From Protonemura montana (taxonomy: Eukaryota; Arthropoda; Insecta; Plecoptera; Nemouridae), in NCBI GenBank assembly GCA_947568835.1, contig OX387608.1:1104501-1168500 (forward strand): a stretch of DNA of 64,000 bases. The letters run 5' to 3'. This document shows, one piece after another, positions 1-64,000 of the stretch. Numbering within the stretch: the first letter of the stretch is position 1; each line of letters opens with the position of its first letter. The position numbers were made by a program, and so were the translations under genes. The notes under the pieces were generated by a model that did not search any database, had not been told where the DNA came from, and saw only the letters and a program-made list of their open reading frames with translations.

Positions 1-335
1 CCGATCTCCACCTGTCGCGGGTGTTGCTCTAACCAATTGAGCTACTTGGACCCCGATCTCCACCTGTCGTGGGTGTTGCTCTAACCAATTGAGCTATTTG
101 GACACATAATTTTTAAGAGGATTCCTGTGAATTTGATGAGAATGACAGATCTCCAAGGAGTAGAACCAAGAGGCTGTGAATACTCACAGTCACTCTAATT
201 CTAGTGACGCTATATCACGTCACAACCTGTCAATCTCAAGTAGCTCCAATGTTTAAATATGTAAAATCTGATTTAAATAGCAAACGCTTGCAAGGCGCGG
301 GGTGTTTTATTATTAGGAACCGTTAGGGCATCAAT
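1..335 (-). mobile_element. SINE-A (tRNA-like SINE), copy 1, two tandem heads
   Basis: Read on the minus strand, the tRNA-like head has an A-box region (TAGCTCAATTGGTTAGAGCA). It is present twice in tandem at about 1-105 with a 52-bp period. Next to it lies the element body shared with the copies near 16.4, 29.5, 35.0 and 56.2 kb, including the CAGCCTCTTGG motif and the AT-rich part with GCAAACGCTTGCAA. The left end is cut by the window edge. Recognised by internal comparison; not matched to any named family. Confidence 0.8.
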
Positions 336-415
336 ATGTATGTTTAATTGATGAGCAGGATTAGCCCGCTATTGTGTATTGTATTTAATCGATTGCAACG
401 CCTCCAACCCAACAG

Positions 416-3400
416 ACGGTGTTGCCGTTCAAAACATCCAGGCTGATCAAGGCGATCCCCTTGGATCCCGTCACTTTTACCTACCCTCCGAAATCTTACG
501 TCATCATTACGGGCTGGGGCAGGACTGAGGTAAGTGGGCAGCGAGTGGGCAGTGAGTGGGCAGTGAGTGGGCAGTGAGTGGGCAGCGAGTGGGCAGTGAG
601 TGGGCAGCGAGTGGGCAGTGAGTGGGCAGTGAGTGGGCAGTGAGTGGGCAGCGAGTGGGCAGCGAGTGGGCAGTGAGTGGGCAGTGAGTGGGCAGTGAGT
701 GGGCAGTGAGTGGGCAGTGAGTGGGCAGTGAGTGGGCAGTGAGTGGGCAGTGAGTGGGCAGTGAGTGGACAGTGAGTGGGCAGCGAGTGGGCAGTGAGTG
801 GGCAGTGAGTGGGCAGTGAGTGGGCAGTGAGTGGGCAGTGAGTGGGCAGTGAGTGGGCAGTGAGTGGGCAGTGAGTGGGCAGTGAGTGGGCAGTGAGTGG
901 GCAGCGAGTGGGCAGTGAGTGGGCAGTGAGTGGGCAGTGAGTGGGCAGTGAGTGGGCAGTGAGTGGGCAGCGAGTGGGCAGCGAGTGGGCAGTGAGTGGG
1001 CAGTGAGTGGGCAGTGAGTAGGCAGCGAGTGGGCAGTAAGTGGGCAGCGAGTGGGCAGTGAGTGGGCAGTGAGTGGGCAGTGAGTAGGCAGCGAGTGGGC
1101 AGTAAGTGGGCAGCGAGTGGGCAGCGAGTGGGCAGCGAGTGGGCAGTGAGTGGGCAGTGAGTGGGCAGTGAGTGGGCAGTGAGTGGGGAGTGAGTGGGCA
1201 GTGAGTGGGCAGCGAGTGGGCAGTGAGTGGGCAGCGAGTGGGCAGTGAGTGGGCAGTGAGTGGGCAGCGAGTGGGCAGCGAGTGGGCAGTGAGTGGGCAG
1301 CGAGTGGGCAGTGAGTGGGCAGTGAGTGGGCAGTGAGTGGGCAGTGAGTGGGCAGTGAGTGGGCAGTGAGTGGGCAGTGAGTGGGCAGTGAGTGGGCAGT
1401 GAGTGGGCAGTGAGTGGGCAGTGAGTGGGCAGCGAGTGGGCAGCGAGTGGGCAGTGGGTGGGCAGCGCTGTCCAGTCTTTCAACAGGGAAGTCAACATCA
1501 GGATGTACAGATATTCGACAGTAGGAGATTCTTACAGTGAATGCGGCACGAGGTCATGGAAGCCTGCAGTGGGTTTTGGCAAAAACAAAAGACGCTGTCA
1601 AGATGCGGTTCCAAAAACAAAAGTCGAAGAGTTTCAAATTTTGACTATCTCATAACGAAGAAAACAACAAAGAATGATTTCACTGCCAGTACTTTGTTTC
1701 GTTGCGACAATTGACAATCGGCAATCTCCTCTTCTTATTTATTTTCTAATTATTAAACAACATAGATAGGTAACAATGAATCAGAAAACAAGCTAAAGTG
1801 TGTGGTTATTGATTGTACTCAGAACCGTCTAGGGACCGGTGCCAGCAGTCAGCTTCAGAGCGCGATTGTTTCAATCTACGACCACGACAAATGCGTCGCA
1901 CATTACAAAAAGTTCGGCACCACGAGTTACGTCACGGAACGACAGGTCTGCGCTGGCGCCGACCCCAGCGGAAGAGACGCGTGCCAGGTATTGTATTACC
2001 TAAAGTGGACTCTGCCCCCATATCCCATGTCCCATGTCCTAGCCTTGCCTGGACCCTGCCCCCATGTCCCATGTCCCATGTCCCATGTCCCATGTCCCAG
2101 CCTTGCCTGGACCCTGCCCCCATGTCCCATGTCCCATGTCCTAGCCTTGCCTGGACCCTGCCCCCATGTCCCATGTCCCATGTCCTAGCCTTGCCTGGAC
2201 CCTGCCCCCATATCCCATGTCCCATGTCCTAGCCTTGCCTGGACCCTGCCCCCACGTCCCATGTCCCATGTCCCAGCCTTGCCTGGACCCTGCCCCCATG
2301 TCCCATGTCCCATGTCCCATGTCCCAGCCTTGCCTGGACCCTGCCCCCATGTCCCATGTCTCGTGTCCCAGCCTTGCCTGGACCCTGCCCCCATGTCTCA
2401 TGTCCCATGTCTCGTGTCCCATGTCCCATGTCCCAGCCTTGCATAGATCCTGCCCTCGTGTCCCATGTCCCAGCCTTGCCTGGACCCTGCCCCCATGTCC
2501 CATATCTCGTGTCCCATGTCCCGTGTCCCAGCCTTGCCTGGACCCTGCCCTCGTGTCCCATGTCCCAGCCTTGCCTGGACCCTGCCCCCATGTCCCATGT
2601 CTCGTGTCCCATGTCCCGTGTCCCAGCCTTGCCTAGACCCTGCCCTCGTGTCCCGTGTCCCAGCCTTGCCTGGACCCTGCCCTCGTGTCCCATGTCCCGT
2701 GTCCCAGCCTTGTCTGGACCCTGCCCCCATGTCCCATATCTCGTGTCCCATGTCCTAGCCTTGCCTGGACCCTGCCCCCATGTCCCATGTCCCATGTCCC
2801 ATGTCCCAGCCTTGCCTGGACCCTGCCCCCATGTCCCATGTCTCGTGTCCCAGCCTTGCCTGGACCCTGCCCCCATGTCTCATGTCCCATGTCTCGTGTC
2901 CCATGTCCCGTGTCCCAGCCTTGCCTGGACCCTGCCCCCATGTCCCATGTCCCATGTCCCATGTCCCATGTCCCAGCCTTGCCTGGACCCTGCCCTCGTG
3001 TCCCATGTCCCAGCCTTGCCTGGACCCTGCCCCCATGTCCCATGTCCCGTGTCCCAGCCTTGCCTGGACCCTGCCCTCGTGTCCCATGTCCCATGTCCTA
3101 GCCTTGCCTGGACCCTGCCCTCGTGTCTCATGTCCCATGTCCTAGCCTTGCCTGGACCCTGCCCCCATGTCCCATGTCCCGTGTCCCAGCCTTGCCTGGA
3201 CCCTGCCCCCATGTCCCATGTCCCATGTCCCAGCCTTGCCTGGACCCTGCCCCCATGTCCCATGTCTCATGTCCTAGCCTTGCCTGGACCCAGCCCTCAT
3301 GTCCCATGTCCCGTGTCCCAGCCTTGCCTGGACCCTGCCCCCATGTCCCATGTCCCATGTCCCAGCCTTGCCTGGACCCTGCCCTCGTGTCCCATGTCCT

Positions 3401-4827
3401 AGCCTTGCCTGGACCCTGCCCCCATGTCCCATGTCCCAGCCTTGCCTGGACCCTGCCCTCGTGTCCCATGTCCCAGCCTTGCCTGGACCCTGCCCTCGTG
3501 TCCCATGTCCCATGTCCTAGCCTTGCCTGGACCCTGCCCTCGTGTCCCATGTCCCATGTCCTAGCCTTGCCTGGACCCTGCCCCCATGTCCCATGTCCCA
3601 GCCTTGCCTGGACCCTGCCCTCGTGTCCCATGTCCCATGTCCTAGCCTTGCCTGGACCCTGCCCTCGTGTCCCATGTCCCATGTCCTAGCCTTGCCTGGA
3701 CCCTGCCCCCATGTCCCATGTCCCAGCCTTGCCTGGACCCTGCCCTCGTGTCCCATGTCCCATGCCCTAGCCTTGCCTGGACCCTGCCCTCGTGTCCCAT
3801 GTCCCAGCCTTGCCTGGACCCTGCCCTCGTGTCCCATGTCCCATGTCCTAGCCTTGCCTGGACCCTGCCCTCGTGTCCCATGTCCCATGTCCTAGCCTTG
3901 CCTGGACCCTGCCCCCATGTCCCATGTCCCGTGTCCCAGCCTTGCCTGGACCTTGCCCCCATGTCCTATGTCCCGTGTCCCAGCCTTGCCTGGACCCTGC
4001 CCTCGTGTCCCATGTCCCATGTCCTAGCCTTGCCTGGACCCTGCCCTCGTGTCCCATGTCCCATGTCCTAGCCTTGCCTGGACCCTGCCCTCGTGTCCCA
4101 TGTCCCATGTCCTAGCCTTGCCTGGACCCTGCCCCCATGTCCCATGTCCCGTGTCCCAGCCTTGCCTGGACCTTGCCCCCATGTCCTATGTCCCGTGTCC
4201 CAGCCTTGCCTGGACCCTGCCCCCATGTCCCATGTCCCGTGTTCCAGCCTTGCCTGGACCTTGCCCCCATGTCCTATGTCCCGTGTCCCAGCCTTGCCTG
4301 GACCCTGCCCTCGTGTCCCATGTCCCATGTCCTAGCCTTGCCTGGACCCTGCCCCCATGTCCCATGTCCCGTGTCCCAGCCTTGCCTGGACCTTGCCCCC
4401 ATGTCCTATGTCCCGTGTCCCAGCCTTGCCTGGACCCTGCCCTCGTGTCCCATGTCCCATGTCCCAGCCTTGCCTGGACCCTGCCCTCGTGTCCCATGTC
4501 CCATGTCCCAGCCTTGCCTGGACCCTGCCCTCGTGTCCCATGTCCCATGTCCCAGCCTTGCCTGGACCCTGCCCTCGTGTCCCATGTCCCAGCCTTGCCT
4601 GGACCCTGCCCTCGTGTCCCATGTCCCAGCCTTGTCTGGAGGTCGTGGGTTAGGCTGATGTACAATACAATGTTCCTCAGGGCGACTCTGGAGGTCCGAT
4701 GGCATACAACGGCCGACTGGTGGGCGTGGTCTCTTGGGGCATTGGCTGCGGTGACAAGCGTTTCCCCGGTATTTACACCAGCGTCGCCCTCATGCGAGGA
4801 TGGATCCGCAACACCACGGGCATTTAA
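416..4827 (+). CDS. Trypsin-like serine protease (S1 family), 3' three exons
   Basis: Three exons join in phase 0: 416-529, 1823-1987 and 4681-4827 (stop TAA). The first ends in [10 protein letters not shown]. The second carries the conserved stretch ending in GRDACQ. The third opens with GDSGGP, which holds the catalytic serine, and continues with VVSWGIGCG and PGIYTSV to the end of an S1 domain. The residue six before the catalytic serine is Asp (D in DACQGDSGG), and the SWG plus later Gly positions are small, as in enzymes that cleave after Lys or Arg. The exons with the catalytic His and Asp and any signal peptide are not in the window, so the gene is 5'-partial. Both introns are filled by minisatellites. 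The 5' limit of the first exon rests on one AG (CCCAACAG) and is less certain than the other joins. The enzyme is presumably secreted (digestive or processing), by family knowledge only. Confidence 0.9.
530..1470 (+). repeat. 11-bp minisatellite in protease intron, starting at the splice donor
   Basis: About 85 copies of an 11-bp unit (GTGAGTGGGCA, with GCGAGTGGGCA and a few other variants). The array begins at the intron's own donor, GTAAGTGGGCA, at 530. On the minus strand it produces a meaningless 384-residue frame with an 11-residue period. Confidence 0.95.
2000..4640 (+). repeat. Composite GC-rich minisatellite in the second protease intron
   Basis: About 2.6 kb built from a core beginning AGCCTTGCCTGGACCCTGCC followed by a variable number (one to five) of 7-bp CATGTCC or CGTGTCC blocks. 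Unit length therefore drifts around 36-50 bp. All six frames are open for long distances because the unit lacks stops; none is a gene. Confidence 0.95.
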
Positions 4828-5518
4828 TGCGGCTCTCGAGGGCTCAGGCGCAGTGGCCGGAATGGACCAATGGCGAACAATTTGGAGATATTTACGAAAA
4901 TTAAAAACTAGCCGATTAAAATTAAAAATTTCGATACGCCATGTGGTATCACAAAATTGAAATTAATTAAAACCGATCTTTATATAACAACATCACTCCA
5001 TGGGTGCAACCAACTCGTTTCTTGTTAATTTATTATAATATCTTATAAGTGCACAAAAATATCACTGTGTCAAGGTATAAATATTTATTAACTTCAATCT
5101 AAATCTTGTTTGCTCCTGAATAATTTTGAGCTTATGTTAGCTGCATTCTCTCTGAGACTTGGATCCAGTTGATTCCATTCCCTTATGATGCTGGCCAGGA
5201 AGTAGTTTCTGTCAACCTCTATTTTGTCTCCCTTCTCCCTCAGTCTTTGGCCATGCCTTACATTAAGAGTTCCCTCAATGCTATTCCTTATTTCATTCCA
5301 GCCTTCATTGTGCCTATTTTGTTACACATATTAAGGAATCAGAAGCGAATTATCTCGAATGCAAGATAAGACATGTAATATATATTTGATAACTACTAAA
5401 TACAAAGAGTCTGATAAAGAGATGTGAGGTGAAAGGTAGGTACGGTGATAAGATAAGTTTTATGAGGAAGTGTTAGTGAATCTAGACATCAATATCAAGT
5501 TTGGCCGAGGTCCTAGCG
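4828..5518. other. Intergenic, AT-rich
   Basis: Holds the protease 3' untranslated region and the putative TRPA promoter side. No convincing coding exon, RNA gene or repeat was seen. A short open frame at 5169-5369 has no other support. Confidence 0.5.
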
Positions 5519-8500
5519 ATGTGGTCTTGTGACGGATCTGGAGATGAAGAAAGCGAACCGTTCCTCGTGAATTTCTTCAATGAGGACGAAACTAGAGGAA
5601 CGTCGAGTCCTCGTGGGACACAGTCAAGTATCGAACCTGGAGCTGGCAGCCAACAGGTGGGGTCTGGACCAGTTGACAACGCGCAGATGACGCTGACTGT
5701 TGTAGAAAGGTGATCAACAATTGTTTGTCTGGGTTTGATTAGATGTCGGTGCACCAAGTGTGTGCTTGAAAAGTCATTTCATGTCAATTCTTGTGTTAAT
5801 TATTTTAAATTAAGTGTGACATTACACTGGGTAATTTCGAAGAGTGGTGCAGTCGTAATGTACCTCTGCTTCTATCGAATAATATTATTTCTAGAAATGT
5901 TTAATAAGCTTGAATTAATTGTTCCATCGTGAAGTTAAATTAGTTTTATCAATTTCGAGTTAGAAACTATAATAAACTAGGGATGGAGAAAAAAATCGAT
6001 GTATCGATATATGGTTTGGTGAAGTGGTTCAGAGCCGTGAGTGAGTGAATGTTGTGGTGAGTCAAGGACTTGCTCTGTTGAGATTCACTAAAAAGGACGT
6101 AAAAAGACCTTTTACGACCACAAGTCGATTACAACAGAGCAAGTCCGTCACTCGCCACAACATATCGATATATATATATGATATTGCCTGTTATCTATTT
6201 TCTGCAATTAATCTGAAAATTATAATATGATAATTCATTGATATGGACATCAATATCAGAGCAGTTAAGTGTTTGGAAATATCGATATTTCAATATAGGT
6301 ACCGATATGATATTATCAAGTTGCTCCAGCCCTATAATAAACCTTGACTGAAGTCAGGTGTGTAGGTAACTTCATGATCCCCCTTCAGGGGATCTCTTAT
6401 CCCACCCCCGCGAAAGCTGGAATATGTGTGTCCGGATAGCTCTGTTGGTAGAGCACCCGACCGGAAATTGAGAGGTCCCGGGTTCGGTTGCACATATTTC
6501 CAGTCTAGCTTCCTTTCCTTCATGAACAATGTTTAAGTTTTTAGGCGTATCCCTGCTACTAGTTGGATTCTCCCATAACTCCCTGCCTGCTAGTAAGTTG
6601 AAAGAGTTCCCTGTCCAGCTCGGAGCACCGTGACGATGGCTTGGTGTCCGCGGAGGAGGAGATTCCTCTCAGCGCCGGACAGAAGCAGCTTCACGTAGCT
6701 GTACGCGAGAGAGATCTGAACCAGCTGCAGGTCAGTATTGTGGTCGTAATATTGTTACGACCAGAATTTAGACTGTTGCTTATGCTAGGCTGAAAGATCT
6801 CGCTTGGCAATGTGAGAGGTCGTAACTTGCCGGGATGTAATTTAGATTCTACTTTGAAAGAAAGTAATACAATAATGCGCTTACCAAAACTGTAGTTCAC
6901 CATAAGAACCGTTCAAACCGGGAGCTGGTTCCTCTCTGCCACACTTTCTAACCACATGAATACAGCTGCATGCGGCAGTTCACATAAGCACCAACTGCAA
7001 ACATGCAACAATATTCTTATCAAAATGTATTCACAGTGACCATAAGTGGGCACTTTCCTGACAGAGTTGTCAAAAATGCACAGAGCAGGTAAGAACAATT
7101 AGTTGGTCAATGTAGGCATGAAACATCAATCCAGGGACCTGTAATGCTGGACCTTTCTTAATTATTTGTCTTGGACGGATTTGGTAGAATTATAAAAATG
7201 TAGCTCTCGAATTCAAAAGAAGATCTTAGGTAGAGCTAAAGACGTCCCTGCGTTGTAGCTTCTACTGGAATCGCCCCACGACGTGGACGCCGTCGACAGC
7301 AGCGGCAAATCAGCGTTGTTTTTTGCTGTCGACTGCAAGTGGGATGATGGTGTTCGGCTCCTGATCAACGCTCGGGCCGACGTTCGAACTCGCTACGTCC
7401 GCGCTAACGACAAGACGGTGCTGCAAATGGCGGTCAAGGGCGACAACGCCGACATTACGAAACTCATCGTCGATGCCGCCGGGAAGTACGAAGTGTACGC
7501 AGAGGTAAATCCAGGCTTTAAAGTTTATTGTAGCAAATTTTTAGTCACCAATTTTAAGGTTTTTATTAATTATAAGGAACACTAATAACATCTTAAAAAT
7601 TGGTGGCCAATAAATAATTTGAAAAAATGCTTATCAATTAAATCAATATTTATTTGGTAAAACATGAACCAGAATGATAAGACTAATTCGCTGCTATACA
7701 AAGCGCTGTCTTGACACGGGCCCTGTTTAGCAAGGCTAATAGCGTCGGTAAATGAGTGAATGATGATCTGGCTTAACGTCCCTTCCGAAGGACGGTACAA
7801 CGCGAACAACAGCATTCCTCCACAAATCTATGCTGTCAAGAGGTTGATAAGCAAGGCGAGTGAAGTTGCTGTACTAACTTTCATCCCTCCAACCTCTCTC
7901 CCGAACAGAACTGGTCATGTGTATGATGGTCACCCATCCAATACCTGACTCAGCGCAGTGTTGCTTAACTTGCATCGCTCCAACCTCTCTCCCGAACAGA
8001 ACTGGCCATGTGTATGATGGTCACCCATCCAATACCTGACTGAGCGCAGTGTTGCTTAACTTTCATCCCTCCAACCTCTCTCCCGAACAGAACTGTCATG
8101 TGTATGATGGTCACCCATCCAATACCTGACCCAGCGCAGTGTTGCTTAACATTCATCCCTCCAACCTCTATCCCGAACAGAACTGGTCATGTGTATGATG
8201 GTCACCCATCCAATACCTGACTCAGCGCAGTGTTGCTTAACTTGCATCGCTCCAACCTCTCTCCCGAACAGAACTGGCCATGTGTATGATGGTCACCCAT
8301 CCAATACCTGACTGAGCGCAGTGTTGCTTAACTTTCATCCCTCCAACCTCTCTCCCGAACAGAACTGTCATGTGTATGATGGTCACCCATCCAATACCTG
8401 ACCCAGCGCAGTGTTGCTTAACTTTCATCCCTCCAACCTCTATCCCGAACAGAACTGGTCATGTGTATGATGGTCACCCATCCAATACCTGACTGAGCGC

Positions 8501-10989
8501 AGTGTTGCTTAACTTTCATCCCTCCAACCTCTCTCCCGAACAGAACTGGTCATATGTATGATGGCCACCCATCCAATACCTGACCCAGCGCAGTGTTGCT
8601 TAACTTTCATCCCTCCAACCTCTCTCCCGAACAGAACTGGTCATGTGTATGATGGTCACCCATCCAATACCTGACTCAGCGTAGTGTTGCTTAACTTTCA
8701 TCCCTCCAACCTCTCTCCCAAACAGAACTGGTCATGTGTATGATGGCCACCCATCCAATACCTGACCCAGCGCAGTGTTGCTTAACTTTCATCCCTCCAA
8801 CCTCTCTCCCTAACAGAAGTGGTCATGTGTATGATGGTCACCCATCCAATACCTGACCCAGCGCGCGTACTTCCGATATTGCACGGGGACCGGTGTTTCC
8901 AACACACCTGTTCTTGAACTTAAGGTCAATTGGCTAAGTATTTAAGTGACAAGGTAACTCTAAGAATAATACACAACGATAATTTTGCTTTCTCTAGATC
9001 GTCAACGTCCTCAACAACGACGGCATGTCACCACTATTTGTGGCTATCACGAGAGGCAACGTAGAAATCGTCAAGACTCTGCTTGCCGCTGGTGCTGATG
9101 TCACGTTGCTGGACAACAAAAAGCGCAACGTCGCTCACATGATCAATAAGAACTCAAAGCAAATCCTGAATCTTATCAGTGAACATCACGCTGACAAATT
9201 GAAGACACTGGTTGGTCAACGTTCCGGCGACCAGCGTCAAACCACACCCCTGCATTCGGCAATCTTGCGTGGCGATATACAAGCCGTACAATTCCTTCAC
9301 ACCAAGTTTCCTGAATCGCTGAACGACGTGGCGTATATTTCCGACGATAGTAACTCCTGTGTCGAAGCAAATGTTCTCCATCTTGTTTCGCAAAGCGCCA
9401 GATCTGACGTTTTGAAGCACTTTGTCACGGCTCTCAGCGAGAAAACTTCAGACTTTCAAGCGCAGATCGACGGGATCACGGACAAAGGTTACACGCCGCT
9501 GCATTTCGCTTTGGTGCGACGACAGGTCGACTTTGCGATGGCGTTGATTAGTGCGGGCGCTGACTTGTCCGCCGAATTTGAGGACAAAAACGGCGAGACG
9601 CGGTCGGCGATAGACGTTTTCATACATCAGGTGCCGGCTTCGGTCGAAAAGCTGACGAAGATTTTCGACGAGTCTGTCGAAAGGACTAAGAGAAAGACGA
9701 CGGTGACCGTAGATTATGAAGTCTTGTGGTCAGGTGAGGGCACGGACAACAGTTTCAAAGTGCTGGCTGCCCTACAAGAGACCGGCGATAAGTTGGGTCA
9801 AGAAGCGTTATTCGAACATCCATTGGTGGAGAGTTACTTGCATTTACATTGGAAACAAATACAAGGCCCGTACACAGTTCTTGTCGTCATCAACATCATG
9901 TTTTCTATCTCTTTAAGCCTCCTGATTCTTTTCAACTTGCTTTCCATTCAACTCGGTGCTGAGATAGTCAAGTGGCCAATGATTTTTTTCGGCTTTCTTC
10001 TTGCCATTCACGAGCTGGAATGCATTGGAAAGAAGCAACCGTTGAAATACCGAGCCGAGTTTCTTATGAAATGCGTCTGTTACATTTTAGCCGGATGTAT
10101 CTTCTTCCCTTCACTTCCCCAGGAGTTATCTGCTTTCGCCGTTCTGCTATCGTGGTTTGAGTTGCTTTTACTGATATCACGCATCCCAAACACTGGCTAC
10201 TACATGCTCTTCTTCATCGAAATTGCCATAAAATACCTGAAACTTCTCGCGTCTTTCTTCTTCCTGATCATCGGCTTTGTAATCGCCTTCATGGTGATAT
10301 CCAGACTTGCACCGCCCTTTGACAAGATAATTCCCTCGACAATGAAGACCGTTGTCATGATGGCTGGAGAGTTTGATTACGAAAACATGGCCCGTGCCTT
10401 GATGAAGCCCGGCGTGAATCAGCCCATCGCATCGCAGATCGCTGCCACCGTTGTCTTCGCGTTGTTCGTAGTCTTCATCGGATTGGTGCTCAACAACTTG
10501 TTCGTCGCCGTTGCCGTCATCGACGTGTCCAAGCTTCGGGTCATCAGCAAGCGGACGGGTTTTCTTGCGGTTTACAGCAAGTTTTTGCTAGCACGACGCT
10601 GCAAGCTTTATCCTTCGGGCGTGATGCTGATGCAGTTCAGGTTTCTTTGTGCCGTTGTTCGCTTGTTTAACCGGAAACTGGTCGAACATTGGGAGACGTT
10701 TCGAAACATCGAAAGGAAATACGATATCGGTGTGTTACTGGAGACCAGAACGCTGAAGTTTCCGAGAGAGTTGAACACGGCAATTATTTCCAGAGGTTAC
10801 AAGAGCAGGGAGGATTTTAAAAACAAGTGTCGAGAGGAAAAGGAAGCCGCTGATAATAAAAAGACGCGGGCACAAGATAGAAATCAGTTGCTTGAAGCAA
10901 TCAACAAGATCAACTCGGAGATAACTGGTTTGAAGCAGTCGCTTTCAGAAGCATTCAATTCAAGACGTCAAGATGTCAACGATCTGTGA
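5519..10989 (+). CDS. TRPA-family ankyrin-repeat cation channel (painless/pyrexia-like)
   Basis: Four exons with matching phases: 5519-5709, 6619-6730, 7259-7504 and 8998-10989, giving 846 residues. The N-terminus is acidic and low-complexity. Residues about 155-400 hold ankyrin repeats (for example TPLHFALVRRQVDFAMALI). Six hydrophobic segments follow at about 475-497, 505-522, 537-554, 561-582, 590-620 and 662-692. The pore loop between the last two reads MMAGEFDYEN, like the Gly-Glu filter of TRPA channels. A lysine/glutamate-rich helical tail ends the protein. Insect members sense noxious heat, chemicals or touch at the plasma membrane of sensory neurons; the ligand here is unknown. Total length is close to painless-type proteins. 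The first exon is the weakest: its ATG is the first in frame after a stop and its donor (GTGATC) is non-ideal, but the phase fits. Intron 1 carries a hairpin and a tRNA-like SINE; intron 3 a 5S-like array. Confidence 0.9.
6051..6161. repeat. Inverted repeat (hairpin) in TRPA intron 1
   Basis: Two 30-base arms at 6051-6080 and 6132-6161 are reverse complements with three or four mismatches (both contain GGACTTGCTCTGTTG when read in the same sense). A smaller palindrome (CGTAAAAAGACCTTTTACG) sits in the loop. Outside both arms lie CGATATAT tracts. Looks like a short foldback insertion. Confidence 0.85.
6412..6525 (+). mobile_element. tRNA-like SINE head, second family (SINE-B)
   Basis: A tRNA-like stretch with A box TAGCTCTGTTGGTAGAGCA and B box GGGTTCGGTTGC spaced as in tRNA genes. 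It is flanked by inverted copies of CTGGAATATGTG. The T arm is imperfect, so this is a pseudo-tRNA or SINE, not a functional tRNA gene. Confidence 0.6.
7680..8920 (-). mobile_element. 5S rRNA-like SINE with about ten tandem heads (TRPA intron 3)
   Basis: On the minus strand each 91-bp monomer contains AAGTTAAGCAACACTGCGC and TATTGGATGGGTGACC, matching the A-box and C-box regions of the 5S rRNA internal promoter. About ten monomers run head to tail. At the left end is the shared body/tail (GGGACGTTAAGCC, GACGCTATTAG); at the right end the 5S-like leader (ACACCGGTCC). A three-monomer block is duplicated with a 272-bp shift (7970 versus 8242). Confidence 0.85.
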
Positions 10990-11247
10990 GTGAACGACGG
11001 AGATAACTGGTTTGAAGCAGTCGCTTTCAGAAGCTTTCAATTCAAGACGTCAAGATGTCAACGATCTGTGAGTGAACGACGGAGATAACTGGTTTGAAGC
11101 AGTCGCTTTCAGAAGCTTTCAATTCAAGACGTCAAGATGTCAACGATCTGTGAGTGAACGACGGGGATAACTGGTTTGAAGCAGTCGCTTTCAGAAGCAT
11201 TCAATTCAAGACGTCAAGATGTCAACGATCTGTGAGTGAACGACGGA
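10919..11247 (+). repeat. 82-bp tandem repeat made from the end of the TRPA coding exon
   Basis: Four head-to-tail copies start at 10919, 11001, 11083 and 11165. The first is the last 71 bp of TRPA coding sequence, including the TGA, plus the first bases of the 3' untranslated region. The later copies lie wholly in the untranslated region and are nearly identical. Confidence 0.95.
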
Positions 11248-11587
11248 GCAAACAGCTGTTGATACTATGCTATCATAAGTTTTTAGATGAGAACTTTTGG
11301 TTAATCCATTCTGTACCAACTTATTTGCATTTATAAAACAACTAGGCATTTTATTACTATTTAATGTTCATCGGAAATTGAAGTCTGGAATGTCAAAGAC
11401 ATTTAATTTGTTGGAATATTTAAAAAAAAACTGTAACAAAATTGTATTGAAACTTAATTAAATTACCTTGACACCTGTAAATAAGTTATTTTACTATTTT
11501 TTATCATTAAATATGCCAGATTTATCATTTTTATATTTCAATTCCCGCTTAACGATTGGCAAGGTGGCTTACCCCTCATTAGCACGG

Positions 11588-12262
11588 TTAAGTGTGCAGG
11601 TTCTAGGTAGAGACAGAACGTTAATGTTAAACCGTTTAGTGTGCAGGTTCTAGGTAGAGACAGAACGTTAATGTTAAACCGTTTAGTGTGCAGGTTCTAG
11701 GTAGAGGCAGAACGTTAATGTTAAACCGTTGAGTGTGCAGGTTCTAGGAAGAGACAGAACGTTAATGTTAAACCGTTGAGTGTGCAGGTTCTAGGTAGAG
11801 ACAGAACGTTAATGTTAAACCGTTGAGTGTGCAGGTTATAGGTAGACACAGAACATTAATGCTAAACCGTTGAGTGTGCAGGTTCTAGGTAGAGACAGAA
11901 CGTTAATGTTAAACCGTTGAGTGTGCAGGTTCTAGGTAGAGACAGAACATTAATGCTAAACCGTTGAGTGTGCAGGTTCTAGGTAGAGACAGAAAGTTAA
12001 TGTTAAACCGTTGAGTGTGCAGGTTCTAGGTAGAGACAGAACGTTAATGCTTAACCGTTGAGTGTGCAGGTTCTAGGTAGAGACTGAACATTAATGCTAA
12101 ACCGTTGAGTGTGCAGGTTCTAGGTAGAGACAGAACATTAATGCTAAACTGTTGAGTGTGCAGGTTCTAGGTAGAGACAGAACGTTAATGTTAAACCGTT
12201 GAGTGTGCAGGTTCTAGGTAGAGACAGACCATTAATGCTAAACCGTTGAGTGTGCAGGTTCT
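11588..12262 (+). repeat. 47-bp minisatellite downstream of TRPA
   Basis: About 14 copies of a 47-bp unit containing GTGTGCAGGTTCTAGGTAGA and GTTAATGTTAAACCG. No coding content. The interval 11248-11587 before it is AT-rich and empty. Confidence 0.95.
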
Positions 12263-13144
12263 ATAAACATATAAACAATAATATAAATAAATAAACACAA
12301 TAAACATAATATAAAAAACCTGAATTTTTTATTTTTAATTCAGAGTTAAAACAATATTTCTGACCAGCAGAGCAGCTTTTATTGAAGGACCAATATTTCC
12401 AAGCCAAATCTGCATTCCTCAAAAAGTGTTTGCCTCCTTGGCCTGTCACAGGTAACGAGGTCAGATCTCCATTGGAGCGTAGATTATTTCAAGCTCGGCA
12501 TCGTTTGTTGCCGTACGTTTTAAAATGAATCGATGGCACCAGGGAGCAGCACGGTTTGCTCGATACGACTTGCAGAAAGTCTGGGACGACGATAGAGAAA
12601 CAGAAGTCTGTATATGAAGCGATCTACGTACGAACAATAAGTACTCACACAAATATAATTCACAAAATCAAATGTTTTTTATAGCAACACATTGCACATA
12701 AAAGAAATTGTGTTGTATCCAGCCAAACACTGTACATCAATTGGTGTCGCACAACTAAAACTCAAATTAGATCAACTTGATTTTGGATGCCTTAGGATGC
12801 ACAAAGCTCAGTATAAGATGAAAAACAGTAAAGTTGGGGGAGAAGTTGTTATCGTCATGGAAGAACCACAATCTGGGCACAATGTCTGTGATTGAGAAAA
12901 AAACTTTTTGAAAAGTTGGTTTTAAATGCTTAACTATTTTTCCTGAAGTTTTAATTGGCATTCAAAAGCCAGTTTTTAAATAGGTTTTTATCAAAACTTG
13001 TGCTAATGTTAGATCAGTATACAATACGTTCTATGATTGGCTGATCTTTAAACTCTGAGAGTTGAAAAGGTTTCTGACCCCAAAGTATAACACTTGGAGA
13101 ACGATTGCACCACAATAAGAGTTCTTTATCTCGCGTCTGAGATT
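12263..13144. other. Convergent 3' region between TRPA and RFC2
   Basis: AT-rich. On the minus strand an AATAAA near 12378-12383 could serve the RFC2 transcript. Short open frames here show no family features. Confidence 0.4.
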
Positions 13145-16100
13145 TCAAGACGTCGTGGTGGCGACGATGGTAAGCCGGCCAAGCAGTCCCGCCAACTGCG
13201 GCAACGAACCGAGCCCCTCGGCCACGCGGAGATGCGTCAGTCCAATCTCGCGCACGAAACGAAGCTTTAGTGACTCGGGCATCTCGAGCGTCTTGCAAAC
13301 ACGGAACACATTGCCGATGATGTCTTCAGCAGCGTAGCCAAGAGACCACAGATGGCGCATGGACTGGCGACACATAAGAGCAAGGTTCTAATGTAGGCAT
13401 ACAGTTGACAAGCATGAGCATAGCGCACATGGATCTTAAAACTTGGTTATCATATGGGACTGCACACAATTGACATAGCATTAAGCACAAGCATAGCACA
13501 CAAGGATCTTAAAACTTGGTTATCATACGGGACTGCACACAATTGACAGAGCAATAAGCACAAGCATAGCACACAAGGATCTTAAAACTTGGTTATCATA
13601 TGGGACTGCACACAATTGACATAGCATTAAGCACAAGCATAGCACACAAGGATCTTAAAACTTGGTTATCATATGGGACTGCACACAATTGACATAGCAT
13701 TAAGCACAAGCATAGCACACAAGGATCTTGAAACTTGGTTATCATATGAGACTGCACACAACTGATATAGCATTAAGCACAAGCATAGCGCACAAGGATC
13801 TTAAAACTTGTTTATCATATGGGACTACACACAATTGACATAGCAATAAGCACAAGCATAGCGAACAAGGATCTTAAAACTTGGTTATCATATGGGACTG
13901 CACACAATTGACATAGCAATAAGCACAAGCATAGCACACAAGGATCTTAAAACTTGGTTATCATATGGGACTGCACACAATTGACATAGCAATAAGCACA
14001 AGCATAGCACACAAGAATCTTAAAACTTGGTTATCATTTGGGACTGCACACAATTGACATAGCAATAAGCACAAGCATAGCACACAAGGATCTTGAAACT
14101 TGGTTATCATATGGGACTGCACACAATTGACATAGCAATAAGCACAAGCGTAGCACACAAGGATCTTGAAACTTGGTTATCATATGGGACTGCACACAAT
14201 TGACATAGCAATAAGCACAAGCGTAGCACACAAGGATCTTGAAACTTGGTTATCATTTGGGACTGCACACAATTGACATAGCAATAAGCACAAGCATAGC
14301 ACACAAGGATCTTGAAACTTGGTTATCATATGGGACTGCACACAATTGACATAGCAATAAGCACAAGCGTAGCACACAAGGATCTTGAAACTTGGTTATC
14401 ATATGGGACTGCACACAATTGACATAGCATTAAGCACAAACATAGCACACAAGGATCTTAAAACTTGGTTATCATATGGGACTGCACACAATTGACATAG
14501 CAATAAGCACAAACATAGCACACAAGGATTTTAAAACTTAGTTATCATATGGGACTGCACACAATTGACATAGCATTAAGCACAAACATAGCACACAAGG
14601 ATCTTGAAACTTGGTTATCATATGGGACAGCATCCGTCATCCTCCGTTGCTCAGCAGGGAGTCTAACAACTAACCTTGTATGCCTGTTCTATGTCGCCTG
14701 CGATGCACAGGTGCAGCATCTGCTTGACCAGCAGCGGATGCGGCTCGTCACATACCTGAAACCAATCACGCAGTCAGCTGGGAGAAGTTGAGCTGAGATT
14801 CAAAATCATTAATTTAATTAGAATTTAAATATAATTTATGAAAGGCTCCGACAAAAAAATTAGTTGATATGATAAAAAATAGTTAGATATTAGATCCTAT
14901 TCACAATATCCAGCCTTTTGGCAACCTATTAACAATATCCAGCCTCTTGGCACCCTATTCACAATATCCAGCCTCTTGGCATTTTATTCACAATATCCAG
15001 CCTCTTGGTATCCTGTTCACAATATCCAACCTCTTGGCACCCTATACACAATATCCAGCCTCTTGGCACCCTATTCACAATATCCAGCCTCTTGGCATCC
15101 TATTCACAATATCCAGCCTCTTGGCATCCTATTCACAATATCCAGCCTCTTGGCACCCTATTCACAATATCCAGCCTCTTGGCATCCTATTCACAATATC
15201 CAGCCTCTTGGCATCCTATTCACAATATCCAGCCTCTTGACACCCTATTCACAATATCCAGCCTCTTGGCACCCTATCCACAATATCCAGTCTCTTGCCA
15301 CCCTATTCACAATATCCAGCCTCTTGGCACCCTATTCACAATATCCAGCCTCTTGGCAACCTCTTCACAATATCCAGCCTCTTGGCACCCTATTCACAAT
15401 ATCCAGCCTCTTGGCACCCTATTCACAATATCCAGCCTCTTGGCACCCTATTCACAATATCCAGCCTCTTGGCATCCTATTCACAATATCCAGCCTCTTG
15501 GCACCCTATTCACAATATCCAGCCTCTTGACATCCTATTCACAATATCCAGCCTCTTGACACCCTATTCACAATATCCAGCCTCTTGGCACCCTATTCAC
15601 AATATCCAGCCTCTTGGCATCTTATTCACAATATCCAGCCTCTCGGCATCCTATTCACAATATCCAGCCTCTTGGCATCCTATTCACAATATCCAGCCTC
15701 TTGCCACCCTATTCACAATATCCAGCCTCTTGGCATCCTATTCACAATATCCAGCCTCTTGGCACCCTATTCACAATATCCAGCCTCTTGGCATCCTATT
15801 CACAATATCCAACCTCTTGGCATCCTATTCACAATATCCAGCCTCTTGGCATCCTATTCACAATATCCAGCCTCTTGGCACCCTATTCACAATATCCAGC
15901 CTCTTGGCATCCTATTCACAATATCCAACCTCTTGGCATCCTATTCACAATATCCAGCCTCTTGGCATCCTATTCACAATATCCAGCCTCTTGCCACCTA
16001 ACGCAACCCGTCTCACCTTGAAAACAAAGTCGCTGGAAACGTGACCAAACCCGTTGACGGTCGACTGCAGATTGTTGAGCGCCTGGCGCATGTCGCCCTG

Positions 16101-19100
16101 CGCTGTGAAAACAATCGCCTCCAGACCTTCGTCGGCGTACGAAACATTTTCCGTTGCGCAGACCTCCAGCACCTTGGAGAGCACCTGCAGGTGGCAGCAC
16201 AATCAGATGGTCAACATTCGATACTGACTACAATATCTACTGTCTCTCAGCCAAGCTGAAGAACTAAACATGTGTATAATAATAATAATAGTAATATATA
16301 ATAATAAATAGATGAAATCTTATTTAAATTGCAAACGCTTGCAATGCTCGGGGTACTTTATTATTATCAACACTAAAACCGTCTCAAAAATTGATGCCCA
16401 AACGGGGACTCGAACCCCGATCTCCACCTGTCGTGGGTGTTGCTCTAACCAATTGAGCTACTGAGTATTTACAGCCTCTTGGTTCTACTCCGTGGAGATC
16501 TCATCAAGTACACTAAAATCATCTCAAAAAGCCAATGTCTAAGTAGCTCAAAGCTGTCAAGAGGTTGATAAGCAAGCCAAGTGAAGTTGCTGTACTAACT
16601 TTCATCCCTTCAACCTCTCTCCCGAACAGAACTGGTCATGTGTATGATGGTCACCCATCCAATACCTGACCCAGCGCAGTGTTGCTTAACTTTCATCCCT
16701 CCAACCTCTCACCCGAACAGAACTGGTCATGTGTATGATGGTCACCCATCCAATACCTGACTCAGCACAGTGTAGCTTAACTCAACGTCCTACGCACCTC
16801 AGCGTCGGAGAGTCTGCCGTATCGCAACATGGCACAGCGCGACTGAATCGGCTCGATGATTTTATCGGAGCTGTTGCACGCGAGCGCGAACCTCGTGGTT
16901 GAGCTGTACACCTCCATCGTCCGGCGTAAAGCCTGCTGCGCGGCCTCAGTCATGCTGCGGACAGGTTTACAATCATGTTACAATAGGTCCAAGGGATTGG
17001 CAAAACAAATAAAAAAATACACCAAATTGCAAGGATGACCAAATTTTGATTAGCATCTTTATTCATGCAAACCTTGACAAATGATGTACATTTATTTTGA
17101 ACGGTAGAGGTGGGTTTTAAGCCGCGATCTTATGGAGATGCAGTTGATGGTTTTACTGTGATTGGTTGTTAAAATGACCTGAGTCGATGTTTTGTCTAGG
17201 GTTTGTTAGTTTATAACAAAAGAACCACATGAATAAAACAATTGACTTGTCTAGGCATCCTTAATGCATCTAAGTAGAAAAGCAAAGTCAGTAATTCAAA
17301 GAACTGAAATATTTGGCATTTTCGACATAAAATTACCCTGATTTTTTGTATATAGTCACACCTGTTTTGTTACCTAGTCTTTTTAAACTAGTGCTAAGGT
17401 TAAATTAAGTAAACACAAGTCTATAAACCATAATGGCGTGGGATCTTTTTAGATTGAAGCCGAATTGACTTCTCGTTTTGTAGGGTTTAGCTCACCTGTC
17501 CGCCTCGTCGAGAATCACAATCTTGTGGCGACCGCGGGGAAGAGTGACTTTCTGCTGCGCGAACATCTTGATTTTGTTGCGGACAACGTCGATACCACGT
17601 TCGTTAGAAGCGTTTAGCTCTAAAACAGCGGTGCTCATGAGCGGGCCAAGAAGTGCCCGGCACAGACAGAGCACTGTGGTGGTCTTGCCGACGCCAGGAG
17701 GACCCTGCAGAGATATATTCATCTCAAATAACCTGGATTCGTATTTCAAATAACCTGAATTTTAGTTCCCTCAAAGAGCTCGTGATTTTTCAAGTGTTTT
17801 CTTCGGTAGTTTAAGGGGTTTTCATAATTTTCACTGCTTTAATGGTCAAAATTGTTTGAAAATGTGTTTCATAAACTCTAAAATTAGCATTGAAATCATA
17901 GGAACTACTGACAAAAAGGTTGTACATTGAGTGAAAATGGTAAATATTTGATACCAAAAATGAGTTTCCAGTGAGGAAAGAAATTCACTGTGTTTTTTCT
18001 GTTGGACGGTTTTTTTTTTCTAATTTAATGGATCATTTATAAAAAATTTTGTTTAAGGTCAGCACAAATATCACAACGTGAAATTCACTTGTCGCTGAAA
18101 ACTCTGCTCAAGGTTTTAAGAAAGTAAAACATTTCCTATTTGACCACAACAAGTAAATATTTTGAATATTGCACTGGAAACATACTATTTTCAGCTTTTT
18201 TATGTTTTCTAGCTGATGGGTAGATTTCGTAGTTGCACCCCTGAAGAGCAGAGATTCTTCCAACACACTTTGAAACTTACACTGATAATAATATTTGGAA
18301 CATTGCCCTCCTTTGCGAATACGTCAAGACGAGATATGGTGTCTGCATTACCCACTATGTCACCAAAGGTTTGGGGACGATATTTTTCAATCCTGTAACA
18401 AATTTAAAGATGATAGTTAATTGAGAGGTCAATTAAGCTTCAGCAACAAATTGTTCTTAATGCCAAAGGTTTTTTGAAACAATTTCTGAACACGTAAGAA
18501 TGAAGGACTTACTTCTTGCCAGCGTAGAAATATAAATATAAAAACTGGCTTACAAGGGAACCTAATAAACGATAATCTAGACATTACATTTGGAGTATAC
18601 ATTGCAAGCAAATTGAAAGCTTCCAGCTCCCAAACTCAGTTATTAAAAGCTATCTTGTTTATCAGAACTAGTTGACTGAAATGTAACTTCTTATCGAAAC
18701 TTAAGTCTAGGGATTGTTGCTGAGCAATTCCGTCAACGCACTGCTCAGGCGGTGACAGCACCTAGTACTGATTCCAATTCTCTGTGGACGACAGATTCGG
18801 TAGTATAGATCTTTGCAGTCACAAACAAAAACAGAGAAATGTTGGATAATTCACGCCAAACATCTATGGCAAATGTTTCGAAAATCACCATCACCATCAC
18901 CATGCCATCACCATCACCATGCCATCACCATCACCATGCCATCACCATCACCATGCTATCACCATGACCATGCTAGGTACTGCAAGTTTTATGCTGCAAG
19001 CTAACCTCTTCAAAGAAAACTTACCACGGCAGACTCATTTGTTTTCTTTCAGCATAACTTTTTGTTTTTGCAGATCCGACAGAAGAGGACGGTTCCTGCT

Positions 19101-19113
19101 CGTCAACGTCCAT
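13145..19113 (-). CDS. RFC2: Replication factor C subunit 2 (clamp loader AAA+ ATPase)
   Basis: Seven exons on the minus strand, all phases consistent: 19113-19025, 18392-18281, 17704-17496, 16954-16798, 16184-16017, 14755-14675 and 13363-13145, giving 344 residues against about 354 for the human protein. The product is a subunit of the RFC complex that loads the PCNA clamp onto primed DNA in the nucleus. Walker A GPPGVGKT is at 68-75, Walker B DEAD at 133-136 and the SRC arginine-finger motif at 175-177. Family signatures include IEKYRP near the start, [19 protein letters not shown], and [17 protein letters not shown]. The start ATG at 19113 lies in a good context (AAAATGG), and exon 1 ends in the conserved LPW, whose Trp codon is split by intron 1. 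No disabling change is seen. Introns 1, 4, 5 and 6 hold a hexamer repeat, two SINEs, a 29-bp array and a 73-bp array. Divergent from the gustatory receptor gene. Confidence 0.96.
13412..14630 (-). repeat. 73-bp minisatellite in RFC2 intron 6
   Basis: About 16-17 copies of a 73-bp unit containing AAACTTGGTTATCATATGGG and GCACACAATTGACATAGCA. It fills nearly the whole intron between the last two RFC2 exons. Adjacent units differ at only a few positions. Confidence 0.95.
14900..16005 (-). repeat. 29-bp minisatellite in RFC2 intron 5
   Basis: About 38 copies of a 29-bp unit containing TATTCACAATATCCAGCCTC and TTGGCATCC. It ends about 12 bp before the donor of the preceding exon. A short array of the same unit lies in opposite orientation at 31030-31185. 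Confidence 0.95.
16310..16540 (-). mobile_element. SINE-A, inverted fusion copy in RFC2 intron 4
   Basis: A minus-strand 3' tail and one complete tRNA-like head (T arm CGGGGTTCGAGTCCCCG on the minus strand) are joined to a plus-strand 5' body (CAGCCTCTTGGTTCTACTCC) that stops just inside a second head. The result is two partial elements facing opposite ways. Confidence 0.8.
16545..16790 (-). mobile_element. 5S rRNA-like SINE, two heads, in RFC2 intron 4
   Basis: Two or three minus-strand 5S-like monomers directly abut the SINE-A copy. They stop about 8 bp from the donor of the adjacent RFC2 exon (exon end 16798). Confidence 0.8.
17212..17340 (+). repeat. Dispersed repeat shared with 28917-29045
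   Basis: Shares ATAACAAAAGAACCACAT, AATGCATCTAA and several further blocks, in the same order, with 28917-29045 in the unrecognised three-exon gene. Family unknown; it lies in RFC2 intron 3. Confidence 0.6.
18884..18973 (+). repeat. ATCACC/CCATGCC microsatellite in RFC2 intron 1
   Basis: Runs of CATCAC with a repeated CATGC spacer, four 18-bp superunits. Confidence 0.9.
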
Positions 19114-19892
19114 TTTCAGCAGTTCGCCAGGCATATCACACACTTAGCTTTTAATAAATTACTTGCTATCCTCTCTATATCCTGCGAACCTCGTCCAGTC
19201 CCTTCCAGTCTAGCGCGCCTTTATGCATAATGGCTATACGCACGAACTGGCGTGAGAGGATAGACAAAAGGCGCGAACTACTTTAAAAATATAATTAACC
19301 AAAATAACCCCTTAATAAGTTATAATAAACACTTGAACGTTTGTTAAAAGGCGCAAAGTAGCAGATCATAATCACAAAAACCTTTGATGAAGTTCTTTGG
19401 AAATTCACATAATCAACTTATTATTGATTAACTTTCAAACGTAGGCTCCCTAATATGATATCCCAAACATGAACACAAGAAAATTTTGGACGAAAGTCTA
19501 AAATTTTTACTTATGGTGGAATTGTTCAGTTTTTCCTTCATTCAACAATCAATCTCAAGAAATACAAACCTTCTTTTTCAACAAAGACTGTCAATCAAAC
19601 GCTTGAAGACGATTGACAGATTATCAATTCAACATCTAGGTAAATACGTTCTAATCTATACTTCAAATCAAAATCAATTATTACATTTTTCTTTACAGCT
19701 TTCAAGACATGTGAAGAGATAACAGTACAATTCTGTAGTCTGGTTTGTCTACTTAAGTAGCATTTTAAGTGGCACATCCCAGCTTTGGCAAAGGCAAGAA
19801 TTTGATCAAATAAGTTTGATGTTCCTTCAAAAATATTGTATCACAGCAGCAGGAACTAAGTAGTCCACAATTTGACTAAATTTTTGCCCAAA

Positions 19893-21062
19893 ATGTATTT
19901 AAAGTTTCCAACAAGAAAATCAAATATCTGCAAAGCCAACAAGAGAAAAGCCACCTCGAAACCAACACTGCAATCTGCGATCGCACCGCTATGGATGTTT
20001 TCTTCTGTAATCGGGATCGCACCTCGCCTCGATTCCACAAAACCAACGCCGTTCACCATCGTTTTCCTCCTCATCAGCATCGGCATGTTCGGGGCAAACT
20101 CCGTCTCGCAAACAAAGTCGACATCGGTGCAGCAGCTATTCGCCGAGCCGTGGCTCATACCACGTTTCGTCATGTTCTTGCTTGAACGTTCCGTGATGAC
20201 CATTGCTTTGTTAGCGGTCTGCATAAAAGCCCAGCGTAACTTTCAGTACATCTTCAAGAACATGTCTTTCGTCGACCGATGCCTGTACTCCCATTTCGAT
20301 CCACCCGACTATCGCAAGATAAAAACCATCGCCAAAATCGTCACCGTATCCATGATCGTAGCGTTTGTGTTCTTCGCTGCTGTTTTTCTGTGGTACGCTA
20401 ACGTGAAGTTGGCCACGTCTCCGTTGTATTTGTTGCAACGAGTCACTATCTTGATAAACGACATGACCGCAGTTCAGTACGTTTGTATCGTTCTGCTGGC
20501 ACGTTCGCGCTTCGTACGTTTGAGCACGGTGATCGGAATCCCGCATCGGAAAGATACGATATCGCTTATTTCTAATCCTTCCGATCGGCGGTTCTTCATC
20601 GACGTTGAATCCACAGTACGAGTCTACCATTCCCTGTGCGAAGTCACCGAAACGGCAAACGCAAACTACGGCGTTCAAATCCTGCTCTACGTCAGTTTCC
20701 TGTCGCTGTCCACAGTGTCGTACGTGTTTAAAATGATCGCTCACTATCGCGTAGCGAGTTCGGAGGAGAACAAGATCGGATTGAGCGCGATGTGGATGGC
20801 AAAGAATTCGTTGACGATCGTTGGGCTGCTGGCGACGTGCCACACGACTCGTGACGCGGCGGTGGAGTCATCGCGCCGCGTTACCACCGCGATGCTGGAG
20901 TTTGCTGCTGAAAGTGGAAGCGAGGTCTGGCGTTGGGGACTCGTCTTGGCCGAATCGCAGCCCACTTTTAACGCGTGCGGTTTTTTCAAGCTCGACATGT
21001 CGCTGTTGCTGCACGTTGGAGCGACGGCGACGACGTACACCATTATCTTGTTGCAGAATTGA
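19893..21062 (+). CDS. Insect-type gustatory receptor (7TM, Gr family)
   Basis: A single exon of 389 residues. I chose the ATG at 19893 because the upstream part of the open frame has no earlier ATG. About seven hydrophobic segments are visible (around PLWMFSSVIGI, FTIVFLLISIGMFG, MTIALLAVCI, IVAFVFFAAVFLWYA, ILLYVSFLSLSTVSYVF and the final SLLLHVGATATTYTIILLQ). The end, FNACGFFKLDMSLL followed by TYTIILLQN, matches the C-terminal Gr signature TYxxxxLQ(F), with Asn for the usual Phe. Family members are ligand-gated cation channels for tastants in chemosensory neurons, with intracellular N-termini. Having the C-terminal motif in the same exon as the rest is unusual, since many insect Gr genes have introns near the 3' end. 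An AATAAA at 21177-21182 could end the transcript. The ligand cannot be predicted. Confidence 0.86.
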   Translation: MYLKFPTRKSNICKANKRKATSKPTLQSAIAPLWMFSSVIGIAPRLDSTKPTPFTIVFLLISIGMFGANSVSQTKSTSVQQLFAEPWLIPRFVMFLLERSVMTIALLAVCIKAQRNFQYIFKNMSFVDRCLYSHFDPPDYRKIKTIAKIVTVSMIVAFVFFAAVFLWYANVKLATSPLYLLQRVTILINDMTAVQYVCIVLLARSRFVRLSTVIGIPHRKDTISLISNPSDRRFFIDVESTVRVYHSLCEVTETANANYGVQILLYVSFLSLSTVSYVFKMIAHYRVASSEENKIGLSAMWMAKNSLTIVGLLATCHTTRDAAVESSRRVTTAMLEFAAESGSEVWRWGLVLAESQPTFNACGFFKLDMSLLLHVGATATTYTIILLQN

Positions 21063-23446
21063 GTTACGAAAAAAAAAATTGTATTTTAATGAAAATATTT
21101 GTTGTGGTGCTTATTAGAGGTTGAATATTATTCTCATTGTTAGATGATTAACCATATTAAAACAAATAATTAAACAAATAAATAATTAAAACATTATCTA
21201 ATGACAATGTATTCAGATTGAAAAATGTACTACAACAGCTGATGAAATACAAATCTATCACTTGTCAGGTATAAAAATGTCTAAACTGCAAGCATGCTTA
21301 AAAAAAACAAATTTCAAACCGATTTCTTGAATGTAAATAAAACTCAACGATCTTCATCACATTTTGTGAATTCTATGTTTAACTTTAAATTGTGAGAGTT
21401 GTTGTGATGGCAAGCTTGCGTTGAAAGTAAACATTTTTAATGTTGGCACTTTGCAACTCATCAGGAATAACCAGCAACTCATCAAACACATGACAATGAA
21501 TCAACAATAATCAAGCTATGATTGCAATTGAAACAAAATACATTTTGCAATAATATTTAGCAAATTTAAAAAGATTTTCTTTAACAACCAAAAGACACTC
21601 ACAATAGAAAATAAATGCAAACATTGATAAAAGATATCAATAAAATACAATGCCTTTACAATTAATTCGATTACATTTCCGCAAAAGACCACGCAGATCG
21701 ACGAAAAATAATTTTTTTCTAAAAACAGAAAGCAATCAAATCAACGTTTGTACTCTTTTCTTGATAACTTGGATCAAAGCAATATTCACTCTCTTTGCTT
21801 TCTATGCTTTGCATTTGTTTCCAACATTTACATTTGTCTCACTGTTTGGGAGAGATAAGGTTAAAGTTTGAATGAGTGCAAGCACTACCTTATCAAGTTA
21901 TCATATCCACAGCATTAGGTTCAATTTAGGTGTATTTACTTAAATTTCTTGACAGTTCTACAATTAAGTAATGGTGGTAAGGTAATATAATAATGTAGAA
22001 ATGATAATAATGCAGAAAATATCAAATTGCTCTACATAATTTTAACAAAAGAGTATGATCCAATTTAATAGGTTAAGACAAGATATCTTAAGATACAAGA
22101 CAGGTTTGCTGGAAACAACAATGTCAATATTTCTAGTGCAGTGGTAAAAACATTTATAAATTATGCAAGGAAATTTCAATAAGTTGGGAAAAGTGGAACA
22201 AAAAGACGAATATAATCGGTTATTCTGCACTTGAGCTTTATTTCTGAAGGTGCTTTTCATCGTCACATTAATATTTTAATTAACTACATCGCTGTTCGGA
22301 CATCATTTGTATGAAATTGTTTCACAAAGTCAACGATTAGCAATTAAAATTGAACACATATATAATAATATGGCAATTTTTACATAAATTATAATTATAA
22401 AATATAATTTACAGCAAAATACACACGAGGGTTTTGTCATAGAACTGTGTTAACAGCGTTTTAATATGAAATGCTAATAAAGGTATGCGTGGATAATAAA
22501 ATTATCTTTGATATCTGGATAACAATGATCAATTTATAACCGACGCATGGCTACGTAGCTTGTTTTATCAACTTCACCTGCCAGTGCCCTGTCTAGCAAA
22601 TCTAGTTGTAGTTTGAATGCAACTATCATTACCCATCATTACCCTTCATTTCCCAAGACTCCAAATAAATGGTTTTAAGTTTTAAAGTTGGACGTTGCCC
22701 TGCAGTAAGATTTTTAGAAACTACTGACCACAGTTTTAGATGAATACAAACGTTGCAAAAAAGGAATTGTTCAAAAGTTTAAAAAAAAAATTATTTTAAC
22801 TGGGTTTTGAATGTGAAGTTGAGAATATCTAAATTTTCCCGACGTTTCATAACTTGTACCTGTTACTTTATCAAGCGTGCTTTTCATGACTGATTTTTCA
22901 TTAATTATTGCAGGACACCTCGATAGAAAGATGCTAAGGTTAGATAATGTAAGACATAAATCTAACAACCATAAGCTTAAAAGTCATGCCTTTTATTTTA
23001 CAAACCACTTATCTAACCATTTCTTCAGCAAACTAATCTCGGTGTCTTTGTATTATTTATATTATTCCCTGTTAACAAAAAGAAAAGTTTTCAAATTACA
23101 ATAGAAATTTGATTACCAAATAGTTGCAACCAAACGTCTCGAAAACTTGGCTTTGTGGAGGACAAAAAATGCGTAGTAACAATGATTTTTGTTTATTATC
23201 TCAAAACAATGTCAAGTCATCAAAATCAGTTAATCAAAAACAAAGTCGCCAACTTGTATGAATATTTAATTTTATCTTTAGCTTTAAGATTGAATTTTGA
23301 AACTCATGATATAATTCTATTACACCATTCCGAGTGTTCTGGGCTGGATCGCTCGGAAATCTTCCGAATGTTTCTCATTACAAATTACACTAGTTTTCAT
23401 TGCTGCTGCCTCAAAACTCCCCAATTTCTCACAATCATGAACCCAT
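21063..23446. other. Intergenic AT-rich stretch
   Basis: No supported gene. A fragment at 22799-22885 (GACGTTTCATAACTTGTACC and flanks) matches 28808-28895, so it is a dispersed repeat. Short frames such as 21650-21871 and 23155-23535 are not supported by any family features. Confidence 0.5.
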
Positions 23447-23914
23447 TCATTCCGGCACCGTCGGCTTCGTATTTTTGTTCTTCCTCATCCTCTTCTTTTT
23501 CGAACTTGAGATACCTTTCTTCTCAGCTGCTTTAGTCTCTTTTTCCAAAACCTTGATCTTTTCTGTCAACTTCTTAACTGCATCAGCCTTGGCCTTGAGA
23601 TCTTTCTTTACCTTCTTTGGGTCAGATTTCTTCAACTCAGCCACTTTTGCTGCAAAGCCCACAACCACTTTTTTTTTCTTGGGCTCCTCAGCCAAAGCGC
23701 TAGGCTCCCCAGCCAAATCGGTAGGCTCTTCCTTCGTTTCTACATTGGATTTTTTTAACAGGCTGCCGCTTTTCTTCAATTTTTTATGAAGTTTATTGCG
23801 ACGCTTCCTACGTTTTGCTGATGCCGAGGTCCCGTCTTTCTTTTCAACCGCGCGTGGACCGCTATTCCGTCCCTTTTGCGGCTTCTTCAGCTTGATTTGC
23901 TTGACACGACCCAT
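23447..23914 (-). CDS. Small lysine-rich protein, possibly nucleolar; family not recognised
   Basis: An open frame of 155 residues from ATG 23914 to TGA 23447. It begins MGRVKQIKLKKPQKGR and is about a third Lys/Arg, with a central helical, coiled-coil-like stretch (VKKLTEKIKVLEKETKAAEKK) and a basic tail KKKRMRKNKN. The composition suggests a nuclear or nucleolar RNA-binding protein; this is inference only. The open frame continues upstream, but a polypyrimidine tract and AG at about 23942 suggest a 5' untranslated intron, and a donor (CACAAG then GTGAGT) near 25411 on the minus strand could close a leader exon at about 25412-25590. No transposon or repeat overlaps the coding part. Confidence 0.65.
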   Translation of the reverse strand: MGRVKQIKLKKPQKGRNSGPRAVEKKDGTSASAKRRKRRNKLHKKLKKSGSLLKKSNVETKEEPTDLAGEPSALAEEPKKKKVVVGFAAKVAELKKSDPKKVKKDLKAKADAVKKLTEKIKVLEKETKAAEKKGISSSKKKRMRKNKNTKPTVPE

Positions 23915-24262
23915 CGCAGCTCTGCAGAATTGTTCGTTTGCTGAAAAAAAAACACAAAAACTATCACAATATTCTATATTTGTTGTATTGTATTGTTTAT
24001 TTTTTGTTCGTGATGTACACATAATACATGTGTGAGCAATGTCACATGCTCATAGTAAAAATAGCTTTAAAATAATTAGATGTTATAAATTTGAGGTGAT
24101 GTGGTCAGCTCAAAGGACTAAATAAAAGAAAATGAACAAAGCATTTTTGGCATAAGCTTGTTATGTCAATATGTAACTACGTTTAAACACAATGACAGGA
24201 CCTATTAGCACCTCGTTAACAAACTGAGAAATTGGCAAATTTTCGTTAAAGAAATTTGTATT

Positions 24263-24552
24263 GTGTTGAAGAAGGATAGTGAGAGGGGGCACAACTTACC
24301 GGAGAAAAAAATTGGCATCGCGTTGTGTACTTGTCGAGAAATAAGTAGAAATCCTGCTAAGAGTCATTGTTCGAAAAGATATGACCCGCCCAACGCTAAA
24401 CAATTTGTCATGTCTTTTCTAACGATGACAAAGAAAACTCGCCAAAATGTCTTAATGCGAAGGATTTCTATGAAGTTCTCGAAAACCAAGCGATGCCAAT
24501 CTTCTTCTCTGGTAAACTGGGCTCCCTCTCTCTCTCTTAGCTTCTTCACCTC
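24263..24552. mobile_element. Foldback (MITE-like) element, copy 1
   Basis: Arms of about 90 bp at 24263-24355 and 24460-24552 are imperfect reverse complements. They share cores such as TTACCGGAGAA and ATTGGCATCGC, and both end at AGAAATCCT inside. The interior is about 105 bp. A second copy is at 31190-31492. No transposase frame is present. Confidence 0.75.
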
Positions 24553-27268
24553 TATCATTAACAAACCAGCCTCTTGGTTCCCTATTCCCTTTCAGAAATT
24601 CAGAATTTTTTCAAATTTGCTCTCAATATTTTGGGATATGCAGAGGTTTTATAAAAGAGAAATAGAATATGAGCCTAACACCAGAGCTAACAACATAGAA
24701 AAAAGACTTGGGTTCTTACACCAAATAGGTTGTCACAAACAGACAATCAAGGTGGTTATCTCTATGAAATCTTTTGTAGGTAAACACTGTGATGTAGCTA
24801 ACAGACAAGTGAATGTTTAAAAAATGTATTGCTAAGGTACCCACCTTCTACAATTAAATATGTCAATATATTGCCCATTAAGAAATGGACCTTAACTGTA
24901 ATCTGATTAATTATTTTTATTAGGTACCTTAATCTAGGTTATTGTTTACGGATTTTTATTGAATGCTTATAGGTAATGTCACATAAGGTAGAATTGCAAA
25001 TCAACAGTCAAGTATCATAGCAGCTATCGAATTTGTAATCAGATTGGTGGCACAAGGGCTCAAGTGATTTCCATAGCTCTTTACATTGATTGAAGAATCT
25101 ATTAACTCATGATAAAATCATAGAATTATGTAGGACTTTCTTCAATGATAGAACAAAATGTCCAAATCATATGCCATACAACGGATGACAAAATGGCAAA
25201 GCCTAAGAAAATTCATTAGGTTCTTTCTATTCATAGAATTTGGAAATTCTTTGGTAAAATACTCCATTTAAAAATGTAGGGTTAAGAAACCACTTAATCA
25301 AGCATGGTGCTTATTGTTTATACTTGTGGAAATTATCGTTGGTGTTTGCAAACTACTAGAAAGGTTTTAACCTGATAAAAAGAATTGTGAGAACATAAAT
25401 ATAAATAAACTCACCTTGTGAGCACTTATCGGTAAACCAATGAACGACCAGTCGGCTATGCTAAGCTGCTGTTGGTGTGTGTGCATAGACACTGTAGGAC
25501 TGTAGGAAGTAAGCAACAACCGGAAAACGATGGAGCGTTGCCGCGGACAGCTACAAAAATCAAACTGGGCGGCCAAAATGAAAAATAGGCTCCACCATCT
25601 CAAAGTAAGCTATCAACTGATTTACCAATCTACATCAATGTTTTTTTGTATTACACATAACTTTCTACACTGAGAAAATCAGTTCTTTTATTATGTGGTT
25701 GCCATATCTCAATAGTTGGGTGCAAAGACAGTATGTATCCGTTGAGTGTATTTAACCTTGGTTCAATTTATATATTTTTCGGTGGGGGGGATAAGTAGTT
25801 TGAGTGCCAAACATTTAAACCCATTACTTTAATTTAGCGCTACAGGCGAAAATTTTACAACGTAGAATGTGTGCAAACAGAGACTTAAATGTGCTCTATT
25901 TACCCAAAATTCATGAAGCTCAGAGCTTAGCACCATGTTGCTAGAGATATTCTCTGGCATTCTAAGAGAAATAATAGCAAAATTCTAGTCACTCTGCAGA
26001 TAGTACGGCATTCCTGTAGAAACCTGGAATGCAGGTGTACACTAGGTTAAATAAAATCTGCTCTCTGACAATAATGCTGCATCAGCATCGATGGGTATGT
26101 GCAGCTTGACCCGTAGTCCATAAAAAGGAGACAAACTAATTGCATAATTTGCTGGCAAGTAGAGTACAAAAATGTGTTCTTACTCATGTCGCAGGAGTCT
26201 GACGACAAAGACTACATATTTTCCAGCATCTGGCAATCGAAAGTCCGGACATTGAAACACGCTCTTGTCACCAGATTCTTGCCAAAGATTTTTGGTATCA
26301 GAGCTCGATACCGATGAGCGTTACTTTCCTCATTTGCCCGATGTTACAGCCTGTTTAGTACACATGCGACTTGTTAATCGTGTCAGTATTGGGTTTGGGA
26401 AGCCGTTAAGCCCCTTCATAAAAGACACCCCAAATATTTCAGTTTTCTCAGAGTACCTTAAATATGTTTTTATCAATTCACAAAGTGTTTATGTAGTTTG
26501 AATTTCTGCTTATAATGTGTTGTATAAAGTGCTGGATTTTTTAATGGTTCGGCGGTGCATGGAAGGCTAGTTGAAGTTCAGATTTCTTTGGCTATCACCA
26601 TATAATAATCACAACATTTCTAAGTTGTTTGCCAGTTCCGTTGAAGAGAAACTAAACTAAACTACTTAACGCATGTAGCTTTTGTGAATTAGCGCGCTAT
26701 TGTAGTGTAGTTTTCTCCCAGTAGGTGACTAACGGTGCCATGTTCATGTTATTGAGGGCGCCATCGGAGAGTTGAGGTGTGTAGGTTATAATAATCAATT
26801 GATTGATTATTTGTTGAATTACTCTAATATTCAGCATTGCTAGCTTAATTTCGTAGAATTAAACATCTTCTTGATGAGTTTTGCTCTTCAATTTAAACTT
26901 TTTAACCTAAATATGCAGCCTGGTTTGAAAAATTGAAACCTCCAATATCACTCTGACGGACTGGCCATTTTACTTTCGGTGTCAAGAGGAGATACATAAA
27001 TACTCTTTATTGCTTTGTTCTCTCTTTAATAATCCATTCAATTTCGCTTCGTTTGTAAATGAAAAATTGTTGTAGTTGGAAAAAAGCCCCTTTCTAAATC
27101 CTGACTTGCTTGCAGGGCAAAATGGATTTTTGTATATTAGCACTAGGCATTCCCGATGCTACTTTATGATATTGTTTCTGAATATACAGAAAAGGTACGT
27201 CTGCTTTTTAGTTTATTGTTTGGCTAAGCTCGATTCTTGTTCTGCAGGTGTGATCCTACACAACAAAC
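24553..27268. other. Intergenic; leader exons of flanking genes likely
   Basis: Besides the candidate leader exon near 25412-25590 (minus strand), a pyrimidine tract and CAG at 27246-27248 suggest an acceptor just before the ATG at 27269. No coding exon is convincing; the 26185-26320 frame is short. Confidence 0.45.
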
Positions 27269-30200
27269 ATGGACGCTGGTGCCCCATGGATGGAGGCGTT
27301 AGTGCAAGGCGATTTGCCAATTGTTGAGTTGACGAACTATGATCTACTCGGTCTTGATAAAGAAGATGACAATTTGGGCAACCAAGATTTTGGTGTCATT
27401 GAACCGCTAGTTGAAATTACAAGCCCAGAGCAGGAGCTAGAAAATGTCGACAATCTGTCAGAAAATTCATTCTGCATGCTCGAGCCAGAAGTTCGTATCA
27501 ATACACCTGAAATAGAACATAACGACGAGCCAGAACTTCCTATTACCGAACCAGAGGTGCATATCGATGAGCCGGAACTTAATTTAGACGAGCGAGAAAC
27601 TGAAATGGTTTCACCGGAAACTGAAAATAGTTTGCCCACGCCAAACGTATTGTCAGAGCGAACCGTACAAGTAGAGACGCCGGACGTCCAGATCGTGCCC
27701 CAAGAGATTCTGCTCGACTCTCCCGAAATAGTGACCATCGAAGACACTCCAGAAAAATTTACCGTCAAAGAGCCGGTGAACAGCGCCCACAAAGGACCGA
27801 CGAAGCAACTAGTTTTCAATCAAGATCCAGGCTACGAATTAAAAGAATTGCGAGTCAAACTAGTGAGAATCGACGAATCTCTGACGATTATTAACAACAC
27901 GGTCAGGATACCTGCGCACTTGTGCGACAGAGACCTGGACAGTATGTCTAATGGACTGCGATCATCGCGAGCCTCGTCGCTTAGTTCCAGAATGCGTCGA
28001 GAACGCACGTCAACCAATCAGCGGTCTCCGTACTCTCTCCGGATCAAGACCGAGCCTGCCGAGGAAGACGATGCCTCGTACTCGAACGAGGTTCGATTCA
28101 ATCCGTACGCAATCGCTGCCCCGAAGACGGCCGCCAACAAGCGTACACCCGGCGGCGCGAAAGCGAAACCCACTAAAAACAGGCCGCCGCAACCTGATGA
28201 CCCTGACAACGATTTCCTACCGACAGACTTCCTCGAAGCTACGATGAGCGAAGAAGATTCTCCAGCCAAGCAGCAAACCTGGCCGGTCCAGGGCGACAGC
28301 AACTTGTTGAAAAAGACTTTGACGTTTGCGGACGAGCGGCAGACGCAGAACGGGACCACGATCTACGCTGCCGAGAAAATGAAGACTGGTCCTCAAAGAC
28401 TTTCTTCGTTTCGGAGTGGGTTCGTTGTGCCGGAGGTCAGGGATGCCAACAGCTTGGATATGTTGGCGAAAGTGATGGCCAACTCCAGTGTGTCGCTGAC
28501 TCATCGACCGAAGCCGGGGAGTACTGGGCGCGGCGGTGGGACCAAGAGGCCGCCGGGACAATGTGAGTATCTTAACAGAGTTAAAAGTTATCGGGAAAAT
28601 AGAAAAATGTTATTGGAAAAAAAATTTAGTACCAATTCAATTCCCTAAACCTGCGTGCGTTTTCAGCTTTAATTAAAGACCCTTCGCGTGGTTTCGTGTT
28701 TTTGTCGAATCGATTTCTCAAACACGAGAACAACTTCTTTACCGTATGATGGTTTTTAGACTCATGTCTACTTGATGTAAACTTAGCAATAGTTTTAACA
28801 AAAACTATTTCAACTGGGTTTTGAATGCTAAGTGAAGAACAACTAAATTTACCAACGTTTCGTAACTTGTACCTGTTACTTTATCAAGGGTTAGAGCAGT
28901 CCTGACAATTTTCAAATAACAAAAGAACCACATAAAATTATAACAATTACCAAGTTCAAGCTTCCTAAATGCATCTAAATAAAATAATCAGGGTCAATAA
29001 CTGAATAACTAACGTATTTTGTATTTTCTGAAATAAAATCCCAAACAAACTGGCGTTTTTTACTAACTAACCAATTATGTGTATAGAAAATTATGTGAAA
29101 TTCTTCACATTTTTGAAAACAAGTGAGATAAATGATCCACATAAGAATCCACCATGCCTTGGTAGTCATAAAAACAGAAAGCCGACTAACAATGTGTCTT
29201 CATCTTTCATCCGGAGGGTTTTATCTTCTAAAATCTCATCTTTGAAATGTTTGTTCTGTTCCAGCTGGCATGGTCAACCATGATCACCAATACTCGTCAA
29301 GGTTAGTTAAATTACTTTTTCATTTTTCATCTTCGGCAAGATTAATTCTAAACAGAAACAGTCGTGTGAACGGTCGTTTAGAATACGCTGCTGATCTTGG
29401 TGCTCAAACTAAGTATTCACAGCCTCTTGGTTCTACTCCTTGGAGATCCGTCATTCTCATCAAATACACTAAAATTCTTTTAAAAATTACATGTCCAAGT
29501 AGCTCAATTGGTTAGAGCAACACCCGCGACAGGTGGAGATCGGGGTCCAAGTAGCTCAATTGGTTAGAGCAACACCCGTGACAGGTGGAGATCGGGGTCC
29601 AAGTAGCTCAATTGGTTAGAGCAACACCCGTGACAGGTGGAGATCGGGGTCCAAGTAGCTCAATTGGTTAGAGCAACACCCGCGACAGGCGGAGATCAGG
29701 GTCCAAGTAGCTCAATTGGTTAGAGCAACACCCGCGACAGGCGGAGATCAGGGTCCAAGTAGCTCAATTGGTTAGAGCAACACCTGCGACAGGTGGAGAT
29801 CGGGGTCCAAGTAGCTCAATTGGTTAGAGCAACACCCGTGACAGGTGGAGATTGGGGTCCAAGTAGCTCAATTGGTTAGAGCAACACCCGTGACAGGCGG
29901 AGATCAGGGTCCAAGTAGCTCAATTGGTTAGAGCAACACCCGCGACAGGTGGAGATTGGGGTCCAAGTCCCCGTTTGCGCATCAATTTTTGAGAAGACAT
30001 AAGCGTTCATAATATTATGAAATACCCCGCGCCTAGCAAGTGTTAGCAATTTAAATCAGCTTTCACAGAATTAATCTCTCGATTGATTGGCTGTTGCTAA
30101 GTAAAGAAGAAATTAACAAACTGTTAGGTTTTAAACAGATTACTGAAAAACAGATACAACTTTGCCAAAAAAATCTACAATCCTAAAATAATTTTTAAAA

Positions 30201-30813
30201 TCCTAACCCGACTTTCTCCTCCAGGCTGAGCAACGAAAACGTGACCCGCCTCGAAGCCCAGATCAAGACGCTGCAGTCTGAGAACCGCGTCTTGAAAGTG
30301 GAGACAGAAACCCTACGCAAGCAGCTGGCGGCCGCCAACGCCTACATCGGCACCTCGCTAAACGCGGCCGTCAAGCCGCCAGTACGACCGAACCAGCCAC
30401 GCGGCCAATCACAGCCCGTCCGCATTCAACCGCAGCTCGGGGTCCAGCCGCAGTTCCGAGGCCAACCACAGCAGTTCCGCATGCAAGCTCGAGGCTACCC
30501 GCCGCCACGCGGAAGACCCTTGGGCGCGCACACGATTCGACGGCAGCCAATGGGAGTTCAGGCGATCTTGCCGCGGTCGTGTCCGCCGTTGAGACCCACG
30601 ATACAAAAGAAGGGGAATCCCGGGGTGAAGGTTGTGCCCGCGCGCGCCGCGGTGCCACCGGTCGCGTTGCAAACGTTGCGCACTTCTACATCGGCGCTGA
30701 CCGTGATACCGATACGGAAGGGGCCGCGGCCGTCCGATCCCGAGATTGAGATGCCGTCGTTTGAACAGGTCAACGTAAACGAGCATTTCGGCATGCACTT
30801 TCTTACCGAGTGA
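27269..30813 (+). CDS. Unrecognised acidic, coiled-coil, proline/arginine-rich protein, three exons
   Basis: Exons 27269-28562, 29265-29301 and 30225-30813 join in phase (1 then 2) into 639 residues. The 37-bp middle exon was found because it is the piece that reconciles the phases of its neighbours. The N-terminal 150 residues are acidic with a repeated E-P pattern (PEVRIN, PEVHIDEPEL, PETENS). The middle is Ser/Arg-rich and basic (SSRASSLSSRMRRERTS). A short block, KKTLTFADERQ, precedes GPQRLSSFRSGF. Exon 3 begins with a leucine-heptad coiled coil (VTRLEAQIKTLQSENRVLKV) and then a Pro/Gln/Arg-rich low-complexity tail. The likely nuclear or cytoskeletal scaffold role is a guess from composition; no domain is recognised. 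Codon use and lack of frameshifts argue it is real. Intron 2 contains a tandem SINE-A array. Confidence 0.75.
28805..29045 (+). repeat. Two dispersed repeat fragments in intron 1 of the 27269-30813 gene
   Basis: 28808-28895 resembles 22799-22885, with the shared AACTTGTACCTGTTACTTTA motif. 28917-29045 resembles 17212-17340. They sit side by side here but apart elsewhere. Confidence 0.6.
29395..30065 (+). mobile_element. SINE-A with nine tandem 52-bp tRNA-like heads
   Basis: The 5' body (CACAGCCTCTTGGTTCTACT) is followed by heads repeated every 52 bp from about 29494. Each has the A-box region AGCTCAATTGGTTAGAGCAA. Only the last head runs on through CCAAGTCCCCG into the acceptor-like end and the AT-rich tail (GCAAGTGTTAGCAATTTAAA). 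It lies in intron 2 of the three-exon gene, on its sense strand. Confidence 0.9.
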
Positions 30814-31029
30814 CGATCGGGTCTTTTGTGAGCGGTATTTCGACCGCGACCGGTCTTTGCAGCTACGTGTGGGTTGGACTGGGATCCGGGTGACCGTCGG
30901 TTACCATCGGTTACCCGAATATTTCATCTCCCTTGTTGGTCTATGTATCATTTTTTTTTTTCAATCTAGCCCCGAAAGTTTTATATATTAAAAAATCCTA
31001 GAAGCCATTTTAAAAATTCTCAGATGATT

Positions 31030-31185
31030 TTCAAATATTGTGAATGGGATGCCAAGAGGCTGGATATTGTGAATAGGGTGCCAAGAGACTGGATATTGTG
31101 AATAGGGTGCAAAGAGGCTGGATATTGTATATAGGATGCCAAGAGGCTGGATATTGTGAATAGGATGCCAAGAGGCTGGATATTT
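31030..31185 (+). repeat. Short 29-bp array, opposite orientation to the RFC2 intron 5 array
   Basis: About five copies of the reverse complement of the unit at 14900-16005 (GGATATTGTGAATAGG, TGCCAAGAGGCT). It directly adjoins the second foldback element. Confidence 0.9.
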
Positions 31186-31189
31186 TTTG

Positions 31190-31492
31190 AGGAGATAAAG
31201 GAATAAGAGAGAGACCGTAACTTACGGGAGAAGAAAATCGGCAACGCCTGGTGCACTTGTTGAGAAATTTCCATGAATTTTAACATTTCAGCGAGTTGAC
31301 TTTGTCACCGTTAGAGATGTTTGTTATTCGTAGAAATTATTTGTATCTGAAATCTGTAACAACAACAAAGCTGTGTCAAAACATTAAATTTCTCTGAAAT
31401 TCTAGAAATTTCTCGACAAGCTCCTCGCCGGCTCAGTTTTCTTCTCCGGTAAGTTGCGTTCCATCTCTCTTTCCTTCTTCATCGCAATCAAT
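31190..31492. mobile_element. Foldback (MITE-like) element, copy 2
   Basis: Arms at about 31190-31275 and 31395-31492 are imperfect reverse complements, sharing GAGAAATTTC and TTACGGGAGAAGAAAA. Cores match the copy at 24263-24552. Interior about 120 bp. Confidence 0.75.
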
Positions 31493-31539
31493 GAAAAGTG
31501 TGGGTTCGGTGTTAGGTTTTACTATGACCAGTTGATGGG

Positions 31540-31785
31540 ATGGCTGCCAGTAAGTTAGAAGTGTATGCAACTCTCCATCTGAACCGATCGGGGAGCGAGG
31601 AATATTCTTCCTTGCAGAGCAATTTGGAAGAATTCAAGCAGCGAAGTGCAACTCTTACCTGGGATTCTTCATCCTCAAAGTGTCTTGACCGGCAATTGGA
31701 TGGCGAGGTTTTGGAAGTTGGTAATCGAAGTGGAAATAATCTGCTTGACAAGATGTTGAAATATTGGAAGGTCATTTTCTTGTAA
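31540..31785 (+). CDS. Possible short gene or first exon, 81 residues, unrecognised
   Basis: An open frame from ATG 31540, MAASKLEVYATLHLN onward, with polar helical composition and codon use that looks coding (GAGCGAGGAATATTCTTCC region). There is no recognised domain and no clear donor; it could be chance. The nearby frame 32405-32601 could be a partner exon, but I could not join them in phase with good splice sites. Confidence 0.3.
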   Translation: MAASKLEVYATLHLNRSGSEEYSSLQSNLEEFKQRSATLTWDSSSSKCLDRQLDGEVLEVGNRSGNNLLDKMLKYWKVIFL

Positions 31786-32404
31786 AATTGGTGTAACGCA
31801 CCAATCATTTATTTTGTAGTCGGCTTTGTACTGTTTTTAAATTGTTTTGCAATTTGAATTTTGGGACAAGTGCGAAGCGTGGAGTGATGACGTTGCTAAC
31901 TACTCGAAGATTAATTCGTGCCAACCTTTAGTTACTCTGTGTTCGATTCTGACACTAACGCAGTTCAGATCTTGATGCAATTGTTGACGAGGCGTGTGTC
32001 AAGTTTGATAGTCTTCCGATATTAAAGGTTAAAATCCCCGCGTGATTTCTGGCCAGTTTTTCTGACGCTGTCCTGGCCGCATCGATAAATTTAAAATGCC
32101 AAAAAGAAAGAATGTTGATGACAAAGGATTCAACTTTGTTTGTTTATAAAAAAAATCCACGCTACCCAAACGATCCTTGAAAACATGCAAGTTTTTAACC
32201 TAGTTCAGAAGAAAGTAAGAAATAAAGAAACTACATTTTTTAAAAAGAAGCTTTGTTGAAACAAAGTTCCATAGTTTACGGCTTTTTACCTTAAGCGGTA
32301 CGACCAGCTTTTGTTTGCATTCTTTACTTCACAAAAATTTAATTATTTTGGCAGGAAAAATAGAAAAACGTATATCAGCATTTCCCTGCTCTTGCTGCAA
32401 CAAA

Positions 32405-32601
32405 TTGCAGAGGAAGAATACAAATTTTGTTTGTCTTTAGAGCCGGAGATGGACTATCAAGAAGTCGGAGAACGTTTCCATTTACGTGCATTACGTCCAC
32501 GGGTTTCAATATCAGGAGAAACAGAAGGACAGGCAGACAACCGTAAAACTGGCAATAGTAAAACAAAACCCCAGATTCACGACGGTAAAGTTTATGTGTA
32601 A
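32405..32601 (+). CDS. Possible terminal exon, unrecognised
   Basis: After a CAAATTGCAG acceptor-like site, a frame of about 62 residues (EEEYKFCLSLEPEMDYQE and onward) runs to TAA at 32601. Polar and Arg-rich, with no known motif. Kept only because codon composition differs from the AT-rich surroundings. Confidence 0.25.
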
Positions 32602-34925
32602 ACCACAGTTCTGGTAAAGTTTATTTTTGGCATGAAGTCGTTTGGGTCTAGAAATGATTTGTCAGATTGGCAGCTTACAATTTCTTATCTCTGATTGTCA
32701 TCCCCTACTCTGGAATCGGCTTCCAGTGGCTTCTTTCATTTCGCAACAAATTTACTAATTTGTTGGAATTATTATTTTTGGATCGTAAGGGGACTAACAC
32801 TTGGGCTATTTGTGTAAATTTGTTCATGCCCTGACACTATTATCCATTAGGCATTGTAAACTTACTGCATTACCACATGACTAGTTAACTTTCATACTAG
32901 AACCTGTAAATGCTGTGTTAAGTTTCTGTAAATTGGAGTTTGCGTTGGAGCTAATTTTATTCATTTTAGGTTTAATGTTGCTTTGTCTTTAATGTACTTT
33001 TAAGGAAAACTTTTGAAAATTTGGTAAACTTTTGTAAAAAAAAACAAAAAAAATTCATCTTTGGTGGATGTTTTTTTTACTAGCACTAGCTAATTTGACA
33101 GATGTTTTTTATGTGTACCAAACTGAGGTGATTTGATTAATCGATTTGCAGAGGTTCACGGCTAGAAGATCCAGGAAAAATTGTCATCTCATCAATCTCA
33201 ACATCTTTGATTCCTGAAAACAGTACATATTTTAAACTTTCCTTAAAACAGTGCCAATATTGGCAATATTGGGGAGAATAATCAAGAAAATAACATGTTA
33301 TTCATGCTCAGTAAAGTGAAAAGCTGCAAACATTTATTTTTCTAATGTATTAATTAAATACCTTGCAGTTAAATTCTTTGCATCATTCACTGATCCCATG
33401 CAAAATGATTCTGCACAAATGTATCAAGCTATGAACTTATGAAGTTATTATGTTTATTTATTTGTATTACCATGACAAGCTAAATTATTACCAATTTTTG
33501 GTTACGGTTGTTTAATTTCCTTATGTGTAGCTGGGAGGCCAATGATTGTGCATTAAAGTAATTCTAAAAAGATAACAAACTTAAACTAAAGATGGTTGAG
33601 TTTTCAATTTGTAATGTCAAAAAACACAGGATACGTGCTGTCTGAATGGCTCTAAAATTTTAAAAGATAACTGTCAGTTGACAACTCATCTGTATGGTAA
33701 CAGCCAATGAGACACTTCCATTATTATCTCAACCTCCAATTATCATTTAAAAACCAGATAAGTGAATCTCTGATCTAATTGGTATTGGCTGTTTGCTAAG
33801 CATTATTGGATTATGCTTGGTTTACTTGCTTTATATGTTATCTACCAGTACCTTCAACAGATTGTTAAAAAATAAACAAATTATTTGTAGATTCCTATAC
33901 CTGGATATTTGTGCTTTGTAGCGTAATCATGAAGTTTTGACTCGAGTTAGCTTTATGGGCAACACTAGCACAATCGAGTCAATCACTGATATTACTTACC
34001 TTGATTATTTTAGTTAGTTGCATTCAGGATACCTGCACAAGGTAATTGTTTTCATTTGTTGTTTTTTTTGTTATCTGATATATTTCAGGACTGCTTACAC
34101 CCTTGATAACGGCAAGTGGAAGTTACAAAATGTCAGGAAAAATTAGTAGTTCTTTACTTAGCACTAAAAAACCCAGTTTAAATAGTTTTTTGAAAACTAG
34201 AGCTGAGGTTAGATAAGGTAGACACTAGTCTAAAACACACCATATCGGTAGGACAATTTCGTTGGAAAAGGCCTTATATATTTACTGTCATTGCCAGGAT
34301 TATTTGCAGGCTGAATACAGCTAGGAGTGCCTAAACTTAAATGGGCACATCTAGGCCATTCCATGAAAAAAACAGATACTTTGAAGGTACTACTGCAAAG
34401 CACACAATTTCTACTCAAAATGCCTCGATTGTGGTTTCCCTACCTGCTCTACGTTGATATTCTCTTGGTCTCTCTACTGGCAACAATCTAACTTAACGTT
34501 CCTGGTCATTCGAAAGAATTTTTGTTGGTCATTCTACACTTACCTACATACCTAGTTGAAGAGGACATGTTGTACAGAGGTCTCTTTCACTAATCTTGGA
34601 AGGACAAGTGAAATAACAAACTTACGCATTACCATAGAAAAACGATTGTAGTTCCTACCTTTCTTTGTCCAGTATTCAAAATTCTATGCTCAATACAATG
34701 ATGAATGAGCTTTCCCATTCTTCAATTGAACCAGTAGTCTCTATTTCCTTGTGCACCTTAATTTTCGAAATAATTTGCCATCAGGTGGCAAACAATAGAC
34801 ATCCAAAGAAAGTAAGTACTTTTATCACAAACCACTGATCCAATGCCAGTTGGTACTTCCACATTGGCATATACAATTTGAATTATATGCTAAGCCATAA
34901 GGCTGACAGCACAAAACATTTTATT
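32602..34925. other. Gene-free AT-rich stretch
   Basis: About 2.3 kb without a supported exon, RNA gene or tandem array on either strand. Confidence 0.5.
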
Positions 34926-35320
34926 ATTATCAACACTATAACCTCTCAAAAATTGATGCCCACACGGGGACTCGAATCTTGATCTCCACCTGTCGCGGGT
35001 GTTGCTCTAACCCATTGAGCTACTTGGACATTTGCTTTTTGAAACGATTTTAGTGTATTTGATGAGAATGACAGATCACCAAGAAGTAGAACCAAGAGGC
35101 TGTGAATACTCGCAGTCACTCTGATTCTAGTGACGTTATATCACGTCACAACCTGTCAATCTCGAGTAACTCCACTAATCAAATACATTAAAATCATCTC
35201 AAGAAGCCAGTGTCCAAGTAGCTCAATGGGTTTGAGCAACACCCCAGGCAACAATAAAATACCCCGGGCATTGCAAGCGTTTGCAATTTAGATAAGATTT
35301 CATCTCAGCACAAAACACGT
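34926..35320 (-). mobile_element. SINE-A, full minus-strand copy followed by a partial plus-strand copy
   Basis: A complete single-head element on the minus strand (tail, T arm, head, body ending near AGTAACTCCA) is followed at about 35177 by a plus-strand body fragment, a decayed head and the AT-rich tail. This is the clearest copy for defining a full-length unit, since the head is not multiplied. Confidence 0.85.
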
Positions 35321-35814
35321 TTTCCAAAAAGAACACACCACTCCTGTTTAAGTGGCAGGTTGCAACAGACTTCAGAGAAACAGAATCTCACCTAAAGCCA
35401 ACGAAAGAGAACGTAACAACAGACAGAAGTTGTGAATAAAGGTTTTATTAAACATGTAATGGTTATTATTACACAGTCAATGAAGAGTGGCCACATTTGA
35501 AGTGGAAGTTTGCTGTCATGACTTGTCCGCCGACTGTCCTACAATCAAACGTTGAGAATTTTATCTGCCCTGGTTAAAAGATCCATTAGAAATATGTACA
35601 AGATCAATAAGAGACAGAAATGACAGAAAGCGAATGACAAACTCGAAATTAAAATTTTGTTGGAACTAAAGTTGTTAGTGCTTTCAGTACAAGGAGAAAA
35701 ATTTCAGTTGAAACGAAAACCTATTTGTCTCATAATTTGATGACACCATATTAAGTAGGGAAGGAAACAACTTATGCTCATATACTCATTATTTTGCGTC
35801 CTTTAACCAGCATT

Positions 35815-36303
35815 TCACTTCTCCTCACACCACTCGTTCTCCTTGCGAACTTGCTCTTCTTCGGAGGCGGTAAAATCGTTCTTTATATTGAAAGTCTTGC
35901 GAATCTCTTCAGGGGTCTTTCCTTTAATCATGTTGGCGACCGTCTTGCAAGTGACATCCAGAAGACCCTTGATATCCAAGTAGTTGGCGGCAAGAATCAA
36001 CTCGAACAGCGTTCCTTGATCGACCTTCAGGAAATCTGCATCCCAGCTGCTTATATCGTCGGTCCGCTTCTCCTTATTCTCGTCATCTTCCGGGGGGATT
36101 GGGTCATCTTTGTGGAAAGTGGCCCACTGGATTACCTTCTTGAGGATGGCGGAGTTGACGTTGGGAAGCGGGACACTTTCTTCTTCTTCATCATCCATGC
36201 CGAGGTCTTCTAACATTGTCTTGATGGTCACCGATAACTTGGCAATTTCAACGTTCACATCGAAGACTTCTCCATCGGAGCTCTGAAGCTTAATGTTAGG
36301 CAT
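35815..36303 (-). CDS. SKP1: SKP1, adaptor of SCF ubiquitin ligases
   Basis: A single coding exon of 162 residues (human 163). SKP1 links CUL1 to F-box proteins in SCF E3 ligases, in nucleus and cytoplasm. The N-terminal BTB/POZ-like fold starts [16 protein letters not shown]. The acidic loop (DEEEES), [16 protein letters not shown], and the [20 protein letters not shown] segment are all family hallmarks. The C-terminal F-box-binding helices end in the near-invariant [10 protein letters not shown]. The start ATG at 36303 follows a pyrimidine-rich tract and TTAG about 13 bases upstream, indicating an intron in the 5' leader. A donor (G then GTAAGC) at about 36522 on the minus strand fits a leader exon further upstream. 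No frameshift or poly-A scar suggests a retrocopy; the leader intron argues for the genuine gene. Confidence 0.97.
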
Positions 36304-37600
36304 TCTGGGTTTGGATACCTAAAATAAAAATAAAAATATTACATTCATGTCAATGACACACATGCAATGGCGATGGCGTTCATTGTGCATCATCTCCACA
36401 GCTAGGAACTTATAAAAATAGACCATTCCCTTGCAGGATACTGAACGTCTTGAATCAAGTAATTGAAAGACGCAGGGCAAGGCACATTGTGAGTATGAAG
36501 ATTGCAAGTATGCTTACCAAAAACTGGCAATAAATTTGGAATCACGCAAAGCTTTCTGAAGTTAACCGAGTAATTACACTCAGAACAATCGCTTGTCGGT
36601 GATGGCGGCACGGTACGGTCTAGCAATGCACTGGTCAAATGCCAATGCCTTCTACGATTCTGATTGGCTGCTGTCAAAGTACTGCAGTTAGGTCGTAGGT
36701 GGCGCGAAACAGTTAGTTTCTTCAATGGCTGGTAGGGCGACACGACTATTTTTGAATAAACGTAGATTTTCGTAAAACGTTCTTTTTTTTACTGTTTTTG
36801 CAGGGCTGTTTTCAAATGACAGTTCATATGGAGGAAACAAGCAAGCAAAACTATCAGTTTTGTCGTAAGAAATGTGCAGTATACGTGTTTTAGTGCCTGG
36901 ATTTGCTTCTTTACGCTGAAATCATGGATAACTCATCAAAAATCACGGATTGAGGTAAACAAAATGACTTGACAGTTGTCTATGCATGTACCCAAATTGT
37001 CTATCCCTTTATTCTGAAGAGCAATTTGGCCTAACATATTAAGTTTATCAAGTCTCTGTGTCGTACAAACGTAGTTTCGGTGAGAATAAAGAAGAAAACT
37101 CCCACTCGTTTGCTGCGGTCTCTTGATTTCGATAAACAACTCGCAGACAATGAAGACACGACATTAGTCTTTTCATTGTTTTGCTGACCTAGATGATATT
37201 TTGATAGACAGGACAGAATATTGTAATGTAAGTAACCATGTGTGATACATTCATTATTAAAATGTTTATATCATGTTTATGAGGAACTGTACAACGACGC
37301 AATAGTGTTTGATTTGTGGTCTTTATTGTTTAACAACGCACTGTCGTTGACAACGTTAAACATAAAAACCTAAAATAAATTGTTTTTATTAAGAAACTCA
37401 ATTTAAGAACGACACACTCCAAATTGTGTCAGTATTTTATAACATGGGGTGTCTTTACGCCGCTAATCTCAAGTTCCCGCTAAAACATTCCTCCGCAGAA
37501 CTAAACACGTTTGACACGACCAAGAAATTCCTGGAATCATTTTCATCAACTTCCCCCAACACCGTTATCGAGGTGGTAAACGCGTTCAGGAAAAACTAGG
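36304..37600. other. SKP1 leader and promoter side, then empty
   Basis: The putative SKP1 non-coding first exon lies upstream of 36522 (minus strand). A decayed 5S-SINE tail fragment is near 37305-37365. Nothing else is supported. Confidence 0.4.
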
Positions 37601-37601
37601 T

Positions 37602-38460
37602 CAGGTGACCATCGTACACATGATCAGTTCTGTTCGGGAGAGAGGTTGGAGGGATGAAAGTTAAGCAACACTGTGCTGGGTCAGGTATTGGATGGGTGAC
37701 TATCATACACATGACCAGTTCTGTTCGGGAGAGAGGTTGGAGGGATGAAAGTTAAGCAACACTGCGCTGGGTCAGGTATTGGATGGGTGACCATCATACA
37801 CATGACCAGTTCTGTTCGGGAGAGAGGTTGGAGGGATGAAAGTTAAGCAACACTGTGCTGGGTCAGGTATTGGATGGGTGACTATCATACACATGACCAG
37901 TTCTGTTCGGGAGAGAGGTTGGAGGGATGAAAGTTAAGCAACACTGCGCTGGGTCAGGTATTGGATGGGTGACCATCATACACATGACCAGTTCTGTTCG
38001 GGAGAGGGGTTGGAGGGATGAAAGTTAAGCAACACTGTGCTGGGTCAGGTATTGGATGGGTGACCATCATACACATGACCAGTTTTGTTCGGGAGAGAGG
38101 CTGGAGGGATGAAAGTTAAGCAACACTGTGCTGGGTCAGGTATTGGATCGGTGACCATCATACACATGACCAGTTCTGTTCGGGAGAGAGGTTGGAGGGA
38201 TGAAAGTTAGTACAGCAACTTCACTCGCCTTGCTTATCAACCTCTCGACAGCATGGATTTGTGGAGGAATCCTGTTGTTCGCGTTGTATCGTCCTTCGGA
38301 AGGGACGTTAAGCCGGTGGTACCCTTGGTCTTCGACAGGAGTAGGCTACGTGCCGGCACCGGGTTTCCCCTCCTCCCTTCTAGACTAGTTTAAGTTCATC
38401 ATCATCCACTCATTCACTGACGCCATTAGACCAGTGACCAGCTGTCAAAACAGTGCTATG
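37602..38460 (+). mobile_element. 5S rRNA-like SINE, about seven tandem heads, plus strand
   Basis: Head-to-tail 91-bp monomers with AAGTTAAGCAACACTG and GGTATTGGATGGGTGAC. Then come the unique body (CAGCAACTTCACTCGCC), the GAAGGGACGTTAAGCC block and the tail (CACTCATTCACTGACGCCAT). The best plus-strand example of the complete element order. Confidence 0.9.
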
Positions 38461-38894
38461 TTCAACACCCAATAACTAATCAACCAGCACCAAGAGCATC
38501 ATTTACAGATATTTACGACTTAATTCCGTGAAACATTTGAAAGTGATCTGCAGAGTTACATCACAGCAAGCGGTAAAAGAGTTTGACACAAAATACAGCT
38601 CGACGGAGCATTGCAGGAGCGCGACCTGAGGTTAGCTCGTGACAGGTACCCCCCCCCCTCCCTTGCCTGGTGAGGAGATCACGCTGTTGATGCTGCGCAA
38701 GGGAGGGGTGGGCTGGAGGGGGGCACGGGTGGAGTTGTACCTCGGCGTACCAGGCACGCCGCAAGAACAGTGTCAGCGACCTTCGGTATACCTGTAGCTC
38801 TCGCAGTGTTGCCAAGCTTCGATCAACGGGATGAAGGGAACTTTTTCAGGTGAATCTCCCACGGAGACAGGAGTTTTTAATTGGGTTTGATAGA

Positions 38895-39560
38895 TAAGCA
38901 GTGTTTAACATAGCACTGTTTTGATAACGGGTCAACTGGCACTGGTCTAATAGCGTCGGTGAATGAGTGGACGATGATGAGCCTAGAAGGAAGGAGGGGA
39001 AACCCGGTGCCGGCACGTAGCCTACTCCTGTCGAAGACCAAGGGGACCACCGGCTTAACGTCCCTTCCAAAGGACGGTGCAACGCGAACAACAGGATTCC
39101 TCCACAAATCCATGCTGTCGAGAGGTTGATAAGCAAGGCGAGTGAAGTTGCTGTACTAACTTTCATCACTCCAACCTCTCTCCCGAACAGAACTGGTCAT
39201 GTGTATGATGGTCACCCATTCAATATATGACTCAGCGCAGTGTTGCTTAACTTTCATTCCTCCAACCTCGCTCCCGAACAGAACTGGTCATGTGTATGAT
39301 GGTCACCGATCCAATACCTGACCCAGCGCAGTGTTGCTTAACTTTCATCCCTCCAACCTATCTCCCGAACAGAACTGGTCATGTGTATGATGGTCACCCA
39401 TCCAATACCTGACCCAGCGCAGTGTTGCTCAACTTTCATCCCTCCAACCTCTCTCCTGAACAGAACTGGTCATGTGTATGATGGTCACCGATCCAATACC
39501 TGACCCAGCGCAGTGTTGCTTAACTTCTGTGATCTCACGAGGACCGGTGTTTTCATTTAA
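38895..39560 (-). mobile_element. 5S rRNA-like SINE, about four heads, minus strand
   Basis: Tail and body on the left, then monomers, ending in the 5S-like leader GTGATCTCACGAGGACCGGT. With the copy just upstream it forms a tail-to-tail pair around a GC-rich island at 38580-38830. Confidence 0.88.
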
Positions 39561-40399
39561 AAAAAATGAACAGCAGGGTTTTTTAATCAAAGCGTTGGTC
39601 ACGGGATTCGATATCACGTTCCACGATCGTTGATCAAAGCTAAACATCCAGAAAAACTCAAAAGATTTCCATTTAATAAAATTCGTATAAAATATCAGAA
39701 AACATCTTCAAAGGTAGACTCCAGCAGAACTCAATAAAAACCTTTGTCTCGACGACAAATTTCAACGCACATTTTTATTTGTAAAGATTTATTACAGGTA
39801 TTGCGCAGTTTTTTTTTTGAACTCCAATAAATCAGTTTCTTTGGTAACTGCCGTCCGAGAGTTGGCATCGACCCCCGGCCCACGTCTACAGGGTGCAAGC
39901 GTCCACTATTTGATTTAGTTCGAGGGGTCAGCATGGACCGCGGTGCCCGGGCTTCGAGTTTGACTCCCCGTGCGGGTGAAATATCAGGGAGCTTTTAAAG
40001 GAAATTGATTTCAGCGTATCTGATGTGAAATAATAGCGTGTACATGCGTGTACCATGCGAGTGATTTATGTTTGCGTGCTGGTTCAGTTTCTTGCTGCGT
40101 TTTGGTACTGATTCGCAATCCTGAAAAGGTTCAATTTGAAAGCTGTCGACAGCTCGTGTTGCCAGGGGTTTTGTTCTTGCCCGATTTAAGATCAAGAAGC
40201 AAATTTATGGAGCAAATTCTGTCATGATTTGGTCAGGACCACAGGCGTTAGGAGAAATATTTTCATGTTGGGGCAATGATAAAACATATTTCTAAGAAAA
40301 ACGATTCGAAAAAAATAGGTTTGGAGGGTGCAGCACAAAAATAAAGAAAACATCAAGATTATTTCAGCTGCCGATGCTTTAAGTTACAAGGAATGGTGA

Positions 40400-40765
40400 A
40401 CGCTCTTTATCGCGTTGTAGGATGAGCGTAGATTGATTGATTTGTGCTGTTTGACGACGCACTGTTTTGACAACTGATCATGCGGTACTGGTCTAATGGC
40501 GTCGGTGAATGAGTGGATGATGATGAGGATGATGATAAACCTAGCCTAACCTCCAACCTCTCTCCCGAACAGAACTGGTCATGTGTATGATGGTCACCCA
40601 TCCAACACCTGACCCAGCGCAGTGTTGCTTAACTTTCATCCCTCCAACCGCTCTCCCGAACAGAACTGGTCATGTGTATGATGGTCACCCATCCAACACC
40701 TGACCCAGCGCAGTGTTGTTTAACTTCGGTGATCTCACAAGGACCGGTGTTTCCAACACGCCAAA
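40400..40765 (-). mobile_element. 5S rRNA-like SINE, two heads, minus strand
   Basis: Most of the body is deleted: the tail (GCGTCGGTGAATGAGTGGAT) is followed after a short gap by two monomers and the leader GATCTCACAAGGACCGGTGT. Confidence 0.85.
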
Positions 40766-41304
40766 GTTTTCCGTAGGATGAGCGTTTAAAGCGATAAAGA
40801 CGTTAAGTAAGGCGTAAAAACTGCCAAATACCCTCCAAAAATACTTAAAAAATGCAGATCTGTAAGTTTGAGATGTGAAAAATCTCAATGCGGTCAACAT
40901 ATAAGCAAAATATCATTAAGTTGATGAACTTATCAACAGTAGGTTGATACCAATTTGAGCCTTTAGGTGCAGTCAGCCATTTAACCTGGAGTATCTTTAT
41001 GTGAAGATATCAATAAATCTCTCCTCTCCAAGGTAAATCTCTCCTCTCCGAGGTAAATCTTGGAGGGAAATGTCCCACCAAGATGGTCAACCATGCAACA
41101 TAGCACCTTGCACGGTACAGCTAGAAGACTTCGATGACGATCACGTACCTGCGCCGTGAGCATCGCTTTTTCGGACTCTCCGGTCGAGATTAGCACAGAG
41201 TCTGATACTCTTCAGCCCATGGCTTGGCTTGTACTTCTTGCCGGGGGACGAAAGTAGGGTTAGGATGCCCTCTGTACTGGGAGTAGTCAGTTTTGTGAAT
41301 CAAT

Positions 41305-42236
41305 CTAAAACTTATTGATTCGTTGTGTTTAACTCAGCACTGTTTTGATAGCGGGTCATGTGGCACTGGTCTAATGGCGTCTGTGAATGAGTGGATAATG
41401 ATTAAACTAACAAGAAGGGAGGGTGCGAAACCCGGTGCCGGTCTTTGGTGCCCATGGTCCCAAAGAACACCGGCTTAACGTACCTTCCGAAGGACGGTAC
41501 AACGGGAACGACAGGATTCCTCCACAAATCCATGCTGTCGAGAGGTTGATAAGCAAGGCGAGTGAAGTTGCTGTACTAACTTTCATCTCTCCAACCTCTC
41601 TCCCGAACAGAACTGGTCATGTGTATGATAGTCACCCATCCAATACCTGACCCAGCTCAGTGTTGCTTAACTTTCATCCCTCCAACCTCTCTCCTGAACA
41701 GAACTGGTCATGTGTATGATGGTCACCCATACAATACCTGACCCAGCGCAGTGTTGCTTAACTTTCATCCCTCCAACCTCTCTCCTGAACAGAACTGGTC
41801 ATGTGTATGATGGTCACCCATCCAATACCTGACCCAGCGCAGTGTTGCTTAACTTTCATCCCTCCAACCTCTCTCCCGAACAGAACTGGTCATGTGTATG
41901 ATGGTCACCCATACAATACCTGACCCAGCGCAGTGTTGCTTAACTTTCATCCCTCCAACCTCTCTCCTGAACAGAACTGGTCATGTGTATGATGGTCACC
42001 CATCCAATACCTGACCCAGCGCAGTGTTGCTTAACTTTCATCCCTCCAACCTCTCTCCCGAACAGAACTGGTCATGTGTACGATGGTCACCCATACAATA
42101 CCTGACCCAGCGCAGTGTTGCTTAACTTTCATCTCTCCAACCTCTCTCCCGAACAGAACTGGTCATGTGTATGATGGTCAGCCATCCAATACCTGACCCA
42201 GCGCAGTGTTGCTTAACTTCGGTGATCTCATGAATG
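41305..42236 (-). mobile_element. 5S rRNA-like SINE, about seven heads, minus strand
   Basis: Complete tail and body followed by seven monomers and the truncated leader GGTGATCTCATG. Alternating CCATCCAATACC and CCATACAATACC variants suggest block duplication of two monomers. Confidence 0.88.
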
Positions 42237-42593
42237 AAACACTTGGAACACGTGCCACTGAACGAACAATGCACACCGTGTTGTTGGTCAAAGAGCAAGC
42301 AATTTTATTTTTAAATTTCCTTGTCGGTGGCTGCCCTTATCAAATTAAATCCCCCTCTGTCTTTTAGAAGATTAGATGAAGTTATTAATCTGAATTGTGT
42401 GTTGCCTAGAAGGGAGGAGAGGAAACCCGGTGTAGCTTCTAGCTTCAAATAAAAGCAAGTCGCATGGTTTTGGCATCACCTAAATTTCTGACTCCGGGAA
42501 CATACAAAATTGGAGCCGACCCAAAAAAAAAAACAGCGCTATGTCCCAGCAGTGAATTTGGAAATCGTAAAATCTCTTAAACGCAAAGGAAAA

Positions 42594-42818
42594 TTATAAC
42601 GGAACCACAGTTGACGTTTTTATGATTTCATTGGGAAAACGTGCCAATTGTTGATAAAACAAAATTAAATGAAAAAAGACGAGGAAGATGATTATATACG
42701 TCGTGATAACCACGCCAAGGACAGCGGACACCAAGCAAATAACTCCCGGTATTACCCAACCAATGATTTCACTGAAGACATCGTTTTCACCTTGACTCTT
42801 CTGAAGGACGGGCAAGAC
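42594..42818 (-). CDS. Possible 3'-terminal exon with a transmembrane helix, unrecognised
   Basis: After a GACGCAG acceptor, a 74-residue frame runs to a stop at 42594. It contains a strongly hydrophobic stretch (GWVIPGVICLVSAVLGVVIT, then YIIIFLVFFHLILF), preceded by a polar segment, KSQGENDVFSEI. It could be the last exon of a membrane protein on the minus strand, but no partner exon is identified, and a hydrophobic frame can arise by chance in AT-rich DNA. Confidence 0.3.
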   Translation of the reverse strand, partial: VLPVLQKSQGENDVFSEIIGWVIPGVICLVSAVLGVVITTYIIIFLVFFHLILFYQQLARFPNEIIKTSTVVPL

Positions 42819-42852
42819 CTGCGTCAATACATCCTTTACTCGTCGAGATATG

Positions 42853-43430
42853 TAACTTTCATCTCTCCAACCTCTCTCCCAAAAAGGACTGGTCATTGGT
42901 ATGATAGTCACCCATCCAATACCTGACCCAGCACAGTGTTGCTTAACTTTCCTCCCTCCAACCTCTCTCCCGAACAGAACTGGTCATGTGTATGATGGTC
43001 ATCCATCCAATACCTGACCCAACGCAGTGTTGCTTAACTTTCATCCCTCCAACCTCTCTCCCGAACAGAACTGGTCATGTGTATGATGGCCACACATCCA
43101 ATACCTGACCCAGCACAGTGTTGTTTAACTTTCATCCCTCCAACCTCTCTCCCGAACAGAACTGGTCATGTGTATGATGGTCACCCATCCAATACCTGAC
43201 CCAGCACAGTGTTGTTTAACTTTCATCCCTCCAACCTCTCTCCCGAACAGAACTGGTCATGTGTATGATGGTCACCCATCCAATACCTGAACCAGCGCAG
43301 TGTTGCTTAACTTTCATCTCTCCAACCTCTCTCCCAAACAGAACTGGTCGTGTGTATGATAGTCACCCATCCAATACCTGACCCAGTACAGTGTTGCTTA
43401 ACTTCAGTGATCTCAAAGGGACCGTTGTGC
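42853..43430 (-). mobile_element. 5S rRNA-like SINE, about six heads, no body
   Basis: Six minus-strand monomers and a 5S-like leader (AGTGATCTCAAAGGGACCG). The body and tail are missing on the left. Confidence 0.85.
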
Positions 43431-43819
43431 CGGTGAGCGCTGCCAGTGCTAGACTGTGCTATGTTACGCCAGTTTAATGTTGCATAACTCCTGTAATTTA
43501 CCTGTGTTGACCTATTGTTGTCTCTCCAAGAATGTAGGCCACTGACGGAATGCCAGGCCCTGATCCTGACCTGTCGCTTCGCCCACCTACTATTGGATTA
43601 TTACCTGTAATTAAGGTTTGGTCTCGTTTTTGAGACTTGGGTTCATTTTCATCTTTTTTTTACTTTATTCTCGAAAAATATCGATGGATCGACCTAACGG
43701 TGTAAATGTATGATGCAGCCAGATGGAGTCACCGTCGCTTCGAGTGTTAAGAAATTACATTTCGTTATTTCTTGCAGATTACTCGCATTTGAGACTGGTT
43801 TACACTCAATTAATCTTTA

Positions 43820-44215
43820 TTAATGCTAACATCAACGATTGATAAACATGTATCTCGATATTTTAATTCGTAATTATTTAATTGCAGTGGTTTGTTGAAA
43901 AGGACGGCAGCAAGCACCATCAAGTGGCACCTACCGTTACCAAGTGTTGCTGGCCTCGTTTTCTCAGCAGCAATCGCTATCGGGTGGCACCTACCGTTAC
44001 CACGTGTTGCCGGCCTCGTTTGCTCGGCAGCAAGCGCCATCTGGTGGCACCTACCGTTACCACGTGTTGCCGGCCTCGTTTGCTCAGCAGCAAGCGCCAT
44101 CGGGTGGCACCTACCGTTACCACAAGTTGCCGGCCTCGTTTGCTTAGCAGCAAGCGCCATCGGGTGGCACCTACTGTTACCACGTGTTGCCGGCCTCGTT
44201 TGCTCAGCAGCTAGT
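43820..44215 (+). repeat. 60-bp minisatellite with CACGTG, five copies
   Basis: A 60-bp unit containing CCGTTACCACGTGTTGCC and CTCAGCAGCAAGCGCCATC. It sits beside about 85 bp of unique sequence (AACGATTGATAAACA) that also flanks the nine-copy array at 50415-51030. The unit is open in several frames on both strands because 60 is a multiple of three. Confidence 0.95.
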
Positions 44216-44314
44216 TCAACATTAGCACAGAAACTTCGACTAAATTTCTAAAATCAAGGTCAGTATTTTGTTTCTTCCGTCAACAATTACTCTCCAGACC
44301 CTTCTCGAAGCTTT

Positions 44315-44460
44315 GCCCACCGAAGTTAAGCAACACTGCGCACGGTCAGGTATTGGATGGGTGACCACTGACCATCATACACATGACCAGTTCTGTTCGG
44401 TAGAGAGGTTGGAGGGATGAAAGTTAAGCAACACTGCTCTGGGTCAGGTATTGGATGGAT
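44315..44460 (+). mobile_element. 5S rRNA-like SINE fragment, plus strand
   Basis: One and a half monomers starting CCGAAGTTAAGCAACACTGC, with the 5S-like order A region, then GGTATTGGATGGGTGACC. Confidence 0.8.
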
Positions 44461-45118
44461 TCATCGTCACAGTTGTCTTACCAGCTGCTTTTCAATTGTT
44501 CTCCATAAGAGTTGAAGTCAGTTATCACGGTTTTGTTACGGGATGTTAATCTTGCTGCTGGTGGCAGCCATGAATCGTGGCGATAACGATTTAACGGACC
44601 GTTAAACCTCAAACACTGTGTACGACTAACCGTTCAAGGTCAACAAATCCAACGAATTAAAAAGATAATAGGTAAGTGTTTATAATTTAAAATGGATTTC
44701 TTTTATGAGACTGGATTACTCTGATTATACAAGATTCGCGATTATTCACCCACAGATTTGATTGATTGAGTTATTTATTATTTAAATATAGGAATTGGTG
44801 ATACATTGGTAGATAATGATACAACTTTATTATAAAAGTGATAATTTTGATTCTGATAATTTTAACTGCACTGAGAAAACCAAACTACGTTTTTGGCCAC
44901 ATTTTGCCTGGCGGATTGTCGAAGATTGTACGGAATTGTGTATTATCTGTCAAAATATTGAAATCCCTTTCCACTGATCGCCTTAAGCGTACCAACCTAA
45001 AGAAGTCAGTCCATAATTTATCATAATTACCTTTTAATTAGCAGTTGAAACAACCGCCCAGCCAATAAGTGGCAGAGTGCGTACAAGTCAAAACCAGAAC
45101 CCACCCATCATACAAGTC

Positions 45119-45262
45119 CCACACCGAGGCTACCTGGAGCTTAAAGTTTAAACGCACACCGAGGCTTCTTAGAGCTTAAAGTTTAAACGCACACCGAGGC
45201 TTCTTAGAGCTTAAAGTTTAAACGCACACCGAGGCTTCTTAGAGCTTAAAGTTTAAACGCAC
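45119..45262 (+). repeat. 35-bp tandem repeat, four copies
   Basis: Unit contains CACACCGAGGCTTCTTAGAG and AAAGTTTAAACG. Located about 400 bp upstream of the signal-peptide exon, next to a GC-rich island at 45290-45470. Confidence 0.9.
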
Positions 45263-45672
45263 ATAGAGGGTCCCTTGCGAGGAAAACGATTGAACAAAAC
45301 GCTGTTCTGCGTCGCGCGCAGCTTTGAAACAAGTGGTTTGTCGGCTGGTGGTTCCCCTCCCACGGCCACCCACCACCCTCCAGCAGGTCGGCATGGTACA
45401 CGTCAGTAGCCTCCTGGCAGAGCCGGAGCGAGGAACCCACGTCCGCCAGAGCAAGCGGTCATGTGCGACTTACACTAACGAATCGCTACATTAGTGACCG
45501 TGTTCAAACACGAAATTTTTTTTATTATTTTTTCGTTAAATTTTAAAAGTGTGTGTGTGTTTATTTTCTTAAGTAAGACGACATTTTGTCGTTTTTTTTT
45601 TAAACGTACTTTTTTTAATTTGAAAAATAACCAACTTGAATCTCGATGCCTGGCCGATGAACGCTGGTGAGA

Positions 45673-45781
45673 ATGGCATTTCATGTGTCTAGAAGATTCG
45701 GTGTCGATTTGACCCGTGTGCCAGTGATTAGCGTGTGCCTGGTGCTGGGATTAACTTCGCTGGTCGCGTCGAGAACTGAAG
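45673..45781 (+). CDS. Probable signal-peptide first exon of a secreted or membrane protein
   Basis: ATG 45673 opens 36 codons plus one base and ends at a good donor (GAAG then GTAGGT), so the intron is phase 1, as is common after signal peptides. The sequence has basic residues early (MAFHVSRRF), then a hydrophobic core (VPVISVCLVLGLTSLVAS) with a small-residue cleavage site before RTE. A GC-rich island upstream would suit a promoter. Short upstream ATG frames are present in the leader. I could not identify the following exons; the gene may continue beyond the window. Protein identity is unknown. Confidence 0.5.
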
Positions 45782-47679
45782 GTAGGTGCACTCTTCAGTA
45801 ATAGAAGACAGCCAGCGACACGGTTAGCCTAGTTGGGTCACGGAATGCTGAACAACTTCCGTGCTAATTGTGTGCCGGTCGTATATATATACATAGACAG
45901 ACCACTGCCGGTCTCGTACTAGAGTATCGTAGAAAGAAGAAGAAGAAGAAGAAGACACCTTGTATATAGTTGAACACAGTCAACCGACATATACCACCGC
46001 GATATCTCTTTCTCTTGCACCGATCAGAACGTCAGAACCGTTGAATGACCACTTACACACAAACAGAGTCATCTTCTACACCGTTTATCCATTTTAAACA
46101 ACCAATCGGTGTCTCTCTTATGTAGAATACTAGATCGTACATACACCACTTGGTAATAGATCCGGATTAGCGTCATTTAATTAGACAGACGACGTCCAGA
46201 AAGATCGGCTAAAGTGTAGACGGGATGCTCCGTTACGACGGGATGGCAATCATCCGCGGCCCCGTGTGAGTCGTGGCAGTTTGCGGGCAGGGATCACATA
46301 CACAGACCCAGGTATCCGACGTCGCGACCTCTCTAGCCTCTGAAAACCACGTTCAACGAAGCTCGCTCGGCTACGACTACCAGAAGGCAACGGTACATTA
46401 TTTTAGTAGTACGCGACTGGTTGCTGGCTGAACGGCGGTAGGTTGAGCTGGCAACAAGCTTGTAATTGTATGTGGTAGTTTCGGTATTAATTCCCGAGTG
46501 TCGCCGTCTGAGATTTGTGATCGGTGTTGTCCTGTTATTCGCTAATGAATTGGTTGTTATGATTTAGAGTGGCATTGTTTGCTCTGGCATGTGATTCTGT
46601 GTAGGTATGGAAAGGTGCGAGGGGTTTGTAGCGACTGAGTGGGTAGCTACAGGACAATGACTCTCTCCATGTGATGACAGATGGTATCTCTGGCTGTGTG
46701 CAGGTGGTATTTGTGGCTCGAGTGCCTGGTTTTTGGAGTGGTGCGATGCTAAAGGGTTGGTTTTTGAAAGGTAATTAGCCCGGTGGAGATTCTTTATGTT
46801 TGTATGAAGCAATTAGGTTTGTAACCCAAGTGAATTTTTGACACTTTTCGTGACGATCCCGGCGTTTGGCGTGACATAGCTAGGCTATTTTTGCTGAATT
46901 TTGAAATATTTCATTCATCACAATCATTTGTGTGGGCACACGATATTAACAATGGGATTTTTGTTATCGGCGACAACATCCATTTCACCGCAAATCATAA
47001 TTATTGTTAGTTGATGTAAAATAAATTGAAAAACAAAGCGTAACCCACGTGATTGTAAAAAAACACGTTAAACATCAACAAATTCAATAAAAGCGAGTAA
47101 AATTTCACAAAGAGATTTCGCTGCCGGCGTTCAATAGCTTTCCGCGAGCCTCGGGATTTAATATTTCACAAGCTATCACGATATCACGTTCTTGCTTGAC
47201 TCCTAGATGACATTTTGAACAAGTACTAACCCTCAACCATCGCCCACACTCAAAACAGTCTTAAGTTCGCTATCCAGGCAGACTCGCTAACTTAAAAACC
47301 AAACAATCTTGTTCAACGGTCGTCACTCATATTTCAAATATATTTAGAGCCACCGGTTTTAAAATTTACCGTTAAAAACTTGTCACAAATCCAATCGAAG
47401 TCTCCAATAACAATCTCAACAAGAGTTTCATTTTAAGCGGAAACTGTTTGAAAAACAATCATCATACGAAGCTACTGTCAAAAAAAAAAACACCTGACGT
47501 AATTAAAGTGAACAGCGTTCTGAACACCACGGCTTCTTTGAGCTGCGACAACGGTCTCGGATGTCACGCGTTAGGATGGCGGTGACTCAGAGAATGAATG
47601 CCAAGAATGTGAGCTACAAGTGTTTGTGCAGGTGATTGGGGTTAGGGTCCAACCCTCGTTCAGGACGGGGTGTGGTGGT
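45782..47679. other. Probable intron, no supported feature
   Basis: Contains an (AAG)n microsatellite near 45932-45956 and a short TATATA tract; otherwise nothing. Confidence 0.4.
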
Positions 47680-47713
47680 GGGGGGGGGGGGGGGGGGGGG
47701 GGGTGGGGGGGGT

Positions 47714-47787
<74 letters not shown>
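47680..47787 (+). repeat. Near-pure poly-G tract, 108 bp
   Basis: Guanine throughout except T at 47704 and 47713; the last 74 positions (47714-47787) are uninterrupted G. Open frames over it are trivial polyglycine. Confidence 0.95.
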
Positions 47788-47788
<1 letters not shown>

Positions 47789-49084
47789 TACCTTGCCTTG
47801 TTGCGGCAGGGAGGAAGGGGGAGCTCGGGCGCTGGTGCTATTGACAGGGGGAAGATTATTCATGTAGAAAAGATGTTACTATTATACATCCACAACGCTT
47901 GGTGAGTTAATTCGGCGTTTTGACGTTTTGACTTAGAATGCCTTACTCCAATGTGAATTAATCTAACGGGTCGTTATTTGTAAACAAGCCGTTAAAAGTT
48001 AGTGAGATGAATGTGTTTGCTTTTCGGAGCGCTGGGAAAAGCGGTGATTTAAAGTTCTAGTATAATCTGGAAGAGAACCACTTTAATCCTAAATAAAACT
48101 GAAAATATTTACCTTTATGCAACATGATTCAGTTAATATCTTAAATTGTGTAATAACAAAAATTAAATATTAAATCGTATATCGAAAATATACTGACTAA
48201 CCACGACCAGCTTAGATTCTATAATCCACGCCACGGCCAACTAGTTCCTAAGAACATAACCTAACCTAAAAATATCAACAGAAATTCTAAATTTTTCAAT
48301 AACTCAGACAACTCTTTCTGTTCCCAATTGTTTCTTGTGAGACGCCTTCTGATAAAACACGTCTTTAACACTTTGTTAACGATCCGTTAAGAGCAAAGTT
48401 ATCACAGAACAAAACTGTCGGCCAACAGCTCGTTAACTTAACGGCTATGTAACGGTAAGTCAATATCTGACCCAATCTTCCCTAAGCAACAATATAAAGG
48501 TGCAAATTTAACCCCCGCATGCAAACATCGGGCAAAACCGCTCGGCATTCTTTAAATATCACTGATCAACACAATTAACGCCTGCAATCACCATGGTTAC
48601 ACAACAATGATTAAATCAATTGTTTCTAAATGCTGATCAAGACGCATTCGATTCTGCTCACCTACCTAAAAAAAAAACCAGCAACCGCATGCGATTGTCA
48701 TTCTATCGAGCTGCACATTTCCCCCACGTCAGCACGACAGCACGACAGCAACTACAACACATTCTATCGCACTTTGATATTACATAATCTACGGATTATT
48801 TCCAACACCGGCATTTCCTTCCTATTTACAAAAAAACACACACACAGTGCGCAATCGTGCGAAACAAATGACTGCATTCTCCCCACCTTGCATTTCCTCC
48901 TCGATTCTGCGGGGAACAAACGGCACAAAAACATCTGATAGCGTAGCAACTGTCACGTGGATAATGCTCAATAATATTACATTATAATAATGCGATGGTA
49001 TGGTGCCTGGCATTGCAGGTATGCCAAGGTCACGAGTACCTGGACTCGGTATTACCTGGTACTGAATTATTATTATTATTATTT
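47788..49084. other. No supported gene
   Basis: AT-rich, no tandem array and no convincing exon on either strand. Confidence 0.45.
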
Positions 49085-49935
49085 GCGGTCTTTAGCGACG
49101 CACTGTTTTGACATCTGGCCATGCGGCACTGGTCTAATGGCGTCGGTGAATGAGTGGATGATGATGAACCTAACCTAGTCTAGAAGGGAGGAGGTGAAAC
49201 CCGGTGCCGGCACGTAGCCTACTCCTGTCGAAGACCAAGGGGACCACCGGCTTAACGTCCCTTCCGAAGGACGGTACAACGCGAACAACAGGATTCCTCT
49301 ACAAATCCATGCTGTCGAGAGGTTGATAAGCAAGGCGAGTGAAGTTGCTGTACTAACTTTCATCCCTCCAACCTCTCTCCCGAACAGAACTGGTCATGTG
49401 TATGATGGTCGACCACCCAATACCTAACCCAGCGCAGTGTTACTTAACCTTCATCCTTCCAAACTCCCTCCCGAACAGAACTGGTCATGTGTATGATGGT
49501 CGCCCATCCAATACCTGACTCAGCGCAGTGTTGCTTAACTTTCATCCCTCCAACCTCTCTCCCGAACAGAACTGGTCATGTGTATGATGGTCACCCATCC
49601 AATACCTGACCCAGCACAGTGATGCTTAACTTTCATCCCTCCAACCTGTCTCCCGTACAGAACTGGTCATGTGTATGATGGTCACCCATCCAATACCTGA
49701 CCCAGCGCAGTGTTGCTTAACTTTCATCCCTCCAACCTCTCTCCCGAACAGAACTGGTCATGTGTATGATGGTCACCCATCCAATACCTGACTCAGCGCA
49801 GTGTTGCTTAACTTTCATCCCTCCAACCTCTCTCCCGAACAGAACTGGTCATGTGTATGATGGTCACACATCCAATACCTGACTCAGCGCAGTGTTGCTT
49901 AACTTCGGTGATCTCACAAGGACCGGTGTTACCAA
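49075..49935 (-). mobile_element. 5S rRNA-like SINE, about six heads, complete tail and body
   Basis: Tail (GACGCACTGTTTTGACA, GGCGTCGGTGAATGAGTGGA), body with CTTAACGTCCCTTCCGAAGG, about six 91-bp monomers and leader (GGTGATCTCACAAGGACCGG). Good for defining full-length structure. Confidence 0.9.
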
Positions 49936-50414
49936 CATAGCAAACTGTTCGGTGTTCACTGAATACGCAGACTCATCTCCAAGAATTGTCGTCGTGTGCG
50001 AGCTGATATTAAGGCTGGTCTTCATATAATGAACATGATACAGGAATGCAATTATTTACTCCCAAGTAAATAGTGCTGTTCTTTGGAGTCAATTTAGATG
50101 CTTCCAAGAATGAGTTGCCTGCCATAAAAGAGTCCGCTCTCCGTTTTGTTCCTTAAGTATGGGTTAGTAATTTCTTTCCAAATGTTGTTGGAATAATTAG
50201 AGAGACAATAGGACACGGCACAATGCCTTGTCAGGAACACTGATATATCAAACAACTTGGATAGCGGTTGTCATGGAGATACTTTGAAGCCATGGCCGCC
50301 ATCTTGAGAGTCACATATTTTGAGTTCTCTCAAAGAGACCGTGATATTTTAAATGTTTTCATCGGTAGTTTTTGTAGTTTTCGAGTATTTTGTTTGTTCT
50401 TAAAGAAGCAATCT

Positions 50415-51030
50415 TTGTTAATGCTAACCTCAACGATTGATAAACAGGTCTCAATATTTTGAGTCATAATTATTTAATTGTAGAGGTTTGTTAAAAAGGA
50501 CAGCAGCAAGCGCCATCGGGTGGCATCTACCGTTACCACGTGTTGTCGGCCTCGTTTGCTCAGCAGCAAGCGCCATCGGGTGGTACCTACCGTTACCACG
50601 TGTTGCCAGCCTCGTTTGCTCAGCAGCAAGCGCCATCGGGTGGCACCTACCGTTACCACGTGTTGCCGGCCTCGTTTGCTCAGCAGCAAGCGCCATCGGG
50701 TGGCATCTACCGTTACCACGTGTTGCCGGCCTCGTTTGCTCGGCAGCAAGCGCCATCGGGTGGCACCTACCGTTACCACGTGTTGCCGGCCTCGTTTGCT
50801 CGGCAGCAAGCGCCATCGGGTGGCACCTACCGTTACCACGTGTTACCGGCCTCGTTTGCTCAGCAGCAAGCGCCATCGGGTGGTACCTACCACGTGTTGC
50901 CGGCCTCGTTTGCTCAGCAGCAAGCGCCATCGGGTGGCATCTACCGTTACCACGTGTTGCCAGCCTCGTTTGCTCAGCAGCAAGCGCCATCGGGTGGTAC
51001 CTACCACGTGTTGCCGGCTCGTTTTCTCAA
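50415..51030 (+). repeat. 60-bp minisatellite with CACGTG, nine copies
   Basis: Same unit and same left flank as 43820-44215. Two units have lost CGTTAC and are 54 bp. A separate site reading AAGATGGCGGC on the minus strand lies just upstream at about 50294-50304. Confidence 0.95.
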
Positions 51031-51098
51031 TGGAATGTTTAACATCCTATAAACCTAATGGTAGAATTTATAACTAGAATGTTGACAATGTTTACATG

Positions 51099-51121
51099 CC
51101 CCCCCCCCCCCCCCTCCCCCC
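51099..51121 (+). repeat. Poly-C tract
   Basis: Sixteen C, one T, then six C, immediately followed by ACAGGGC. Confidence 0.9.
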
Positions 51122-51297
51122 ACAGGGCACTTACCGCTGTCAGCTGATTGTAAAAGTGGATCATAAAGCATGGCACGGTTTTAATTGGCCTCCATCATTC
51201 ATTCAATTAATGGTACACAACTTCCGAGCCGATCGAGGTTTTTTGCCGCCAACCTCGCTGAACCTACTTGATTGCCGGGATTTGATTGACTTTTGGG

Positions 51298-51420
51298 TGT
51301 TTAACGACGCACTGTTCTGACAACTAACTGACTGGTCTAATGGCGTCGGTGTATGAGGTGATGATAATTAACTCAACCAAGCCTAGAAGGAAGGAGAGTT
51401 AGCACGGTGCCGGCACATCA
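51298..51420 (-). mobile_element. 5S-SINE tail fragment
   Basis: Only the 3' part remains (TTAACGACGCACTGTTCTGA, ATGGCGTCGGTG, GTGCCGGCAC). It abuts the start of the 41-bp satellite. Confidence 0.75.
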
Positions 51421-51425
51421 GCTGC

Positions 51426-53892
51426 CTTGTTCCTATGCTCTATCCAGGTTATTTGAGATCAGCTGGCTGGATCCTATGCTCTATCCAGGTTATTTGAGAT
51501 CAGCTGGCTGGATCCTATGCTCTATCCAGGTTATTTGAGATCAGCTGGCTGGATCCTTTTCTCTATCCAGGTTATTTGAGATCAGCTGGCTGGATCCTAT
51601 GCTCTATCCAGGTTATTTGAGATCAGCTGGCTGGATCCTATGCTCTATCCAGGTTGTTTGAGATCAGCTGGCTGGATCCAATGTTCTATCCAGGTTATTT
51701 GAGATCAGCTGGCTGGATCCTGTGCTCTATCCAGTTTATTTGAGATCAGCTGGCTGGATCCTATGCTCTATCCAGGTTATTTGAGATCAGCTGGCTGGAT
51801 CCTATCCTCTATCCAGGTTATTTGAGATCAGTTGGCTGGATCCTATGCTCTATCCAGGTTATTTGAGATCAGCTGGCTGGATACTATGCTCTATCCAGGT
51901 TATTTAAGATCAGCTGGCTGGATCCTATGCTCTATCCAGGTTATTTGAGATCAGCTGGCTGGATCCTATTCTTTATCCAGGTTATTTGAGATCAGCTGAC
52001 TGGATCCTATGCTCTATCCAGGTTATTTGAGATCAGCTGGCTGGATCCTATGCTTTATCCAGGTTATTTGAGATCAGCTGGCTGGATCCTATGCTCTATC
52101 CAGGTTATTTGAGATCAGCTGGCTGGATCCTATTCTTTATCCAGGTTATTTGAGATCAGCTGACTGGATCCTATGCTCTATCCAGGTTATTTGAGATCAG
52201 CTGGCTGGATCCTATGCTTTATCCAGGTTATTTGAGATCAGCTGGCTGGATCCTATGCTCTATCCAGGTTATTTGAGATCAGCTGGCTGGATCCTATTCT
52301 TTATCCAGGTTATTTGAGATCAGCTGACTGGATCCTATGCTCTATCCAGGTTATTTGAGATCAGCTGGCTGGATCCTATGCTTTATCTAGGTTATTTGAG
52401 ATCAGCTTGCTGGATCCTATGCTCTATCCAGGTTATTTGAGATTGGCTGGCTGGATCCTATGCTCTATCCAGGTTATTTGAGATCAGCTGGCTGGATCCT
52501 ATGCTCTATCCAGGTTATTTGAGATCAGCTGGCTGGATCCTATGCTCTATCCAGGTTATTTGAGACCAGCTGGCTGGATCCTATGCTCTATCCAGGTTAT
52601 TAGAGATCAGCTGGCTGAATCCTATGCTCTATCCAGGTTATTTGAGATCAGCTGGCTGGATCCTATGCTCTATCCAGGTTATTAGAGATCAGCTGGCTGA
52701 ATCCTATGCTCTATCCAGGTTATTTGAGATCAGCTGACTGGATCCTATGCTCTATCCAGGTTATTTGAGATCAGCTGGCTGGATCCTATGCTCTATCCAG
52801 GTTATTTGAGATCAGCTGACTGGATCCTATGCTCTATCCAGGTTATTTGAGATCAGCTGGCTGGATCCTATGCTCTATCCAGGTTATTTGAGATCAGCTG
52901 GCTGGATCCTATGCTCTATCCAGGTTATTTGAGATCAGCTGGCTGGATCCTATGCTCTATCCAGGTTATTTGAGATCAGCTGGCTGGATCCTATGTTCTA
53001 TCCAGGTTATTTGAGATCAGCTGGCTGGATCCTATGTTCTATTCAGGTTATTTGAGATCAGCTGGCTGGATCCTATGCTCTATCCAGGTTATTTGAGATC
53101 AGCTGGCTGGATCCTATGCTCTATCCAGGTTATTTGAGATCAGCTGGCTGGATCCTATGCTCTATCCAGGTTATTTGAGATCAGCTGGCTGGATCCTATG
53201 TTCTATCCAGGTTATTTGAGATCAGCTGACTGGATCCTATGCTCTATCCAGGTTATTTGAGATCAGCTGGCTGGATCCTATGCTCTATTCAGGTTATTTG
53301 AGATCAGCTGACTGGATCCTATGCTCTATCCAGGTTATTTGAGATCAGCTGACTGGATCCTATGCTCTATCCAGGTTATTTGAGATCAGCTGACTGGATT
53401 CTATGCTCTATCCAGGTTATTTGAGATCAGCTGGCTGGATCCTATGCTCTATCCAGGTTATTAGAGATCAATGGTTGGATCCTATGCTCTATCCAGGTTA
53501 TTTGAGATCAATGGTTGGATCCTATGCTCTATCCAGGTTATTTGAGATCAGCTGACTGGATCCTATGCTCTATCCAGGTTATTTGAGATCAGCTGGCTGG
53601 ATCCTATGCTCTATCCAGGTTATTTGAGATCAGCTGACTGGATCCTATGCTCTATCCAGGTTATTTGAGATCAGCTGACTGGATCCTATGCTCTATCCAG
53701 GTTATTTGAGATCAGCTGACTGGATCCTATGCTCTATCCAGGTTATTTGAGATCAGCTGACTGGATCCTATGCTCTATCCAGGTTATTTGAGATCAGCTG
53801 GCTGGATCCTATGCTCTATCCAGGTTATTTGAGATCAGCTGGCTGGATCCTATGCTCTATCCAGGTTATTAGAGATCAATGGTTCCAGCCAA
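51426..53892 (+). repeat. 41-bp minisatellite, about 60 copies
   Basis: Unit contains GGATCCTATGCTCTATCCAG and GTTATTTGAGATCAGCTG. Every near-consensus unit has a GGATCC and a CAGCTG. A four-unit higher-order block of 164 bp, marked by TATTCTTTATCC, recurs at 51967, 52131 and 52295. Confidence 0.97.
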
Positions 53893-54584
53893 TCATGCTT
53901 GTCAAGTACCCTCAATCCTCCAGTTTTTTAAAATAAGTGAAAACGTGCTTCAAATCGTTGAGGTTGGGCAGCGCGTGGCATTGGATTGAAGTTAGGTGCG
54001 CACGCTGCGACCTTCTGCCCGAGTCCTTGGCATTGACACTCACCGAGTCAAGGCAGACGACATGCACTCATCAATGAGCTTCACTCAACTTCAGAGAGAA
54101 AGGAATTCCCCAAATCTTCATGCAATCAATTGTTTCCTCTTCAATAAAACACAACTCTCTGGCTCTTTCAGGACATCCAAACAAATCAATGATTGCTGCT
54201 AACGCCAGAGATTCGAGATCCGAGACCTAAGAAGTTTTTCTTGGTTCCCTTTTGATTTTACTAAAGAAACTGGAAATCTCACAGCTGCTTGTTTCGATTC
54301 TCGGCCCCCTGTAATCATCTCAAAGTAATTGACAGAAAAACGCAACGTGTATTACCAAATTCAAATGTGGGTCATCGTACTCGATGACCACTTCCTGCAT
54401 GGCTGGTTATTGCGTGGCTGTTGCACTTTGGGAAGTTTCGCTGTTATTTTGTGGAATGAGCATTTCAAGCCGTTTGTAAACAAAAATAACGAAGGTTTAG
54501 TATTACCCTTGTTTATGCTTGGAAATTCGTGGGACATCATAAAAAAAACACAACAAATTGAATCTCAAACCCTCCTGAATGCAA
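53893..54584. other. Spacer between two arrays
   Basis: No supported exon. Short frames at 53996-54202 and 54329-54560 have no family features. Confidence 0.4.
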
Positions 54585-55545
54585 GGCAGACATGGCGCTC
54601 TCACTACCAGGATAGCCGGCCACCAGGATCGAACCTGGGACCTCTCGAATGCAAGGCAGACATGGCGCTCTTACTACCAGGATAGCCGGCCACCAGGATC
54701 GAACCTGGGACCTCCCGAATGCAAGGCAGACATGGCGCTCTCACTACCAGGATAGCCGGCCACCAGGATCGAACCTGGGACCTCTCGAATGCAAGGCAGA
54801 CATGGCGCTCTCACTACCAGGATAGCCAGCCACCAGGATCGAACCTGGGACCTACCGAATGCAAGGCAGACATGGCGCTCTCACTACCAGGATAGCCGGC
54901 CACCAGGATCGAACCTGGGACCTCTCGAATGCAAGGCAGACATGGCGCTCTTACTACCAGGATAGCCGGCCACCAGGATCGAACCTGGGACCTACCGAAT
55001 GCAAGGCAGACATGGCGCTCTCACTACCAGGATAGCCGGCCACCAGGATCGAACCTGGGACCTCTCAAATGCAAGGCAGACATGGCGCTCTCACTACCAG
55101 GATAGCCGGCCACCAGGATCGAACCTGGGACCTCCCGAATGCAAGGCAGACATGGCGCTCTCACTACCAGGATAGCCGGCCACCAGGATCGAACCTGGGA
55201 CCTCTCGAATGCAAGGCAGACATGGCGCTCTTACTACCAGGATAGCCGGCCACCAGGATCGAACCTGGGACCTACCGAATGCAAGGCAGACATGGCGCTC
55301 TCACTACCAGGATAGCCGGCCACCAGGATCGAACCTGGGACCTCTCAAATGCAAGGCAGACATGGCGCTCTCACTACCAGGATAGCCGGCCACCAGGATC
55401 GAACCTGGGACCTCTCGAATGCAAGGCAGACATGGCGCTCTCACTACCAGGATAGCCGGCCACCAGGATCGAACCTGGGACCTCTCAAATGCAAGGCAGA
55501 CATGTCGCTCTCACTACCAGGATAGCCGGCCACCAGGATCGAACC
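54585..55545 (-). repeat. 70-bp tRNA-Ala-like tandem array, about 14 copies
   Basis: Read on the minus strand, each 70-bp unit resembles a tRNA: an A-box-like GGTAGTGAGAGCGC, an anticodon-arm region with TTGCATTCGAGAGG, and a perfect B box and T arm, CCAGGTTCGATCCTGG. Spacing and content are closest to tRNA-Ala (TGC). The acceptor stem is not conserved, so these are tRNA-derived repeats rather than functional tRNAs. Confidence 0.85.
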
Positions 55546-55964
55546 AGGGATCGCCGATCGAAGGCCAGTCTCATTGGTTACAAGCGATCTCCTTGCTGCA
55601 GACTTCAGTGCAGGCTTCGCGAGGATGACCGAGCAGTTATGTGTTTGACATGCTGGTCTTTGTGGTACTTCATAACAACAATATGACGCAATTTTCTTGA
55701 GCCAAGTTGGGAACAATATGGCGGCCATGCGGCACTGATTGCTGGTCTTTCTAACTGGAAGGCACGAGACTTTGCGTGCTGCGATTTGCGCCCTCCTCGT
55801 GCGTGGCCAGATCATGAACTTGATCTCTATCTAGGTGGACTACCTGTTATTGTTGGTGGAGTTTATGTTTATTACAACTGTTTTTTGGTTTTAAAAAAAA
55901 AGGACCTTGGTTTTAGCTGACGTTTCAACCACGTTGGCGAAGTCTTATATAATTGGAAACTCTT
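55546..55964. other. Spacer with a possible SINE body
   Basis: May include the non-tRNA part of the 70-bp family's parent element. Contains one ATGGCGGCCAT at about 55720. No gene seen. Confidence 0.35.
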
Positions 55965-56870
55965 ATAACCTCTCAAAAATTGATGCCCAAACGGGGATTG
56001 GAACCCCGATCTCCACCTGTCGCGGGTGTTGCTCTAACCAATTGAGCTACTTGGACCCCGATCTCCACCTGTCGCGGGTGTTGCTCTAACCAATTGAGCT
56101 ACTTGGACACCGGCTTTTTGAGACGATTTTAGTGTATTTTATAAGAATGACGGATCTCCAAGGAGTAGAACCAAGAGGCTGTGAATACTCACAGTCACTC
56201 TGATTCTAGTGACGCTATATCACGTCACAACCTGTCAATCTCTAGTAACTCCAGCTTGACGTTGGATGAGTTTTATGTTGTGAAATTTTATTTTAATTGA
56301 AAACGCTAGCAATGCGCTTTTTTAATATTAGAAACACTAATTCAACCTCTCAACAATTGGTTAGAGCAACACCCGCGACAGGTGGAGATCGGGGTCCAGG
56401 TAGCTCAATTGGTTAGAGCAACACCCGCGACAGGTGGAGTTCGGGGTCCAAGTAGCTCAATTGGTTAGAGCAACACACGCGACAGGTGGAGATCGGGGTC
56501 CAAGTAGCTCAATTGGTTAGAGCAACACCCGCGACAGGTGGAGATCGGGGTCCAAGTAGCTCAATTGGTTAGAGCAACACCCGCGACAGGTGGAGATCGG
56601 GGTCCAAGTAGCTCAATTGGTTAGAGCAACACCCGCGACAGGTGGAGATCGGGGTCCAAGTAGCTCAATTGGTTAGAGCAACACCCGCGACAGGTGGAGA
56701 TCGGGGTCCAAGTAGCTCAATTGGTTAGAGCAACACCCGGGACAGGTGGAGATCGGGGTTCAAGTCCCCGTGTGGGCAACAATTTTTGAGACTGTTATAG
56801 TGTTGATAATAATAAAACACTCCGCGCATTGCAAGTTTTTGCAATTTAAATGAGATTTTCTTTCTTCAAA
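55965..56870. mobile_element. SINE-A inverted pair: two minus heads, then eight plus heads
   Basis: A minus-strand copy with two tandem heads (55975-56105) and its body to about 56255 is followed by a tail fragment. Then comes a plus-strand array of about eight 52-bp heads, ending in a true T arm (CGGGGTTCAAGTCCCCG) and tail. The heads of the two copies point in opposite directions. Confidence 0.88.
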
Positions 56871-56914
56871 TCTCCAGTATTTGGGGAGGAATTGAGGAAA
56901 CGTTATTGACTATT

Positions 56915-57040
56915 AGTGGAATCCCGTTGTCCGCGTTGTACCGTCCTTTGGAAGGGACGTTAAGTCGGTGGTCCCCTTGGTCTCCGACAGGAGTAGACTA
57001 CGTGTCGGCACCGGGTTTCCTCTCCTCCCTTCTAGGATAA
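56915..57040 (+). mobile_element. 5S-SINE body/tail fragment
   Basis: Only GAAGGGACGTTAAG, GACAGGAGTAGACTACGTG and CACCGGGTTTCC remain. No 5S-like head is present. Confidence 0.75.
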
Positions 57041-58150
57041 ACTCACCATCTCTTCATCACCGCTATGACCAACACGAGCGCACTTGTAACAAGATGATTC
57101 TCGTCTGTTTTCTCAAAGATAACCAGAAATCTTCAAGTCTTCCGAAACAATTTGTGCCCCAAATCGAGGCAAAATGGGAAATTTTTGGTCTGTGCAAGCC
57201 TCGGGCAGTTTTGAAATCAATAACAGTTTTTAAAGCTTCGTGTGCTGCTGGTATACTCGAGCTGGATTTCAGGAAACATTCGATATTAAAGAGGGAAGAC
57301 CCCGAGATCCACATTTCATTTATAAAATGCTTATCTTGTATCACATTTATCTTATTACACTCTTCTCCACCCTCTTTAATAAAATTCTAGTCTCATTTCT
57401 TAGCAATTTCCCTGAAATTAACCGAAATTCATCTCAAATTTCACCTCTAAACTTTGCCTCGTTCATTTCATCCCGTATCTCTTGCCATATCTTCCACCCT
57501 CAAAAAGATTTATAGAAATAAATCAGCTTGCCTATTTCTTTCCATTTATTTTTTCAAATTTTCTCGTTTTAGATCTTCTGTATTCTTATCATTTGATACT
57601 TTGACCACAGTTATTTTAATTGTAATTATTTTTGTACATTTATCATAGAAATATAAATCAGGATTTAGAGTTAAGTCCTTCCAACCAAATCGTCATATAA
57701 ACCCACGACTTCGTTATTCTCAGGCAATGAAAACTATTTACTAGAAGCACAATTTTACAATAAAACTCTACTGAGCATGAGGCAAATAAATAATATATTT
57801 ATAATTTGAAAGGAATGTACAATCTACATAGCTACATACAACACCAATTAATGATTGTGTTTGTTAGTTATTATGTAATGAAACAAGCCAATGGCAGAAA
57901 TAAATATATGAAATAAAAAAATATTTCAAAATATCCCAGCAAGTGGCGGCTGGTGCACGCTGGTTTGCCACAAAGGGAATTGCATTGACATTGAAATACC
58001 AGTCAACAATTAATACAATTACAATTAGCGTCTGTATTTAATTAGCTTGGCTTAAATGAATAAAAATACAAATCAAGTTCGAGTAAAAATGACCCAATTT
58101 GCAGCGACCCCCGGGGCGACCTCGTCACACTCACTCGCGTAGCTACCTTC
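57041..58150. other. No supported gene
   Basis: AT-rich, with frames such as 56968-57390 that run out of the SINE fragment. Nothing recognised on either strand. Confidence 0.45.
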
Positions 58151-58154
58151 AGTC

Positions 58155-59148
58155 ATAATGGTAACACCGGTCCACGTGAGATTACAGAAGTTAAGCAACA
58201 CTGCGCTGGGTCACCGTATTGGATGGGTGATCATCATACTCATACACATGACCACCTAACCTAACCTAACCTAACCTAACCTAACACTGCGCTGGGTCAG
58301 GTATTGGATGGATGACCATCATACACATGACCAGTTCTGTTCGGGAGAGAGGTTGGAGGGATGAAAGTTAAGCAACACTGCGCTGGGTCAGGTATTGGAT
58401 GGGTGATCATCATACACATGACCAGTTCTGTTCGGGAGAGTGGTTGGAGGGATGAAAGTTAAGCTACACTGCGCTGGGTCAGGTATTGGATGGGTGGCCA
58501 TCATACACATGACCAGTTCTGTTTGGGAGAGAGGTTGGAGGGATGAAAGTTAAGCAACACTGCGCTGAGTCAGGTATCGGATGGGTGGCCATCATATACA
58601 TGACCAGTTCTGTTCGGGAGAGAGGTTGGAGGGATGAAAGTTAAGCAACACTGCGCTGAGTCAGGTATTGGATGGGTGATCATCATACACATGACCAGTT
58701 CTGTTCGGGAAAGAGGTTGGAGGGATGTAAGTTAAGCAACACTGCGCTGAGTCAGGTATTGGATGGGTGATCATCATACACATGACCAGTTCTGTTCGGG
58801 AGAGAGGCTGGAGGGATGTAAGTTAAGCAACACTGCGCTGAGTCAGGTATTGGATGGGTGACCACCATACACATGACCAGTTCTGTTCGGAAGAGAGGTT
58901 GGTGGGATAAAAGTTAGTACAGCAACTTTACTCACCTTGCTTATCAACCTCTCGACAGCATGGATTTGTGGAGGAATCCTGTTGTTCGCGTTGTACCGTC
59001 CTTCGGAAGGGATGTTAAGCCGGTGGTCCTCTTGGTCTTCGACAGGAGTAGGCTACGTGCCGCCACCGGGTTTCCCCTCTTCCCTCCTAGTTACTCAAAG
59101 TACTACCACCATCGTCATCATCCGACAATTTACCGACATCATAAAAAC
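58155..59148 (+). mobile_element. 5S rRNA-like SINE with leader, CCTAA run, eight heads and tail
   Basis: Begins with the 5S-like leader (CACCGGTCCACGTGAGATTA) and first head. A 31-bp (CCTAA)n run at 58255-58285 follows, then about eight 91-bp monomers, body and tail. This is the only plus-strand copy that keeps both leader and tail. Confidence 0.9.
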
Positions 59149-59515
59149 ATAAATAAATCAATCAACAAACGATTGAAGATAAAACCAGCAGTTTCAATGC
59201 AGGGAAGATCCTCTTGCCATGAAACTTGTTTATTTAGTAATCATTTCCTTTATTATCGACATGTTATCGATTTGTTGGGAAATAATGCAATACAAATCTC
59301 GTACTAATGTGACAGCGAAACTCAGCACAAAACAAGCAAAACAAGTCGTGTCTGTCTCCGTTCAACGCCCACTATGATCGTCGGCAATCCCTGGTTTCAA
59401 AACACGTCGGCCACGTGGATAATAAGTTTTCACATCAGAACTAATTGAGAATGAACAACCTGGCAGTGAGCGCCGCCACTCGGCGGGGTGGGGCGAACAC
59501 GTAGTCAATCTGTTG
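59149..59515. other. Spacer
   Basis: No feature recognised. Confidence 0.4.
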
Positions 59516-59529
59516 CTAGGGAACCCAAT

Positions 59530-60045
59530 GTTCTGTCAGAGAGTGGCCATCTCCAGGCAATGACCGCCTCTCAGATGGCCACTCTCTGACCGTGCCAACA
59601 TGGCGGCCATTGCCTCGAGATGGCCACTCTCTGACCGTGCCAACATGGCGGCCATTGCCTGGAGATGGCCACTCTCTGACCGTGCCAACATGGCGGCCAT
59701 TGCTTGGAGATGGCCACTCTCTGACCGTGCCAACATGGCGGCCATTGCTTGGAGATGGCCACTCTCTGACCGTGCCAACATGGCGGCCATTGCTTCGAGA
59801 TGGCCACTCTCTGACCGTGCCAACATGGCGGCCATTGCTTGGAGATGGCCACTCTCTGACCGTGCCAACATGGCGGCCATTGCTTGGAGATGGCCACTCT
59901 CTGACCGTGCCAACATGGCGGCCATTGCCTGGAGATGGCCACTCTCTGACCGTGCCAACATGGCGGCTATTGCTTGGAGATGGCCACTCTCTGACCGTGC
60001 CAACATGGCGGCCATTGCTTGGAGATGGCCACTCTCTGACCATGC
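59530..60045 (+). repeat. 45-bp minisatellite, about eleven copies
   Basis: Unit contains CCAACATGGCGGCCATTG and GAGATGGCCACTCTCTGAC. Because 45 is divisible by three, it yields 15-residue periodic frames on both strands. The minus-strand frame continues upstream to 60274 through non-repetitive sequence (with CALCNEAV) of unknown meaning. Confidence 0.95.
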
Positions 60046-60309
60046 GACGTCTCGCCAGCGCTCGGTGGTGGCAAATGTAATCAGCTCCACCACGGAAGGC
60101 GTCGAAGATCTCCTCGGTAATAATCCTTGAGCGGCAGCCTTTTGCACACTGTGCATCGAATGCAATCGAAAGTGGAGTCACAGCTTCATTGCACAATGCA
60201 CATTCGTTGGCCGAGATGAGATCGAGCCGGAACGGTCTTACTGCCAGCTGGTGAAAACCAGTCGACCTTTTCATTGGTGGGAACTCTCATCGCTAAATAT
60301 CATCCCCTT

Positions 60310-63300
60310 TTATTAATATCTGGCAAGCCATGTCTTGAGCTGGACAACAGCATGGACTGCAAGCCATGTCTTGAGCTGGACAACAGCATGGACTGCAAGC
60401 TTTGTTTGGCAAGCCATGTCTTGAGCTGGACAACAGCATGGACTGCAAGCTTTGTTTGGCAAGCCATGTCTTGAGCTGGACAACAGCATGGACTGCAAGC
60501 TTTGTTTGGCAAGCCATGTCTTGAGCTGGACAACAGCACGGACTGCAAGCTTTGTTTGGCAAGCCATGTCTTGAGCTGGTCAACAGCATGAACTGCATGC
60601 CATGTCTTGAGCTGGACAACAGCATGGACTGCAAGCTTTGTTTGGCAAGCCATGTCTTGAGCTGGACAACAGCATGAACTGCATGCCATGTCTTGAGCTG
60701 GACAACAGCATGAACTGCAAGCTTTGTTTGGCAAGTCATGTCTTGAGCTGGACAACAGCATGGACTGCAAGCTTTGTTTGGCAAGCCATGTTTTGAGCTG
60801 GACAACAGCATGGACTGCAAGCTTTGTTTGGCAAGCCATGTCTTGAGCTGGACAACAGCATGAACTGCAAGCCATGTCTTGAGCTGGACAACAGCATGGA
60901 CTGCAAGCTTTGTTTGGCAAGCAATGTCTTGAGCTGGACAACAGCATGAACTGCATGCCATGTCTTGAGCTGGACAACAGCATGGACTGCAAGCTTTGTT
61001 TGGCAAGCCATGTCTTGAGCTGGACAACAGCATGAACTGCATGCCATGTCTTGAGCTGGACAACAGCATGGACTGCAAGCTTTGTTTGGCAAGTCATGTC
61101 TTGAGCTGGACAACAGCATGGACTGCAAGCTTTGTTTGGCAAGCCATGTTTTGAGCTGGACAACAGCTTGGACTGCAAGCTTTGTTTGGCAAGCCATGTC
61201 TTGAGCTGGACAACAGCATGGACTGCAAGCTTTGTTTGGCAAGCCATGTCTTGAGCTGGACAACAGCATGGGCTGCAAGCTTTGTTTGGCAAGCCATGTC
61301 TTGAGCTGGACAACAGCATGGACTGCAAGCTTTGTTTGGCAAGCCATGTCTTGAGCTGGACAACAGCATGGACTGCAAGCCTTGTTTGACAAGCCATGTC
61401 TTGAGCTGGACAACAGCATGAACTGCAAGCTTTGTTTGGCAAGCCATGTCTTGAGCTGGACAACAGCTTGGACTGCAAGCTTTGTTTGGCAAGCCATGTT
61501 TTGAGCTGGACAACAGCATGGACTGCAAGCTTTGTTTGGCAAGCCATGTCTTGAGCTGGACAACAGCTTGGACTGCAAGCTTTGTTTGGCAAGCCATGTC
61601 TTGAGCTGGACCACAGCATGGACTGCAAGCTTTGTTTGGCAAGCCATGTCTTGAGCTGGACAACAGCATGGACTGCAAGCTTTGTTTGGCAAGCCATGTC
61701 TTGAGCTGGACAACAGCATGGACTGCAAGCTTTGTTTGGCAAGCCATGTCTTGAGCTGGACAACAGAATGGACTGCAAGCTTTGTTTGGCAAGCCATGTC
61801 TTGAGCTGGACAACAGCTTGGACTGCAAGCTTTGTTTGGCAAGCCATGTCTTGAGCTGGACAACAGCTTGGACTGCAAGCTTTGTTTGGCAAGCCATGTC
61901 TTGAGCTGGACAACAGCATGGACTGCAAGCTTTGTTTAGCAAGCCATGTCTTGAGCTGGACAACAGCATGGACTGCAAGCTTTGTTTGGCAAGCCATGTC
62001 TTGAGCTGGACAACAGCATGGACTGCAAGCTTTGTTTGGCAAGCCATGTCTTGAGCTGGACAACAGCATGAACTGCAAGCCATGTCTTGAGCTGGACAAC
62101 AGCATGGACTGCAAGCTTTGTTTGGCAAGCCATGTCTTGAGCTGGACAACAGCATGAACTGCATGCCATGTCTTGAGCTGGACAACAGCATGGACTGCAA
62201 GCTTTGTTTGGCAAGCCATGTCTTGAGCTGGACAACAGCATGAACTGCATGCCATGTCTTGAGCTGGACAACAGCTTGGACTGCAAGCTTTGTTTGGCAA
62301 GCCATGTCTTGAGCTGGACAACAGCATGAACTGCATGCCATGTCATGAGCTGGACAACAGCATGGACTGCAAGCTTTGTTTGGCAAGCCATGTCTTGAGC
62401 TGGACAACAGCATGAACTGCAAGCTTTGTTTGGCAAGCCATGTCTTGAGCTGGACAACAGCATGGACTGCAAGCTTTGTTTGGCAAGCCATGTCTTGAGC
62501 TGGACAACAGCATAAACTGCATGCCATGTCTTGAGCTGGACAACAGCATGGACTGCAAGCTTTGTTTGGCAAGTCATGTCTTGAGCTGGACAACAGCATG
62601 GACTGCAAGCTTTGTTTGGCAAGCCATGTTTTGAGCTGGACAACAGCTTGGACTGCAAGCTTTGTTTGGCAAGCCATGTCTTGAGCTGGACAACAGCATG
62701 GACTGCAAGCTTTGTTTGGCAAGCCATGTCTTGAGCTGGACAACAGCATGGGCTGCAAGCTTTGTTTGGCAAGCCATGTCTTGAGCTGGACAACAGCATG
62801 GACTGCAAGCTTTGTTTGGCAAGCCATGTCTTGAGCTGGACAACAGCATGGACTGCAAGCCTTGTTTGACAAGCCATGTCTTGAGCTGGACAACAGCATG
62901 AACTGCAAGCTTTGTTTGGCAAGCCATGTCTTGAGCTGGACAACAGCTTGGACTGCAAGCTTTGTTTGGCAAGCCATGTTTTGAGCTGGACAACAGCATG
63001 GACTGCAAGCTTTGTTTGGCAAGCCATGTCTTGAGCTGGACAACAGCTTGGACTGCAAGCTTTGTTTGGCAAGCCATGTCTTGAGCTGGACAACAGCATG
63101 GGCTGCAAGCTTTGTTTGGCAAGCCATGTCTTGAGCTAAACAACGGCATGAACTGCAAGCTTTGTTTGGCAAGCCATGTCTTGAGCTGGACAACAGCATG
63201 GACTGCAAGCTTTGTTTGGCAAGCCATGTCTTGAGCTGGACAACAGCATGGACTGCAAGCTTTGTTTGGCAAGCCATGTCTTGAGCTGGACAACAGCATG

Positions 63301-63318
63301 GGCTGCAAGCTTTGTTTG
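60310..63318 (-). repeat. 50-bp minisatellite, about 60 units
   Basis: Unit contains CAAGCCATGTCTTGAGCTGG and GACTGCAAGCTTTGTTTGG. Shorter variants lack the AAGCTTTGTTTGGC block. A segment of about 520 bp (61091-61610) is repeated nearly identically 1480 bp later (62571-63090). The stop-free frames of up to 727 residues on the minus strand are by-products of a unit with no stop codon. Confidence 0.97.
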
Positions 63319-64000
63319 ATAATATGCTGCAGTGTATCTTTGCTAGTTTTTAAATTAATTTTCTTTAATCTTTCTTAAGTCCGGATTTGGAACTACTCAG
63401 TAGGTGACTTTATTGCCGAAGTTTATTCATCTGATAACAATGAGCGAACTATTTGAGTTGATCAGCTCGAAATTGAAACGTGAAAATGGCCTCATGCGAA
63501 AATAGTATCTCGAAGCAACTTTGACCTGATTCATCCTGGTTTAACAACAATGCACGACGCATGGGCTCGGCTGGGAAGGTATGAACAGTTACCCGCACAT
63601 TCAATGGCCTAACGGGGATTCGAAATCGAAACCACCACACGTAGGTATACGAGTTCATTGTAGTAACACTTTGGTAAAGTTGATCGTATCTGACTCTTGA
63701 GACGGCAAACAGTGTTGGAGGGAATAGACTTTGATGTTGCCGTGGGGTCCGAGGTAATCATCAAGTGGTACTTCTGTGTGGTAATCAAATCCTCTCACCG
63801 CTCTCCTAGAAATGCTAGGAAGTGCAAGCTCTTCTTGCTGCTGGAGTTTTTTTTTGCATGAAACACTTTTTCTTGATGGATACGAAAATGAAACTGAGGC
63901 TTATGCAGGAAAAGATGTTTAATTAAGTTTTTGCGAGTAGGTACCAAATGGAATACCGCAAGGCAACTTGAAGTAAATACTTCAGGTAAATTAACCTGCA
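63319..64000. other. Right end, no supported gene
   Basis: Contains one weak B-box-like stretch near 63612-63635 (minus strand GGTTTCGATTTCGAATCC), perhaps an old SINE. No exon recognised. Confidence 0.4.

Follow-up and report, generated by a model that had tools for sequence, protein, structure and literature searches.

Tandem arrays of a 91-bp promoter module in the plecopteran Protonemura montana are the multiplied head of a true 5S-derived SINE with leader, body, tail, and target-site duplications. The arrays described here probably represent minisatellites born inside mobile elements in chromosome-end zones. Promoter-containing arrays lie mainly near contig ends and unrelated repeats occur there too, so the pattern looks like the birth of satellites rather than selection for promoters.

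We analyzed a 64,000-nucleotide stretch of DNA (the window; C11:1104501-1168500) from a 258.5-Mb genome assembled in 34 contigs, which we treat as presumptive chromosomes. The contig measures 18.87 Mb, which places the window roughly 1.1 Mb from one of its ends. Tandem repeats identified by TRF make up 33% of it; the promoter-module arrays described below score from 192 to 1829, with units approximately 90-100% identical to their consensus, far beyond chance. An earlier note on this DNA had described three Pol III-type promoter modules, all amplified as arrays. We find the 91-bp unit at ten loci (1-11 units each), the 52-bp unit at seven (1-9 units each), and the 70-bp unit in a single array of 14 units; the 52-bp unit also occurs in single-head copies.

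Anatomy of the 5S-derived SINE

SINEs derived from 5S rRNA (SINE3 type) consist of a 5S-like head, in which a leader precedes the internal control region, a body, and a short tail, are flanked by target-site duplications, and are not known to carry more than one head. The element studied here shares the 5S-like head, the body, the short tail, and the target-site duplications of the SINE3 type, but has 1 to 17 heads among 30 loci on C1. A complete copy starts with ACCGAACGGTTTGGCGTGTTGGAAACACCGG, followed by a 5S leader ending in CACCGAAGTTA and at least one copy of the 91-bp head, which ends in GATGAAAGTTA. The body after the heads starts with GTACAGCAACTTC and carries a CGTCCTTCGGAAGGGACG hairpin; an A+T-rich tail forms the 3′ end. 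By visual count, 14 of 21 copies have simple repeats of the AAAT, AATC, or AAT type after the body. The letters of the tail hairpin gave no match in a text search of the literature. In single-head copies, the head comprises the 5S leader, the internal control region, and a spacer of ~54 bp, with AAGTTA repeats on both sides.

The 5S origin proposed for the 91-bp module is confirmed by two matches to Rfam RF00001 (5S_rRNA; 40659-40774 and 49833-49953, both on the minus strand) and by alignment of leader and head to a full-length 5S gene (C11:70-188) over nt 16-92 of that gene. The 91-bp unit retains the portion aligning to about nt 48-92. The first 1.2 kb of C11 (C11:1-1200) begins with this gene (Rfam, 116.7 bits).

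The longest array in the window (7875..8864, −) has 11 units of 91 bp, the 5′-most truncated, and its tail runs on below 7874. Two arrays have seven units: one with a truncated first unit (37604..38209, +) and a tail starting at 38210, the other with a partial leader and a tail (41577..42219, −). A leader and a tail also accompany four units at 39157..39526 (−) and six heads at 49354..49953 (−), the latter including the second Rfam match and flanked by a possible 7-bp target-site duplication, and the two units at 16596..16782 (−) are followed by a short tail piece and then by a tRNA-like element. The earlier note had each 5S array attached to a body or tail, and we find a head-tail junction at seven of the ten loci. 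It is missing from the leader with two heads at 40550..40774 (−), which contains the other Rfam match (51 bits), from the six units with a leader at 42853..43404 (−), which lack a tail, and from the one head plus truncated second head at 44329..44458 (+), likewise tailless. The remaining locus (58194..58916, +) consists of a leader, one interrupted head, seven further heads, and a tail. The interruption is a telomere-like (CCTAA)n stretch at 58254-58285; the 25-mer consisting of GACCA and (CCTAA)4 has a single exact match genome-wide and 54 matches at ≤2 mismatches. CCTAA/TTAGG is presumably the telomere type of arthropods, and our guess is that the stretch was inserted at a repaired break.

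For a sample from another contig, we took the first 30 head-tail junctions of C1 as 3-kb loci (L009-L038; 0.27-4.39 Mb). Both element ends were recognized at 18 loci, while 12 lacked a recognized end. Words of at least 7 bp are shared by the two flanks of 11 of these 18 elements, compared to nine of 306 mismatched flank pairs, and they occur in multi-head (6/10) and single-head (5/8) copies. The 5S element is a retroposed SINE whether or not its heads are multiplied. All five typed tails in the window (37604-58916) are of a short type, GGTCTTCGAC, and 22 of 27 typed tails in the C1 sample are of a long type, GGTGCTCTTCGAC; copies may therefore be more alike within one chromosome arm.

The tRNA-like element and other tandem repeats

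The 52-bp unit covers nt 1-52 of a tRNA-like sequence 73 nt long, which is present in full only in the last copy of an array. Its tRNA origin, as previously suggested, is borne out by Rfam at four copies and ARAGORN at three, and its A box is exact. The B-box place has two or three mismatches in each of the 17 units scored in the window that are inner or partial-first, versus none or one in the five scored copies that are terminal or single; the scoring leaves aside a unit cut by the window edge and three matches to unrelated sequence. GTYCAAGT repeats lie 52 bp apart, and in single-head copies the 52-bp segment lies between GTCCAAGT and GTTCAAGT.

Nine units at 29493..29981 (+) end in one extended to the tRNA-like 73-mer, and eight units at 56354..56778 (+), the first partial, end in a complete one with an exact B box. 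Two units at 55984..56108 (−) are divergent from the latter array. Single-head copies are found at 34981-35029 (−), at 35212-35244 (+; a partial head divergent from the preceding copy), and at 16416-16462, within an element at 16393..16467 (−) that adjoins a cut 5S-SINE tail. A further array of two 52-bp units (1..103, −), cut by the window edge, falls outside the range of 7680..59148 originally assigned to the modules. The earlier note attached the arrays of this family, too, to a body or tail; the tRNA module sits inside a longer, partly palindromic element, and it is not at the 5′ end, as conserved, partly palindromic sequence is found upstream of the 52-bp head. The divergent copies form pairs ~180-250 bp apart (55984-56778 and 34981-35244), which suggests a palindromic or fold-back parent.

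The 70-bp minisatellite (54577..55550, −; 14 units) has an exact B box in its unit consensus, and the best A box has three mismatches. As the unit has no Rfam match at E ≤ 1 and none by ARAGORN, the likeness to tRNA-Ala that had been noted is mere resemblance. We compared seven flanks (up to 900 bp) of four arrays (the window array, L069, L070/L083, and L084) and found no common sequence at E 0.001, so that no element body is seen. Judged by these four arrays, the 70-bp unit acts as a free-standing satellite. Occurrence as a satellite without SINE bodies, which would have spoken against the original proposal, thus applies to this family and not to the 5S unit, which resides in SINEs with target-site duplications.

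As a control we used a 60-bp minisatellite (43907..44211, also 50501-51005) whose best A and B boxes each have two mismatches. Among the matches listed, which are 100 of 1,866 at ≤3 mismatches, 28 on C11 are exact; each is no more than 1.9 Mb from an end, with 18 falling at 1.15-1.74 Mb, the other 10 at 17.02-17.50 Mb, and none between. In total, 15 of the 25 window arrays (period ≥10, ≥3 copies) are not Pol III-like, and these account for 14.4 kb of the 21.2 kb of tandem DNA. At the start of C1 (C1:1-1200), a 98-bp satellite fills the entire 1.2 kb. Two open reading frames in the window encode an ankyrin-repeat and ion-transport protein (9025-10989) and a 7tm_7 chemoreceptor (19872-21062).

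Head number along the contigs

Genome-wide, we counted 4,739 exact 5S head-tail junctions and 16,750 exact head-head junctions, while an alternative head-head junction at an equally long (6-bp) repeat occurs seven times. Exact inner junctions number 7,645 for the 52-bp unit and 709 for the 70-bp unit. The terminal 52-bp unit with its tail yields 78 matches at ≤3 mismatches over 98 letters, a figure not comparable with the exact counts.

Head number varies with position along C1 (33.12 Mb). Between 0.27 and 2.30 Mb, 17 of 21 sampled SINEs have 2-17 heads, compared to none of nine between 2.59 and 4.39 Mb (Fisher p = 5e-5); the array of L019 reaches the edge of its 3-kb locus, and some of the inner nine copies have a truncated head. 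TRF coverage, 91-mers included, ranges from 0.00 to 0.78 in the outer 21 loci and from 0.00 to 0.08 in the inner nine. Over the whole contig, 43 exact full inner 91-bp units are distributed over 0.49-2.10 Mb (6), 23.32 Mb (2), and 28.996-32.81 Mb (35); 41 of them are no more than 4.2 Mb away from an end. The stretch from 2.10 to 23.32 Mb still holds 67 exact 5S head-tail junctions.

We compared the positions of multi-head starts and single-head copies at defined divergence over 115 bp, using all matches without mismatches and, for C1-C3, those with one mismatch (both lists complete). The totals at ≤3 mismatches (829 and 1,621) were set aside because last or inner array units can match with exactly three mismatches. 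Lengths are known for C1 and C11; for other contigs, distances to the right end are lower bounds, with the end set at the largest coordinate observed. Among copies without mismatches, a contig end is at most 4 Mb away for 37 of 40 multi-head starts, versus 10 of 19 single-head copies (p = 0.0009). The difference holds when C14 is omitted (31/33 versus 10/16, p = 0.010) and for left ends only (20/23 versus 8/17, p = 0.013), a test that drops 17 multi-head and two single-head copies at unclear right ends. At ≤1 mismatch on C1-C3, the counts are 52/58 versus 17/25 (p = 0.025). Ranking by distance to the end gives p = 0.54 at zero mismatches and p = 0.0005 at one mismatch. On C1 alone (≤1 mismatch; 8 single-head, 16 multi-head), no cutoff is significant (p = 0.65, 0.36 at 4 Mb, and 0.09). 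Apart from C1 alone and the rank test at zero mismatches, the arrays show a stronger end preference than their parent SINE, single-head copies themselves being mildly end-enriched. That the bias holds among unmutated copies speaks against age being its sole cause.

The seven unmutated multi-head starts on C14 include five at 8.9-10.6 Mb and another at 5.8 Mb, making this contig either an exception to the end bias or simply a short contig. Tandem repeats also occur in two interior loci of this contig (L006 and L008; C14:5.4-10.6 Mb), away from its start. Among the 100 52-bp junctions listed for C1, 46 lie at 0.54-1.36 Mb, 14 at 19.0-28.9 Mb, and 40 at 30.7-31.8 Mb, the last stretch listed, with no exact junction between 1.36 and 19.04 Mb; the 14 interior junctions speak against an origin tied to end zones. 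The exact 70-bp junctions (100 listed of 709) are located at C2:0.37-2.58 Mb in 99 cases and at C1:30.85 Mb in one. The common amplification process suggested in the earlier note is supported by the concentration of multi-head copies near the ends; such a process would be regional and not specific to promoters, as the 60-bp minisatellite behaves likewise.

Origin and spread of the extra heads

Units within a 5S array differ by a mean of 4.05 per 91 positions, versus about 5.1 between arrays (lowest of 500 permutations, 4.68), indicating that homogenization is present, with modest effect. Among 126 unit variants, 22 occur in at least two copies confined to one array, and some arrays show a two- or three-unit periodicity. 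Within-array likeness, private variants, and periodicity are the marks of local turnover. Unit position 16 is polymorphic (G/A) in 17 of 25 arrays and is A in all five interior singles with a full unit (of nine).

Our preferred reading, that minisatellites arose inside mobile elements in end zones, builds on the observed anatomy, target-site duplications, end enrichment, non-Pol III control, and within-array likeness of units; from these we infer a mechanism of recombination. The single-head 5S SINE would be the normal form, retroposing widely. In the terminal few megabases, a 5S head between AAGTTA repeats would turn into a tandem array of 91-bp units; unequal exchange or slippage, plus exchange with other arrays, would then alter how many units there are and which variants they carry. 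The tRNA-like element would undergo the same process with its GTYCAAGT repeats. Judging from their placement, the AAGTTA and GTCCAAGT/GTTCAAGT repeats could have seeded the first duplication. The process would hit any sequence in the end zone, and promoter content would be incidental. Independent microhomology-driven duplication at each locus is weakened by the near invariance of the junction (16,750 versus 7).

A rather unlikely alternative is that heads were multiplied within source elements, in a single event or a few, and that the multi-head form itself retroposes, with the end bias reflecting insertion preference or loss from interiors. The near-invariant junction fits this scenario, as do unit variants common to several arrays and the target-site duplications flanking multi-head copies. 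On C1, a CAT leader variant is present in eight of ten multi-head and none of eight single-head elements (p = 0.001), and the tails of multi-head copies show lower divergence (0.031, n = 16) than those of single-head copies (0.058, n = 10; p = 0.010); both observations suggest a younger multi-head lineage. However, only one of six recognized leaders in the window is of the CAT type, 22 of the 126 unit variants recur in one array only, and head number spans 1 to 17 inside one arm. Unmutated copies in interiors are also unevenly split, with 9 of 19 single-head copies but 3 of 40 multi-head starts. In a tree of tails, which omitted four loci with broken tails (L009, L020, L027, and L037) and used six of the ten window loci, the multi-head state requires seven changes (shuffled mean, 8.7); multi-head copies are not significantly grouped (71 of 500 shuffles as low), and a single multi-head clade is not rejected (p = 0.20), with 23 of 29 inner branches below 80% support. 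The invariant junction, shared variants, CAT leader, and tail divergence suggest one of two routes: near the ends, elements may exchange heads with one another, or the multi-head state may be inherited from source lineages whose copies persist mainly in these zones.

The earlier note had also raised selection for more promoter copies. On this view, additional Pol III promoters or TFIIIA/TFIIIC-binding sites would serve SINE transcription or chromosome-end organization. Promoter-like boxes in all three families and the retained internal part of the 5S unit would agree with it, yet we consider it very improbable and reject it as a main cause because the B box of inner 52-bp units is defective and units without promoters, such as the 60-mer control and the majority of window arrays, behave alike. 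The A box of the 70-bp unit is poor, and unmutated single-head 5S SINEs persist in interiors; selection on promoters was presumably absent. A related and highly speculative proposal is that end-zone arrays of the 5S internal control region are putative dense TFIIIA/TFIIIC platforms, kept to organize or insulate chromosome ends; if so, SINE insertion and head multiplication would renew such platforms. It is scarcely credible that the arrays are assembly artifacts, with repeats collapsed or falsely expanded, given thousands of junctions, many with their own target-site duplications, and inner C1 copies assembled with single heads.

The closest precedent is the SINE-derived subtelomeric satellites of squamates, sSat1-3, which are reported as tandem SINE portions that keep a SINE end and had mostly independent origins (PMC10702118). 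As presented there, several SINE families have a portion tandemly multiplied with the SINE end kept in the terminal unit, and the arrays favor subtelomeres while the parent SINE does not, all of which resembles our case (PMC10702118). Here, too, the array unit is a portion of a SINE found elsewhere in single copy. According to the same text, the squamate SINEs are tRNA-derived, whereas the main family here is 5S-derived; relative to that description, it is the head that is repeated here, elements often retain the two SINE ends along with their target-site duplications, and the arrays are short and very numerous (PMC10702118). Alu, named as a dimeric SINE in that report (PMC10702118), likewise has more than one monomer per element, but it amplifies as a dimer, whereas head number here tracks location. 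Human VNTRs, reported to be enriched in subtelomeres (PMC10097659), similarly cluster in the outer parts of arms; in our case, some of the seeds are identifiable SINE heads whose single-head form is extant. We found no report of multi-head 5S SINEs among the listed titles and beginnings of abstracts, a body of literature that leaves most subscription journals uncovered.

Overall, thousands of insertions of one SINE have apparently turned into short satellites according to their location, while the single-head form is extant. This would provide replicated cases of the birth of satellite DNA and of its control by chromosome position. Subtelomeric satellites derived from SINEs, described in reptiles, would then also be present in an arthropod host and include 5S SINEs.
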